A DNA stretch of 64,000 nucleotides from Sycon ciliatum (lineage: Eukaryota; Porifera; Calcarea; Leucosolenida; Sycettidae): assembly GCF_964019385.1 (NCBI RefSeq), contig NC_088654.1, positions 24,562,453 through 24,626,452 of the forward strand, read 5' to 3'. The position numbers and the translations under genes were made by a program. This document shows, piece after piece, positions 1-64,000 of the stretch; positions within the stretch are counted from its first letter, which is position 1, and the number at the start of each line of letters is the position of its first letter. Under the pieces are notes generated by a model. The model did no database searches, was not told the DNA's origin, and worked only from the letters and a program-made list of their open reading frames with translations.

Positions 1-927
1 TCGGCTCTTCCTTTTGCTTTTGTGGCGCGGCCTTGGGCAATTGCTTCCCGATCGAGCGATTGCATATGAACGGCTTCACCAATCTGGCACCAAATCCGCA
101 ACAAGCAAGCCTCGGCCTCATTATCAAACGTTTTCGTCATGGTGAAGGTGAAGGTACGAACAAAGGCACCGGAATGAAAAGAAAAGAACGGAACCTCAAT
201 GTCAAAGTCGAAGAGAACGGAACGGAAGAAGAACATTCTTTTGACAGATGCGGCTAGCAGGTTGCATGCTCACTTTAATTTTCCCCGCCAAGATCTCTGC
301 GCATGCGGATAGGCCAGACAAGAGTTCAAGACGACAAAAAAGACAAAGACGTGGCCGAAGACTGCCCATAGGGCCGTGTCTGCGTTTTGAAGTCTTCAGC
401 TCAGGTTTTGGGGATTCCCCGGGATCGCCTAGGCAACGAAGACGAAGACGCGAATAAAGACGAGAGTGTGAAACGCCTATAAGCCGAATTTTTTGGGAAA
501 TTAGAGCCCAAATCAGTGCATTTGATTGATTCACGGGGTACCTCGGGCAAATAGTGTTACAGTCAATACCGTAGTGACCGTACTGTGTCCGACGACCCTG
601 TTGTTTTCTCACTTCCCTGAGGGTGCCTACTTAGGCGAACATTAGAATTGTATTGAAGAAGAACGATCAGTCAATTAACATGTTGCATTGAGAAGCCCGA
701 GTGATGATGGTCAGCGCAGTAGGCAGGGTATCTACGCAGTACATGTTGGACAAATCCTTCTGCTGCACCAGCGCCCTCTACTGGGTAAAGCACTGCTTAC
801 AATGTTTTTGTCACCAGTTCACTGCTACATGTATAATTAGGTTATCACTGTAGAGATACCAATGTTCTGTATGGAAAAGGAGAGGTTATGCCACCTGTTG
901 CATATTTGTCACAGTCTCTCAAAGTAC
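1..927. other. Gene 2 intronic or downstream DNA, no exon recognised
   Basis: Left-edge segment downstream of gene 2 exon 5. An open minus-strand stretch (202-612) has Arg-rich composition but no domain. Bases ~488-545 (a block ending ttgattcacggggta) recur at ~23708-23765 in gene 1's last intron, so this is dispersed repeat sequence. Nothing else is recognisable. Confidence 0.5.
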
Positions 928-3900
928 CTGCTGCTCTAGTTGTCACACCATTACTTGCTGTGCTATTTCCCCTATCCGAAGCTGTATTGTAGGCGAATGC
1001 TATCACGTTGTACATAGCATCTTCCTCAGCTCCCTTCAGCAGGACAGTTGTGGTCGCACTGCATATTGTAATGGTTGCTGCTCCCGATCCAGGTATTCCT
1101 GACACCGATGTTCTTGTAAAGTTGCAGCAGTAACTGCCAATGGCGAAGTATCCAGTGAGCGGGAAGAAACCGAAGGTTATTGATGTTGCTGTTGCTGATA
1201 TGTAATAGATGACTGGAGCCGGAGGTGCTGTGTAGCAAAGAAGTAAAAGGTTGCAGGAAAAGGTTGCACCATCGGCAAATAGGACATAATATTCTACGGC
1301 ACCAAATCAAAACACATAATTATGCTGGTCTGCAGTCTACCTCTGTACCCAGGGATAGCCCTTTCTCAAAGACGCCATAATTCTTCATAACTTTATACTT
1401 TTCGCAACCGTGCCAAAACAAGTACAAGTTGCTGGAATCCCATCCATATTTTCAGAAAAAGCTCAAAAGTTGCCATTATCGCAACTTAAAACTGGAGACT
1501 TCTTGTGCAAAAGCCACCAAAAAAGGAGCAGAAATAGCAGAAGTGCTGCAACAGCAAACTCATACATTCCTTTCTGCTGTGAACCACAACTTTACACAGT
1601 GCCAGTAGCCTGTTGCATATATGTATCTATTATTGCACGACTAAAGAGGTCAATCTATGAAATATAGAATGAGTAAAAGACCGAGGTCCTCCGATGTCTT
1701 TTACGAGGTTTTTATACCTGGTCTATATTTAATATATTGACCGATTATGAGGACAATAATAGATTTATCACGACATAGCATACATAAACTGGTTTTCTTT
1801 GTTATAGGAAGAAATGAATACTATTGTAATAGTACATTGTATGTACATATGCCGTTTACATTTGACATTACTTCTGACAGTTTGGGTTCATATCCCAGCA
1901 TTAGGTTTCAGATTTTTCTTCTTTCAGTTCTGATTTTTTCTAAGTTGAGGAAAAAGTTCTAAGTCCTCGGGCTAAGTGGTCAATATAAGTGGTCAATATA
2001 AGCGGTCAATATATTATGCTGATATTTGACCGCTTTAATAGAGATCACAAGTTTCTGTGGTAGTCAATAATAAGAGAGTGACAACCTACATTATTCCAGT
2101 GAACGGAAAAGGGAATACAAATTATCGTAACTACCGTTGATCTACTGTTTATCTGAAATGAGTCTGAAGGCAGGCGAGAAATGAGCGAGTATGCATTTGT
2201 CCGATATGTAGTCTGTGACATGACCTTTTGACCTCATGCCATGGGGCCAAGGTTGCGGGAAAGTTGCGAAAAGTTGGGAAGAAAGTGGCGAGCATATTTG
2301 GGAAAGGGCTACCCGTGAATCCCTATAATTTTTATTATTACAATGCCACACGTAGGTTTAGTCATCCTGCGGAAATGGACCGGCGGTTTTCCCCAGCCGT
2401 GCAGGCACCCAGAGTCAACTGGGAACTCCAGACAGTAGCGTATTAAAACTTTTGTTTGTTTCCTTTAACTTTTTAAAACCCCAAGGAAACGAAAAGGCGA
2501 ACCCGTGCAATTTTTTAATTTTGTTAAAAACGTTTTAAAATGACCGTATCACTCACACATAGTGTAAAAATGCCATCATTAATCAATAAAATTAATAGGA
2601 AATGCAACTAGACCCTGTAGTATTATTCTCAATAGGGACAAGGAGACATGGACGAGTAAACTAATGAGGAGCAAGAAATGCACAACCAGTAGGTAAGTCC
2701 AAAAACAAGAGAAGTCCCGAGCCAGTGAAGCACATCAAAGTTCTGGCCTACGGGAAACGGCCTGTGTGACGTACATACAGCATGCAACGCATACAGTCAT
2801 AAGTGTACAGTAGTGTATGCATAATAGAGTCCAGATATTACGACATCTCCCCTTTCAGGGCGCGCAGCAAGAGAGCGATAAGTTAGCAAAACAGGAATAA
2901 TGCTGAAGACGAAAGAGTAACGCTTAACGGAATCTGATAGGAGTATGAACGGCACGTCCAGAACGGGTAACTCTACCGGAACGCTCAGGGACGGGAGTAC
3001 CTGGAGATGGACGTTGGGCAGGTGACGCTGGCTCACCATTGTCCACAGCGTCGTTAGCAGAACCTGCAGGCGGATCGACGATGAGGTCACTGCGGTTGCG
3101 GCGGAGAACCGAACCGGATGGCGTTTCCACGATAAGCGACCTGGTGGAATGCTCGGCAGTGACAATACCAGGCTCTTTCCTATCCGGAACAAAGACAGCG
3201 GTACCCGGGACCAGTGGCGTAGCATCGAGAGCGCGATGGCGGGAGTTGAAATCCGACACTTGCCGGGACTTCAGAGAGGCGTCTTTAGCGGCAAACGCTG
3301 TGCGATCTACGAGGTATGGCCGTCGAACGTCTGCCGACATGGGTAAACGCGTCTGGATGCGGCGGCCCATGAGGAGCTCCGCAGGACTGAAGCCATGTGC
3401 TAGTGGACTGGCACGATAGCTCTGCAGAGCAACATACGGATCACCTCCCCTCACCAGCAAATGCTTTAGGGTCTGCACTGCGCGTTCCACTAAGCCGTTG
3501 CCTTGCGGATGAAGAGGGCTGCTCGTGCGCTGGGTGGTTCCTTGCTCTTGAAGCCATGCTGAAACCTCTGCACTTGTGAATGGGGGACCATTGTCCGAAA
3601 CAAACACATCTGGATTGCCGTGACGCGCAAACATGGACTTCAGTTGCGTGATGAGAGAAGCTGCAGAAGTACGGGACATCTGAGCAAGCTCGATCCATCG
3701 GGAGTAGTAGTCGACGACAACTAGGTACTGAGAGCCTTGGAACTGCATGAAATCGGCAGCGACTTCCTGCCACGGGAACTCGGGAAGACGTGAGGACAGC
3801 AGGGGCTCCATTGGCGTTGGCTTGTCACGAGCGCAGGCTTGGCAATTGGACACGATATCAGCTAACTGGGCGCTTAGACCTGGCCACCAAACTGACTGGC

Positions 3901-6900
3901 GAGCCCTTTCGCGGGTCTTCGTGATGCCGAGGTGACCAGCATGGAGCTGCTGGAGGACTTCTGGACGGAGCTGGTCCGGGATGACGATTCTGGAACCGTA
4001 CAGGAGCAGGCCATCTGTGATACAGAATGACTGCCGGGATGCGTAGTAGGGCTTAACGGACACTGGAGCAGACTGTAAACTTGGCCAACCGGACAGAGTG
4101 TACTGCACAAGATGTTGACACACTGGGTCTTGAGCCTGCTGGTGTTGAATCTCACTCAGTCTAGCATCGGACGCAGGGAGATAAGAAACCACACTGTCGA
4201 GAAAAGCTTCTGCGTCGTCGAGGAGGCGGACGTCATCAGCGGACAGAGGACGCGACGCAGGTGACCTAGATAAGGCATCAGCAACGATTAGATCTTTGCC
4301 AGGGATGTGTACGATGTCGAAATCAAATCGCATCAGGTTGAGCCGGAACCGAAGTACACGTGGAGGGATAGAGTCGAGAGCACTGGTGCTGAACAGGGGC
4401 ACCAGAGGCTTGTGATCTGTTTCCAGCGTGAATCTCTTACCGATGAGGTAATCAGAGAATCGGTTGCAAGCCCAGGTGAGGCCAAGAGCTTCCTTTTCTA
4501 TTTGAGCATAGCGACGCTCTGCCGGCAGTAGTGCACGAGACTGGAACGATACGGGTTTCCAATCGCCGGACGGCTGTTGCTGCTTGATAACGGCACCGAG
4601 ACCATAGCTCGAGGCGTCTGCAGAGACAATAGTTGGGTACTCGGGAGAGTACAGAGCAAGAACAGGCGTACACGACAGAAGAGCCTTAATCTCTTCAAAT
4701 GCCGATTGCTGAGGGGGTCCCCAGGACCAGGCATTGCCTTTCTTGAGAAGGTCGCGGATCGGCTGTGAGACGGAAGCAAGTGAGGGAGAGAACTTGCCAA
4801 GCTGGTTGACGAGGCCGAGAAAGCTTCTCACATCCGCGACATCCTGGCATGGCGTGAAGTCTTGAATGCCCTGCACCTTCTGGGGATCAGAGTGGATGCC
4901 GTCTTGGTCGATGATATGACCCAAGAACTTGGCAGAAGTGACTTTGAAGAGACACTTGTCCGGGTTGAGTGTGACGCCGTTGTCGCTGAGCCGTTGTAGC
5001 ACCTGGTGCAGCCGGTTATCATGTTCCTCTTCAGTGCTACCGAACACTAGAGCGTCGTCCATCTGACATGCGGTACCAACCACACCGTTCAAGATCCGAG
5101 CCATTCGTTTCTGAAAATGTTCGGGAGCCGAACAAATACCGAATGGTAGACGCGTGAACATGAAACGCCCAAACGGGGTGATAAATGTGGTCAACTTCTG
5201 GGATTCCTTGGCCAAGGGCACTTGGTAAAACCCAGAGTTGGCGTCAAGCTTTGTGAAATACTTGGCACCGCCCAACTGACCCAGCGTGTGGTCTACCGCC
5301 GGCAAGACGAACTGCTCACGACGAACGTGTTGGTTGAGACGTGTGTAGTCAACGCACAGACGGACTGCCTCCCCTCCAGGTTTGGCGACAACAACAAGGC
5401 CAGCACACCAATCAGTTGGTTCGTCGACAGGGACGATGACGCCTTGCTTTTCCATCTTCTCAAGCTCCGCTTTAACAATCGGCATTAGCGGTATTGCCAC
5501 ATTGTCGCGCGGGCAGGACAGAGCAAATGGTTTGGCGCCTTCTTCGAGGCGAATGCAGTGAGGCTCTCCAGTGAACCTGCCGAGAGGTTTGAACAAATCG
5601 GGGTATGCAGCTCGTGCTGTCGCGGTGTCGCGAATACCGCTCGATACTTCAGAGATGTCAGCCTTGACGTCCAGGAGGTCCAAGGCGACTATTGCAGGGC
5701 GTCCTAGGAGGGCCTGCTTGAGGTTGTTGGCAACGAAAATCTCTTGGCGAGACGACTTGCCCGCATGTGTTACCACTGCGTCGAACACGCCAGCTACGTC
5801 GAGGACGCTTGAGTTAGCAGACATCAGGGTACGACGACTGGGTCGCAGGGCCTGCGCATCTAACAGGCGGAATACACTTGCTGGAATTACAGAGACATCG
5901 GCTCCGGTGTCGATCTTCATCATGACTGGGGAATTGTTGACTTCCACCGACACAGACCAAGGGTCACGTCCGGCATCGACGCTGCCGAGAAACATGCCAG
6001 GGGCATGCGCATCTGGCGGTACAGTATGTACAGCGTCACAGGATCGTTGCTTCTTCTGGCACACAGTAGCAAAGTGCCCTTGTTTCTTACAGAAATTACA
6101 CTCAGCTGATCGAGCTGGGCATACTGCACGATCATGGTCTTCCTTCCCACAGAATTGACAACTCTTTTTTTGTTGTTTTTTCTTGAAATCCTTGGATCTC
6201 TTCGGAGCAGACTTTTTAACAAAGGATACGTCAGCAGGGCTAACACTGGCGGAGCGAGACCCGGTTAGCTGAGCCATCTGGGTAGCTGTAGCTTCATGTG
6301 TCCTCGCAACTTCCAGCCCTTCGTCAAGAGACGACAACTGGTCGCCCTTCTCCAACAGCTTCTCCTGTACCGTTTTATGTCGGGTGCCGACAATCAGCTG
6401 CTCTAGCAAACGGGTGTTGACTTCACCGGCATCGGCAAATTTGCACTTCACTGCCAAGTTCCGACAGCGACAGAGAAAATCGTCAGTGGTTTCCCCCACA
6501 TTTTGCCGTTGCTGTTGAAGCTGGAAACGGGCCAGCCACGCGTTTACTTTCGGCTGCAGGTGGGCCTGAAAACGGGAAAGTAATTCGTCCACTTTGAAGC
6601 GGTCAGCTTCGTCTGCAAATGTTCAGGAATTGTAGATGTCCACACCAGGTCGGCCTATCCAAAGGAGGATATATGAGCATTGCTCTTTCGCTGACTTCGC
6701 TGAGTACGGACCTCCGAAAATCAATTCACAATACTGCCTAAACGAGGCGAATTCCTCCGGGAGGTTGTCTGACTCCCATCTCATGGATGGAATAGAAAAT
6801 CCAGCCATCGTTATCAGCAGCCCAATTCTGACACCATGTAGTATTATTCTCGACCCAAAGTCAAGTCCATTGCTTGTCATTTGTTGGAGCATCCTAAATG

Positions 6901-9900
6901 TCGTGCGGTGAGTTGAGATGATTGTTTTTCTATTTTGTCAAGTGCAAGTACTAGTAGTGCAAAGTTGTTGAATGTTTTATAAGCTTTGTATATTCACACT
7001 AAGAATGTGCACACTTCTTGTTGGCTGAGTATTCGAAAGAAACGAGAAGCAATGTTCTCTCGAACTTCGAATATTTACGAAGCTTGTTTTTTGCTTTTTT
7101 ATCTTGCAATGTGGCTGTCCGCAGCCGACCCTGCACTGTGGTTTTGCTGTTGCAAATGTGAGGTGTGAGAGAGAACCTGACTTATGTACTTAGTAAGCAG
7201 AAGCAGACTTAGGCTTTTAGGAAGGTCATCAACAAGTCGTTAGTTATGGCCATTGATTTTATTTGTCTGTTTTTATCGCACCACACTTCACACTTGCTAG
7301 TTTCCCTTACATTTGCACCTTTTCCACATTTCGTTCTGTGTGTATGTGACACCCAATCTTTGTTGTGACGCCTGTACACAAAAATTAGGCTTTTCATCTT
7401 TTTATTGCACATTGTCTCCACTGTTTTACATTGCATGAATAAAGTATACACAAATGTCGATTCAGCTAGTCTTATTGATTGCGGTTATGAAATTAATCCA
7501 TTGCCCTTGTCCATTTGATTTTGTCTGTATTCGACCTGACAACAAGGCTTGAAAGTAACCTAGTGGAACCGAAAACGTTCAAGATGTTCCTAAAGAGCCT
7601 GAAGTGTGTCATTTTCTGAGTAATATTGCATTCTTGTCTCAAAGGAAACTGTTAATTGAAGTCAGTGTCACTCGTTTAAGTCTGAGTTCGCTTGTGTAGC
7701 ATTTCGGTGCATGGCGTCCTGCTGACAGGACCATGATGCAGGAAACAATAAATCCATCACATGTGTAAGATCTAGTCAAACTGCATGAAGTTGGGTACCT
7801 AGCTTCAAGAAAGCCACCCATCTGAAGAAACAACGTGCGGATGCAGCTCCTATTGTTATTACCATGAAACCCCTACCATAATTTTTTTCAAAAGTACACA
7901 ACTGATATGTGATCTGCTTACGTAGAGCACGGGTCGTCAGAGCCACAGCAGCCGTATGCTGGGACTGCAGGTGGCCTGTTTTTGTGTAGGCCGACAATGA
8001 GTATACTGTGTGCGGAGTGAGGCCATTTATGGTGACATTCGAAGTTCCACTACAGTACTGCCTGCTGGAGTTGTTGTTTGTCACACAGAACCGCAAAGTC
8101 ATTGGCTCATAGACAAGAAAGCGTGCTAAAACTGATGTCCTGGAGAGGAGATATGCCATCGTTGGTGTTTGTGCTGGAATTCATACAAGCAAGCATGAGT
8201 GGTTAGGCAGGTCACGTTTTCACATGCCAGGGTTCTCGCCAAAGTGACATCGCGGGGCGCTGCGCCCTCCTTCACTTGTTGACCGCTCCCTTTCAAAATG
8301 AATGCCCCACCGTTCAGAGTGCGAGCCCACCTTTACATGAACATGCATATGCAGCATGATAAGTATACAATCATCACGTGTACTTCCTGAACATGTATAT
8401 TGTGTTGTGTATAGTAGCACAGCATAAAATGGCAGCACAGAATGGCGGTAAAAACTACAAGATGTTGGGTCCGATGATCCCCGCCCCCTGCACTATTGTT
8501 CTGGCTCTACCCGTGTATGCATGTGGTTTCTTCCGACTGCTGTCCGTCATTACAAGTTGCTGCTATGGAATACTGAGCTGTGATACAGATGATATTCTTT
8601 GTCTAGGTTTGGTCACACGTGCTTAATAATTGAATACATTTCATGGTTAGCATGAACGTCAGTCAGACTGAAAAATTGAATCCCAAAGGAGCACCACCTC
8701 CCTCAAAACGGCGCTAAAATAAAAGACTTGAGAAATTGATGTCGGGTACTATACCCTGTGGTCTGGAGAGCACATAGCTGTATGTTCTGCGAGAGTACGA
8801 GTTCACAAAGATTGGGTTGCTGGTGATACCTGGATTGCTGGGTCTGGGTAGAGTGGAGTGTGGATTGCTGGGTCTGGGTAGAGTGGAGTTTGGATTCTTT
8901 GCAGGACCCTTGTGGTGGGGATCAGTAAGGTCATAATTTTGTACAATGTAGTGTATGATTGGGAAATGACAGGGCTTGTATCTCCCAGAAGTTGGTTAGC
9001 CGTGTGGAGTAGGCCCTAAGGAAGCTAGGAGTTCAGTCAGGATTTATAAAATTCGACCGCGTTTGATACATCCCAATGTGTGTCGTTGCTCATCTGATAA
9101 CAAGCAACTAGATAAAAAAGAGAAGTTTTTGAGCACAAATTCGGCCCAGATTGGGTATGGAAAGGCCCATGGATGATACAGAGGGATTTCAGCATAGTGT
9201 ATATGGGATATAATATTCTTTTGTCTCTGCATCTGATATAAAAGTAAAAATACTTATTTTTACAAATGAACTCGGATGGAGAGCCAAGGATAAATTAGTG
9301 GACATTATAGCGTAACTTGTAGTTCCTTGGTCCTTTTCTATCAATTTATACATATTTTTGGTGGAACCTGGCTACGCCTTCCCCAAATCAGCCCCTTTTT
9401 CGCCTATTTGGCTTTTCGCTCGGCTCAGAAATACATCAGATTCGGCTGCAAAATCAGCTGATTGTTCAAAAATCGGCTGCAAAATCGGAATAATATTGGA
9501 ATATCGGCTAAAAGAATTGTTGGCATTTTGGCTTCAAAATTGATGAGATATTTGAAGATTTGGTAGATTTTCGGCGAATCTCAAAGGAACCCTCCAAAAT
9601 GGGCGAAAAGCTTAGCGATTTTTGATAAGTCTCCTTTTCGGCGAATTTTCGGCCGGTTGATTTGGGGATTCTACTAGTAACGATCTTCCTAATGCCTGTA
9701 ATGGCTAATGTTTGTTTGAGAGGAGGTCAAAGGACACGAGTCACACGACCTCAATGCACTAGCACTGCAAGTACTGAAGTAGAGAGCTCGAGCGGTCGTG
9801 CTTGCAGCAACATCATTCCTTCCTAAACGCACATTGCAACAATATTTGGTGGATTTCGGCGATTCTCAAAGGAACCCTCCAAAATGGGCGAAATGCTTAG

Positions 9901-12300
9901 CGATTTTTGATAAGTCTTGTTTTCGGCGAATTCTTTGGCTGGCCGATTTGGGGAAAGCCTAAACCTGGCTTGATTCTTGGCGATGGCAATACATTTGTTC
10001 TTGGCCTTTCACTTCTAAATCCCTCCAAGTCGTGAATATTGTGAGGACCTTGCATTTTGGTCCCAGTAATTTGACATTGCCTAACGGTGGGGGTGAGTGG
10101 GTAAGTCTCACAACCACTGGCACAAGTGCCGAGAACGCCCCATTAGCTGCACCCATGTACCCCTTGTGCCTGGCCACAAGTCCCCAGTTGACTGTGGGTA
10201 GCAGCACGGCTGGAAAAACCGCTCCCAGGCAGGACTTGAACCAGTTTCCTCTCGTATCTCAATCATGGTCTTTGACGAACCCACTGTGCCTGCCTGGTCA
10301 CCGTTAGGCGCTGCATCTGCTAGGGTTTACCGGGTGTTAGCGGCCGTCGTGAGTTCCCTTCGGGAACGGGCACGATTATTTACTTTTAACTTTTTAATTT
10401 GACATTGGATATGGAGTACCAGGGTGATTAACCTGCTATAGTGCTCAATGCCTGGGATGGGCAGAGCGTAGTACACGAGAGGTACACAAAGAAAAGTATA
10501 GGACCGTTCCCACTCACGTATACAGGGGTAGTAGAGTGTCGGTGCCCATTGCCCATCAGACCAGCAGGTTATCGTTTGAGCTTTACCAGGCTGAGGTTGA
10601 AACCCGGCATTACACGCCACTGTCACTGTGCTTCCCACAGTGGTTGGCCTGCCAGGTGGAAAAAATCCGTTAGTGGGATTGTTTGGTTGTCCACAGTCTC
10701 CTGGAAGTACAGTGGCGAAGAACAACAGTCGGCATGCGCTGTATACCCACGGTCGGACGAGCTGCCCAGGCCTCACCACCACTGCCATTTCCGTGCTGCC
10801 TTCTCGATACATACGTATGTACACTGTATATCATGTGCACATTCACATGTCTGAAGGTTTGTGGTTTTCAATAAAAAAAATTAAAAAAAACCTACCACGA
10901 CACACAGCAGAGTACTAGTAGTGTTGAAGAATGATTCTGAGAATATGGAAGCAACCCAACTTCATACCAACTCCAAGTTTGTGACGAGGCTCGTAGCGAG
11001 TATTGAAATTTGAAACCAATGTGTAAGAATATGTCTCCCAATACATTTGGGACAGCAGGTAACTTCGGGACCATCAGCTCTTTCTGAAAGCTGCAAAGAA
11101 CAGTAATCAGGTTGGATGATACTCACGAAGACAAGGGCTTGACGAGTGCGTTGACCATGTGCCGTTGGACTGGCATGTAATGGTTGCGTTTGTTCCAGGA
11201 TTAACAGCATAGCCCTTTGAGCAGCGTATTGTCCGAGTACTACCTACTGTTGTAGAACCGTTCACTGGATATTCACCTCCAGTTTGACTTGCTGGTTGCC
11301 CACAGTCACCTAAAAACGCAGTGGGTGTGGAAGTGGAAAAGGCCATAAAACTGGTGAAACGTGGGTCCATTGGTATAAGGACCGTGCCTGTTTTGATTCC
11401 CACTTTAAATAAAGTGTGCACAACCACCCCCACCCTCACCACCTGTATTGGCCGGACAAATGTTTATGCACCAAGGTGACATGGAGTGAACGTGCATTCC
11501 TGGATCAAACGGACTGCCGTCATATCAGGACAGTTTCCGCTGCACCAAGGGCAAGGTTGTTCGGTTAGGGCAGGTTTTACTGTACTTTCAAATACAGTGG
11601 ATCCACCGGTTGGAAGCATACAGTACGTTTGTCAATGGTAGTAGTCATGCAATCACTGAAGTGCAGCTCTACAGCATCATCACACTGTTTGAGGAATCCT
11701 ACGATTGTGCATTACAAGCATTGCTCCCCCCCCCCCCACACACACACATTGCCATGTCATTTGAGCTTCACCTGATAGGCCGCAGGTAGAATTGTGCCAC
11801 TTTCACGGTTTTAGTACTGCTTGAAACAAAACAATAGCAGTGCACTGGATGTATTGCAGGCATCTTAGTATTTCACTGCCTCTTGATCAGTATTTTAAGG
11901 AGGAAATCTAGAGTGCTGGCAAATCATTGTGTAAATTTGAAATGCATCCCTGGAACTGCATTCTGGTGATAAGAAAATAATAATTTATCTTGGCTACACG
12001 TGGATCCGTCGTTATTGTTTTGGTGCTAAACACCAACATTTTGATTGAGATATTGTATTTTGCAGCTAAGAGATCACTTGATTTAAGGATGGTGTGTAGG
12101 GTTTTTCATGTAAGGAAGTGGCTAATGTGGAGCTTGCGCACATTGAGAAAGACCAAAATGTCTTGATTAATACAAACTCTACCTTTACCTGCGGCACACA
12201 TTGCACAGCTGACCGTCAAAAGGATGAGTATGAAGCTGTGCACATGCCTGTCGAGGCGGAGTGTAATGCAAGCTGCAATTTGATGCTTCCCACCTTCCAT
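1..12300 (-). CDS. Gene 2: paralogous CCP-FN3 receptor, 3' part outside window
   Basis: Exons found: 12300-12189 (signal), 11309-11127 and 10700-10518 (CCP), 8173-7922 and 1227-928 (FN3-like). All have matching phase-1 junctions. The remaining exons, including any transmembrane tail, lie beyond the left edge. The two FN3 exons are clear paralogues of gene 1 exons 6 and 8. The counterpart of gene 1 exon 7 was not found between them; that 6.7 kb intron instead holds a Ty3 element and a nested MITE. Gene 2 has two CCP exons against four in gene 1. The order signal-CCP-FN3 and the shared 5' flank show tandem duplication. No stop or frameshift was seen in the five exons, so the gene may be active. 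Confidence 0.75.
928..1227 (-). CDS. Gene 2 exon 5, FN3-like domain
   Basis: A 300-bp phase 1-1 exon. PPAPVIYYISATATS, IGSYCCNFTRT and YNVIAFAYNTASDR align with gene 1 exon 8 (CC pair and F strand conserved). The donor reads gcag|gtactt. Confidence 0.72.
1349..2325. mobile_element. MITE-like element with imperfect TIRs and a nested insertion
   Basis: The left end (cccagggatagccctttctc) and the right end (gggaaagggctacccgtg) form imperfect inverted repeats. Internal blocks 1368-1640 and 2100-2325 match the uninterrupted copy at 39724-40290. Between them (~1641-2045) lies a nested element with ends ctaaagaggtcaat and tttgaccgcttta, also inverted repeats. Confidence 0.65.
2616..6851 (-). mobile_element. 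Ty3/gypsy LTR retrotransposon, nearly complete, 5' LTR truncated
   Basis: Oriented on the minus strand inside the gene 2 intron. The 3' LTR is 2616-2845 (230 bp; minus-strand ends TGTCGTAATA...TACTACA). A purine-rich tract (gaaaggggaga) lies just inside it. The primer-binding site at 6836-6821 (tggtgtcagaattggg) differs by one base from the complement of the tRNA-Leu 3' end. At the 5' end only 15 bp of LTR remain (6837-6851, tgtagtattattctc on the plus strand). The pentamer gaccc flanks both outer ends (2611-2615 and 6852-6856). One gag-pol reading frame fills the interior. Confidence 0.88.
2924..6808 (-). pseudogene. gag-pol of the Ty3/gypsy element, one in-frame stop
   Basis: The frame begins at ATG 6808, 13 bp inside the PBS, and stays in one frame to its stop at 2924. 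A single TGA at 6625-6623, about residue 62, interrupts it; the same frame continues immediately beyond. In the 1222-codon stretch from 6592: two CCHC zinc knuckles (145-158, 165-178), aspartic protease DTGA (228-231), reverse transcriptase with KLDANSGFYQ (D450) and QMDD (510-513), RNase H (ADASSYGLGA ~658, ETDHKPL ~724), and integrase with the HHCC finger (H884, C917, C920) and D947, D1000, E1036 (DD35E spacing). All core catalytic motifs survive, so the element inserted recently and is disabled only by the stop and the lost 5' LTR. A fused gag-pol is common in this group. Confidence 0.88.
6852..7921. other. Gene 2 intron with a TIR-element end relic
   Basis: Mostly unremarkable intron sequence. 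At ~7523-7650 (aaggcttgaaagtaacc ... gagcctgaagtgtgtc ... ggaaactgtt) it matches one end of the inverted-repeat element inserted at 61937-62870. No exon was seen. Confidence 0.5.
7922..8173 (-). CDS. Gene 2 exon 4, FN3-like domain
   Basis: A 252-bp phase 1-1 exon. QTPTMAYLLSRTS, YEPMTLRFCV, INGLTPHTVYSLSAYTKT and TAAVALTT align throughout with gene 1 exon 6, including both cysteines. Confidence 0.75.
8174..9360. other. Gene 2 intron, no gene seen
   Basis: Contains a short tandem duplication (8843-8887, units of about 34 bp with ggattgctgggtctgggtag) and at ~9268-9345 a half-copy of the cggatggagagccaagg MITE family. No coding signal. Confidence 0.4.
9363..9970. mobile_element. MITE-like repeat with inverted ends and internal direct repeats
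   Basis: Left cctggctacgccttccccaa and right ttggggaaagcctaaacctgg are inverted copies. Two ~120-bp internal direct repeats (9545-9665, 9842-9960) share the block ggaaccctccaaaatgggcg. It lies in the gene 2 intron between exons 3 and 4. Confidence 0.6.
9985..10320 (-). repeat. Possible tRNA-derived SINE fragment
   Basis: Read on the minus strand, ggttcaagtcctg (~10232-10244) resembles a pol III B box and a longer unique tail follows. There is no clear A box and only one copy in the window, so this is tentative. Confidence 0.3.
10518..10700 (-). CDS. Gene 2 exon 3, CCP/sushi domain
   Basis: A 183-bp phase 1-1 exon: DCGQPNNPTNG, TVACNAGFQP, TITCWSDGQW, YYPC. Acceptor acttccag and donor gtgagt. 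Confidence 0.87.
11127..11309 (-). CDS. Gene 2 exon 2, CCP/sushi domain
   Basis: A 183-bp phase 1-1 exon: DCGQPASQTGG, TIRCSKGYAV, TITCQSNGTW, SSPC. Four cysteines and the Trp are intact. Acceptor tttttag and donor gtgagt. Confidence 0.87.
12189..12300 (-). CDS. Gene 2 exon 1, signal peptide
   Basis: ATG at 12300 in the same context (gtcATGG) as gene 1. 112 bp ending in phase 1 at donor gtaaag. The 37 complete codons start MEGGKHQ and end ILILLTVSCAMCAA, a hydrophobic core with small residues at the likely cleavage point. It joins the CCP exon to give ...CAAG-DCGQ. Confidence 0.72.
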
Positions 12301-13078
12301 GACGAGCTACAACAGAACAGACGCCGGTACATCGTGCATGTTTAGTTCTGGCTAGAGAAATCCGACCTCACCAATAATGAATCGCCCCGCTCAAATGCTA
12401 GAGTTGTGTGTGTGTAGTGCTAGAGCCCCGTGCCCCCCCCCCGTCACTACAATAGGTCGAATTTCTCTGGCCAGGACTGTGCTTGCTGCGATAGCATCTA
12501 CATATGCTGCACCTCTCAACACGCACACAGAGCATTGTTGTTGCGCATGCACTGTAGCTTCAGAAGCTACATAGAAGGATTCACCCAGGGTGTTGTCAGC
12601 GCTGGGGTGAGACCCAGCTAGGAGGATACGTTTTCTTTTCTTTCTTTTTTCCTATATCTACTTTTCCACAATATCCTTTAACATTTTAATTCACAGTGGG
12701 GTCTTTATTTAATATTAGGCATTATGCCTGTTTTGATTTCCACTATAAATAAAGTATACAACAACGACAGTAACAAAGGATTCAGCCACTGTGCTGGTAG
12801 TGCAGCCGGGTCTGTACATGCACTACAGTAGCTGCAAAACATTGCCAGCTTGGAGGACATACATGTAATGAACACAGGCTACACTGAGATATTCACTGGT
12901 TTGAGGGAAAGACACACTGAAATAGTGAGCATTACACCTGCTGCAAGGTTGATAAAAATGCAATGTGGAAACATTGCATTCGTCAATCATTGCACTACAT
13001 CCTCGGAACACGTTTTATTCATTATTGAGCCCAGAGACCGCTTGGAGAGTGTTGTGAGGAAGTATAGTTACAGTAAAA
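12301..13078. other. Gene 2 5' flank
   Basis: Upstream of the gene 2 start codon. No TATA box or obvious promoter element was recognised; a short poly-C run is at ~12434. No coding signal. Confidence 0.4.
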
Positions 13079-13328
13079 CCTGTGACTAACGACCACTGTG
13101 ACTACCGACCACTGTGACTAACAACCACAGTGACTAACGACTCCTGTGACTAACGACCACTGTGACTAACGACCACTGTGGCTATGGACCACTGTAACTA
13201 ACGACCACTGTGACTAACGACCATTGCCACTAACGACCACTGTGACTAACGACCACTGTGACTGTGACTAATGACCACTGTGAATAACGACCACTGTGAA
13301 TAACGACCACTGTGACTAACGACCACCC
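13079..13328. repeat. 16-bp minisatellite, gactaacgaccactgt
   Basis: About fifteen degenerate copies of gactaacgaccactgt upstream of gene 2. Copies vary by substitutions and small indels, so the array is old. Confidence 0.85.
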
Positions 13329-13449
13329 ATTGGGACCAGAAAGGTTTGCACTGCACGACCTTATATGAATGTGGGACCGTCGTGCCTTGCGAAGTGGTCT
13401 TTAGTAACAGGCTGGTCGCTAGTCACGGTGGTCTTTACTTACAGGTTTG

Positions 13450-13854
13450 ACTGTATGTATAATGGATGTCTACTGAAATTGTTCTCCGCAAATATCATCT
13501 CTATTCTTTTGAACAGCGCATAAATCTTAAACTCTATGTTTTCGTGTACCGCTGCTTGACCCCACATCTTGCTAGTCCCCTTCTCCAATCCTTGTTCCAG
13601 CTTAGGGCCGCTGTGCCTGGACACCAGGCTCGCACGCGTGGCCAGGCACAGCGCGCATTAGTTCTTCCGCCTGTTTCTACGCAATATGGCATGCGTTCTA
13701 TTTCTTTCCTGGCGGCAGACAGATGGAATGCTCTTCCCACTGACTGCCGTCAGGCCCCGTCTCTTACTCTGTATGTAAACATGGTAAAAATTCACCTAGG
13801 GTTCCCAGTAAAAAGGCAACGCCTGTTGGGACTCCCCTAGTAAAATAATAAAAT

Positions 13855-13887
<33 letters not shown>

Positions 13888-13888
13888 T
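13450..13888 (+). pseudogene. LINE carboxy-terminal relic with TAC tail
   Basis: An open frame of 124 codons ending at 13840 has the pattern seen at the end of APE-type LINE ORF2: FLAADRWNALPTDCRQA then a short helical end. A 3' tail (aataataaaatc) leads into (TAC)n at 13856-13886. The 5' part is missing. Copy A of the segmental duplication starts at the TAC tail. Confidence 0.6.
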
Positions 13889-14134
13889 GTCTACCGTGGA
13901 GTCTGTGTACATTGAGAAATGTGCAAATCGTTCACCAGTTTGCCAAAAATAGAGGGGGAGCAGGCAGGAGGAGTTTAGATGAGGAGGTTGGGATTGAGTA
14001 GAAGATAAAGGAAGTGTGAACCATAGAAGAACCCTCCCCGCCAAAGGAAAGATGAGGAAAGATGGAGATGAGAGAAGAAAGTGGAAGGAAGTTGAAATGT
14101 AATAATAGTTATGAAGAAAAAGAAATGGATGAAG

Positions 14135-14330
14135 GAACTACAAGTTACGCTATAATGTCCACTAACACCACCAGTTACTAAACATACAATCAGCTCATGC
14201 GATGACATTGCACGACACTGACCGATGGTCACGTTCTACAACTAACTGGCTAACAGCTCTAGCACATCTTGGATGCGCACTCCAACAGCCTTCAAACTTA
14301 CTTGGAAGGTTCTAGGTTATAGAAATAACA
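14135..14330. mobile_element. MITE, ggaactacaagttacgct family, copy in A
   Basis: Contains cactaacaccaccagttact, cagctcatgcgatgaca and gcgcactccaacagcc, all shared with copies at 42936-43160, 43975-44206 and 52771-53095. The last of these shows it to be one arm of a foldback element. Confidence 0.65.
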
Positions 14331-14973
14331 TGAGGAGGGGAAGGCGTGCGCAACCAAGATAAGCACGAGCTGAAAGTCTCAGCTGTGAAGGACTTTGGCA
14401 GATGTTCATGCATGTCGATGACTATACTGGCAAGACCATTGCACAATACAGTCAAACCACGATTCAAGGATGCAAAGCAACATTCCACACAACTTGTGTG
14501 GCTCAAAAGATGAAGTTCCGAATTGACTCCATCTTGCCTATCTGAAAAGCAGCTGGTGCAAAATTCCATGATCTCTAACATCTGGTGAACGTGAGTGTAA
14601 ACTCCCAGGCAGGCCAGCTGCCTGTGGCGAATAATTATAGACCATAAAGTGGAAAACACATGCACGTTTTAGCTGATCCGGAAAAGTCTTTCGGGTACCT
14701 GACTACATGAGCTTGCCTGTTAGAACTACTAAGAGGATCCTGCCCAGTGTGCGCATCCACAATTGTAGTAGACGGACTTTCTTCTACACAAACCTTATGT
14801 CACAGTGGCCAGTGATGCGTAACTGCCTTGCTTACATTTAGAGATCACTAGCTAGCGCTGGGAGTTGTAACAGTAGACTTACCGTACCGTATATAGATAT
14901 AGACTTACCGTACCGTATATAGACCCGTCTGTCAGTTTCCCAGTTCAGTTGTTGCAGTCTTTACTTCCGTTTT

Positions 14974-15780
14974 CTTAGGGGCCTTTTATATGTGCAACTC
15001 CAGCCCGGGCTGGAGCGAGCGGGCCAGCCCGCCAAGGGTGTTTACATGTGCAAGGCCGGGCTGGTCGCCAGCCCGCAGTGAGTTTATATGCGCTGAGCAC
15101 ACGCCAGCCCGTTGTGAGTATGCAGCAAACACACTACGACTGTAATGTGCTGCCCCGGGCTGAGACGTACGGCTGCATGCAAGCCATACTCAGGACAGTC
15201 AGGTTATAAACATAAAAACTTTTTTTCTCATACAATGTATTCTTCTGCTGATTTATTTTTGCGCTGTGACACATGTTTGGTGTGTTGTATCACCTCTTTT
15301 TTTTTCCTGTTTTTCACATTTTTAGCTGTCCATATCAAAGTATTTTGCAAGTAGTTCCCCTTCCATTTTAGTGTAAATCATGCATGTCGACAAATAATCA
15401 GTGCTCATTGCACGTCCTTCTTGTTGCTGTACAAAAAGCTTCCTAGATTTTCAAGACAATATCGGGAATCCTCTTTATAACTAATACTTCCCTCAAGAGG
15501 TAAAAGTACCTATTTTGTAGTATGAACGCAGTGTCGACACCATAATAATACAACTCTGGCCCGGGCTGGTCTGTTTATATGTGCTTTTTCTGGCCCGCCT
15601 AGCTGGGATCCCGGGTGCCTCGAGGCGGGATCCCGCCTCGCCGGGCCAGCCCGCTTGCCATGTAAACGCACCACAGGTTTTGTGTGGATTTGTGTACAAC
15701 CCCGAGATCCCATTGCAGGCGGGCTGGCCCGCCTGTCGACCAGCCCGGGCTGGAGCTGCACATATAATCACCCCCTTAGT
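14974..15780. mobile_element. Element with GC-rich palindromic ends, copy in A
   Basis: Termini (ttttatatgtgcaactccag and ctggagctgcacatataatc) are inverted repeats of ~40 bp that run into the perfect palindrome ccagcccgggctgg. More subterminal copies of gggctgg and ccagccc lie at 15020-15120 and 15555-15750. The A/T-rich core has no ORF of note. Likely a non-autonomous DNA transposon. Confidence 0.6.
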
Positions 15781-15922
15781 CTTACCTTCACTTGAGTCTT
15801 TCTGTGCTAAAAACATTTTTTTAAACTAATGTGATCTGAATGAAGACTCTTTGGGAGTGACAGCATTACTTGAGAGACAACAGGGTTCCATAGTACCCAA
15901 TGCTATACTGTTGCAAAAGAAG

Positions 15923-15998
15923 GATCCACGAGCGGGATTCGAGCCCAGCACCTATGTCTTTCCGCGAAAGTGCCCTGCTGATTAGGCTACCGAAGATC
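15923..15998 (-). repeat. tRNA-derived SINE head 1, copy A
   Basis: Minus strand reads as a 76-nt tRNA-like unit, gatcttcggtagcctaatca to cgctcgtggatc, with pol III A box (tagcctaatca) and B box (ggctcgaatcc). The anticodon arm does not pair well, so this is not a working tRNA gene. Confidence 0.6.
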
Positions 15999-16132
15999 GC
16001 ACACACTCATGGGTCTTTCTTGCTACACTGCTCCCCGCCCCAAGGGGCTGTGTCCTCACGCCGTACCTACTCGCGGAGGTACGATGGGTAGTAGGTTCGA
16101 TCCATTGCCAGGCGCTAATGTTGCAAAAGAAT

Positions 16133-16207
16133 GATCCACGAGCGGGAATCGAACCCAGCACCCCTGCTTTCCGGGACAGTGCCCTACCGATTAGGCTACC
16201 GGGGATC
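16133..16207 (-). repeat. tRNA-derived SINE head 2, copy A
   Basis: Second tRNA-like unit in the same orientation, with intact B box ggttcgattcc and A box tagcctaatcgg. It shares the outer flank cacacactcat...cttcttgctac with head 1, suggesting a dimeric or tandem SINE. Confidence 0.65.
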
Positions 16208-16628
16208 ACACACACTCATTAGTCCTTCTTGCTACAATACTATTGGTTTCGATCCTCAGTTTCTGAAGTGATACCTGTGATCTTCTGGAATGGAATGTGT
16301 ATTACTATTTCTCTCCAATCGCTTTGGTGCGGTGCCCTACTACAATCGCAACACACCATAGTCTCCAGATTGACTTTGGGTACATAAACCTCCGAAAACA
16401 AAAACGCAACTAGCATGGATTTCTGGATGATGGAAATGACGCGGACTTGGATCTGTGCACAAAAACTGTTCTCTCCGTTTTGGGGGAACACCAGCGCAGT
16501 GCACGTTTACCCGCAAAAGATATATTATGTACAATGTAGGGCAACATTCTAAATTGCATTTCATTAATCGTTCGAGTACAGATAACAGGAGGATGTATGT
16601 ACCTAGTGTGCTGACAGTGCTCAACATC

Positions 16629-16992
16629 ATGGCGGAGGCAGAGCGTACTAACGTTATAGAACAACAAGGACAATCAAGTACACATAACAATACTAATATT
16701 AGCGCATTTATATATTATCCACGGCACTCTGCCTTACGGACTTACAAGTGAGTTCACCAAGTCTCCCGGATTTGCTTGTCCCTCCCCGCGACTGACTCCC
16801 CCAACGTCCTCTCTGCTGCTTGCACACCTCCCCATGACGTGACACACGTTCTCTGTGTACTTGTCTGCAGCACCGGTAAACTATCACGACTATCACGACT
16901 GTCTTTCAGAAATAAGATGCTAGTACATGTGCATTCAACTGACAAGATAGAGCCTGAGAAAGAAGTACCCCATCTGCACTTTCACCACTTGA
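16629..16992 (+). CDS. Candidate divergent gene, two exons, copy A
   Basis: Exon 1 16629-16747 starts at an ATG in strong context (catcATGGCGG) and encodes MAEAERTNVIEQQ... for 39 codons, ending in phase 2 at donor gtgagt. A 123-bp intron ends tgtctgcag. Exon 2 16871-16992 stays open (TGKLSRLSRLSFRNKML...) and ends in phase 1 at donor gtaagt. No domain is recognised and no third exon was identified. Copy B keeps the frame and all splice signals, but with ~1% divergence that is weak evidence. It may be a real gene facing away from gene 2, or chance. Confidence 0.25.
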
Positions 16993-17606
16993 GTAAGTTT
17001 GGCAACATACGTAGATCTACGCACTGCAAGCACCGAACGACTGTTGCTATTTTGAGCGTGAGGTCCGCCGTAGTGGCAAATGAAATCCGATCCCGTGAGT
17101 GAAGTATCCTCCAAGCTGCATGGCCCAAGCACTACAAGTACTGGGCTGCGCAGTGATCACGCTTTTGTGTTCACGAGGTTTTGCCATGGGCTCGGATTTC
17201 ATTTGGTGCCCCTACTAATCGTAAACTACGCTGCACGCTGGTTCCATCCAGGTGGTTTTCAAGTGGAGCAAACAGGTGGTTTAGATTCTCACGCCCAGGT
17301 CAGATCTAGGCTGCAGTAGGCTGGTTCAGGCTAGAGTAGGCTGGAGTAGTCTCTAGCAGGCCAGCTTGAGCAGGCTGGGGCAGTTGTTTCCCACGTGCAC
17401 GGACTGTGTTGAACAACCGCGAGCGCTTCCGCCCGCCGTGTGGTGGGATGGCGATTTCCGGACACGATTGACACAATAATAATTATATGCTGGACCTAAC
17501 AAGCATCTGATTCCCTCGAAATAATGCACCTGGCGCTGGCAGGTCGAATTCCATCCCGAGGTCAGATTTGATCTAGCGAAGACATTCTTCTGTGCTGGTT
17601 TGCTAC

Positions 17607-18122
17607 TAGGCCTCGACCAAAATAAATATGCTTGCGCATATTTCCGCATATTTTGGGTGACAGTTCATATATGGCATATTGAGCAACAAACAGAATATTG
17701 GAATGAAGCCAGCATATAATTCAAAAATTCTGAAGAAAATGAGGACAAAACATTCATATTATGGACAAAATATGTTCAGAAATGCCTTTTATGGATGAAT
17801 TTGGATTGGTTGAGGCGTTTGCTACATTTCCCCATGGATGAACACTATCGCTACGGTTGCTGGGGACACACACAAGCCATACTATTCCGCACGTGCTTTG
17901 ATTTGCACCATAAGCATGATAGCCGTGAAGCCAATGAATATTCCAAGGTTGTAATTTTACTGAAATGACCTACACTTTCTGCTCATGTCGAGCATATTTT
18001 GGCATGTTTTGGCATATCTTTTTGCATATCTCGCTAAGCCTTTGGCATATTACGGACGTTTCCCCTGATATGCGACGAGCATAATATGCTCTTTTTTTAA
18101 AAGCATATTTGGTCGAGGCCTA
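17607..18122. mobile_element. hAT-type MITE with perfect 8-bp TSD, copy A
   Basis: Ends taggcctcgaccaaa and tttggtcgaggccta are perfect inverted repeats, flanked by tttgctac at 17599-17606 and 18123-18130. An 8-bp target duplication and TAGG-type ends point to the hAT superfamily. The 516-bp interior is A/T-rich, with many gcatat motifs and no transposase. Confidence 0.88.
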
Positions 18123-18689
18123 TTTGCTACCTTTACGATGTTTAATAGTAGACTAGCACAAAGTAATTGTCCTCGCAGAAACAGCAGCTTGGTTGAAACA
18201 GCACAAGGGAATACATGTACATGTACATGTAATGCACGGTCTTCATAAAGGCCCCCGCACCTTGTTCTGAAGATTGTTGTTTCTGTTCGCACTGCTATTT
18301 GCAGCCTCTGCCTGGTTGTCTTGGAACGGATCAGGGTTCGTTTGACGCTCTGTCCACTGTCAGCCCACGGAACAAACGCTGATCTTCATTTTTGTATCTC
18401 CTCAACAGGAGAGGAAGACAAGTCATGCTATCCCGCCTCTGATTGTCATACAGAACGTGCCTGACAACACTATCCAAGAATTTATTTTGTTTACAATATT
18501 CTCGTCTTGCTCTCCCATGGTACGTGCTGCATGTGCGCCTTGATCCCGAGAGCCTGGATCGGGGCCATGGACTTCACCTCACCTGCACAGCTCATCTAGC
18601 ACACATACACCATCACCGCCTCTTTCCACTACAATGTACATGCACGTACCAAAGGTTTCCAAGTTATTTCTTTTTGTCCCACACTAAAA

Positions 18690-18920
18690 TTTATTAGACT
18701 CGGATGGAGAGCCAAGGATGAATTTATAAGAAGAAAAGAGAACCAAAGATGTGCTGTTGGTGGTCCTCTTTTCTTCTTACTTCAAGTATAAACTATAATA
18801 TATTATAAGCATGGTACTGGCGGAGCAGTGTTCATGACTTTGGTTCCTTCTTTTTAATTTTTACTTCGAAGTAAAATTAAAAAGATTGCCACCCTTGGCT
18901 CTTCATCTCGGTCTTATCTA
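18690..18920. mobile_element. Foldback MITE, cggatggagagccaagg family, copy A
   Basis: Left actcggatggagagccaagg and right ccttggctcttcatctcggt are imperfect inverted ends, with inner palindrome tttttacttcgaagtaaaa. The copy B equivalent is at ~61553-61768. Confidence 0.6.
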
Positions 18921-19048
18921 CAATGTACGTCCTGTTCTTTTGTCACATGTACATGTATCTGCCGGATATTGACATACATAATGGACAGAGCTAGAGAACA
19001 GCAGCGGAAGCATGTATAGGACGGCTGTGCATGTTGTACGCGTATCTG

Positions 19049-19081
<33 letters not shown>
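19049..19081. repeat. TTA microsatellite, copy A
   Basis: About eleven TTA units followed by catgtatctcg. This is the uninterrupted form of the site disrupted in copy B at 61937. Confidence 0.85.
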
Positions 19082-20077
19082 ATGTATCTCGTTTTGCTAC
19101 GTTAAAGGTACATGACTGTATACCATATAGTGCAATTCAGCTTGTGCACTCACCTGCCTGGCAAGACCCGTCTGATCTTCGCCACATTGTCCTCGAAGCA
19201 AAGATGCCCTAGTCTATTAACGTTAGTTACAAACTTTCCGTGATGTTGATGCGTAAAGCGAAGTTCAGCCTGGTCATTTTAGTGTGTACTGCTGGGTTTG
19301 TGACTACGTAACATCTGCACTGAGTTTGCACACGGGCAAGGCAATAGTGATAAACATTTTACTTTCTCTCTTGCACTGACATCCCCGAACACTCCTGAGA
19401 CAGACAATGTCATTTACTGCTATTAGTTTGATGTATTATGGACATTTGAGTTGAGGATATTTACAGCAAGATGGCCGCGATGTTTTCTTAAAGATTGTGA
19501 TGCTGTCAGCGCTGCAATCCGTTGCAAACTGATGGGATTGCATTTTACTGAAGTTGCGAGGGTGTAGCGGGCACCAGGCGGTGGGGTGGCTTAGTAGTAC
19601 CGGTATTATGTTGCACGGTGTACGTGAATATGTGAGAAGGTAATGGAGAGACCGTTACCTAATGAAATCCACACCACATAATCAAAAGACAGGGTGGTAA
19701 ATGTATCAGTAATTGTAGTATACACTACACATGTACGTGCTGGCTTTTGAGGGCTGCGGAAGGTATGCGTGGAAACCTACTAGTACAGTAGAGCTCAGTG
19801 AAGTCCCAGCCTACAGTTAACAAGCTGGCACACTATGTAAATCAGTTCCTAGTACATCAGGGTACTGCCTACTGGTACGTGTACGTGCACGCGTGAATGT
19901 CCAGGGCGTCACGTTGGGTTAGATTTCACGCAGCGGAACTGCAGATACAGTGTCAATAGAGAGGTTGGCAAGTGTGGGATCAGTGTGTTCCTCTTGCGAC
20001 GAGCTTTCCAGGAAGCCCAAAATCGCAATAATCAGCAAAACAAGGGACCAAAGTAGTTATGACTCGGAGAATTGTGG

Positions 20078-21901
20078 AATTTCCACACATTGTTCAGTAC
20101 ATGAAGGGTTTTACAAGCCTTATCCGACTGGCCAGTCAAAAATATCGACGGCTATCCGTCGGTGACTTTAACAAGCTGTAACTCACTTATTTATGATCGC
20201 ATCTGCACCATTTTGGTCTCAAAAGAAGCTAGAAAGACCCACCATTCATTTGCAAAAAACCGGAGCGTCTTAGAATGTTCCAAAGAGAAGTTTTGAGTCT
20301 CGAGCGAAATCCTTTTGTGTTATCTACAGGGCAGCCATTCACATGATGCAGCCCTACAGCTACATCCCTAGCCATGGTAATTGTGAACTGTCTCTGGGCT
20401 GCTGCTGCTGCTGCAATATTAGCATTATCGCTGGGTCCAAGGCTATGGCATCCAGTCTGAACACACCTTTCATCGCAACCCAACAGGTATGGTTTTTTTA
20501 AGTTGTCGTCATGACCTTGTGCTTTTGTCGTAGTCACAGAGCGTGCTTCGAGCACTGAAACAGGCTGGCTCAATTGCGCAGAGCACTTGTGAAGACTCTT
20601 GGATAAAAGCTATATAGATAGAGGACTTCATCTACCCGCACCACCATGCCATGCTAAGTGTTTGCCTGACAAGCACTACATTATCCAGATGAAGCTGCCA
20701 TCATCGGCTTAGGCAAACTCGCGCAACAGCAGCAGCAAGACGAAGGCAGTTGAGCCATCCTATTACTTGGATATAATTCACTCATTAATCTATCAATGTG
20801 CACAGCCATGCAGAGAAACGGGGAACAACAGCAAAATATGAATACAGTTGGACAGCAGTGGATTTGGTTATATCACGTTAGTTATTATGAGCGTATTCAT
20901 CTGTACTGGTGATGCCAAATGCAGCCCTTCCATAGCAGGAGAACGCTACGGAGAAGAGAAGAAACGTGAAGAAGGAGAGGCGTTGAGACCGAACACCCAA
21001 CACACCGAAAGCAGCTAGGGATATAAAGAGATGGATAGAGACATGAAAAACCAGAAGAAGAAACCAGGCAATGATCTATTCTTGTGCGGCTGTTTTATAA
21101 AGCCTGTTATTATGTTAAACATTACTGGGCTGATCAAGAAGCATAACCAAGATGATTGTTTTGGATTTCACTTTGAAGTAAACAACGCGAATAGGAAACA
21201 ATGCAATGAGCGGGCATTCGCGAGGAAACAGAGGAGAAAAAGTATAGCAAGAGCCAGCAAGCCTTGTGCAATTGCATTCCATATTGATTAGAACATTATA
21301 GTAATTGGAAAACTGAACAGGGATGAATGCCATGGGTAACTATGCATGCAGGCAAAGGAAACGCAGAGCACAAGGAAGGGAAGGGTGTCTTGGAGATGAC
21401 ATCACACATCAAATTGGAAGTGGTGAGTAAAGTTTCGATAGCAATGTTACCCCTCGTTTGTGCTCAAGAATGCATGAGAAATGAGGAAGAAATGCGATTG
21501 AGTAAATTTTCGATCGTCGATACGATAGGGAGCAAATAGGCCAAAGCAGTACGCTCCTTTTTTATGATAAGAAAAATGCGCAATATTGGTGCCAACGAGC
21601 AAAGTCCAAAATTAATGGTCACCAGTTATCTCTGTGAATATTAACCTGCGCTCTTGCAAATGCGGTGTTCCTATCTTTATTATTACATTGTCAGTACAAA
21701 CTAGTTGGCCAACCAAGGAACATTTCCAGGTCCATTTTGACCGAAGCAGTGCAAAACAGTGTTATTGAAGTGAAAAAGAACAAAAACAGAAAACAATTAC
21801 AAGTGTGCCGGTCAATGCAGTAGCTTGCTAGCGCTTGCTAGCGCTTGTGGCTTGATGTGGATGTTGAGATTTGTAATGAAACTACTGCAAACAGACTGCC
21901 A

Positions 21902-21904
<3 letters not shown>
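20078..21904. other. Region between gene 1 3' end and copy A, no gene seen
   Basis: Several unremarkable open stretches (for example minus-strand 20229-20573) show no domain and no supporting splice signals. It includes the likely 3' UTR of gene 1 on its right side. Confidence 0.4.
21676..21681 (-). promoter_or_regulatory. Candidate poly(A) signal for gene 1
   Basis: AATAAA on the minus strand, about 395 bp past the gene 1 stop and beyond the GA/CT tract of the presumed 3' UTR. It was not tested against transcripts. Confidence 0.3.
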
Positions 21905-21949
<45 letters not shown>

Positions 21950-21983
21950 CAGAGAGACAGAGAGACAGAGAGAGACAGAGAGA

Positions 21984-22058
<75 letters not shown>
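21905..22058. repeat. GA/CT microsatellite in gene 1 3' UTR
   Basis: About 150 bp of (GA)n with GACA interruptions, ending only ~17 bp beyond the gene 1 stop. As RNA it is a (UC)n tract. Confidence 0.9.
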
Positions 22059-22062
<4 letters not shown>

Positions 22063-22075
22063 TTTCTTCCTGTGC

Positions 22076-23190
22076 TTAGGCACCCAGGTCGCGACCAAGA
22101 CCATCGCAAGGTGTTTTCTCATACACATCATCGTCTTCAGCGGTGTCATGAACTCCTTGTGTGAAAGTGAAGCTTTGACGGTGACGTGACGGGATCCTTG
22201 CAATGTTGACATAATGTGATGCGCTCGTGTTCATCACCTGCGGGTTATCGTACGGGTCATCTTCAATTCCGTTGTCTTGAATCACATCATCTTGACCAGT
22301 CTCACAAGCTCCTTCTGTCGCCGTGGCTGCCTGGGTTTGCCGCGACTGGTGTCCGGGAACATTGATATAGAGTGGCGCACGTTTCTTCGTCACATCTGCC
22401 GTTTGGTTTCTTTTGCTCTCGGCTATCTCCTGGGAAGCTTCATCTTTCGCAACTTCACCACGTCCTTCTGTTGCTGTGGCATCCTGCGCGTTGTTAAATG
22501 TGATCTCTGACACGTCGATATATGATGGAGATCGTTCCCCTGTCACATCTGTGGCTCCATCTGCTTCAGTTCCGGCATGTGTGTCATACACTCCATCACC
22601 TTCAGAAGCTTCCCAGATGTCTGTGACAATGACCGGGTTGAGCAGGCTAGAAGGGGGTCCAAACACATCGATATAGGCAGGCTCAATCCTTTTCTTCACC
22701 TCGCCCATATCCTGCACGTGGTTGGTAGGACCTTCCATCAAGACTAGATAGGCAGGCTCGCTGTTTTCCACCACCTCCGCCACACCGCTGGGTTGGGTTG
22801 AAGGACCATCAAACGCGTCTAAGTAAAGTGGAATACTCTTTGCCATGGGCTCAGCCATATCCCGGGGTAAGGTTGAGGGATTTTCAGTCACCTCTATATA
22901 AGCTGGCACACTCTTCTTAGAACCCTCGACTCTCACTTCACCATATCGTTTGTCCTCGGTTTGTAATGTCTCTTCCTCATCTGCTGGTGCGCTTTTGTCA
23001 ATGATCGCCGTTGCGCTCTGTTTCTTCATGAAGATGAATGAAGTTCCCGGTGAAGCCCAACCACCGCCCCCAGTTTCGGACTTGGCTTTGTTGCGGTATT
23101 TTCGTGCAAAAATGATGATGAAAGAGAGCAGAATAAGAGATGCTAGGATTCCCAAAACCAAGCCTGTGGTGTTGCTAGTTCCTTGTTCAA
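22076..23190 (-). CDS. Gene 1 exon 16, transmembrane helix and cytoplasmic tail
   Basis: A 1115-bp terminal exon entered in phase 1 after acceptor tttcag and ending in TAA at 22076-22078. It opens EQGTSNTTG, then the helix LVLGILASLILLSFIIIFA followed by the stop-transfer RKYRNK. The tail has no catalytic domain I recognise. Tyrosines at YGEV, YIEV (codon 22900), YLDA (22825), YLVL (22750), YIDV (22675), YDTH, YIDV (22522), YINV (22369), YDNP, YVNI (22213) and YEKT match phosphotyrosine docking patterns: YxN (Grb2-type), YDxP (Crk-type) and Yxx[VIL]. Four motifs recur every 25 residues and the later three every 51-52. The surrounding sequence is acidic and rich in Pro, Ser and Thr. Function as an SH2 docking platform is inferred. 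Confidence 0.85.
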
Positions 23191-26100
23191 CTGAAACAGC
23201 GCAAGGAGCAGAGGAAAAGAGCAGATATTGTTAGAGTAAGATTGTAAATGTTGGAAGTGACTGCTCCATACGCAAGGTAAGCATGCAGTGGAGTCCCTGC
23301 CCTCCCCCTCTCCTGCACAAATGGAAATTTCCCATCTTTCATATGTCCAGTACAATGGCATGGTCCCCATACACCACGGATAATTTCTAAAATAATACAT
23401 AATATATTGCTCGGGTGTCGAGCAATATTTTTAAACATTGCTCGGCTGTCGCATTCAAGATGGCACGGGTGGGTGTCCAAAATGGGTTGATCCATTTTAG
23501 TAGCTGCCGCTTTCAGGTCCCACCGTATATTAGTGTATGTTTTGAAAGATAAGTCACATTATCTGCTGCCTGCCTTGAACTGCATTCTGATGATTTTAGA
23601 AAGGAAAAAGCTATATGGATATGCAGGGGCAATGTCGGAAGGTATTTAGTGTGGTACGGTCAGTCACTTGAGGTTCAGTTTCCTCGTGGGGGGAGGGATG
23701 GCTGAGCGGAAAATTTTGGAAATTTAGAGTCCAGATCAGCGTATTTTATTGATTCACGGGGTAAATTTTTAAAGTCAATTTCGCCGCCGATTTTTCGTGG
23801 ACTGCACTGCAGCCAAGTACACATCGTCATAACTCTCTCGCATCTTCTTCTAAAATTCATAGGCTTTGTTCGGTGAGTTCCGCTTCAAATTTTCATTTTC
23901 AATGATGACCCATCATCAGGATGAAAGCTAAAACGTCAAAAGCATGGCCATCATAATGCAGTTGACAGCATGCCGAAGACAATGGAATCGAGTATAGCCC
24001 CCGTCTCATGATGATTGATTTTCAGCATGAAACTCGTGAGTAGAGACATTTAGTCACATTTTGTTCCACTGGATTTTCATTTGTACTACATGTAAGCTCT
24101 GCACGCCGTGTATTTAACACTGTTACCGGTAGTCAAGCCCAAGGTTTTTCTGTGAATCAAACGTTATAAGATGCATCCTATTACACATAGTTCAGTGCCT
24201 CGAGAAAAGAAAGAAACAAAGCAGATAAGCCGCTACAGTAGCAAGTAGCGACGTAGTCTTTTAGTGGTATCTATTTATTTTTCACAATCATCACTTTTTC
24301 AATTTCTCTAATAACGATTGTAAATTTAACTTGGATAGTTGCTTCACAACTAGTTTCCATGTGATTTCTTCTAATCAAATAAAGATTCAAAATTTTGAAG
24401 GACGCTTCACGCAGCTTCATTACACTTGAAATAGTTTGCATTCAACCTGCCTACACTCAACCTGCCTACACTCAACCTGCCTACACTCAACCTGCCCACA
24501 CTCAACCTGCCTACACTCAACCTGCCTACACTCAACCTGCCTACACTCAACCTGCCTACACTCAACCTGCCTACACTCAACCTGCCTACACTCAACCTGC
24601 CTACACTCAACCTGCCTACACTCAACCTGCCTACACTCAACCTGCCTACACTCAACCTGCCTACACTCAACCTGCCTACACTCAACCTGCCTACACTCAA
24701 CCTGCCTACACTCAACCTGCCTACACTCAACCTGCCTACACTCAACCTGCCTACACTCAACCTGCCTACACTCAACCTGCCTACACTCAAACCTGCCTAC
24801 ACTCAACCTGCCTACACTCAACCTGCCTACACTCAACCTGCCTACACTCAACCTGCCTACACTCAACCTGCCTACACTCAACCTGCCTACACTCAACCTG
24901 CCTACACTCAACCTGCCTACACTCAACCTGCCTACACTCAACCTGCCTACACTCAACCTGCCTACACTCAACCTGCCTACACTCAACCTGCCTACACTCA
25001 ACCTGCCTACACTCAACCTGCCTACACTCAACCTGCCTACACTCAACCTGCCTACACTCAACCTGCCTACACTCAACCTGCCTACACTCAACCTGCCTAC
25101 ACTCAACCTGCCTACACTCAACCTGCCTACACTCAACCTGCCTACACTCAACCTGCCTACACTCAACCTGCCTACACTCAACCTGCCTACACTCAACCTG
25201 CCTACACTCAACCTGCCTACACTCAACCTGCCTACACTCAACCTGCCTACACTCAACCTGCCTACACTCAACCTGCCTACACTCAACCTGCCTACACTCA
25301 ACCTGCCTACACTCAACCTGCCTACACTCAACCTGCCTACACTCAACCTGCCTACACTCAACCTGCCTACACTCAACCTGCCTACACTCAACCTGCCTAC
25401 ACTCAACCTGCCTACACTCAACCTGCCTACACTCAACCTGCCTACACTCAACCTGCCTACACTCAACCTGCCTACACTCAACCTGCCTACACTCAACCTG
25501 CCTACACTCAACCTGCCTACACTCAACCTGCCTACACTCAACCTGCCTACACTCAACCTGCCTACACTCAACCTGCCTACACTCAACCTGCCTACACTCA
25601 ACCTGCCCACACCCAAGAGAGCACTGCATGTCACACAAATCCATTAGAGGTATCGTTTCAACTTTTCGGTCTTCATGACCACAATGACCATCATCAGGAA
25701 TGAAGTGGACATGGAAAAAAACAGCAGTATAAAAGAAGGAAGCAAAGCGCGGAACCTAGTGACAGCGCGCGTAGAGAAGTGCAAAGCATGTCGTGGCGAG
25801 TGCATTGCTACATGTACATGACAGCACAAGCACAAACGATTAAATAAAGATTGTGCCAAGTATTGTAGTATCAATAATATTTCAACAAAATGCACTTTAA
25901 TTCTCTGTTGCCATCTTCCATAGGTCCGTCAAATAGTAGTAATAGGTTTTTCATTTGACCCGCGAGACCACACGACTTTCGTGGAGTGTGGCTGGTGAAC
26001 TGTTCGTGCTGTTGTCTGCAAGCGTCGTGTGGTCTCGTCGGGTCAAATGGAAAACCTATTACTAAAATCCACTTTGACAATATGGTAGATTGTACTCTTT

Positions 26101-26580
26101 TAACAAACACTGGCGCTTTCCTACACAAGGACACTGTACTCACTTTGAGGCTGCAGGTACGTAGTGGTCATGTTGCTGAAGTCAAGGGTATTCGGACTCG
26201 TCAAGACGTTGCCACTGAAATCCACCCTTGCAATCACGTCAAATGCGTAGTGCTTTCCAGCGGGGAGGTTTCCAATGCGCCCTGTTAACTCTTCGCCTCC
26301 TACATCCTACAGGAGTATGCGATTTCAAAAAGAGAAGGAAAGTGAAGCAAGAGTTAGTCCATGTATTCATCGAATGTCGGATCACAAAGTTTGATCATTT
26401 TGACCATCATTGCAAAATTCAATCACTCGCCAAAAGTTTGCTCCATTGTTTTCAGCCATATTCCTGACCAGGGTTGGCATAAACTCCGTGGTAAAATATA
26501 GTAAAGGTTGAAACCCGCCTACATGCCAACACACACACACATACACACACACACACACACACACATACACAAACAAACAC

Positions 26581-26652
<72 letters not shown>

Positions 26653-29600
26653 ATTTTCATTAGCCCCCGTCCCTCACACAAACAAGTCAACAAAGCGGCA
26701 TCTTTGGATCGAGGGGTGCTGGTTTCGAAACAACTGGTTTGAAGCTCAAAGTAGAGCTGCTGTTAGCTCAAAGTAGAGCTGCTGTTAGTTCAAAGTAACG
26801 TCAGAGCTGCTATTAGCTCAAGGTAGAGCTGCGGTTAGCTCAAAGTAGAGCTGCTGTTAGCTCAAAGTAGAGCTGCTTTTAGCTCAAAGTAGAGCTGCGG
26901 TTAGCTCAAAGTAGAGCTGCGGTTAACTCAAAGTAGAGCTGCTGTTAGCTCAAAGTAGAGCTGCTGTTAGCTCAAAGTAGAGCTGCTGTTAGCTCAAAGT
27001 AGAGCTGCTGTTAGCTCAAAGTAGAGCTGCTGTTAGCTCAAAGTAGAGCTGCTGTTAGCTCAAAGTAGAGCTGCTTTTAGCTCAAAGTAGAGCTGCTGTT
27101 AGCTCAAAGTAGGGCTGCTGTTAACTCAAAGTAGAGCTGCTGTTAGCTCAAAGTAGAGCTGCTGTTAGCTCAAAGTAGAGCTGCAATGCTAAATGGATGT
27201 AATATAGCTCAAGACAGAGCTGCAGCAAATAGCTAGATGACACCAGTTGTGAGAGTGGACCCGATCAGTGGGTACGATAATCATAATGATTGTGTGAATA
27301 AGTTGGATAGGGAGGGATGGTGGGAAAAGCAACACTGCGGAAGCACGATCTGCTGTCTGGAGGAACACAACAGGGCAAGCAGGATTTGTTTTCTTTTCAG
27401 TAAAACAAGCTGGGTGCCATTTGTGATTACGCAGCAAAGCAAAGTGCATGGCGTCAGTCTTGAAGGCAGCACAGAGTAATGCAGCGCGGTGTATGCGCTA
27501 GTTCGGATTGTTGCTAATGAGTACTACCACAGCTAGTACCCCATTATACAACACGGCACACTCAATCTCGTTCACATCTACAGATGCAAACAATATGTTA
27601 GTCCTTACCTGACTGATATTCAGCAGGGTAGCATTCAACTCAACACTGCGATGACGACGATGCTGCTGCTGTTGCTCTTCCACATAATCTTCCTCATAGA
27701 ACGCAAACATTCTGTAGCTGCTTGGATTGCCTCCTGTTAAGCTGCGTTTCCAAGTCAGCTCGGCTGTGCTGTGATCAATGAATCTGGTTTCGATCTGCCT
27801 TGGCTGGCCAGGATCTACAAGAAGAGAACAGAGCCATATTGGACTGTGTTGTGGATATGTGAAGAAGAGGTTGGTGCGATTTCGGTGATACTCGGGGAAA
27901 TGTGTGTTTCTCCCTAAGCGGGAGCTCGCGCTTTTCCTACCGACTTGAATTCTCACTGTTGTGGATAGGATTAGCGGAAACAGCCATAAGTTAACGAGTC
28001 CAAAGCACTCCTGATTACTAGTATAGAGTAGAGCATGTTCTCCCCACCCTTCACTTGGCACTCATAGAAGCTTCCCAAAAGGATTGTCCGCAGCGTATGC
28101 GTCCGATTTCGTAGATAGTCAAAAAAGTTTAGCTATGAAATTAAAAGAAAGGACCAAAGCGTTACATGTTATCTGTAGTTTGTGTCCAACACTAACACTA
28201 ACACTAACACTAAAAATAACATTAACACTAACACTAACACTAACACTAACAGGTATAAGTAAGATGTTGTGTAGTCAGAAGGTGTAACAGCTAGCACAAT
28301 GCTGACTGATGTGATACAGACATTCAACCACCTGATGATAAGCTATGAGTGTGGTTTTGAGAGAGTTAATGTAGCAGCGACTGTGCTGTGCTGATGAGTC
28401 CACTAAAGACGAAGCAGTTCTGTACGCAGATTGAGTGTAACAGCGACTTACACAGTGCAGCTCCTGGTGAGAAGACTGGCTCACTTGCCGGACCCGGACC
28501 AATTCTGGTGCTTGCAACTAGAACAAACGCACAGGGTGTCCGTTCTACTATTGCATGAATCAATGCATTGCTCTCCTTCCCAGAGACGGTTGCTGTTTTG
28601 TAACCTGTCAGATCGCTCATGGAAGTATTCAGCTGCGCCTCCTCTGTTGAGTTAAGTTCACTGTAGAAAATCGTATAGTCAGTAATGATTCCCCTGCTCT
28701 CTGTCAGCGGCGTCCAGGAGACAATGGCAGTCACACTGGTAGTGTTTGTCTCGAACTCAACGCTGACGTTTGTAACAGCATCGGGAGCTGCAAAATTAGA
28801 CAAAACAATATGAACCGCACATAAAACAATAATATTATGTTATTATCAATGTGGTGTCAGACGTTGTGTATTCCTCCACATGAATCTTCCATAATAATTA
28901 TATATTTTTGTCTCAAGGACATTGAAAATGATTTCAAACACCCTTCTGTCTTGTCGCCCTGGCTTGGGTAAATTGTTGGAAATGGACCATTGCCACACCC
29001 ATATGGTTTTGTGTAGAAATACGGAGTCAATGTCTGTCCCTACATAGAAGCACGTATTATCCAAAGGTGTGGGAGTTCTTAAAAAAGCGTATTTCGCACG
29101 TCAACAGTCCTCCAGGTACCGGTGTGTAGCATGCATGACATGCCACAGGTATTGCGAATAGGCGGTACTGTTCAGGGCTGACCATATTCGTTTCTAAATT
29201 TAATTAACAAATATTGCGGCGCAATCCAGTGCAGTGCTGTCTCAAGACTATTGGTAGGGGTGAAACGCATTCAATGGGGTCATGCAGTATCACTGTGCGT
29301 AAAATGCATCAAGTCCGTGCTTGGTATTTGACGGCCGAAGTCGCAACTTCTAAGTGCTTGGTATGCAGCTGTAATGGCATACATGCATTGTGGGTCCTAA
29401 TTCGTCCTAGTTCGCATTATGGTAAAAGGCGCCTGCCTCCTCAACACTGTACTCTTTTGGAACTACAGTGCGTCTCAAGGAAATGGACCGTGCGAGTTGA
29501 TGACCTTTTGGGCGTTCAGTCCAGTGACAGAAGTGTGAACACTGGGCTGTGTACTGGTGCAAATTAGACTCCAACAAATCGGATTTTGTTGAACTGTACT

Positions 29601-32600
29601 GTTTTAAAAATAGTTTAGTAAGACAGTTTTCATTGAGACAAGAAAATTTAATGAAATAAATCCAAAAGAAAGGCCAGTTTTGCATTAAATACACACAATT
29701 AGGGGCAGAGCTGAAATTAAGTCCTGAAAGAGCGAGAGAGAGTTTGCGAGAGAGTACCATTGCAATTTTCTTAGTTTGAAATATAGAATAGTTTTGCCGC
29801 TTACTGAATTCATCTGTTCGTTGTAACACTGGATTGCTGAACGGTCCAGGTGCAGCCTGGTTAACAGCCCGCACAGACATACCGTACACTGTGTTGATGT
29901 TAAGGTTGGGTATGATGCGCGTTGTGACACTAGGAGCCACGTTGTAAACTCGTGTGTTGTTTTCTGGGCCAGAAATCCTGACATCATAGCGTACTAAGAC
30001 ACCGTTGAGTTCGTGGTCTTGAAGCGCTTTCCAGGTCAGTCGTAGAGCAGTGCTATTCACATACGTGGAGCTGATCACTGTAGGTCCAATGCTTGGGGCT
30101 GCAGGTTACACGGGAATATGAGAAGTATGAAGTAAGGAATTCTGGTGGCCACACCCATTCTCGTAGCGCTGCACACCCGAAAAAGCTCCGTTTTTCTGTT
30201 GATATGAATTTGAATAGATGTGAACATTGGGAATAGGGAAGTGGGCAGCCAGAAAAGCACCAACCTCACCAAGACTCAAACTTGGTCCCAGGCTTAAGTC
30301 CTGGTGGGGTTTGGATTTTTCAGTTTTCAGGCGGTTCACTTCCCTGACTGTTCACATGGAATTTGAAGTTCTCCCTGTCTTTTACATTTCTTACACTGTT
30401 GCAGTTAGACAAATCCTTTAATTAAGATTATCTTCTCAGGTAAACTATTCAAAGCTATTATAGATGAGAGAGATCCTGCCAATTCCCGGAACAATGTGAG
30501 CCGAGCCATTCCCCACTCCGTTATCCCCATGTAGGACCAGCTGCCTGCCTCTATCATTCCCCACCCATTTCACCCAAAGAACATCCAAAAGTTCAAGACA
30601 GCAGCTTATCACCATCTCCTCAGAACGAACTGGCACTGGGCCACTCATAGCATACGCGAGTAAGAGGGTACAGTGTCCTACCCTGCTTGGACATAATCTC
30701 TCCTCACAGACAGTCTCCTCTTGAATATAAAGTCTAACAGCGTACTCAACTCATTCTTTTGCTCACTGTACAATCTTTTCATTTTCTTTCTTCTGTTTTC
30801 TTTTTCAACTTAATCCTCCCTACCCGATTTCCCTTTGGTGCGTCCATGGAGCTATGAAGCCGAGACCTCTGGTCGGCTGAGCTTAATGGGCCCCGCCACC
30901 ACACTCCATTATTCACCCCAGTGTCTGGAGATATGTGGCATTTGTGGAGAAAAAATATAGACTCCGCACGGTATCACAGTAGATAAGGGTCGGCCTTGCA
31001 CAATATGTGTTTCGTGTGGGATGCAGAAATGAACTGCTAAAGGAATAGCATTACAGGCAAGTCATCTGCCGGCCTCTATGTCAGTTTACAAGAACCCAAG
31101 GTCCATATCCATGTATGTTCTTACCGGCTTGCTTCGTCCTGAATGACGTAGCATTAGACAAGCGACCTTGACCAACCGTAGTTTCAGCAGCAATGACGAC
31201 CTCATAGGTCGTGTATGGTTTCAACCGTCCAATGTCTCCACTGAGAGCAGGGGCAACGAAAGCCAGTCTCACAGATCCACGGATAGGCGAGATAGCAGTG
31301 ATACTCACTTGGTAGGATCTGATTACTCCATTCCGTTCCAGTAGGGGAATGGCATTCCACCGGAACTTAGCATAGGTGTCCGTGATGTCCGTGACAGTGA
31401 GTCCTGCAGGAGCCTGACTTGGCACTAGAAAGGAAACATACAAGCCTGATAAGAACAAGTCAGAAAGCATGTACGGTGCCAGGAGCAATTTGACACCTTC
31501 GGTGAAAGATCTGTTTGGCTTTGCCAGGTTAATGCTTGGCTATATTGAAGAGAATCTGATCCTTTATTGTATGACCCTGTAGACCTGCTGTGCATGTAGC
31601 ACTGGACCATACGAGACGGCCATGTTGATTCCAATTACACTCCTACCCTACGTGCCGTATCTACATGTGTCGGTCATATGATATCGGCCATGTTGGTTCC
31701 ACTTTACACCTGCCATGATCACGTTCTACACATCTTTTGCCACACAGCAGAGATGTACTCACGCACTTTAAGCAGCACACAGACCACAATGCAACGTGCT
31801 TACCTGCCTGTAGAGTTTTATGATCTTTGACGGTCGCAGTGCCAGCTTCTCCTCTACCATTCAGCACCCAGCCGCTCACTGTGTAGAGAACAAACTCTTG
31901 GAGGTTGTAAATCTCAATTGTACCAGTATCTGTGCAATTCAGTACAGTCGGTGGCAACTGAGAAGGCGGTATCACCTGATTGTCCCCAGTTGCCTTGGCA
32001 GCAGCCTTGACACAGTATCGCGTAACATTCCAGTCTGGCGAATTGGACACGATGTCCGCCTTCACACTGGTTGGCGTTGAGGTCAGTGTGATTGTCGGCG
32101 CATCAGGTACTAGACCGCATTGCGAGACATCCACATCCACATACATGTACACATACATATACAAACTCGGATCATCTATTCGTGCTATGATCCAAGCTTG
32201 CAGCCTAGATCAATCATATCTTCTGAAAATTGTAGTCAAGTTGCTGTCTGATGATCGGTTAAAACCGTGAAACTCAGAGTTACAGCAGAAACGCTGCTTG
32301 GTTCCTCTCAAGTGTGTGCACCTACACATAAATGTAAACCAAAGGGATTTCTTTCCAGCAGTTTCACCTATTTTTAAGAGGTACGTTTCACTGCAAGAAT
32401 TCCTCCTACACCTCCTTCCCGTTACCCCTAACCAAAATACCTCAAAACTGTTATCTTGGCTTGCACATGTGTTACGATCTAGTATGTTGCGACATCGGCG
32501 GTCATGGATTTGCATAATTCTGCCGGGAAAATCAGTTGATATACTCACCAGCTTCAATTGTTTTATCACCTGCTCCACGTTTCGGTGGTCTTTCTTCACA

Positions 32601-35600
32601 TTGATATCCAATAGCTGACACGCTGATCGTATAGTATTTGTTAGGTTGAAGGCCATCCAATCTGAGCGAGAGCTGATCACTTCCAACGCGTTGTTCCTGG
32701 CTGTTGTACTGGACTAGATATTGTGTGATTGGACCGTTGCGACCAAATAAGGGTACTTCATCCCATACTACAGTGAGTGATGTTCTGTTGACATCCGTGA
32801 TGTTCACAGATGCGGGTGGCTCCGATGGGGCTGGTTGAGGCAAGAAATATTTATATAAAGCATGATGCAAACAAGGCATACAAGGGCTAGTAAGTTGCTA
32901 TGAATATTAACAGCTGAAATTGGCTGTCAAAACTTAGCTTCTCAGTTATGTTCAGTTTGTCACTTTAGGGAGTACAGCTTTCCATTACATGTTATTGTTG
33001 TTGTGCTTTTATGTATAGTTGTTCAACCAAACAGGCAATGGTGCCTTCTCACAAGGAGACGACTTAGAAGAGGAGAGGGGCAGAAAGAGAATGGGGAGGG
33101 GAGAAAAAAACAGGCATGGAAGGGAGATAGAATGGAGAGGATAATGTAGTATAGATTAAGAAGCAGGAGGAAGATCCAGATCTTTGGCACAGTACAAAAA
33201 GCGGTTTAGGCAACTGGGAGAATAAGCAGGTCTTGCGAGCGCAATGCATCACGCAATCGTTTCTTCTCTCCAATGGATCGAAGTTCGGCCGAGAGACTGT
33301 TCCACAATACGCTTCCCACAAGCTGGATTGACAAGCCACTGGAAAATTGCTGACTCCTTTACGTTTCACAAACACCTTAGGATTGCGAACTGGGACCCAC
33401 CTTTTCCATTTCTTCACTCCTATCTGCATTGCGCAAAGAGCCCCAAAGCATCACTTGAGGGCTCAAAATGTAAATATTTCGACTTATAGCAATAAGGTGG
33501 AGGAATGGTTGTGAAAGCAATCCCTACGAAATGACATTAAATACATGCGGTGCCCTTGCAACGCTCCCTAAACTGGAATGTTCTGGTAAAGAGCCATTCC
33601 ATTCTCTTACTCACCGAGGGGGGGGGGGGGGGGATGATCTGTATAACAGACTCCCTCGATTTAGGCTAAGGCCGATATAAAATCCAGAAGTACAAATAAA
33701 AAATACAGTGCCTTGCATATTACAATGCATCAAGTTTTCTAATTAGGCACCGGCGGATTATGCTGGCATAATTATTGGCATAATTTGGCATCCTTTAGGA
33801 GGTAGGAACATAACTACATGATTGTACCACAATTCTAGTATGTAAGCTACACAATTGTGTACAATGCACCTGATCAGTGCTGGTGGACTGCATGGTAAAG
33901 GTTTCGGAGTAATCCTTTCCCGCTGGCCAAAGATGCTCGCCACTTTTTCGCAACTTTCCGTTGTTTGGAAGAAATCGCAACTTTCTTCATTTTTCACAAA
34001 CTACTTCGCAACTATTCCGCAAAGGTGTGCAGAGAAGCGCGCTGGAGGAGACCATCGACTGTGCAAGCTATGGTTATTCCTCTAATAATTAAAAAAAATG
34101 GGGTATACAATGTAGTTGATGTTCGGTCATGGTGCAAAGAGAGATGGAGCTACCGGAGACATGAGCTAATTATTCGCAGGGTGAGGGTGACATCGGTTGG
34201 ACGAGTATGACGATTACGAAGACAGTTGAACATGATAATTTTCAAAGGTAACTCAAAATAAATTGGCAATGAAAAAATCTGTTTACGAAAGAAATCAACT
34301 AATGAATAGAAGAAGTCATTTTTTCTCCTTTCCATGTTGATCTCTAGCATGCATGGTCATCTTGGTATGGGGATATTCATGTATTTTGTTGTACTAATGG
34401 CCACCTGCAGGTACGAAAAGGCACAATTTTCCGAACTTTGAGGCTCCATAAGTACAACAAAGTGAATATGTATCCCCGGCAATTCTAATCCCTCCCCTCA
34501 AACACACACACACACGCATGCAGGCACACACACATGCACGAACACTAGTGAGTCATGCTTTTTTAATGTTTACTTTGCTTGCGCGAATTTTCTCTTCCCG
34601 CACTCTACCCTGTCTCCATGTTGCACTTAACGCCCGGCCAGTGTGAAAACACTGGTTCATATTTCATAAGGTATTTAACGTTCAACTCACCTGCAGGTTG
34701 AGTTGTGAGGTTGAACGGTGTTGAATGTGAGCTGTTATCCATAGCAGTGTTGACAGCAAACACGATTAGAGTGTACGTGGAGTCCTCATCCAGGTTGTCG
34801 AGTACGATGGATGTGACGTTGCTGCAGGTTATTGTAGGTGCTGTTGGCAAGTGAGTACCGGATACTGTCGTACGGTTCCACATGCAGCAGTATTGGTCAA
34901 TTGTAAAATGGCCACTGAGTGTCTCAAATATTACAATTATTGTTGTTGCAGTTGATAGGTGATATCTGATGCTTGGAGGTGGTGGCACTGTGAAGAAAAG
35001 AATTGCGGACATGGTCATCTTCTCCAGTGCTCTGGAGGGTTGTGTATGATTCAACTTTGTAAACAGCCGGCTCCCCCCTCCTTATCCATCCCAGCCCCAA
35101 CCGAGCACCGCTCTGAATACTTTGAAGTACATGCAGGGGTATACCTATTTTTTACTACTTATACTCAAAGTATGCACCGTCCAATCAGTGGATTTCAAGA
35201 TGTATGACATTATATCTCTCTCTCCCTCTCTCTCGCTCAATCTCGCTCTGTCTGTCTGTCTCTGCCTCTGTCTCTCCCTCTCTCTCCCTCTATCTCCCTC
35301 CCTCTCCCCCCCCTCTCTCTCTCTCTCTCTCTCCCTCTCTATCTCTCCCTCTCTCTCTTCATACTCTGCATCTGACTGGCATACGCGAGAGTGGCAATTC
35401 CGCCACACTTGCATGCGGGGATGCCGATATGTTCTTCTTCAACTTCACACCAATTTGGGGATTGACTCCTGATGAGTGGCACAAGAAAACGTTTGAATCC
35501 TCTCGGAACTATTGCCTTGTGACTGCGCATGAATACATTCATACTGATGTCCTTTCATTTTCTCATTGCAATGCCTGCACCTATTAGATATCAGAGAATT

Positions 35601-37396
35601 TAGCAAGACGTTATGCATAATTACCCGAGTATAGCCCCAGTCTGCTGATGATTGCGTTTCCATGAAACTCGTGAGTAGAGACATTTTAAAATCACTGTTT
35701 GTTCCGCCGGATTCTCATTTGTACACATAGTTATAACGGTACTATTCAACCTTACCATCCTGAATTGTGGAGACTTGCAAGTTACTTTTGTAGCTGCTGA
35801 GGCCTCCCGTTGACTCGGCCGTCACTGATACGGTATATGTTGTGCCAAATGTTAACCCGCCGACTGAGATGTGGGTGTTATTTGTCTTGGTTGAAGTAAC
35901 GATACAGCCCTTCGGAAGAAAGAGATCGATGTGATACGCAACCAGTCCGCCCTTCAGCTTGTATGGGTCCACAGCAGTCCAGCTGAGGTTTATAGATATT
36001 GCTGTTGGGGTCAACATTGTGACGTTGCCTGGTGCAGCGATTGGAGCTGCGCATGGGAGGTGAACACAATCAAATTGCATATCAGTTTAGCGCGTATTGG
36101 CTTATGACTTACTTTCTTCTGTTTGGACCACCGCAACCAGGACCAAGGGATGCTATTTCCAGTGAAATGATCCTGAACACGGCGACCACCTGGTATCAGA
36201 GGCAACATTTTGAAGGTCCCTTGAGCGGTCGTCTTAGACAGGTTACACTGTACAAGTATTTACCTTGTTGTTGGTTGACAGCATGTAGCAAGGTGGAGGA
36301 CCACCGTGTTCGGAAACAGCTACCCAGCAACATGTTTCAACAAAACAAGGTTTATCTAACACCAAGAATTTACCTGTAGCATTGGTCCTGATCGTCACTG
36401 CAGCCGTGGACTGTGAGCGTATGTTGCTTGTTTTGACGTATGCGAACACTGAGTAGACAGTGTACGGGCTGAGGCCAGGTATAGTCATGATTGAACTATT
36501 GCCACAGTGTACGCCTATATTGCTGGAGTTCACGCAGAATTCCGTTGTTATTGGCTCGTAGGCAGTAAAAATCGCAGTAATTGATGTTGATGAGCTAGAA
36601 TATGCCACTTTCGGTGTCAGGGCTGCAGACAGAAGTGGTCAGGCCAAAAGCGAAATGGGACACACCCAGACACAACAAGTCAACACTGTTCGCAGACTCT
36701 TTCAAGTTTGTATTAGACTCTGAATTGGAGACTTTTTGTTGTAATGTATATGTTGGACTCAGTAGAGCGTCCAGCCCCTATATGATGTCCAACCCCTATA
36801 TAGAGTCCATTGGTCCAAAATCCACAGTACAGAGTCCAAAATTGGAATCAACTGTGAGCTCAAAGTTTAGATGGACATCACTCCCTGTATAGAGTCCAGC
36901 CAAATGGCTTCACCCCTATGTAGAGTCCATTGGTCCAAAATCAACTGTACGGAGTCCAAATTTTGAAATCAACTATAAAGATTAAAGAGTCTTTATGTGG
37001 ACAACACTCCCTGTATAAAGTCCAGCCAATTAGGCATCCCCTATCGAGTTCGAAATTAGACATAGGATCTGCTGTAAGCAGTGAATATCAACCAGAAAAC
37101 GGCCTCTCCCTTATCCTTTACATCATTAACTTCTCAAGATAAAAAATATGTATTGAGGCGCCACTGCAGCCACTTCACTACATGAAAAACCCTACAAACA
37201 CCATCCTCAAATCAAGTGGTCTCTACGCAGACGCTGCAAATTACAATATCTCAATCATGCAGTGTTGCCAAATTATTGTGCACGCACACACACACATGTA
37301 CACACCCACACAACGCCAAGAAAATACCTAGAAAAAAACAAGATTCGAAAGAGAATAATGGAGAGCCCAGGATCAATTATTTGTTTTCAAACTATT

Positions 37397-37461
<65 letters not shown>

Positions 37462-40400
37462 TATAGAACGCCAAGAAAACACCAATAAAAGAGTAGAGAC
37501 ACAATACACACGCAACTCCAACAGCCATGCAAACGTCCACCCATTTACACGTAAAGTCAAGAGGGATAACAAATAATTATACGAAACGAATGCATACGTG
37601 GACGGGTACACGCACGTTTACATACACGTAGTAGTGTAAGAGAGTAACATAGTGCAGTGGTCAGCAGAATACTAGCACATGCTGAGAGTGCAATAGCAAG
37701 CTTCACCATTGCTCATGGCCATGCAAATGTTCAGCAGCACTCAGTTCCGCAAGCTTCTGAAGATCAGCACACCTGCAACAAATATATAGCACAAGGATAC
37801 GCTTATTAACGTAATGATGCATGGGAGCACACAACTACCAAGTTCTCAACGAATGTGATGCTCAATGAAAATCAATCCACTCAAAGACCTGTGAACAGGT
37901 GACGGTGGGGACAATAATCTATTAGTAATACGAGGAATAAGATCGTTTGTGCACACTCAAGACGCACAGACACACCACCATACATGTAGTGTACACAGTG
38001 TTTCACTGCAACTAAATTGAAATGAGATGATTTGAACAATCTGTAAAGCGTTGCCGTCAGTCAGTCTTCCCCAAGATGGAAATGCAATGATTTGTTGTCA
38101 CGAGGCAGTTTCATTGACACAATGTCATGTTCGTGACATCAAAACGGTTACTTCATGGAATACGAGTATTAGCTTGAAGCTTTTTCTTGTCATTGGCATA
38201 CAAGCAATCCTCCTACTACTACTAGTACACTGGCACTGCGTTTGTGGATCCCATTGTATTTGACATCATACTATAATTTGTAGAGGAAGAGTGTCGTGGA
38301 GTTTCACATAATTTTCACAGGGATAAAAATACATTTCTCATGAAATAATTATAATAATTGATGATAGCTAGACGATCGTATACGATTGATGCAAAGTCCT
38401 TGCAGTCCTTGAGGACTTATACGAAGTGGTTGATTACTTTTAGGGCATTCATTCAAGCAACATCAAACAAACACGATACGCTCCTTGAAAATGGAAACAA
38501 ATTCAAGCATAACGACAGAACAGCAGACCAATCGAAACGAGTAAAAGCTTCCTTACCTCAGTCATCGTCCTGTCATGTAGTTGGACAGCCTTTTGACACG
38601 GTGGTACAGGCAGCTCTTGTCCAGTCAAACAGGGGTATCCTTGTGGCGTCGAACGAAAGAGAGTGTCAGTGTATCTGACTCGTCAGATTAGAACTGTGCT
38701 GAACTTTTCTCTTTCTCCGCTTTCTGCTTTCATCCCTCGCTCTGATGAAACCGTTCAAACGTCTTACTGGCAGCAATGGCCAGCCAAACAGGGGATCCTT
38801 GTGGCGTCGAACGAAAGAGAGTGTCAGTGTACCTGACTCGTCAGATTTGAACTGTGCTGAACTTTTCTCGTTCTGCAATTTCTGCTTTCATCCCGCGCAC
38901 TGATGAAACGTCTTCAGAGAACCACAAGACGCTTTCCAGATTTGTTTTGAACGTCTCCTTATCCTCCTTGGTTACCTCTAGACAGATTACTGTCAGCAAC
39001 TGCACAGCAGAACTGGGAGCCATGGCTAAAGTGGAGAAAGGAATGCGCTGCCACGAGGCAAGCAAAACTGAAAATGTGTTTGTTCTCTTTCGGGCACAAC
39101 ACACAGGACGGCGTGACTGGATAAACTGGACTCCTGGACTGTGAATAGGGGACTTGTAGAAAAAGTGTACTCCTTATAGGGGATTGCGCGGCAGGATGAA
39201 GCTGATCAAAACTGAGTGGACTCCTGGACTCTGTATAGTGGATTTTGGACCAATGGACTCTATATAGGGTGCTGGACATCATATAGTGCATGGACTCTAT
39301 ACTGAGTGCTACATATATTTTACTTCACCAGAATTACAGGCAGTAGAATGCCTTCTCACTAGACTCGGGTATGATCATGTGCCAATGGTGGATGATGCAA
39401 AGTCATATTGATATTATTTTGGCAGAACTTACGCAGACATGGAGGTATGCTAGGTGCTGTCCAGCTACCACCGGCTTGGCATGTGATAGTTGGAGTTGTT
39501 CCAGAAGGATTGACGGCATATCCAGCAGAACAGCTTATTCTCTTGGTGCTGCCCTCGGTTGTAGCACCAGCCGCTGGATATATACCTCCAGTTGGATTTG
39601 TGGGTACTCCACAGTCTCCTAACAAAGCAGGTGATAATTATTGTAATGGAAAAATCAGAAAGATTGTGAGCAGCCTTTGTCGTTTGACTTGTTCATGAAT
39701 TAGTCCAATCTCCACACATGCGGTCACGGGTAGCTCTTCCCCAAAGGTGCCATAATATTTCGCAACTTATATTTTTCGCAACCTTGCCAAAACAAGTGCA
39801 AGTTGCTGCAATCGCACCCATATTTCCAGAAAAAGCTCAACGGTTGCTGACATCGCTACATGCAATGATGCCCAAAACCACCAAAACAGAGCCAGAATAG
39901 CAGAAGTGCATCCGATCGACAGCCAACTCTCTACTCATTCGTGCTGTAAACCATAACTTTACACGGTGCAAATAGCCGGTTACATGTATCCTCCTTTATG
40001 TCATTGCCCGCAAAAAGGAATGCACATAACAAAACTACCGTTGAACTGTACTAGTAATGTTTTTTCTGAAACGAAATGAGTCTGAAGGCAGGCGAGAAAT
40101 GGACGACTAAGCATTTGTCCGACATGTAGTTGGCGACTTGACCATTTTTGAACCATCCCATGGGACTAGGTTGCGGAAATGTTGCGAAGTAGTTCGCGGA
40201 AAGTTGCGATTTCTTTCCAAACAACCAGAAGTTTCGAAACATATGGCGAGCATCTTTGGGGACGGGCTAGTCTCGGGCCGATCACTTTCACCGCACCAGC
40301 AACACGTCTACGAGTTATTATTTATACTGGCATTAACCTCCTCGGAAACAGAAATGGTACATGTAAAACACTACAAAGAGAGAACACACGTCAAGTACTT

Positions 40401-43400
40401 CAACAGCATTATTTTGAAATTCTTATCTGATAATATACTTTGAAGCATTCTCTTCAGGTTATTATTATTATTATTATTCTCAATTCATGGATGACATGGT
40501 GTCAACCAATATTATGAATGAGGGCTACCAGCCATGGAATAAAAGAACAAGAAGGCAAAAATGCACACGCAAAATATGGCAAGTTAAATGAAAATAAAAA
40601 TGAAATAAAAGTAAATCAATCCAAAACCCAAATGAATTGTACAGGTAGCATATGTGATTTACTTTGGAGCTTGAAGTAATACACAGAGAGAATTGAAATC
40701 AATGATTAGTAAATGAAGATCGACGTACGTGTATATTTATCAAGCTTAAAAACGCATTGAGGGTGTTGCTGGACTTTAATTGCTGAGGAAGAGAATCCCA
40801 TAATTGGTATGCTAGGAATACAGGCGATTTGCTCATAGAATTGTTTCTTGCAATCGGGAAACGAAGCGAGTTCCGGCTTGTTGAGGATTCATTGAACCAG
40901 TTTAGGAATGCTGCACATGCTGAGGGGCAGTAATAAGTTTGATTTTGTGAATGTATACGCAGGAGGATCGGTCAATGTAATGTTTCAGAGGAAATGTACA
41001 GCAATTTTCATAGAGAACGGCTATGTTGGTCTCGGGCGGCAAACGAAGTATTGCCCGGAGAATTCGTCGATGCACAATCTCCAGCTTTGCAAAGAGGCCA
41101 TTACCAGTGCCACACCACACCACACAGCAATACAAGAAAATAGGCAAAACGTATGTACATGTATGATAAAAGGTCTTTCGGCATTCTGGTGAAATGTGGG
41201 GGAGATGGCCATAAAGAATACCGACGACTGAGCTTGCCCGCTTTTCCAGATTCCGGAAATGGTGGGACCAGTCCAATTTGCTATCAAGTGTAACGCCAAG
41301 GTGCTTGTGACGAGAGGTTATAGGTATCGGGGTAGGATCATCTGGGAAATGGAAAATAGAAGTTTGAAGATGTGCAACATCTGATGACGCGTTGGGGACG
41401 ACACACATGATCTCGGTCTTGGCGGAGTTCGGCCGGAGTTTCCACCTTCGCATCCACTTGACCACACAGTCTATTCTTACCTGCAGGTCTTGACACGCGA
41501 CGGGGAGCGACCGGTGACTAGCCAGCAGAGTGGTGTCGTCCGCATATAGCGAGGTGTTGGGAATTGCACCGATATCATTCACATACATTAGAAAAAGCAG
41601 GGGCCCCAGAATTGATCCCTGGGGGACACCAGAACACACGCATTCAGGTTGGGACAATTGACCCGAGATACTCACTTGCTGTGAGCGACCACACAGGTAA
41701 CTCTCCAGCCACCGCAGTATGCGTCCTTGAATCGAGAATAATGCTATCTTAGCCATCAGCCCACGGTGCCACACAGTATCAAAGGCTTTAGATAAATCGA
41801 AGAAGCAGACTAGGCTGTACTCGCTGCGATGGCGATTGTCATGCAGAGGGATTGAACAACTCGAAGTAGCTGCCAGGCTGTTGAATCACCTCGACGGAAT
41901 CCGGACTGTGATTGATGGAGATATGGATCTACATGTGCATATAACTTGTCATACATTATTCGCTCACACAGCTTTGATATCGTTGAGAGAAGGGATATGG
42001 GACGATAGTTCGTCGGATCCGTTCTCGCGCCTTTGTTTTTGTACAGCGGGATGACGACAGCAGCTTTCCAGGCAGTTGGAAAAATACCGGTGGAGAATGA
42101 CAGATTGAATAGCAGACTCAAAGGAAGCGATATCGACGGGCCAATCAATTTCAGCAGCTCGTGTGTAACTCCATCAGGTCCCGCAGCTTTCCGGAGCTTT
42201 AGACGCTTGATGCATTTATGCACGGCATAGGGCGTGGTGAAGATAGAGGTGAGCGGCGGCGCAGTCGAGGCGTCCTGCAAAGGCGGGAGCGTCCACTGAG
42301 GGTTATCCAGAGTACCAAATGCAATGAACTGCTTATTTAGGGCATTTGCAATGTCGTCAGGTGATTTGATGTCAGCTCCTCGGACGGTGAGGCGTGATAC
42401 AGTGGGTTTTCCGGTGGAGTCCGACCGCAAACTTCGGATAAAATTGTGTAGATTCGGTGATGTTGTTTGGGCCTTTTGGGAGAATGAATTGAGAGTGCGG
42501 AGAAATCTGCGGTGCTCCAGCCGCGAGAGGTTACGGGTCTTATTCCGTTCCGCCTTTTACACAGCTTGATTTTTAGGGGTTTGATACTTCCTGTACACAC
42601 TGTACGGTGATATACAGGCAAGAGCAGAGACACAAGACCGATGAGTTAAGTACAGCAAGAACAGAAGGTGGAAGGAAAGAGGCCTGGAAAGCATACTCGT
42701 GACATTTTCAAAATGTTGTTGAAGTCGAGAATCTGAAGTGTGCCATGGTGCCCTGGGGCTCTGTGAACTCGGACAGCAGAGCTGCACAGATGGTAACATC
42801 GAACAAAAGGAGATTGATGGTAACATCGAACAAAAGAAGATTGGCAAAGAGTGAGAGACACGTATTGTAGCTGCATAGCCAAATGGAAAGCTGTAACTTT
42901 TTGACATCTTAAAAGGTGCTAATACGTCCTCGGTGCGCACTCCAACAGCCTTCCAACTTGGAAGGTTCTAAGTTATAATATACTGCTGTTGGAGTGCGCA
43001 TGCAAGACGTGCCAGAGCTTAAAGTCAGTTAGTTGTAGAATGTCAGTACCATTGGTCAGTGTCGTACAGTGTTATCGCATGGGCTGATTGTTTAGTGACT
43101 GATGGTGTTTGTGGACATAATAGCATAACGTGTACTTCCTTGGTCCTTTTCTATACTATAAACTCTCATTTAAATCAAGAATATCTTACGTAGGCATGGA
43201 GGCACACCAGGCACTGTCCAAGTACCACCGGCTTGGCATTTGATAGTTTGTGTTGTTGCTGAAGGATTGACGGCATAGTCAGGAGAACAAGTTATTGTCT
43301 TGGCACTGCCGACGGTTGTAGAACCAGCCATTGGATATGTTCCTCCAGTTGGATTCGCGGGTGTTTTACAGTCTCCTAACAATACAGTTCAAAAAGCAAT

Positions 43401-46400
43401 AGAATATTATAAAAATAGTTTTGAATGACAAAGTCCATTGAGTTTTACGTTTTTCATTCTCACTTGGATTCTATACTGTTCACTAGCAATTAATGATTTC
43501 AAGTATTTTTACATACTGCACACATTATGGTTGTGGTTATGGCATTGGTGGGCTTTGGATGAGAAATGTGCAGGTATGTGTGGTCAAAAAGATGAAGGAA
43601 TAGGAGACCTGGCAGCTGAGGACCCTTGCTATTCCTCTGTTTTACCTAGGTCATCACTACTGTTACTGGAGCTGACAGAAACTTATTTGCAATAAAAGAA
43701 CAGAAAAACACTAATTGTATTTTAAGGGATGTTTTTACCAGTTAGAAATACATGCATGGTGACCTAGGTCAAACGAAAGCATAGCGAGGCCCCTCAGCTG
43801 CCAGCACTCTCTCTCTCTCTCTCTCTCTCTTTGCAAATGTGTAGTGGGCACCAAAACACGAATTTTAACCCTTTGTGCACGGACTGTACAACTTTGATGC
43901 CCTGGGATCGAAACCATTAGCCAAATGGAAAGCTTTAACTTTTTGACATCTTAAAAGGTGCTAGTACGTCCTCGGTGCGCACTCCAAAAGCCTTCCAACT
44001 TGGAAGGTTCTAAGTTATCTGATAACATACTGCTGTTGGAGTGCGCATGCAAAACGTTCTAGAGCTCATAGTCAGTTAGTTGTAGAACGTCAGTACCGTT
44101 GGTCAGTGTCGTACAGTGTTATCGCATGAGCTGATTGTTTCGTTACTGGTGGTGTTAGTGGACATTATAACATAACTTGTACTTCCTTGGTCCTTTTCTC
44201 TACTATCAACTCTCATTTAAATCAAGAATATCTTACGTAGACATGGTGGCACACCAGGCATTGTCCAAGTACCATCGGCTTGGCATGTGATAGTTTGTGT
44301 TGTTGCAGAAGGATTGACAGCATAGTCAGAAGAACAAGTTATTGTCCTGGTACTGCCGACGGTTGTAGAACCATCCATTGGATATGTACCCCAAGTTGGA
44401 TTCGTGGGTGTCCTACAGTCTCCTAACAATACAGTTCAAAAAGCAATGGAATATTCTAAATTGTTTTGGATGACAAAAGACATTGAGTGTTACGTTTTTC
44501 ATTCTCACTTGGATTCTATACTGTTCACTAGCAATTAATGATTTCAAGTATTTTGACATACTGCACATAATATGGTTATGGTATTGCTGGGGCCGCATGA
44601 GAAACGTACATGTATGTGTGGTATAAAAAGGAAGGATTAGGAGACCTGGAAGCTGAGGACCCTTGCTATTCCTCTGTTTTACCGAGGTCATCATTACTGT
44701 TACTCGACCTGATAGAAACATATTTGCAATACAAGAACAGAAAAACATTAATTGTATTTAATTATTGAAAGGATTGGGAGAACTTCAAATTCAAATGATC
44801 ATTTGGGGAAGTGAACTGCCTGAAAAGCGAAACAATCGCCAGACCCACCAGGTTGTCATGTCAGGATGTCGCTTGTCATGAGCAATGCTCTAACCAGTGG
44901 TTAGAGCATTACTCATGACAAGCGGGGTCCCGGGTTCGAGTCCTGGTGGGTCTAGCGATTTTTTTCTCTTTTCAGGCAGTTCACTTCCACAAATGATCCT
45001 TTGTATTTAATTGAGATGTTTTTACCAGTTAGAAATACATGCATGGTGACCTAGGTCAAATGAAAGCATAGCGAGGCCCCTGAGCTGGCAGCACTACAAT
45101 GAAGATGATACTGAGTAAATAAGATGGGACCTGTCACTGAAACCTTCTCTGTGTTATCTTGTAGTCTTTCGAATACTTATTGATAAAATTGATTTGAACG
45201 CTATAGCACGCTGCGAAACACCATTGGCCAGGGCCGCTCATCAGAGGGATTTTGATATTTACCACCGGCCAAAGGTGTACTTCGAAGTATGTGAGTAATG
45301 AGCAACTTGCTTTACTTACTGCGTTCATATCTTTTTGTCTCCACGAACAGTAAGTGTTCCTGGCATTCTGCGAATTTGGCCAATCTGCAGAGTGCGCTGC
45401 GCTCCAGATTGAATACAAACCGTTCCCGTTATTTTACCTAGTATTGACCTGAACCGGCTTGGCGATCGAACTGCATAAGGAATTTGATTCTTCAGTATTA
45501 TGACTCGAGACTGCACACTGTGCTCCAGATGTTCTGCAAAGTCAACTAAAGGCTGGAGGAGAGAGGAGTGACCTGCATCATATACGGTGCAGTGCACAGA
45601 TATCGTGCTATTTCATATGATTGAGTTGCATGTTGACTGTAAATGAATGACTATGATGTACTCACTAGTTGAGGGAATGAGAAAGGGAAAAGTCTGAAGA
45701 GAACAATATCTGTCACCACCAGGACTCGAACAGGGACCTTCGCTTGAGGCCAGCGATGTTGTAGCCATTGAGCTCGCCATGTGTTAACACGAAATCCAGC
45801 GATTTCGAAACACTTAGAAACTGAAGACACTGCGACACTGACTAATCTAGCTGGCTGATGCCGCTGCATGAAGCTTCTGTCACGCTGTAAAACGAGCGCC
45901 GACGGCTGCATGAGGCTTCTGTCACTCTGTAAAACGAGCGCCGAGCATCATCCCTTATAGGTGAACTTGTTTTAATTGGGCGCATCGTATTTGGTGTCCG
46001 CTTCGATGTTTGGGCTGCAGGATCGGTATTATAGAGACCTATTAGTACATTGAGAATCATTACAGCAACGAATAACTTACGCAGACATGGTGGCGTGTTA
46101 AGTGTTGTCCAGTTACCATCGGCTTGGCATGTGATATTTGGAGTTGATCCAGGAGGATTCACAACAAATCCAGCAGCACAGCTTATTGTCGCAGTACTGC
46201 TGTTGGTTGTAGGATCGGTCTGATATGTCCCTCCATTCGGATTTGTCGGTGCCCCGCAGTCTCCTAACAATCCAGTAGAGCAGTGCAATTGATTTAGCAC
46301 TACAGATTGTTGTAACACCACCAATGTGCAATTTCTATAATTATGGTATAAGAGACGGTACGTATGCAAACGGTCTAGGTTCTAACCCCCATGATTCGTG

Positions 46401-47996
46401 AATGGTGCTTTAATTAACTGCGCACAAGCACTAGTGTTGGCTGGGTTTACCATTATAATAAAATGATCTTCTTTGAAAGCAACTGCAAACATGGGCAAAC
46501 TCAGGGACGTTTTCAGGACTGAGGAGGCCTCTAGAAATTCATCCAAGTATATAGACGACAGGACAGGGTCAGGTGGTAAAACGTTTTCTAAAAACGACAG
46601 TGCAATGCTGAACCGCCTTCGATATACATACACTACAGCGCAATACAGTACACATGTACATGTATCTGCATTGGCCATTAACCGGTACAATGAACAAATT
46701 TGAGCAGTAGAATTCAAACGTAATAATTATATAATAATGTAATAACACCTATAGTGAATAAGACCACACAACCCCGACTATATCCCCAGTCTCCTGATGA
46801 TTGCTTCTCAGCATGAAACTCGTGAGTAGAGACATTTAATCACGTTGTTGTTCCACCGGATTTTCGTGTGTAATAATGTAATACATGTTGGCTTCCTGGC
46901 TGTTGTCCAATTTCCATTGGATACACATGTAAAATGTGGACGTGAGCAGAGTAGATTTTGTGCGTAGCCAACGGAGCAGTTTTCTGCTACCTGTGCTGAC
47001 CAATGGATCAGTCAATACCTGTGGTGCTATCTGAAGTTATTTGAGGTTATGTCTACAGCATAGGGTAGGTATTTGAGGTTATATTAAGGTTGTGGAGTTA
47101 TGGATACCTGAATGCTAGTAATAAATTTCTTTAGTTTAGTCGGGATTTCGCAACCGACACGTTAGGTGTTCTTGCAGGGTGTCGAAACTGAGCATCTACC
47201 ATACCACCACGTTAATCCATGAGAGGAAGTGCCCTACACAGGAACCGGTTTGGAGCTCTGCCTAGTCGAGAATGATCAGATACGGACAGAAAAAGTGACC
47301 ATGGCGAGAATTTCCTGATTGCCTGGAGTGCTCAACACCACGAGGATGGAGCAAAGGTGCGACCTATGCCTAGTAGAAAAGATGAAGATCATCCGCGTTG
47401 ACGCAGTCACGCTCCTAAACAAAAAAATCAGAATAAGTATCAATATGTCTTCACCAGAATAAGTTATAGCTCTCGCGCTATACTGGTGTGACTTAGTTAC
47501 ATGCCTGCCGTCACCAGTACCAGCCTCCCGCCTGGAGATAAGTTTGTAGCCAGATGATGAACAGATGATCAGTTGTCTGAGGATTGCATTAGCTTTGCTA
47601 TGTGCATGAAACGCAGCGTTACAACAATGACCTAGCAGGTTTTATTGTCTTATTCGTTGGGAATAGACTGCACACATAGCCAGTGCCTTGAGAAGAGACT
47701 TGTTTAGTTTTGGGAACGATGTGTACGACAACTGGGGAGTTGTGAAACAATGCATTATCTGTCATGTGTCGCTTTGGGTAGTTCGAAGCTACAATGCCAT
47801 GCAGCCACTGGTGGATTGAGTCTTGGACAGGCCCTCCCAGCAGGAATCGAGGCTACAAATTTAATCAAACATCCAACTCTCAATATACCATACCTTCGCT
47901 TAGTGATGCCACACAGCTGAGGACCAGTATGATTCGGATGCAATGTAAGCGCATGGCAGACGTGTTCCAAACAATCTTGCCTCTTTCACCTTCCAT
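22076..47996 (-). CDS. Gene 1: CCP x4 - FN3 x9 - TM - polytyrosine-tail receptor (spliced)
   Basis: I assembled this gene by hand from exons 47996-47894, 46263-46081, 44422-44237, 43375-43190, 39618-39433, 36622-36374, 36046-35756, 34987-34691, 32830-32549, 32109-31804, 31424-31125, 30098-29805, 28787-28452, 27814-27609, 26306-26144 and 23190-22076. All junctions are AG/GT and the phases agree throughout. The sum is 4683 bp, so about 1560 residues. Order: signal peptide, four CCP domains (~35-281), nine FN3-like domains (~282-1189), a transmembrane helix, then a ~345-residue tail with no recognisable kinase or phosphatase but 11 tyrosine motifs. CCP and FN3 modules usually bind proteins or glycans outside the cell. 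The tail suggests SH2-protein docking after phosphorylation. I infer a cell-surface recognition or adhesion receptor; the ligand is unknown. The paralogue lies downstream on the same strand. Exon calls are strong; the exact start and any alternative splicing are not proven. Confidence 0.85.
24003..24047 (+). ncRNA. Hammerhead ribozyme-like motif, subfamily 1, copy 1
   Basis: Stem I gtctc/gagac, core atgatga (consensus ctgatga, first base changed), a weak stem II, gaaa, 3-bp stem III ctc-gt-gag, then ta as the U16-H17 cleavage position. It is antisense in gene 1's last intron. The core change probably makes it inactive. Confidence 0.5.
24441..25614. repeat. 15-bp minisatellite, ctacactcaacctgc, ~78 copies
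   Basis: Nearly perfect head-to-tail array in gene 1's last intron. One single-base insertion near 24790 and one T-to-C variant near 24496 are almost the only differences. Because 15 is divisible by 3, every frame is open; these are not genes. Confidence 0.97.
26144..26306 (-). CDS. Gene 1 exon 15, FN3 domain 9, second half and juxtamembrane stalk
   Basis: A 163-bp exon, phase 0 in and phase 1 out. LTGRIGNLPAGKHYAFDVIA supplies the E-F strands missing from the previous exon, and SPNTLDFSNMTTTYLQPQ forms the stalk. The acceptor has a tandem tag (tgtaggatgtag); I used the upstream one because it keeps phase. An alternative 6-bp shorter exon is possible. Confidence 0.7.
26528..26650. repeat. 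CA microsatellite
   Basis: About 120 bp of interrupted (CA)n in the gene 1 intron before the split FN3 exon. Confidence 0.95.
26742..27184. repeat. 22-bp minisatellite, agctcaaagtagagctgctgtt
   Basis: About 20 copies in the gene 1 intron. Each unit contains the inverted repeat agctc/gagct. A few variant units (ctgcgg, ctgctttt) are interspersed. Confidence 0.93.
27609..27814 (-). CDS. Gene 1 exon 14, FN3 domain 9, first half
   Basis: A 206-bp exon, phase 1 in and phase 0 out, the only split FN3 domain. DPGQPRQIETRF, AELTWKRSLTGG and YRMFAFYEED give the first strands. A Gln/His/Arg-rich loop (EEQQQQHRRHRS) follows. Confidence 0.75.
28189..28251. repeat. TAACAC hexamer array
   Basis: About ten units of (ACACTA)n, with a short interruption taaaaataacat. 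Not the standard animal telomere repeat. Confidence 0.85.
28386..28429 (+). ncRNA. Hammerhead ribozyme-like motif, subfamily 2, copy 1
   Basis: Stem I ctgtg/cgcag (5 pairs, one G-U), ctgatga, stem II gtc...gac (3 pairs), gaag (consensus gaaa), stem III cag-tt-ctg, then ta. It is antisense in the gene 1 intron, ~20 bp from the exon 13 donor. The core A15.1 to G change likely weakens it. Confidence 0.55.
28452..28787 (-). CDS. Gene 1 exon 13, FN3 domain 8
   Basis: A 336-bp phase 1-1 exon. Strong FN3 pattern: APDAVTNVSVEFE, IVSWTPLTES, ITDYTIFYSE, then AFVLVASTRIGPG. The donor (gtaagt) sits about 20 bp from an antisense hammerhead-like motif in the intron. Confidence 0.85.
29805..30098 (-). CDS. 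Gene 1 exon 12, FN3 domain 7
   Basis: A 294-bp phase 1-1 exon. Strong FN3 pattern: APSIGPTVISS, LRLTWKALQ, VLVRYDVRI, LNINTVYGMSVRAVNQ. Confidence 0.88.
30268..30352 (+). repeat. Degenerate tRNA-derived SINE
   Basis: The B-box region (aggcttaagtcctggtgggg) and the tail ttttcaggcggttcacttcc match the SINE pair at 44795-45003. The head is decayed. Confidence 0.45.
31125..31424 (-). CDS. Gene 1 exon 11, FN3 domain 6
   Basis: A 300-bp phase 1-1 exon. Strong FN3 pattern: SQAPAGLTVTDITD, AKFRWNAIP, IRSYQVSI, LKPYTTYEVVIAAET. Confidence 0.88.
31804..32109 (-). CDS. Gene 1 exon 10, FN3-like domain 5
   Basis: A 306-bp phase 1-1 exon. VPDAPTITLTSTPTS opens the domain, with RYCVKA in the middle strand and LQEFVLYTVSGWVLNGRGE near the end. 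It is more divergent than its neighbours, and two cysteines may pair. Confidence 0.75.
32549..32830 (-). CDS. Gene 1 exon 9, FN3 domain 4
   Basis: A 282-bp phase 1-1 exon. Strong FN3 pattern: PSEPPASVNITD, LTVVWDEVP, ITQYLVQY, LDGLQPNKYYTISVSA. Confidence 0.88.
33600..34560. other. Gene 1 intron between FN3 domains 3 and 4, repeat relics
   Basis: The whole intron is 32831-34690. It includes a poly-G run at ~33617-33634 and at ~33895-34040 a diverged relative of the 39724-40290 MITE (ttgcgaa-rich motifs). No exon was recognised. Confidence 0.45.
34691..34987 (-). CDS. Gene 1 exon 8, FN3-like domain 3
   Basis: A 297-bp phase 1-1 exon with a degenerate FN3 pattern: VPPPPSIRY, a CC pair (IDQYCCMWN), and LDNLDEDSTYTLIVFAVN. 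It is paralogous to gene 2 exon 928-1227, which keeps the CC pair and the YNVIAFAYNT F-strand. Confidence 0.75.
35213..35363. repeat. CT-rich microsatellite
   Basis: About 150 bp of (CT)n with CCC and TGT interruptions, in the gene 1 intron between FN3 domains 2 and 3. Confidence 0.92.
35640..35682 (+). ncRNA. Hammerhead ribozyme-like motif, subfamily 1, copy 2
   Basis: Core ctgatga, gaaa, stem III ctc-gt-gag and ta are intact. Stem I gtctg/gagac has four pairs and a G-G mismatch next to the core, and stem II is weak. It lies antisense in the intron between gene 1 FN3 domains 2 and 3. Confidence 0.5.
35756..36046 (-). CDS. Gene 1 exon 7, FN3 domain 2
   Basis: A 291-bp phase 1-1 exon. Typical FN3 landmarks: APGNVT at the start, INLSWTAVDP (B-strand Trp), then LTFGTTYTVSVTAEST (F-strand Tyr). 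No counterpart was found in gene 2, where a Ty3 element and a MITE occupy the equivalent intron. Confidence 0.85.
36374..36622 (-). CDS. Gene 1 exon 6, FN3-like domain 1
   Basis: A 249-bp phase 1-1 exon. FN3-like pattern: YEPITTEFCV, then IPGLSPYTVYSVFAYVKT and a final TAAVTIRT. It is short (83 residues) and has a cysteine pair (EFCV, VHC). The exon at 7922-8173 in gene 2 is a clear paralogue. Confidence 0.75.
36744..39318. mobile_element. Probable long-inverted-repeat DNA element in gene 1 intron
   Basis: 36744-36839 and 39225-39318 are inverted copies sharing ctatatgatgtcca, ctatatagagtccattggtc and caaaatccac. The 2.4 kb interior has extra copies of the gtccattggtccaaaatc block at ~36925-36945, a CA microsatellite (37398-37457) and a direct repeat (38628-38754 and 38787-38910, ccttgtggcgtcgaacgaaa). 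No transposase was recognised. Confidence 0.55.
39433..39618 (-). CDS. Gene 1 exon 5, CCP/sushi domain 4
   Basis: A 186-bp phase 1-1 exon encoding DCGVPTNPTGG, RISCSAGYAV, TITCQAGGSW and SIPPC. All four CCP cysteines and the Trp are present. It is the last CCP before the FN3 stack; a 2.8 kb intron holding a foldback element follows. Confidence 0.88.
39724..40290. mobile_element. MITE-like element, uninterrupted copy
   Basis: Same family as 1349-2325, in the intron after gene 1 CCP domain 3. Ends gggtagctcttccccaaa and tttggggacgggctag are imperfect inverted repeats. The interior has several aaagttgcga motifs. A third, partial relative is at ~33895-34040. Confidence 0.65.
40457..42560 (-). 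pseudogene. APE-type LINE ORF2 relic (reverse transcriptase), 5'-truncated, frameshifted
   Basis: Reading on the minus strand, the frame from ~42555 carries AAGPDGVTHELLK, YRPISLLSTISK and QSGFRRGDSTAWQ. It shifts near 41840 into the frame with FFDLSKAFDTVWH, GVPQGSILGPLLFLMYVND, YADDTTLL and HKHLGVTLDSKLDW. It shifts again near 40900 into the last segment with LAYQLWDSLPQQLKSSNT, ending at ~40699. A 3' tail of (AAT)n lies at 40458-40480. The order and motifs are those of a non-LTR retrotransposon reverse transcriptase. The endonuclease domain is missing. It sits in the intron between CCP domains 3 and 4; its clade was not determined. Confidence 0.85.
42936..43160. mobile_element. MITE copy next to CCP exon 4
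   Basis: Opens gcgcactccaacagcc with a short inverted partner ctgctgttggagtgcgc, and closes aacgtgtacttccttggtcc. Same family as 14135-14330. Confidence 0.6.
43190..43375 (-). CDS. Gene 1 exon 4, CCP/sushi domain 3
   Basis: A 186-bp phase 1-1 exon encoding DCKTPANPTGG, TITCSPDYAV, TIKCQAGGTW and GVPPC. It is the sister of the exon at 44237-44422, with the same donor context (cttacgta on the plus strand) and the same flanking MITE. Confidence 0.88.
43975..44206. mobile_element. MITE copy next to CCP exon 3
   Basis: Duplicate of 42936-43160, copied together with the CCP exon. Confidence 0.6.
44237..44422 (-). CDS. Gene 1 exon 3, CCP/sushi domain 2
   Basis: A 186-bp phase 1-1 exon encoding DCRTPTNPTWG, TITCSSDYAV, TITCQADGTW and GVPPC. 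It is nearly identical to the next exon and lies in a ~1.04 kb tandem duplication with it, so the extra domain was gained recently. Confidence 0.88.
44795..45003. repeat. Head-to-head pair of tRNA-derived SINEs (palindrome)
   Basis: The right unit reads ggttagagcattactcatga then cgggttcgagtcctgg (B box) and tail tttcaggcagttcacttcc. The left unit is its inverted copy minus the B-box segment. Outer ends gatcatttg and caaatgatc also mirror each other. Confidence 0.7.
45697..45782 (-). repeat. tRNA-derived SINE
   Basis: Minus strand: gagctcaatggctacaacat (A-box region) and ctgttcgagtcctggtggtg (B box), then a tail ttctcttcagacttttccc shared with 48103-48205. Confidence 0.55.
46081..46263 (-). 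CDS. Gene 1 exon 2, CCP/sushi domain 1
   Basis: A 183-bp phase 1-1 exon encoding DCGAPTNPNGG, then TISCAAGF, NITCQADGNW and TPPC. The four cysteines, the Gly-rich start and the late Trp are the CCP signature. It has a clean acceptor (ttgttag) and donor (gtaagt). CCP modules of about 60 residues mediate extracellular protein binding. Confidence 0.88.
46789..46833 (+). ncRNA. Hammerhead ribozyme-like motif, subfamily 1, copy 3
   Basis: The best copy. Stem I gtctc/gagac (5 pairs), ctgatga, stem II tgct-tctc-agca (4 pairs above a T-T mismatch), gaaa, stem III ctc-gt-gag, cleavage after ta. Type I topology with a minimal stem III is known from Penelope-like elements and animal retrozymes. It lies antisense in gene 1 intron 1. 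Confidence 0.6.
47894..47996 (-). CDS. Gene 1 exon 1, signal peptide
   Basis: The ATG at 47996 has G at -3 and +4. The exon encodes 34 residues beginning MEGERGK and ending LVLSCVASLSE, then stops in phase 1 at donor gtatgg. The hydrophobic run IRIILVLSCVASL fits a signal peptide; the second Met (residue 15) would give a more typical one. I chose it because gene 2 has a homologous exon (MEGGKHQ...CAMCAAG) with the same start context, length and phase. It joins the phase-1 acceptor of the first CCP exon, giving a Gly codon. Confidence 0.7.
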
Positions 47997-48102
47997 GACA
48001 ATCTACGTCGATAAGCGTACATAGTAGATCACAGAACAGCAAGAGGAACTCATGGCCATGTCCGGAACAGAAGAGAGAAATGATTGATTAATATTCGTAT
48101 AC

Positions 48103-48205
48103 TACACCATAGCTCAGTGGTTAGAGCATCGCTAGCTACAAGCGAGGATCCCTGGTTCGAGTTCTGGTGGTGACAGTCAATGTTTTCTTCAGACTTTTCC
48201 CGTTT
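48103..48205 (+). repeat. tRNA-derived SINE with well-kept cloverleaf
   Basis: D arm gctcagtggttagagc, anticodon stem tcgct/agcga, B box ggttcgagttc, then tail cttcagacttttccc. The base before the anticodon is G instead of the invariant U33 and the acceptor end mispairs, so it is a SINE or pseudo-tRNA. It lies ~110 bp upstream of the gene 1 ATG. Confidence 0.6.
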
Positions 48206-49516
48206 GCGTGTTTCTCTCCAGCCAGTGAATATTCATATACTTCGAAGTAATAAATTATTATGGCTCAGGACAGCGAACTGTTCCGACCATGTTAAGTCTT
48301 GTCAGCGGAGTTCACAGTGCGTGGCCGACCAGATCGAAAAGTATTATGAAGCAGACGGTCTAGGATGTCCGGACGGTACCAGCACCTACCATGATCTCAA
48401 CTGATTCTTTCAAAAGTACGGTGTTTCTTCCCTCTATCTGGGAATCCACAACAAGAATATCTCAGCCAGCATAACCTACAAGAAAATATGAATGATCTCC
48501 TCATCGACGGTCCTCGATAATGCGTGTATATTTTACTGCTGGAGAAGTGGGATAATTGTCGCCTTTTAAGCAAAAAACGCTGCACCTTTCTCGTGTACAT
48601 CCGCAAGGATACAGACTCTTTTTGATTGGCAATGAGCCCACTAATAGCGTTCTTTCACCAAAGTTGGGCTTACCGTTTGTCAATCGTGATGTTACCGCTG
48701 CTAGCGTGTTTGTCCCGCGTCCTTACACTCTAGTGTTGAACACCTCACGACCTAACCAAACACTTCTCGTTGCCTGTTGTACAAGTATCAATGTTGCTAG
48801 TAGCTTTGCCTACCCCCGTCAACCGTAGAAAGACGCATGCTATCAAGCAACAATTCTGAATTCGCAAACGTCGTCTTTTCCACGAAACCAACGACCTTCA
48901 CATACGAAGTCTGTGTACTTCCAATGACAGCCGTATAGATGGCTCTCAAAGGTACGGTGTTCTACCGAGAGACTGGCAAGACACTTCACCTACGCGTACA
49001 CGAACATCTTTTTCACGGCTTCCCGCCTGGTTCACGCTTCATTCTGGTAGCTCGCACTTTTAAAACACGTTCGTCCATCGCGATCCTGTTTCAAGGATTG
49101 ACTGTACAATAAGCACACGCAGGGGCAACACTAGCTTTTGTTCCCACACAGACATGCATACCGGATCACAAGGGCAGAGTTGTGCAGCTGACAGGATTTG
49201 TAAGAGTCCTGATTGAAGACGGTCTGTGGGTCGATGTGGTTGAGTCTCTGCGAACATAGTATTATGCGTGTGAAGGTGAGCATGCATGCATGTGCGTTCG
49301 TGCTTGGATTTGTGCACGCACATGCGTGTACGTATAATACATGTACGAATTTGCGAGTAGATAATGAGAATGGTAAGGGAGGATGCATGTGGTGATCCTG
49401 CACCCTTCTGCTGGCATTGATTAGTATGTGGTAGTGTACTGGTCTGTTTATGTGCGTTCCTCTTGAAATCCGCCCGAGTACTGTACCTGTAGAGTCTACA
49501 TGTACATGTATTGTGT
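48206..49516. other. Gene 1 5' flank, no gene seen
   Basis: No convincing coding sequence, TATA box or CpG-rich block. Open minus-strand stretches near 49060-49838 run through repeat sequence. Confidence 0.4.
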
Positions 49517-49580
49517 TGTCCGTGTGTCCGTGTGTCCGTGTGTCCGTGTGTCCGTGTGTCCGTGTGTCCGTGTGTCCGTG
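49517..49580. repeat. 8-bp tandem repeat, gtccgtgt
   Basis: About eight perfect units in the gene 1 5' flank. Confidence 0.9.
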
Positions 49581-49679
49581 TGGTGATGTAAGGGGAATAC
49601 ATGTAGCTCGGATATCATTAGTAACCACGATTATCAGACACGGATGAACAGCTGCTGCCGTCCTTAGTAGCAAGGAGTA

Positions 49680-49799
49680 CACATCCTTTATTGCTGAAAC
49701 CACAAAAAATTGCGATACAGATTGTAAACCATTCGAGGTAAAAGAGAAAGCCATTAATAAAAAAATAATAAAAAAAGAAGAAAGGTTATTGTACCATGT
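49680..49799 (-). mobile_element. 3' UTR fragment of the RLE-type LINE
   Basis: The minus strand matches 56425-56541 block by block: catggtacaataacc, taatggctttctctt, tggtttacaat and cagcaataaaggatgtg. It ends at the same point but lacks the TAC tail. Confidence 0.75.
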
Positions 49800-50435
49800 A
49801 GCAAGGAGTAGCAGTTCTGACCGCACGAATAATGACATAGTTGAGTGTGATGCGGACTAGGAAACGAATATACATTGTACAGTGCTGGCAACTGAAATCC
49901 GACCCTCTGAGCGGTGCGCTCACATCGCAAAGACCCGGCATGGGATTGTAACACTACGAAATAAAGGCGGCTAGAAAGTGAGCGCACCGCCCAGGGGTCG
50001 GATTTTAGTTGCCGCCGGTTTGCATTGTACATACTTGAAGTACACTCAGCACTGTGGCTACGAACTTTAGTTAGAAACTTACGCAAGAGATACACAAAAG
50101 GAAGCAACATAGAGCTGTTTCGTTGTTACTCATTACTACGCTCTGCCCTTTCCGGGTATTTGAGCACTATTGCAGGTTAAAACGCACTGCCTCTGTAATT
50201 GTAAAAAGAGAAGAAACACATGAGAACGAGTTATGCAGCAACTATCCACGACTGTAACAAGATGATAAACGGTCAGAAAGTGCGATAATATGGCACAAAA
50301 CTGACAGGCTACTGGGACATTCAGCTCTTTTTACATTTATTACTGGCTCAGTATCCGAGTTTAAATTTGCCTCTGTAATTAGAAACCTATAATGCAGTAA
50401 AACGCTATTATACCAACACACCCCATACACACGCT

Positions 50436-50636
<201 letters not shown>

Positions 50637-50638
<2 letters not shown>

Positions 50639-52690
50639 ACACAAACATACATTAGAGACACGGTTCTGCCAATTTCACTGCTTTTCGAGCAGAATCTTCC
50701 ACCTTTTCGAGCACTATCCGCCAATGCCTACCAGGGACCGTCCCTTGAGGCCATCCATGCTCTGAGGCTCTGACCACTGAGAGTATGGTTTGAAGCTTCG
50801 TCACACGAAGGCGATGGTCATAAAGCACAGTTTAGGCTCAGTGCGTCGAACGTGAAATATTTTATTCTTATGTCGTGCATCTACATTATATTGTCAAGGA
50901 CCAGATGCTATATCCTGCAAGGCAGGGCAAGAGTATAATTCTCGATACACAGCATGACTACAGTATTGTTAAGTCGAAATCGGAACAATAGGATACTGAT
51001 GCCAATCTACTTGTGGCATAGTTGAATCCGATTTCTCTTCAACCTAGGGCATAACATCAGATTATTAGAGACATAATTATTATTTATGTGCTCCGGTACA
51101 TCTGCAGTCATGATCAATGACATCCGATCGTGTGAGTCAAGATCAGTGATGTTTGCGCCCGGAACCAGATCACACCTCAGGGTTCGCAAGTCTATGGTTA
51201 CAAAGCTCTTGCGCGTGTACTTGCAATAGATCACACGGACTGAACTAAGGAGATGTGCGATCCTGGTTCAGGTCGTCGTCCAAGGCGCGATTAGCTTCAG
51301 TTGGCCTCGGGTGCGAGTTGCCTCGCCTGGACATGCCTGATGGGGTAAATAGCGTGCACGCTTCGTATAGACCCTACCTCACACCTTACGCCCAGCGGAT
51401 AGGGGCCTGTCGGCCAAGAGCGTCTAGTACGGTCTACACCACTCACCAAGCAGAAACAACCGTTTCAGCTACATTCTACAACTACTTGTACGACACTCGA
51501 CATACAGCAACACAAGCCTACAGTGGCAGTCCAACGCGTCCATCTCATCTGAGACTGCTAGCTAGCGAGGCGCAACATCAAAGCTTGGTGCCAAATCCAT
51601 TCCTTCGGAGAAACTACAGTTTTGCACTGTAGAAGGCAGAGCAGACGACTAACTTCCTAGTTCATTTGAAGGGTAGTTGTGTGGCGAGCGTTTTTCTTCG
51701 TTCGGTGCTGGCTGGAAAGTATGACCGGTAGTTAGTAGTCTCAGTAACGCCTTTCACCAGTTGTATGTAGTGTAGACTACGTCGCTGGGCGACGGAACGT
51801 TGATCTACAATAATTATACTAGTAGTAGTACAAAGAAATTATTATTTGAGCCCCAGATTCAGAAGCCATGAGCAGTGCGGATGCTTTGAGAAGAAATGGA
51901 TCATACCGGTAAGAATTGATGAAAATAAAGTGAGGATATCTCGCACCACTTGTAAAAGTTATGTGCTTGTCTATGCTTGTTGTGCTGCACTTGCTGGGCC
52001 CACAGAGCAAGCCCAGATAGATTTTGCTCCTGTCGCCTCGATATTTTGTCACGAAATGTTTCTGCGAAATCTTAGATATCTTGCTGAGCCTAGCACTAGA
52101 AACCCGATATTTTGCTCCATTTTGCTCCGGAAACACGGGTTATCCACTCCCCGTACAACGGTTCATAAAGATCGTATGTTCGGTTTCTCAACACGGGGTT
52201 TCACACACATGTCCCTGGGTTCTTCCAAACTCATGTCGATCATGTCGATCGACAGTGAATCCCAGTGATATTCCGCTGACCTGACCTATTCTGTCGTGCA
52301 GCATAATGCTGAATGGGTAAAAAAAGGAAATCTTAGTATGATGCAGGCATCGATCTTACCCAAAATCTTGATATTTTGCTCCGATTTTGCAGGCAATTTC
52401 CACTTTGTCAATTCTTCGATATCTTGCTAAAGACCTGCCGGTAGAATCTGTCTAAGCCTACGACAGATTACCCACGTACTGAAAAGTGCCATGCAGAGCT
52501 AGTTGACACTGGTGCAATGGGTCATTCGCCAAAGTTAAGAAAAAAGAGAAATAATCTTTATTTTCGATCCCGAGTTCCGCGTTCACATACCATCATCAGA
52601 GGCATCTGGCTACCTGGAGTGAACGCGAAACTCGAAGTTGTACCGCACTAATGCCCTCCAACCTTTCTTTGTACAGTATTATTTCTCTGT
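50637..52690. other. Gene 1 distal 5' flank, unassigned
   Basis: An open plus-strand stretch of 125 codons (51255-51632) and others near 51846-52284 show no domain or motif. The block gatattttgctcc recurs at ~52105 and ~52370, and an inverted pair (ccgagttccgcgttcac / gtgaacgcgaaactcg) sits at 52571-52636. No gene call. Confidence 0.35.
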
Positions 52691-52691
52691 G

Positions 52692-52735
52692 CTGCGCTGA
52701 TGAGTCCACAAGGGACGGAATAGTTCTGTCCGCAG
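52692..52735 (+). ncRNA. Hammerhead ribozyme-like motif, subfamily 2, copy 2
   Basis: Stem I ctgcg/cgcag (5 Watson-Crick pairs), ctgatga, stem II gtcc-acaag-ggac (4 pairs), ggaa (consensus gaaa), stem III tag-tt-ctg, then the canonical cleavage triplet gtc. A single core base is off. It shares cgcagattgagt downstream with the 28386 copy. Confidence 0.6.
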
Positions 52736-52770
52736 ATTGAGTACAATTATAACATTTACAAGTATATTAT

Positions 52771-53095
52771 GGATTCGAATAGAGATCCAAGGATAAATTT
52801 GCAGAAAAGGAAAAGGACCAAGGAAGTACAAGTTTCGCTATACTAGTAATGTCCACTAACACCACCAGTTACTAAACAATCAGCTCATGCGATAACATTG
52901 CATGACACTGACCGACGGTACTGACGTCCTACACGAGCTGGCCAACAGCTCTAGCAGATCTTGGATGTGCACTCCAACAGCCTTCCAACTTGGTTCCTAT
53001 TATTGCATGAGCTGATTGTTTAGTAACTGGTGGTGTTAGTGGACATTATAGCGTAACTTGTAGTGCCTTGGTCCTTTTTTTCTTTTCTACAAGTT
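52771..53095. mobile_element. Foldback MITE, full palindromic form
   Basis: Left arm aaaggaccaaggaagtacaa ... cactaacaccaccagttact ... cagctcatgcgataaca; the right arm is its inverted copy ending cttgtagtgccttggtcc. The arms are ~95 bp each. It defines the family whose single arms occur at 14135, 42936, 43975 and 56985. Confidence 0.75.
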
Positions 53096-53788
53096 TAATA
53101 ACACATGTAAATGTACATTAGAGTCTGTCATCGCTAGTACCTCCAAACTGTAAACACAAGGCACATCTCAACGAAAGGCAAATCTTCATTCAGGCCACAA
53201 GTCTGGTCTCCAGAATTTTCAATCCAGACCTGACCTTGTCTATAAGAATACGCTAATGTGCGATCTGTCGACCCAATACCCTACTTAGGAGACATGTTTC
53301 CTCCCTTGGGTGCGAGCAATGGAAAGGTTTCCATTCATATGTGTCGGTCTGATTGCACCGTTTGTGCGGAGAGCTAGTGGCGTGGCTCCCAGTTACAACA
53401 TCCTGTCCCTAATTCATATTCTTTCGACTGCAACAGAAGTCTATTATACCACTTGTTTCTCAGTGTGGCTGTATCGGAAGTGAACAACTTGTACATTATA
53501 CTTTAACAGCATTGTTTGGGACTCGATGCAGCAAATCCTAGATAAAGATGGCACTTTTGGCCTGCCACAATGCTATCATCAAGACTGGCTGGTGTGCGTA
53601 TGTGCTTCATGGGTGGTGAGTAGACCTACTGCAGAGAGCATTGATGCTACCTGTGAACATTTATGGATTCTATGTTTATGGTACTATTCGATATTGCTCG
53701 CTCCATGTCGCACTGCCCAAGTAAGTGTGAGAATGGTCCAAAGCACATGAATATCGTTGCCGGCTCTCCTAACTTAAAACTGGGCTCT

Positions 53789-53988
53789 NNNNNNNNNNNN
53801 NNNNNNNNNNNNNNNNNNNNNNNNNNNNNNNNNNNNNNNNNNNNNNNNNNNNNNNNNNNNNNNNNNNNNNNNNNNNNNNNNNNNNNNNNNNNNNNNNNNN
53901 NNNNNNNNNNNNNNNNNNNNNNNNNNNNNNNNNNNNNNNNNNNNNNNNNNNNNNNNNNNNNNNNNNNNNNNNNNNNNNNNNNNNNNNN
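53789..53988. other. Assembly gap, 200 N
   Basis: Exactly 200 N, next to a very long TAC array; true size unknown. Confidence 1.
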
Positions 53989-54005
53989 CAACTCCAGGAC
54001 GAACT

Positions 54006-55635
<1,630 letters not shown>

Positions 55636-56541
55636 ATGTCTGTCGACCATGCATTGACATGCCCTACAGGGGGCTACCCAAGTCTGCGACACAATGAGCT
55701 TCGTGATGTGCTGGTGGAGGTGATGACTTCTGCCATCCCGGATGTTCAGACAGAGCCACCGCTTTTGCCGTTGGATGGTGAACAACTTCACGGCGCTACC
55801 GCTAATCGTGCTGCAGAGGCTCGATTGGATATCCGTGCAAGGGGCTTTTGGTCGCCACAGCAAGATGCATTCTTTGATGTGAGGGTTACTCACCCCTCGG
55901 CGTCTTTGCTGTCGCGACAGGAAGTCCTTGCACAGATTTCCCGGAATGAACATCAGAAGAAGCGGGCCTATCTTCAGCGTGTTGTCGATGTCGAGAGGGG
56001 GTCATTCACTCCGCTCGTATTTTCGACAAATGGCGTATGTGGCACGAGTGCTCTCGTGCATTGAAGAACATTGTTCAGCTGGTGGTTAACAAGCATAGTG
56101 ACCTCCAGTACGCTGTTGTGATGGCACAGCTACGCTGCAAAATTGCATTTGTTTTGCTGAGGTGGTCAATCACGTGCCTCCGTGGTTGCAGAGCGTCTTA
56201 CTTGAGGAAGAGAATAGGCCCATCTTTTCTCGACCAATGTCGCCTTCTGTCCATGTAACCGCCTTCGGTATTCATATGTTGGCCTATTTAACATTGGCAT
56301 GCTCTGCGGATTTGTAGGCATGCTAGGCAATTTAAATATTATCCTGCAAAGTATTTTGTAGGTGCTTGACTACTATACTACGTCATGTATTACAATTGGT
56401 ACATGACTTAATAATAGCCGTTTGGCATGGTACAATAACCTTTTTTTTGTTTTATTTTTTATTTTTAATGGCTTTCTCTTCTTCCTCGGATGGTTTACAA
56501 TTTGTATCACAATTATTTGTGGGTTCAGCAATAAAGGATGT
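55636..56541 (+). pseudogene. RLE-type LINE relic: C-terminal nuclease-like domain and 3' UTR
   Basis: The frame opens directly out of the TAC array: CPTGGYPSLRHNELRDVL, then ARLDIRARGFW and AFFDVRVTHP, which look like a PD-(D/E)XK (restriction-like endonuclease) fold with acidic residues at LDI and FFDVRV. A frameshift near 56035 moves the rest (ALKNIVQLVVN, AQLRCKIAFVLLRWS, CLRGCRAS) to the next frame, ending at ~56258. A 3' UTR of ~280 bp follows, ending cagcaataaaggatgtg and then TAC repeats. From memory this carboxy terminus accompanies reverse transcriptases in invertebrate non-LTR elements; the reverse transcriptase itself is absent here. The nuclease assignment is inferred from pattern only. 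Confidence 0.6.
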
Positions 56542-56738
<197 letters not shown>

Positions 56739-56984
56739 TGTCTACCGTGGAGTCTGTGCACATTGAGAAATGTGGAAATCGTTCACCAGTGTGCCAAAAA
56801 TAGAGGGGGAGCAGGCAGGAGGAGTTTAGATGAGGAGGTTGGGATTGAGTAGAAGATAAAGGAAGTGTGAACCATAGAAGAACCCTCCCCGCCAAAGGAA
56901 AGATGAGGAAAGATGGAGATGAGAGAAGAAAGTGGAAGGAAGTTGAAATGTAATAATAGTTATGAAGAAAAAGAAATGGATGAA

Positions 56985-57172
56985 GGAACTACAAGTTACG
57001 CTATAATGTCCACTAACACCACCAGTTACTAAACATACAATCAGCTCATGCGATGACATTGCACGACACTGACCGATGGTCACGTTCTACAACTAACTGG
57101 CTAACAGCTCTAGCACATATTGGATGCGCACTCCAACAGCCTTCAAACTTACTTGGAAGGTTCTAAGTTATA
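56985..57172. mobile_element. MITE, ggaactacaagttacgct family, copy in B
   Basis: Duplicate of 14135-14330 within the segmental duplication, with only a few substitutions. Confidence 0.65.
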
Positions 57173-57834
57173 GAAATAACATGAGAAGGGGAAGGCGAGC
57201 GCAACCAAGATAAGCACGAGCTGAAAGTCTCAGCTGTGAAGGACTTTGGCAGATGTTCATGCATGTCGATGACTATACTGGCAAGACCATTGCACAATAC
57301 GGTCAAACCACGATTCAAGGATGCAAAGCAACATTCCACACAACTTGTGTGGCTCAAAAGATGAAGTTCCGAATTGACTCCATCTTGCCTATCTGAAAAG
57401 CAGCTGGTGCAAAATTCCATGATCTCTAACATCTGGTGAACGTGAGTGTAAACCCCCAGGCAGGCCAGCTGCCTGTGGCGAATAATTATAGACCATAAAG
57501 TGGAAAACACATGCACGTTTTAGCTGATCCGGAAAAGTCTTTCGGGTACCTGACTACATGAGCTTGCCTGTTAGAACTACTAAGAGGATCCTGCCCGGTG
57601 TGCGCATCCACAATTGTAGTAGACGGACTTTCTTCTACACAAACCTTATGTCACAGTGGCTAGTGATGCGTAACTGCCTTGCTTACATTTAGAGATCACT
57701 AGCTAGCGCTGGGAGTTGTAACAGTAGACTTACCGAACCGTATATAGATATAGACTTACTGTACCGTATATAGACCCGTCTGTCAGTTTCCCAGTTCAGT
57801 TGTTGCAGTCTTTACTTCCGTTTTCTTAGGGGCC

Positions 57835-58632
57835 TTTTATATGTGCAACTCCAGCCCGGGCTGGAGTGAGCGGGCCAGCCCGCCAAGGGTGTTTACATGT
57901 GCAAGGCCGGGCTGGTCGCCAGCCCGCAGTGAGTTTATATGCGCTGAGCACACGCCAGCCCGTTGTGAGTATGCAGCAAACACACTACGACTGTAATGTG
58001 CTGCCCCGGGCTGAGACGTAGGGCTGCATGCAAGCCATACTCAGGACAGTCAGGTTATAAACATAAAAACTTTTTTTCTCATACAATGTATTCTTCTGCT
58101 GATTTATTTTTGCGCTGTGACACATGTTTGGTGTGTTGTATCACCTCGTTTCTTTTTCCTGTTTTTCACATTTTTAGCTGTCCATATCAAAGTGTTTTGC
58201 AAGTAGTTCCCCTTCCATTTTAGTGTAAATCATGCATGTCGACAAATAATCAGTGCTCATTGCACGTCCTTCTTGTTGCTGTACAAAAAGCTTCCTAGAT
58301 TTTCAAGACAATATCGGGAATCCTCTTTATAACTAATACTTCCCTCAAGAGGTAAAAGTACCTATTTTGTAGTATGAACGCAGTGTCGATACCATAATAA
58401 TACAACTCTGGCCCGGGCTGGTCTGTTTATATGTGCTTTTTCTGGCCCGCCTAGCTGGGATCCAGGGTGCCTCGAGGCGGGATCCCGCCTCGCCGGGCCA
58501 GCCCGCTTGCCATGTAAACGCACCACAGGTTTTGTGTGGATTTGTGTACAACCCCGAGATCCCATTGCAGGCGGGCTGGCCCGCCTGTCGACCAGCCCGG
58601 GCTGGAGCTGCACATATAATCACCCCCTTAGT
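57835..58632. mobile_element. Element with GC-rich palindromic ends, copy in B
   Basis: Same element as 14974-15780, carried by the segmental duplication. Confidence 0.6.
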
Positions 58633-58774
58633 CTTACCTTCACTTGAGTCTTTCTGTGCTAAAAACATTTTTTTAAACTAATGTGATCCGAATGAAGACT
58701 CTTTGGGAGTGACAGCATTACTTGAGAGACGACAGGGTTCCATAGTACCCAATGCTATACTGTTGCAAAAGAAG

Positions 58775-58850
58775 TATCCACGAGCGGGATTCGAGCCCAG
58801 CACCTATGTCTTTCCGCGAAAGTGCCCTGCTGATTAGGCTACCGAAGATC
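58775..58850 (-). repeat. tRNA-derived SINE head 1, copy B
   Basis: Duplicate of 15923-15998. Confidence 0.6.
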
Positions 58851-58984
58851 GCACACACTCATGGGTCTTTCTTGCTACACTGCTCCCCGCCCCAAGGGGC
58901 TGTGTCCTCACGCCGTACCTACTCGCGGAGGTGCGATGGGTAGTAGGTTCGATCCATTGCCAGGCGCTAATGTTGCAAAAGAAT

Positions 58985-59059
58985 GATCCACGAGCGGGAA
59001 TCGAACCCAGCACCACTGCTTTCCGGGACAGTGCCCTACCGATTAGGCTACCGGGGATC
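58985..59059 (-). repeat. tRNA-derived SINE head 2, copy B
   Basis: Duplicate of 16133-16207, intact B box. Confidence 0.65.
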
Positions 59060-59480
59060 ACACACACTCATGAGTCCTTCTTGCTACAATACTATTGGTT
59101 TCGATCCTCGGTTTCTGAAGTGATACCTGTGATCTACTGGAATGGAATGTGTATTACTATTCCTCTCCAATCGCTTTGGTGCGGTGCCCTACTACAATCA
59201 CAACACACCATAGTCTCCAGATTGACTTTGGGTACATAAACCTCCGAAAACAAAAACGCAACTAGCATGGATTTCTGGATGATGGAAATGACGCGGACTT
59301 GGATCTGTGCACAAAAACTGTTCTCTCCGTTTTGGGGGAACACCAGCGCAGTGCACGTTTACCCGCAAAAGATATATTATGTACAATGTAGGGCAACATT
59401 CTAAATTGCATTTCATTAATCGTTCGAGTACAGATAACAGGAGGATGTATGTACCTAGTGTGCTGACAGTGCTCAACATC

Positions 59481-59844
59481 ATGGCGGAGGCAGAGCGTAC
59501 TAACGTTATAGAACAACAAGGACAATCAAGTACACATAACAATACTAATATTAGCGCATTTATATATTATCCACGGCACTCTGCCTTACGGACTTACAAG
59601 TGAGTTCACCAAGTCTCCCGGATTTGCTTGTCCCTCCCCGCGACTGACTCCCCCAACGTCCTCTCTGCTGCTTGCACACCTCCCCATGACGTGACACACG
59701 TTCTCTGTGTACTTGTCTGCAGCACCGGTAAACTATCACGACTATCACGACTGTCTTTCAGAAATAAGATGCTAGTACATGTGCATTCAACTGACAAGAT
59801 AGAGCCTGAGAAAGAAGTACCCCATCTGCACTTTCACCACTTGA
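59481..59844 (+). CDS. Candidate divergent gene, two exons, copy B
   Basis: Counterpart of 16629-16992: exon 59481-59599, intron 59600-59722, exon 59723-59844, with the same frame and splice sites. The caveats are the same. Confidence 0.25.
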
Positions 59845-60458
59845 GTAAGTTTGGCAACATACGTAGATCTACGCACTGCAAGCACCGAACGACTGTTGCT
59901 ATTTTGAGCGTGAGGTCCGCCGTAGTGGCAAATGAAATCCGATCCCGTGAGTGAAGTATCCTCCAAGCTGCATGGCCCAAGCACTACAAGTACTGGGCTG
60001 CGCAGTGATCACGCTTTTGTGTTCACGAGGTTTTGCCATGGGCTCGGATTTCATTTGGTGCCCCTATTAATCGTAAACTACGCTGCACGCTGGTTCCATC
60101 CAGGTGGTTTTCAAGTGGAGCAAACAGGTGGTTTAGATTCTCACGCCCAGGTCAGATCCAGGCTGCAGTAGGCTGGTTCAGGCTAGAGTAGGCTGGAGTA
60201 GTCTCTAGCAGGCCAGCTTGAGCAGGCTGGGGCAGTTGTTTCCCACGTGCACGGACTGTGTTGAACAACCGCGAGCGCTTCCGCCCGCCGTGTGGTGGGA
60301 TGGCGATTTCCGGACACGATTGACACAATAATAATTATATGCTGGACCTAACAAGCATCTGATTCCCTCGAAATAATGCACCTGGCGCTGGCAGGTCGAA
60401 TTCCATCCCGAGGTCAGATTTGATCTAGCGAAGACATTCTTCTGTGCTGGTTTGCTAC

Positions 60459-60970
60459 TAGGCCTCGACCAAAATAAATATGCTTGCGCATATTTCCGCA
60501 TATTTTGGGTGACAGTTCATATATGGCATATTGAGCAACAAACAGAATATTGGAATGAAGCCAGCATATAATTCAAAAATTCTGAAGAAAATGAGGACAA
60601 AACATTCATATTATGGACAAAATATGTTCAGAAATGCCTTTTATGGATGAATTTGGATTGGTTGAGGCGTTTGCTACATTTCCCCATGGATGAACACTAT
60701 CGCTACGGTTGCTGGGGACACACACAAGCCATACTATTCCGCACGTGCTTTGATTTGAACCATAAGCATGATAGCCGTGAAGCCAATGAATATTCCAAGG
60801 TTGTAATTTTACTGAAATGACCTACACTTTCTGCTCATGTCGAGCATATTTTGGCATGTTTTGGCATATCTTTTTGCATATCTCGCTAAGCCTTTGGCAT
60901 ATTACGGACGTTTCCCCTGATATGCGACGAGCATAATATGCTCTTTTTTAGCATATTTGGTCGAGGCCTA
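60459..60970. mobile_element. hAT-type MITE, copy B
   Basis: Same insertion as 17607-18122, with TSD tttgctac at 60451-60458 and 60971-60978. The shared site shows it predates the duplication. Confidence 0.88.
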
Positions 60971-61904
60971 TTTGCTACCTTTACGATGTTTAATAGTAGA
61001 CTAGCACAAAGTAATTGTCCTCGCAGAAACAGCAGCTTGGTTGAAACAGCACAAGGGAATACATGTACATGTACATGTACATGTACATGTAATGCACGGT
61101 CTTCATAAAGGCCCCCGCACCATGTTCTGAAGATTGTTGTTTCTGTTCGCACTGCTATTTGCAGCCTCTGCCTGGTTGTCCTGGAACGGATCAGGGTTCG
61201 TTTGACGCTCTGTCCACTGTCAGCCCACGGAACAAACGCTGATCTTCATTTTTGTATCTCCTCAACAGGAGAGGAAGACAAGTCATGCTATCCCGCCTCT
61301 GATTGTCATACAGAACGTGCCTGACAACACTATCCAAGAATTTATTTTGTTTACAATATTCTCATCTTGCTCTCCCATGGTACGTGCTGCATGTGCGCCT
61401 TGATCCCGAGAGCCTGGATGGGGGCCATGGACTTCACCTCACCTGCACAGCTCATCTAGCACACATACACCATCACCTTCTTTCCACTACAATGTACATG
61501 CACGTACGATGGTTTCCAAGTTATTTCTTTTTGTCCCACACTAAAATTTATTAGACTCGGATGGAGAGCCAAGGATGAATTTATAAGAAGAAAAGAGAAC
61601 CAAAGATGTGCTGTTGGTGGTCCTCTTTTCTTCTTACTTCAAGTATAAACTATAATATAATAAGTACTGGCGGAGCAGTGTTCATGACTTTGGTTCCTTC
61701 TTTTTAATTTTTACTTCGAAGTAAAATTAAAAAGATTGCCACCCTTGGCTCTTCATCTCGGTCTTGTCTACAAGGTACGTCCTGTTCTTTTGTCACATGT
61801 GCATGTACATGTATCTGCCGAATATTTACATACATAATGGACAGAGCTAGAGAACAGCAGCGGAAGCATGCATAGCACGGCTGTGCATGTTGTACGCGTA
61901 TCTG

Positions 61905-61906
<2 letters not shown>

Positions 61907-61936
<30 letters not shown>
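61907..61936. repeat. TTA microsatellite, copy B
   Basis: Equivalent of 19049-19081; the element at 61937-62870 is inserted just after it at tacatgta. Confidence 0.85.
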
Positions 61937-61937
<1 letters not shown>

Positions 61938-62870
61938 ATGTAAACAGTTTCCTCTGAGACAAAAATGCGATAATACTCATAAAAAGGACACACTTCAGGC
62001 TCATTACAAACATCTTGAAAGTTTTCGTCTTCACAAGTATACTTTCAAGCCTTCTCGTCAGGTGAAATACAGGCAAGGGAAAAGGAACAGGAACAGTGGA
62101 TTAAATACAATAAGAAGGTGGTAAAACAGCGCAAAAAAGAAGATAGCTAAAGTAAACAGCGAAAATTGCAATACTGACAAAAAGGTGCAAGTGCGAAAAA
62201 ACTCAATAAGCATGACATGTAGTGCGACAACAAGAGACAACCACTGGACATACATGTAACTAACGAGGTTTTGACGACCTACCTAACAGCCTAAATGTGA
62301 ATTTAATTTGCTTCTGCTTGCAAAGGTTGGGTTTCTTTGTGTGGATGTATACGGCTTCCAAAACATTCAGCTCGAAAAACAATTATCTGAATACACAGCA
62401 CGACAATCAGGATGCTCAAACAAATGACTAGCAATGGACGACTCATACGTATCAGAACTAACATCAGAACAATCAGCAAGTGCGGTGGACACATCCGATA
62501 TCACATGGCTAGTCGAGTGGACCCTAGCCGTTGCCTCTGTCTGTGCTTTAGTCGCTGCCATCGCCGTCGTTGCCGATCTTGTCATTCTTCTGGTTGATGC
62601 GGTTCCTGTCACTGCCACGCCAGTAGGTGTCTTGTCCGGTTGTTTTTCTGGTGGTCTAGTTAATTGTGAGGTGACGTTGCTTGGTGTTGATGCCGCTGCG
62701 TTAGACCATCTTGTACCAGGATGATTCTTTGCTGGACGTCCCCTCCGTGGTCGAGTGGATCGTGCGTGTTGTGGAATATTTCACCTGACGAGAAGGCTTG
62801 AAAGTATACTTGTGAAGACAAAACTTTCTAGATGTTTGTAATGAGCCTGAAGTGTGTCCTTTTTATGAGT
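61937..62870. mobile_element. Inverted-repeat DNA element inserted in copy B only
   Basis: Ends are inverted repeats of ~105 bp: left gataatactcataaaaagga ... ttctcgtcaggtgaaata; right tttcacctgacgagaagg ... ctttttatgagtattat. The palindrome tacatgta flanks both sides and copy A has it once, so it is a likely 8-bp target duplication. The left end extends ~30 bp further (aacagtttcctctgagac) than the right. The interior has short open frames without domains, so it is non-autonomous. Confidence 0.75.
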
Positions 62871-64000
62871 ATTATTACATGTATCTCGTTTTGCTACGTT
62901 AAATTTAAAGGTACATGACTGTATACCATATAGTGCAATTCAGCTTGTGCACTCACCTGCCTGGCAAGACCCGTTTGATCTTCGCCACATTGTCCTCGAA
63001 GCAAAAATGCCCTAGTCTACTAGTTGCAAACTTTCCGAGATGTTGATGTGCAAAGCGAAGTTCAGCCTGGTCATTTTAGTGTGTACTGCTGGGTTTGTGA
63101 CTACGCAACATCTGCACTGAGTTTACACACAGGCTAAGCAATAGTGAGAAAAATAACTTTCTCTCTTGCACTGACGTCCCCGAACACTCATGAGACCGGC
63201 AATGTCAATAACTGCTATTAGTTTGGTATACTTATGGATATTGGAGGTGAGGATAATTCCAGCTAAGAGGGCCGCGATGTTCTTTTCAAGATTGTGACGC
63301 TGTCAGCGCTGCAATCGGTTACAAACTGATGGGATTGCATGTCACTGAAATTGCGAGCGTGTACGCAGTGTCAGCGCTGCAATCGGTTGCAAACTGATGG
63401 GATTGCATGTCACTGCAATAGCGAGCGTGTAGCGGGCACCAGGCAGTGGAGTGGCTTACATGTGGTGCATACCTTTGCACGGTCTACATGACCGGAATAT
63501 GTGAGAAGGTAATGGAGAGACAGTTACCGAATAAAATCGACACGACAGATCAAAAGACAAGGTGATACGTGTATCGGTAATTGAAGTATGCACTGCACAT
63601 GTACGTGCTGGATATTGATGACTGCTGAAGGTATTCGTGGAGACCTATGCTATGGTATAGCTCAGTGAAGTCCCAGCTTACAGTTGACAAGTTGGCACAC
63701 TAAGTCAGTTCCTATTTTTGTCTGTATTTGCTTTTTTTTTGTTTGTTTTTAGAATCTTCCTAACTCAGTTCCTAGTACATCAGGGTACTGGTAGGTGTGT
63801 GCACACGAGTGCATGTCCAGGGCGTCACTTTGGGTCAGATTGCACGCAGCGCAGCGGAACTGCAGATACAGCGTCAATAGAGAGGTTGGAAAGTGTGGGC
63901 TCAGTGTGTTCCTCTTGCGACTAGCTTTCCAGGAAGCCCAAAATCGTAATAATCGGCAAAACATGGGGACGAAAGTAGTTATGACTCGGAGAATTGTGGA

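What the first reader, a model, noticed from the sequence alone, without database searches (positions are those of the whole stretch)
22076..47996. A tandemly duplicated CCP-FN3 receptor with a kinase-less polytyrosine tail
The exon model stays in frame from a signal peptide through 4 CCP and 9 FN3 domains, a transmembrane helix and a tail with 11 tyrosine motifs. I know no named family with this exact layout. It could be a cell-recognition or immune-type receptor signalling through SH2 adaptors. The module calls are established; the role is inference.
Basis: partly seen in the sequence, partly recalled or inferred. Interest (0 to 1): 0.8.

Follow-up and report, generated by a model that had tools for sequence, protein, structure and literature searches.

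The report
Clustered tyrosine-tailed CCP-FN3 surface receptors
A non-bilaterian animal, probably a sponge, carries a cluster of genes for cell-surface receptors built from complement-type and fibronectin-type modules with a tyrosine-rich tail and no enzyme, an arrangement resembling known self/non-self recognition gene clusters in other animals; what the receptors actually do is not shown.

Summary
A 16-exon minus-strand model (47954-22076; another ATG at 47996 is in frame) has GT-AG introns, matching phases and no internal stop. It gives 1546 aa: signal peptide, 4 CCP, 9 FN3, one TM helix and a kinase-less tail with 12 Tyr, 11 outside the juxtamembrane stretch.

"Tandemly duplicated" also holds, with a correction. 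A diverged neighbour runs off the window's left end and has its own TM and tail; another lies upstream. About 10 gene-like places carry the family's FN6 or tail, 9 on C13 24.54-25.51 Mb. The near-identical copy just upstream (95% protein identity) meets this one across a 200-N gap as a suffix-prefix overlap, so it is more likely the other haplotype than a duplicate.

No kinase match lies on C13 among the 145 listed. Tail tyrosines sit in YxxV/I/L and Y-x-D/E/N-V contexts beyond chance; motif classes were picked post hoc.

Best reading: clustered, polymorphic recognition receptors that signal through recruited SH2 proteins. Architecture is well supported; the role is inferred. Functional analogues are Botryllus FcoR and Hydractinia Alr, with different ectodomains. 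The host is probably a sponge, not proven.

The parts
47894..47954 (-). exon 1: signal peptide MRLHCIRIILVLSCVASLSE (in-frame upstream ATG at 47996); donor phase 1
   Evidence: scan (hydrophobicity and donor only, no signal-peptide program); 121 bp including flanks identical in the copy upstream
46081..46263 (-). exon 2: CCP1
   Evidence: Pfam Sushi 32.8 bits; splice sites
44237..44422 (-). exon 3: CCP2
   Evidence: Pfam Sushi 30.5 bits
43190..43375 (-). exon 4: CCP3, 84% identical to CCP2 (a ~0.85-kb direct repeat, 90% identical, carries both)
   Evidence: Pfam Sushi 28.5 bits; repeat
39433..39618 (-). exon 5: CCP4
   Evidence: Pfam Sushi 32.7 bits
36374..36622 (-). exon 6: FN1 (two-cysteine FN3 subtype)
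35756..36046 (-). exon 7: FN2
   Evidence: Pfam fn3 36.6 bits
34691..34987 (-). exon 8: FN3 (two-cysteine subtype)
32549..32830 (-). exon 9: FN4
   Evidence: Pfam fn3 49.4 bits
31804..32109 (-). exon 10: FN5 (two-cysteine subtype)
   Evidence: no fn3 hit; aligned with FN1 and FN3 paralogues; acceptor read from bases
31125..31424 (-). exon 11: FN6; 31 of 300 bases differ from the other copy, against 3.3% in introns of 33.7-28.25 kb
   Evidence: Pfam fn3 39.6 bits
29805..30098 (-). exon 12: FN7
   Evidence: Pfam fn3 39.0 bits; donor read from bases
28452..28787 (-). exon 13: FN8
   Evidence: Pfam fn3 33.6 bits
27609..27814 (-). exon 14: FN9, first half
   Evidence: by eye; splice sites; paralogues
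26144..26306 (-). exon 15: FN9, second half
   Evidence: by eye; splice sites; paralogues
22076..23190 (-). exon 16: stalk, TM helix (GLVLGILASLILLSFIIIF), kinase-less tail with 12 Tyr, stop
   Evidence: no Pfam hit
12189..12300 (-). candidate signal-peptide exon of the neighbouring gene 2
   Evidence: scan only
10522..11310 (-). gene 2: two CCP exons (11310-11131, 10701-10522)
   Evidence: Pfam Sushi 31.9 and 34.4 bits
7926..8174 (-). gene 2: FN1-like exon
   Evidence: 49% identical to FN1; fn3 19.9 bits, below cut-off
926..1228 (-). gene 2: FN3-like exon; gene 2 continues off the left end to a TM and tail at C13:24537574
   Evidence: no Pfam hit for this ORF
53789..53988 (.). 200-N scaffold gap between this gene and the near-identical copy upstream; an overlapping-haplotype junction is likely

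Best explanation
It is a single-pass type I receptor, one of a clustered multigene family. Shown by sequence: four CCP and nine FN3 domains outside, one TM helix, and a roughly 340-residue tail without kinase or phosphatase in which a module of about 25 residues carrying P-x-Y-(I/L)-(D/E/N)-V recurs; paralogues differ in CCP number, FN3 number and tail length. Inferred: the CCP and FN3 rod binds a surface or microbial ligand, receptors cluster, a cytoplasmic tyrosine kinase phosphorylates the tail, and SH2 proteins dock on it (Y-x-N sites suit Grb2-type SH2, Y-x-x-V/I/L sites suit Src- or SHP-type SH2; these specificities are recalled). Tail length would set the number of docking sites. The most likely role is self/non-self or microbe recognition, as a polymorphic receptor cluster.
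For: Coherent gene model with conserved splice sites in a second copy, dN/dS about 0.42, and diverged neighbours with the same domain types in the same order. Tail of this gene: 7 Y-x-x-V/I/L against 1.8 expected (P 0.001), 5 Y-(A/I/L/V/E)-(D/E/N/T)-(V/I/T) against 0.25 (0 of 5000 shuffles), 4 Y-x-N, one of them juxtamembrane, against 0.47 (P 0.0008). Tyr at 1273, 1298, 1323, 1348, then 1399, 1450, 1502: 25-residue spacing and about its double. Short related tails keep AYG(A/T)V, AYET and VYAD(V/I). Cluster of about 10 gene-like places. CCP number varies: 2 in gene 2, 4 here, and 11 full-length CCP exons 85-90% identical to this gene's CCP2 within C13:25214205-25247846. FN6 differs at 31 of 300 bases between the two copies, against 128 of 3913 in the introns of 33.7-28.25 kb (P 1.4e-7) and 27 of 1218 in four other FN3 exons (P 6e-9). 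Recognition clusters in Botryllus and Hydractinia use tyrosine-motif tails (PMC12065747, passages).
Against: No expression, ligand, phosphorylation or population data. Only 1 ITIM-like match in this tail, not above chance (0.41 expected, P 0.34), and no YxxM. Motif classes were chosen after seeing the tail, so the P values are optimistic. In other tails the YxxV/I/L excess is weaker (P 0.04, 0.23 and 0.04 in three short tails that are near-identical to each other, 0.13 in gene 0) and gene 2 has none of the Y-x-D/E/N class. Overall dN is below dS, so no diversifying selection is shown; dS is raised in CCP2 and FN6 (about 0.18) and also in FN9b (0.12) and CCP4 (0.09), which points to gene conversion or deep allelic lineages. 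CCP2 may simply be mispaired: by sequence it is closer to the third CCP of the other copy (93.5%) than to its second (90.2%). An intron stretch at 29771-29468 is nearly as divergent as FN6 (28 of 300). Y-x-x-hydrophobic can also be an endocytosis signal. The upstream near-copy is probably allelic, so part of the apparent expansion may be assembly haplotypes.
Confidence: 0.5

Rival explanations
1. Ordinary cell-adhesion or matrix receptors: the CCP and FN3 rod mediates cell-cell or cell-matrix adhesion in building the body, and the tail tyrosines link adhesion to growth signalling, without any role in self/non-self recognition.
For: By sequence the closest solved FN3 stretches are of LAR-type phosphatases and contactins (E 1.3e-20 for 6tpw). 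FN3 arrays are the classic adhesion module (recalled).
Against: Adhesion genes of this kind are usually few and conserved (recalled), whereas this family is clustered, with varying CCP and FN3 numbers and a locally raised divergence in FN6.
Confidence: 0.25
2. Scavenger or phagocytic receptors: the ectodomain binds microbes or debris and the repeated Y-x-x-hydrophobic motifs serve clathrin endocytosis or phagocytosis rather than graded SH2 signalling.
For: Y-x-x-V/I/L is the commonest tail motif class (7 of 12 Tyr) and fits the adaptor sorting signal (recalled). Sponge SRCR pattern-recognition genes mix Sushi and FN3 modules (PMC8242945, passages).
Against: Preference for D/E/N at +2 and for Y-x-N is not required for sorting; one or two copies usually suffice (recalled).
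Confidence: 0.15
3. Cytokine or growth-factor receptor that signals through an associated JAK-like kinase.
For: Sushi and FN3 occur in interleukin receptors (recalled); PF09294 Interfer-bind scores 24.9 bits, above its cut-off of 21, though with no stretch passing on its own; interferon-receptor FN3 domains appear among fold matches.
Against: Those fold matches are tied with many adhesion FN3 domains; I saw no WSxWS and no Box1-like motif in the sequence by eye (not computed).
Confidence: 0.08
4. The near-identical copy upstream is a true tandem duplicate rather than the second haplotype.
For: It lies on the same scaffold with all 16 exons intact; the retroelement stretch 40460-42605 and most of the 15-bp repeat array at 24442-25616 are missing from it.
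Against: The homologous block ends exactly at a 200-N gap on one side and starts 2.7 kb after the gap, behind a microsatellite, on the other: a suffix-prefix overlap of 95.4% identity over 31.8 kb of non-overlapping aligned pieces of at least 400 bases. Insertion differences are as common between haplotypes as between duplicates (recalled).
Confidence: 0.25

Closest known systems
Botryllus fester co-receptors (FcoR) of the fuhc locus
   Same: type I TM, Sushi domain outside, long tail with Y-x-x-I/L/V core motifs, clustered multigene family (PMC12065747, passages)
   Different: Ig domains instead of FN3, a sushi domain rather than four, 520-610 aa, canonical ITIM or hemITAM in some and SH2 domains in many loci (same passages); different phylum if this is a sponge
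Hydractinia Alr allorecognition receptors
   Same: candidate allorecognition genes with ITIM/ITAM motifs (PMC12065747, passages)
   Different: immunoglobulin-like ectodomains (recalled), no CCP or FN3 rod
Geodia cydonium putative multiadhesive protein (FN3, SRCR, CCP modules)
   Same: combines fibronectin and CCP modules in a sponge (title seen in the reference list of PMC10855680; paper not read)
   Different: has SRCR; I know of no tyrosine tail or cluster for it (recalled)
LAR-type receptor tyrosine phosphatases and contactins
   Same: closest solved FN3 sequence matches
   Different: Ig domains; LAR has cytoplasmic phosphatase domains and contactins have a GPI anchor (recalled); no CCP
Receptor tyrosine kinases with FN3 ectodomains
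   Same: FN3 arrays and tail tyrosines
   Different: no kinase domain here; none of the 145 listed kinase matches of this genome lies on C13
Sponge aggregation factors
   Same: cited as the sponge allorecognition candidates in PMC12065747 (reference list and introduction passages)
   Different: secreted Calx-beta and Wreath proteins (recalled; PMC5400394 not held)

Membership tests
Receptor tyrosine kinase | cytoplasmic tyrosine kinase domain | tested here: not met
   tail exon ends in a stop with no Pfam hit; no kinase catalytic-loop motif in ORFs of 30 aa or more of the 264 kb held; 0 of 145 listed PF07714 matches on C13 (142 of 1320 first-look candidates scored)
Receptor tyrosine phosphatase (LAR type) | cytoplasmic phosphatase domain | tested here: not met
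   no Pfam phosphatase in the spliced protein; no catalytic motif in ORFs of 30 aa or more of the 264 kb
Receptor tyrosine phosphatase (LAR type) | FN3 array | tested here: met
Botryllus FcoR | Sushi domain in a type I TM protein | tested here: met
   Sushi; TM and signal peptide by hydrophobicity only
Botryllus FcoR | V-type and C2-type Ig domains | tested here: not met
   no Ig family among the 8 Pfam families of the spliced protein at E 0.5
Botryllus FcoR | tail with Y-x-x-I/L/V motifs | tested here: met
   7 against 1.8 expected
ITIM-bearing inhibitory receptor | (I/L/V/S)-x-Y-x-x-(I/L/V) above chance | tested here: not met
   1 found, 0.41 expected, P 0.34 in this tail
Hydractinia Alr | Ig-like ectodomain | tested here: not met
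   feature recalled
Allorecognition receptor (functional class) | polymorphism that segregates with fusion or rejection | not testable with these tools
   one individual; probable two haplotypes differ in 77 alignment columns of 1546
Geodia multiadhesive protein | SRCR module beside FN3 and CCP | tested here: not met
   no SRCR among the Pfam families of the spliced protein
Cytokine receptor class I/II | cytokine-receptor homology module | tested here: inconclusive
   Interfer-bind 24.9 bits, 0 stretches passing alone

The most novel reading that the evidence does not exclude
This is a histocompatibility or immune receptor complex of a sponge: a roughly 1-Mb polymorphic cluster of CCP-FN3 receptors whose tyrosine-module tails feed SH2 signalling, so that a third animal lineage would have reached kinase-less tyrosine-tail recognition receptors with an unrelated ectodomain.
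Probability: 0.2. Interest if true: 0.9.

Novelty: new variant of a known kind. Interest (0 to 1): 0.55.

Why it matters
A 2025 review (PMC12065747, passages) states that candidate allorecognition proteins of sponges, cnidarians and ascidians are not conserved with each other, and that cnidarian and ascidian candidates nevertheless carry ITIM/ITAM-type motifs. A sponge-type cluster of tyrosine-tailed surface receptors would give a testable candidate for a sponge receptor side. It also suggests how a docking tail can grow by multiplying one tyrosine module.

Tried and rejected
Relatives in viral contigs for the tail: none (7 pattern stretches, 0 confirmed); genome contigs and metagenome contigs were not searched. 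Literature searches, all ten: sponge/allorecognition/fibronectin type III/sushi 0 papers; sponge/SRCR/fibronectin/complement control protein/receptor 4 papers, passages of two read; assembly size, 0 papers; sponge/chromosomal pseudomolecules/Porifera 14 listed, abstracts only, the 13 genome notes among them give other sizes; Porifera/sushi domain/fibronectin type III/receptor 2 papers, one seen as listing, the other in passages; calcareous sponge genomes 7 papers, listing only; allorecognition/ITAM/Hydractinia/transmembrane 4 papers, passages of one read; sponge/allorecognition/receptor/gene family/polymorphic 15 papers, passages of two read; sponge/tyrosine-based motifs/fibronectin type III/transmembrane receptor 0; Amphimedon/sushi/FN3/immune receptor 2 papers, passages of both read. 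None of what I saw describes this layout. Mitochondrial COX1 was not found in the assembly, so no mitochondrial barcode. A conversion donor for the FN6 divergence was not found: among 31 sites that differ between the two copies, gene 2 matches one at 14 and the other at 12. A first test of FN6 against hand-picked flanking bins overstated the contrast; one search replaced it with all introns of the aligned stretch. I considered a fifth CCP at 47005-46883: half a domain with no donor visible after it by eye, so probably a decayed exon; it is also in the other copy. I first read the upstream copy as a recent tandem duplicate; one search changed that. The innexin search found nothing, but no control genome rang either, so absence is not shown. 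A search for SRCR genes was asked twice, never answered, and dropped.

Full report
What is there. The window lies at C13:24562453-24626452 of a 538-Mb assembly with intron-bearing animal-type genes. On its minus strand 16 exons form one gene from 47954 (or the in-frame ATG at 47996) to the stop at 22076. Exon ends are GT-AG and phase 1, with a phase 0 intron inside FN9; the CDS is 4641 nt without internal stop. Pfam finds 4 Sushi and 6 fn3 stretches in the spliced product. FN1 and FN3, which Pfam misses or scores below cut-off, are confident FN3 folds by AlphaFold and structure alignment. FN1, FN3 and FN5 share two invariant cysteines. In gene 0 upstream this subtype alternates with the ordinary subtype four times over, so the rod may have grown by duplicating domain pairs (inference).

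The tail. After the TM helix come 12 tyrosines. Four successive modules have Tyr exactly 25 residues apart (1273, 1298, 1323, 1348), later ones 51-52 apart (1399, 1450, 1502). The motif counts exceed composition shuffles for Y-x-x-V/I/L, for Y-(A/I/L/V/E)-(D/E/N/T)-(V/I/T) and for Y-x-N, but not for ITIM; the classes were chosen after looking. Six of the eight family tails in hand were tested (the near-copy and the tail at C13:25351644 were left out, each near-identical to one tested): Y-x-x-V/I/L has P below 0.05 in four, the Y-x-D/E/N-type class in five; three of the six are near-identical to each other, so these are not independent. The five other tails tested have 5 tyrosines each, this one 12. 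In the alignment the P-x-Y-x-x-V module present once or twice in the others recurs here.

The cluster. Tail search: 7 matches from 10 candidates, 6 on C13 and 1 on C12; the gene 2 tail was found only by a local profile. FN6 search: 16 matches from 98 candidates; those at 49% identity or more lie at 8 places on C13 24.54-25.51 Mb and 1 on C12. CCP2 search: 65 matches, 150 of 295 candidates scored; 42 lie on C13 24.57-25.43 Mb by my count. About a third of the 150 scored fn3 matches (51 by my count) lie on C13 24.54-25.51 Mb. If an FN6 exon and the tail next to it on the same strand, 5-31 kb away, are counted as one gene, FN6 and tail evidence gives 9 gene-like places on C13 and 1 on C12; some may be alleles, and the far ones were not read through. 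The 264 kb read in full holds, on the minus strand, gene 0 (13 FN3, tail; no CCP found, but a 5-kb N gap lies 7.5 kb upstream), the near-copy 1b, this gene, and gene 2 (2 CCP, 13 FN3, short tail at 24537574), then plus-strand domains from 24722577 on. Genes 0 and 2 were mapped by domain, not spliced.

Haplotype or duplicate. The near-copy 1b has all 16 exons; the proteins differ in 77 alignment columns of 1546, dN 0.023, dS 0.055. The block that matches ends at window 53788, directly at a 200-N gap, and restarts at 56706, behind the microsatellites that follow the gap; 31.8 kb align at 95.4%. This is how two overlapping haplotype contigs look when set side by side. I take 1 and 1b as probable alleles, about 75%. 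If so, one individual carries two forms that differ at 5% of residues. FN6 is the most divergent stretch between 33.7 and 28.25 kb: 31 of 300 bases against 128 of 3913 in introns (P 1.4e-7) and 27 of 1218 in FN4, FN5, FN7 and FN8 (P 6e-9). Against a purely exonic effect, an intron stretch at 29771-29468 reaches 28 of 300. dS is raised in FN6 and CCP2 (about 0.18), less so in FN9b and CCP4, which favours gene conversion or old allelic lineages over simple positive selection; CCP2 may also be mispaired with CCP3 of the other copy.

Host. Among the 12 best homeodomains fetched (of 117 matches; 150 of 191 candidates scored) none is Hox-like by my recalled consensus; they look NK-, Msx- or Bar-like. 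No innexin match was found, but no control rang. Sushi domains are very abundant (3560 first-look candidates; 150 scored, 150 matches). A sponge fits best (about 75%, judgement); a ctenophore is less likely if the innexin result is true. Not proven.

Function. The step from architecture to signalling is inference. There is no kinase in the protein, no kinase motif in ORFs of 30 aa or more of the 264 kb, and none of 145 listed kinase matches on C13, so phosphorylation would have to come from another protein. The nearest functional parallels are FcoR receptors of the Botryllus fuhc locus, with Sushi, TM and a Y-x-x-I/L/V tail, and Hydractinia Alr (PMC12065747, passages). This family fails their Ig-domain criterion, so it may work like them without being one of them. 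The nearest sponge precedent in domain content is the Geodia FN3-SRCR-CCP protein, seen only as a title in a reference list; in Halichondria, SRCR genes are also associated with Sushi and FN3 domains (PMC8242945, passages).

Verdict. The finding is a real and well-built gene model in a real family, a new variant of the known kind of clustered tyrosine-tailed recognition receptors. The role remains open.

Noticed in passing
window 53789-53988 and 54006-55635: 200-N scaffold gap followed by a (CTA) array of 543 copies and a CTG array at 56556-56701; likely false-duplication junction between two haplotype contigs.
   Followed up: yes
window 13855-19086 and 56706-61942: 5.2-kb block, 98.5% identical, bounded by CTA and TTA microsatellites; fits the overlap of the two haplotype contigs, with small related pieces elsewhere in the 264 kb.
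   Followed up: partly
window 2927-6622 (-): Gypsy-type LTR retroelement pol ORF between two exons of gene 2.
   Followed up: partly
window 40905-42556 (-): Reverse transcriptase in two overlapping frames, in the intron between CCP3 and CCP4; not in the aligned near-copy.
   Followed up: partly
window 46883-47005 (-): Half CCP domain without a visible donor, kept in both copies: probable decayed fifth CCP exon.
   Followed up: partly
window 24442-25616: 78 copies of a 15-bp unit, 99% alike, in the intron before the tail exon; the near-copy lacks most of it.
   Followed up: no
G000:C13:25214205-25247846 (+): 11 full-length CCP exons, 85-90% identical to this gene's CCP2 and 1.5-11.5 kb apart, perhaps one CCP-rich family member.
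   Followed up: no
G000:C5:28.06-29.91 Mb: More than 20 plus-strand kinase ORFs of mostly 332-349 aa with very similar scores, spread over 1.8 Mb.
   Followed up: no
G000:C14:16.5-18.6 Mb: Dozens of weak homeodomain-like matches, many in open frames of about 500-630 aa; possibly a transposase or a gene family.
   Followed up: no
G000:C1:75.533-75.541 Mb (-): FN3 matches beside a kinase match, possibly an FN3 receptor kinase.
   Followed up: no
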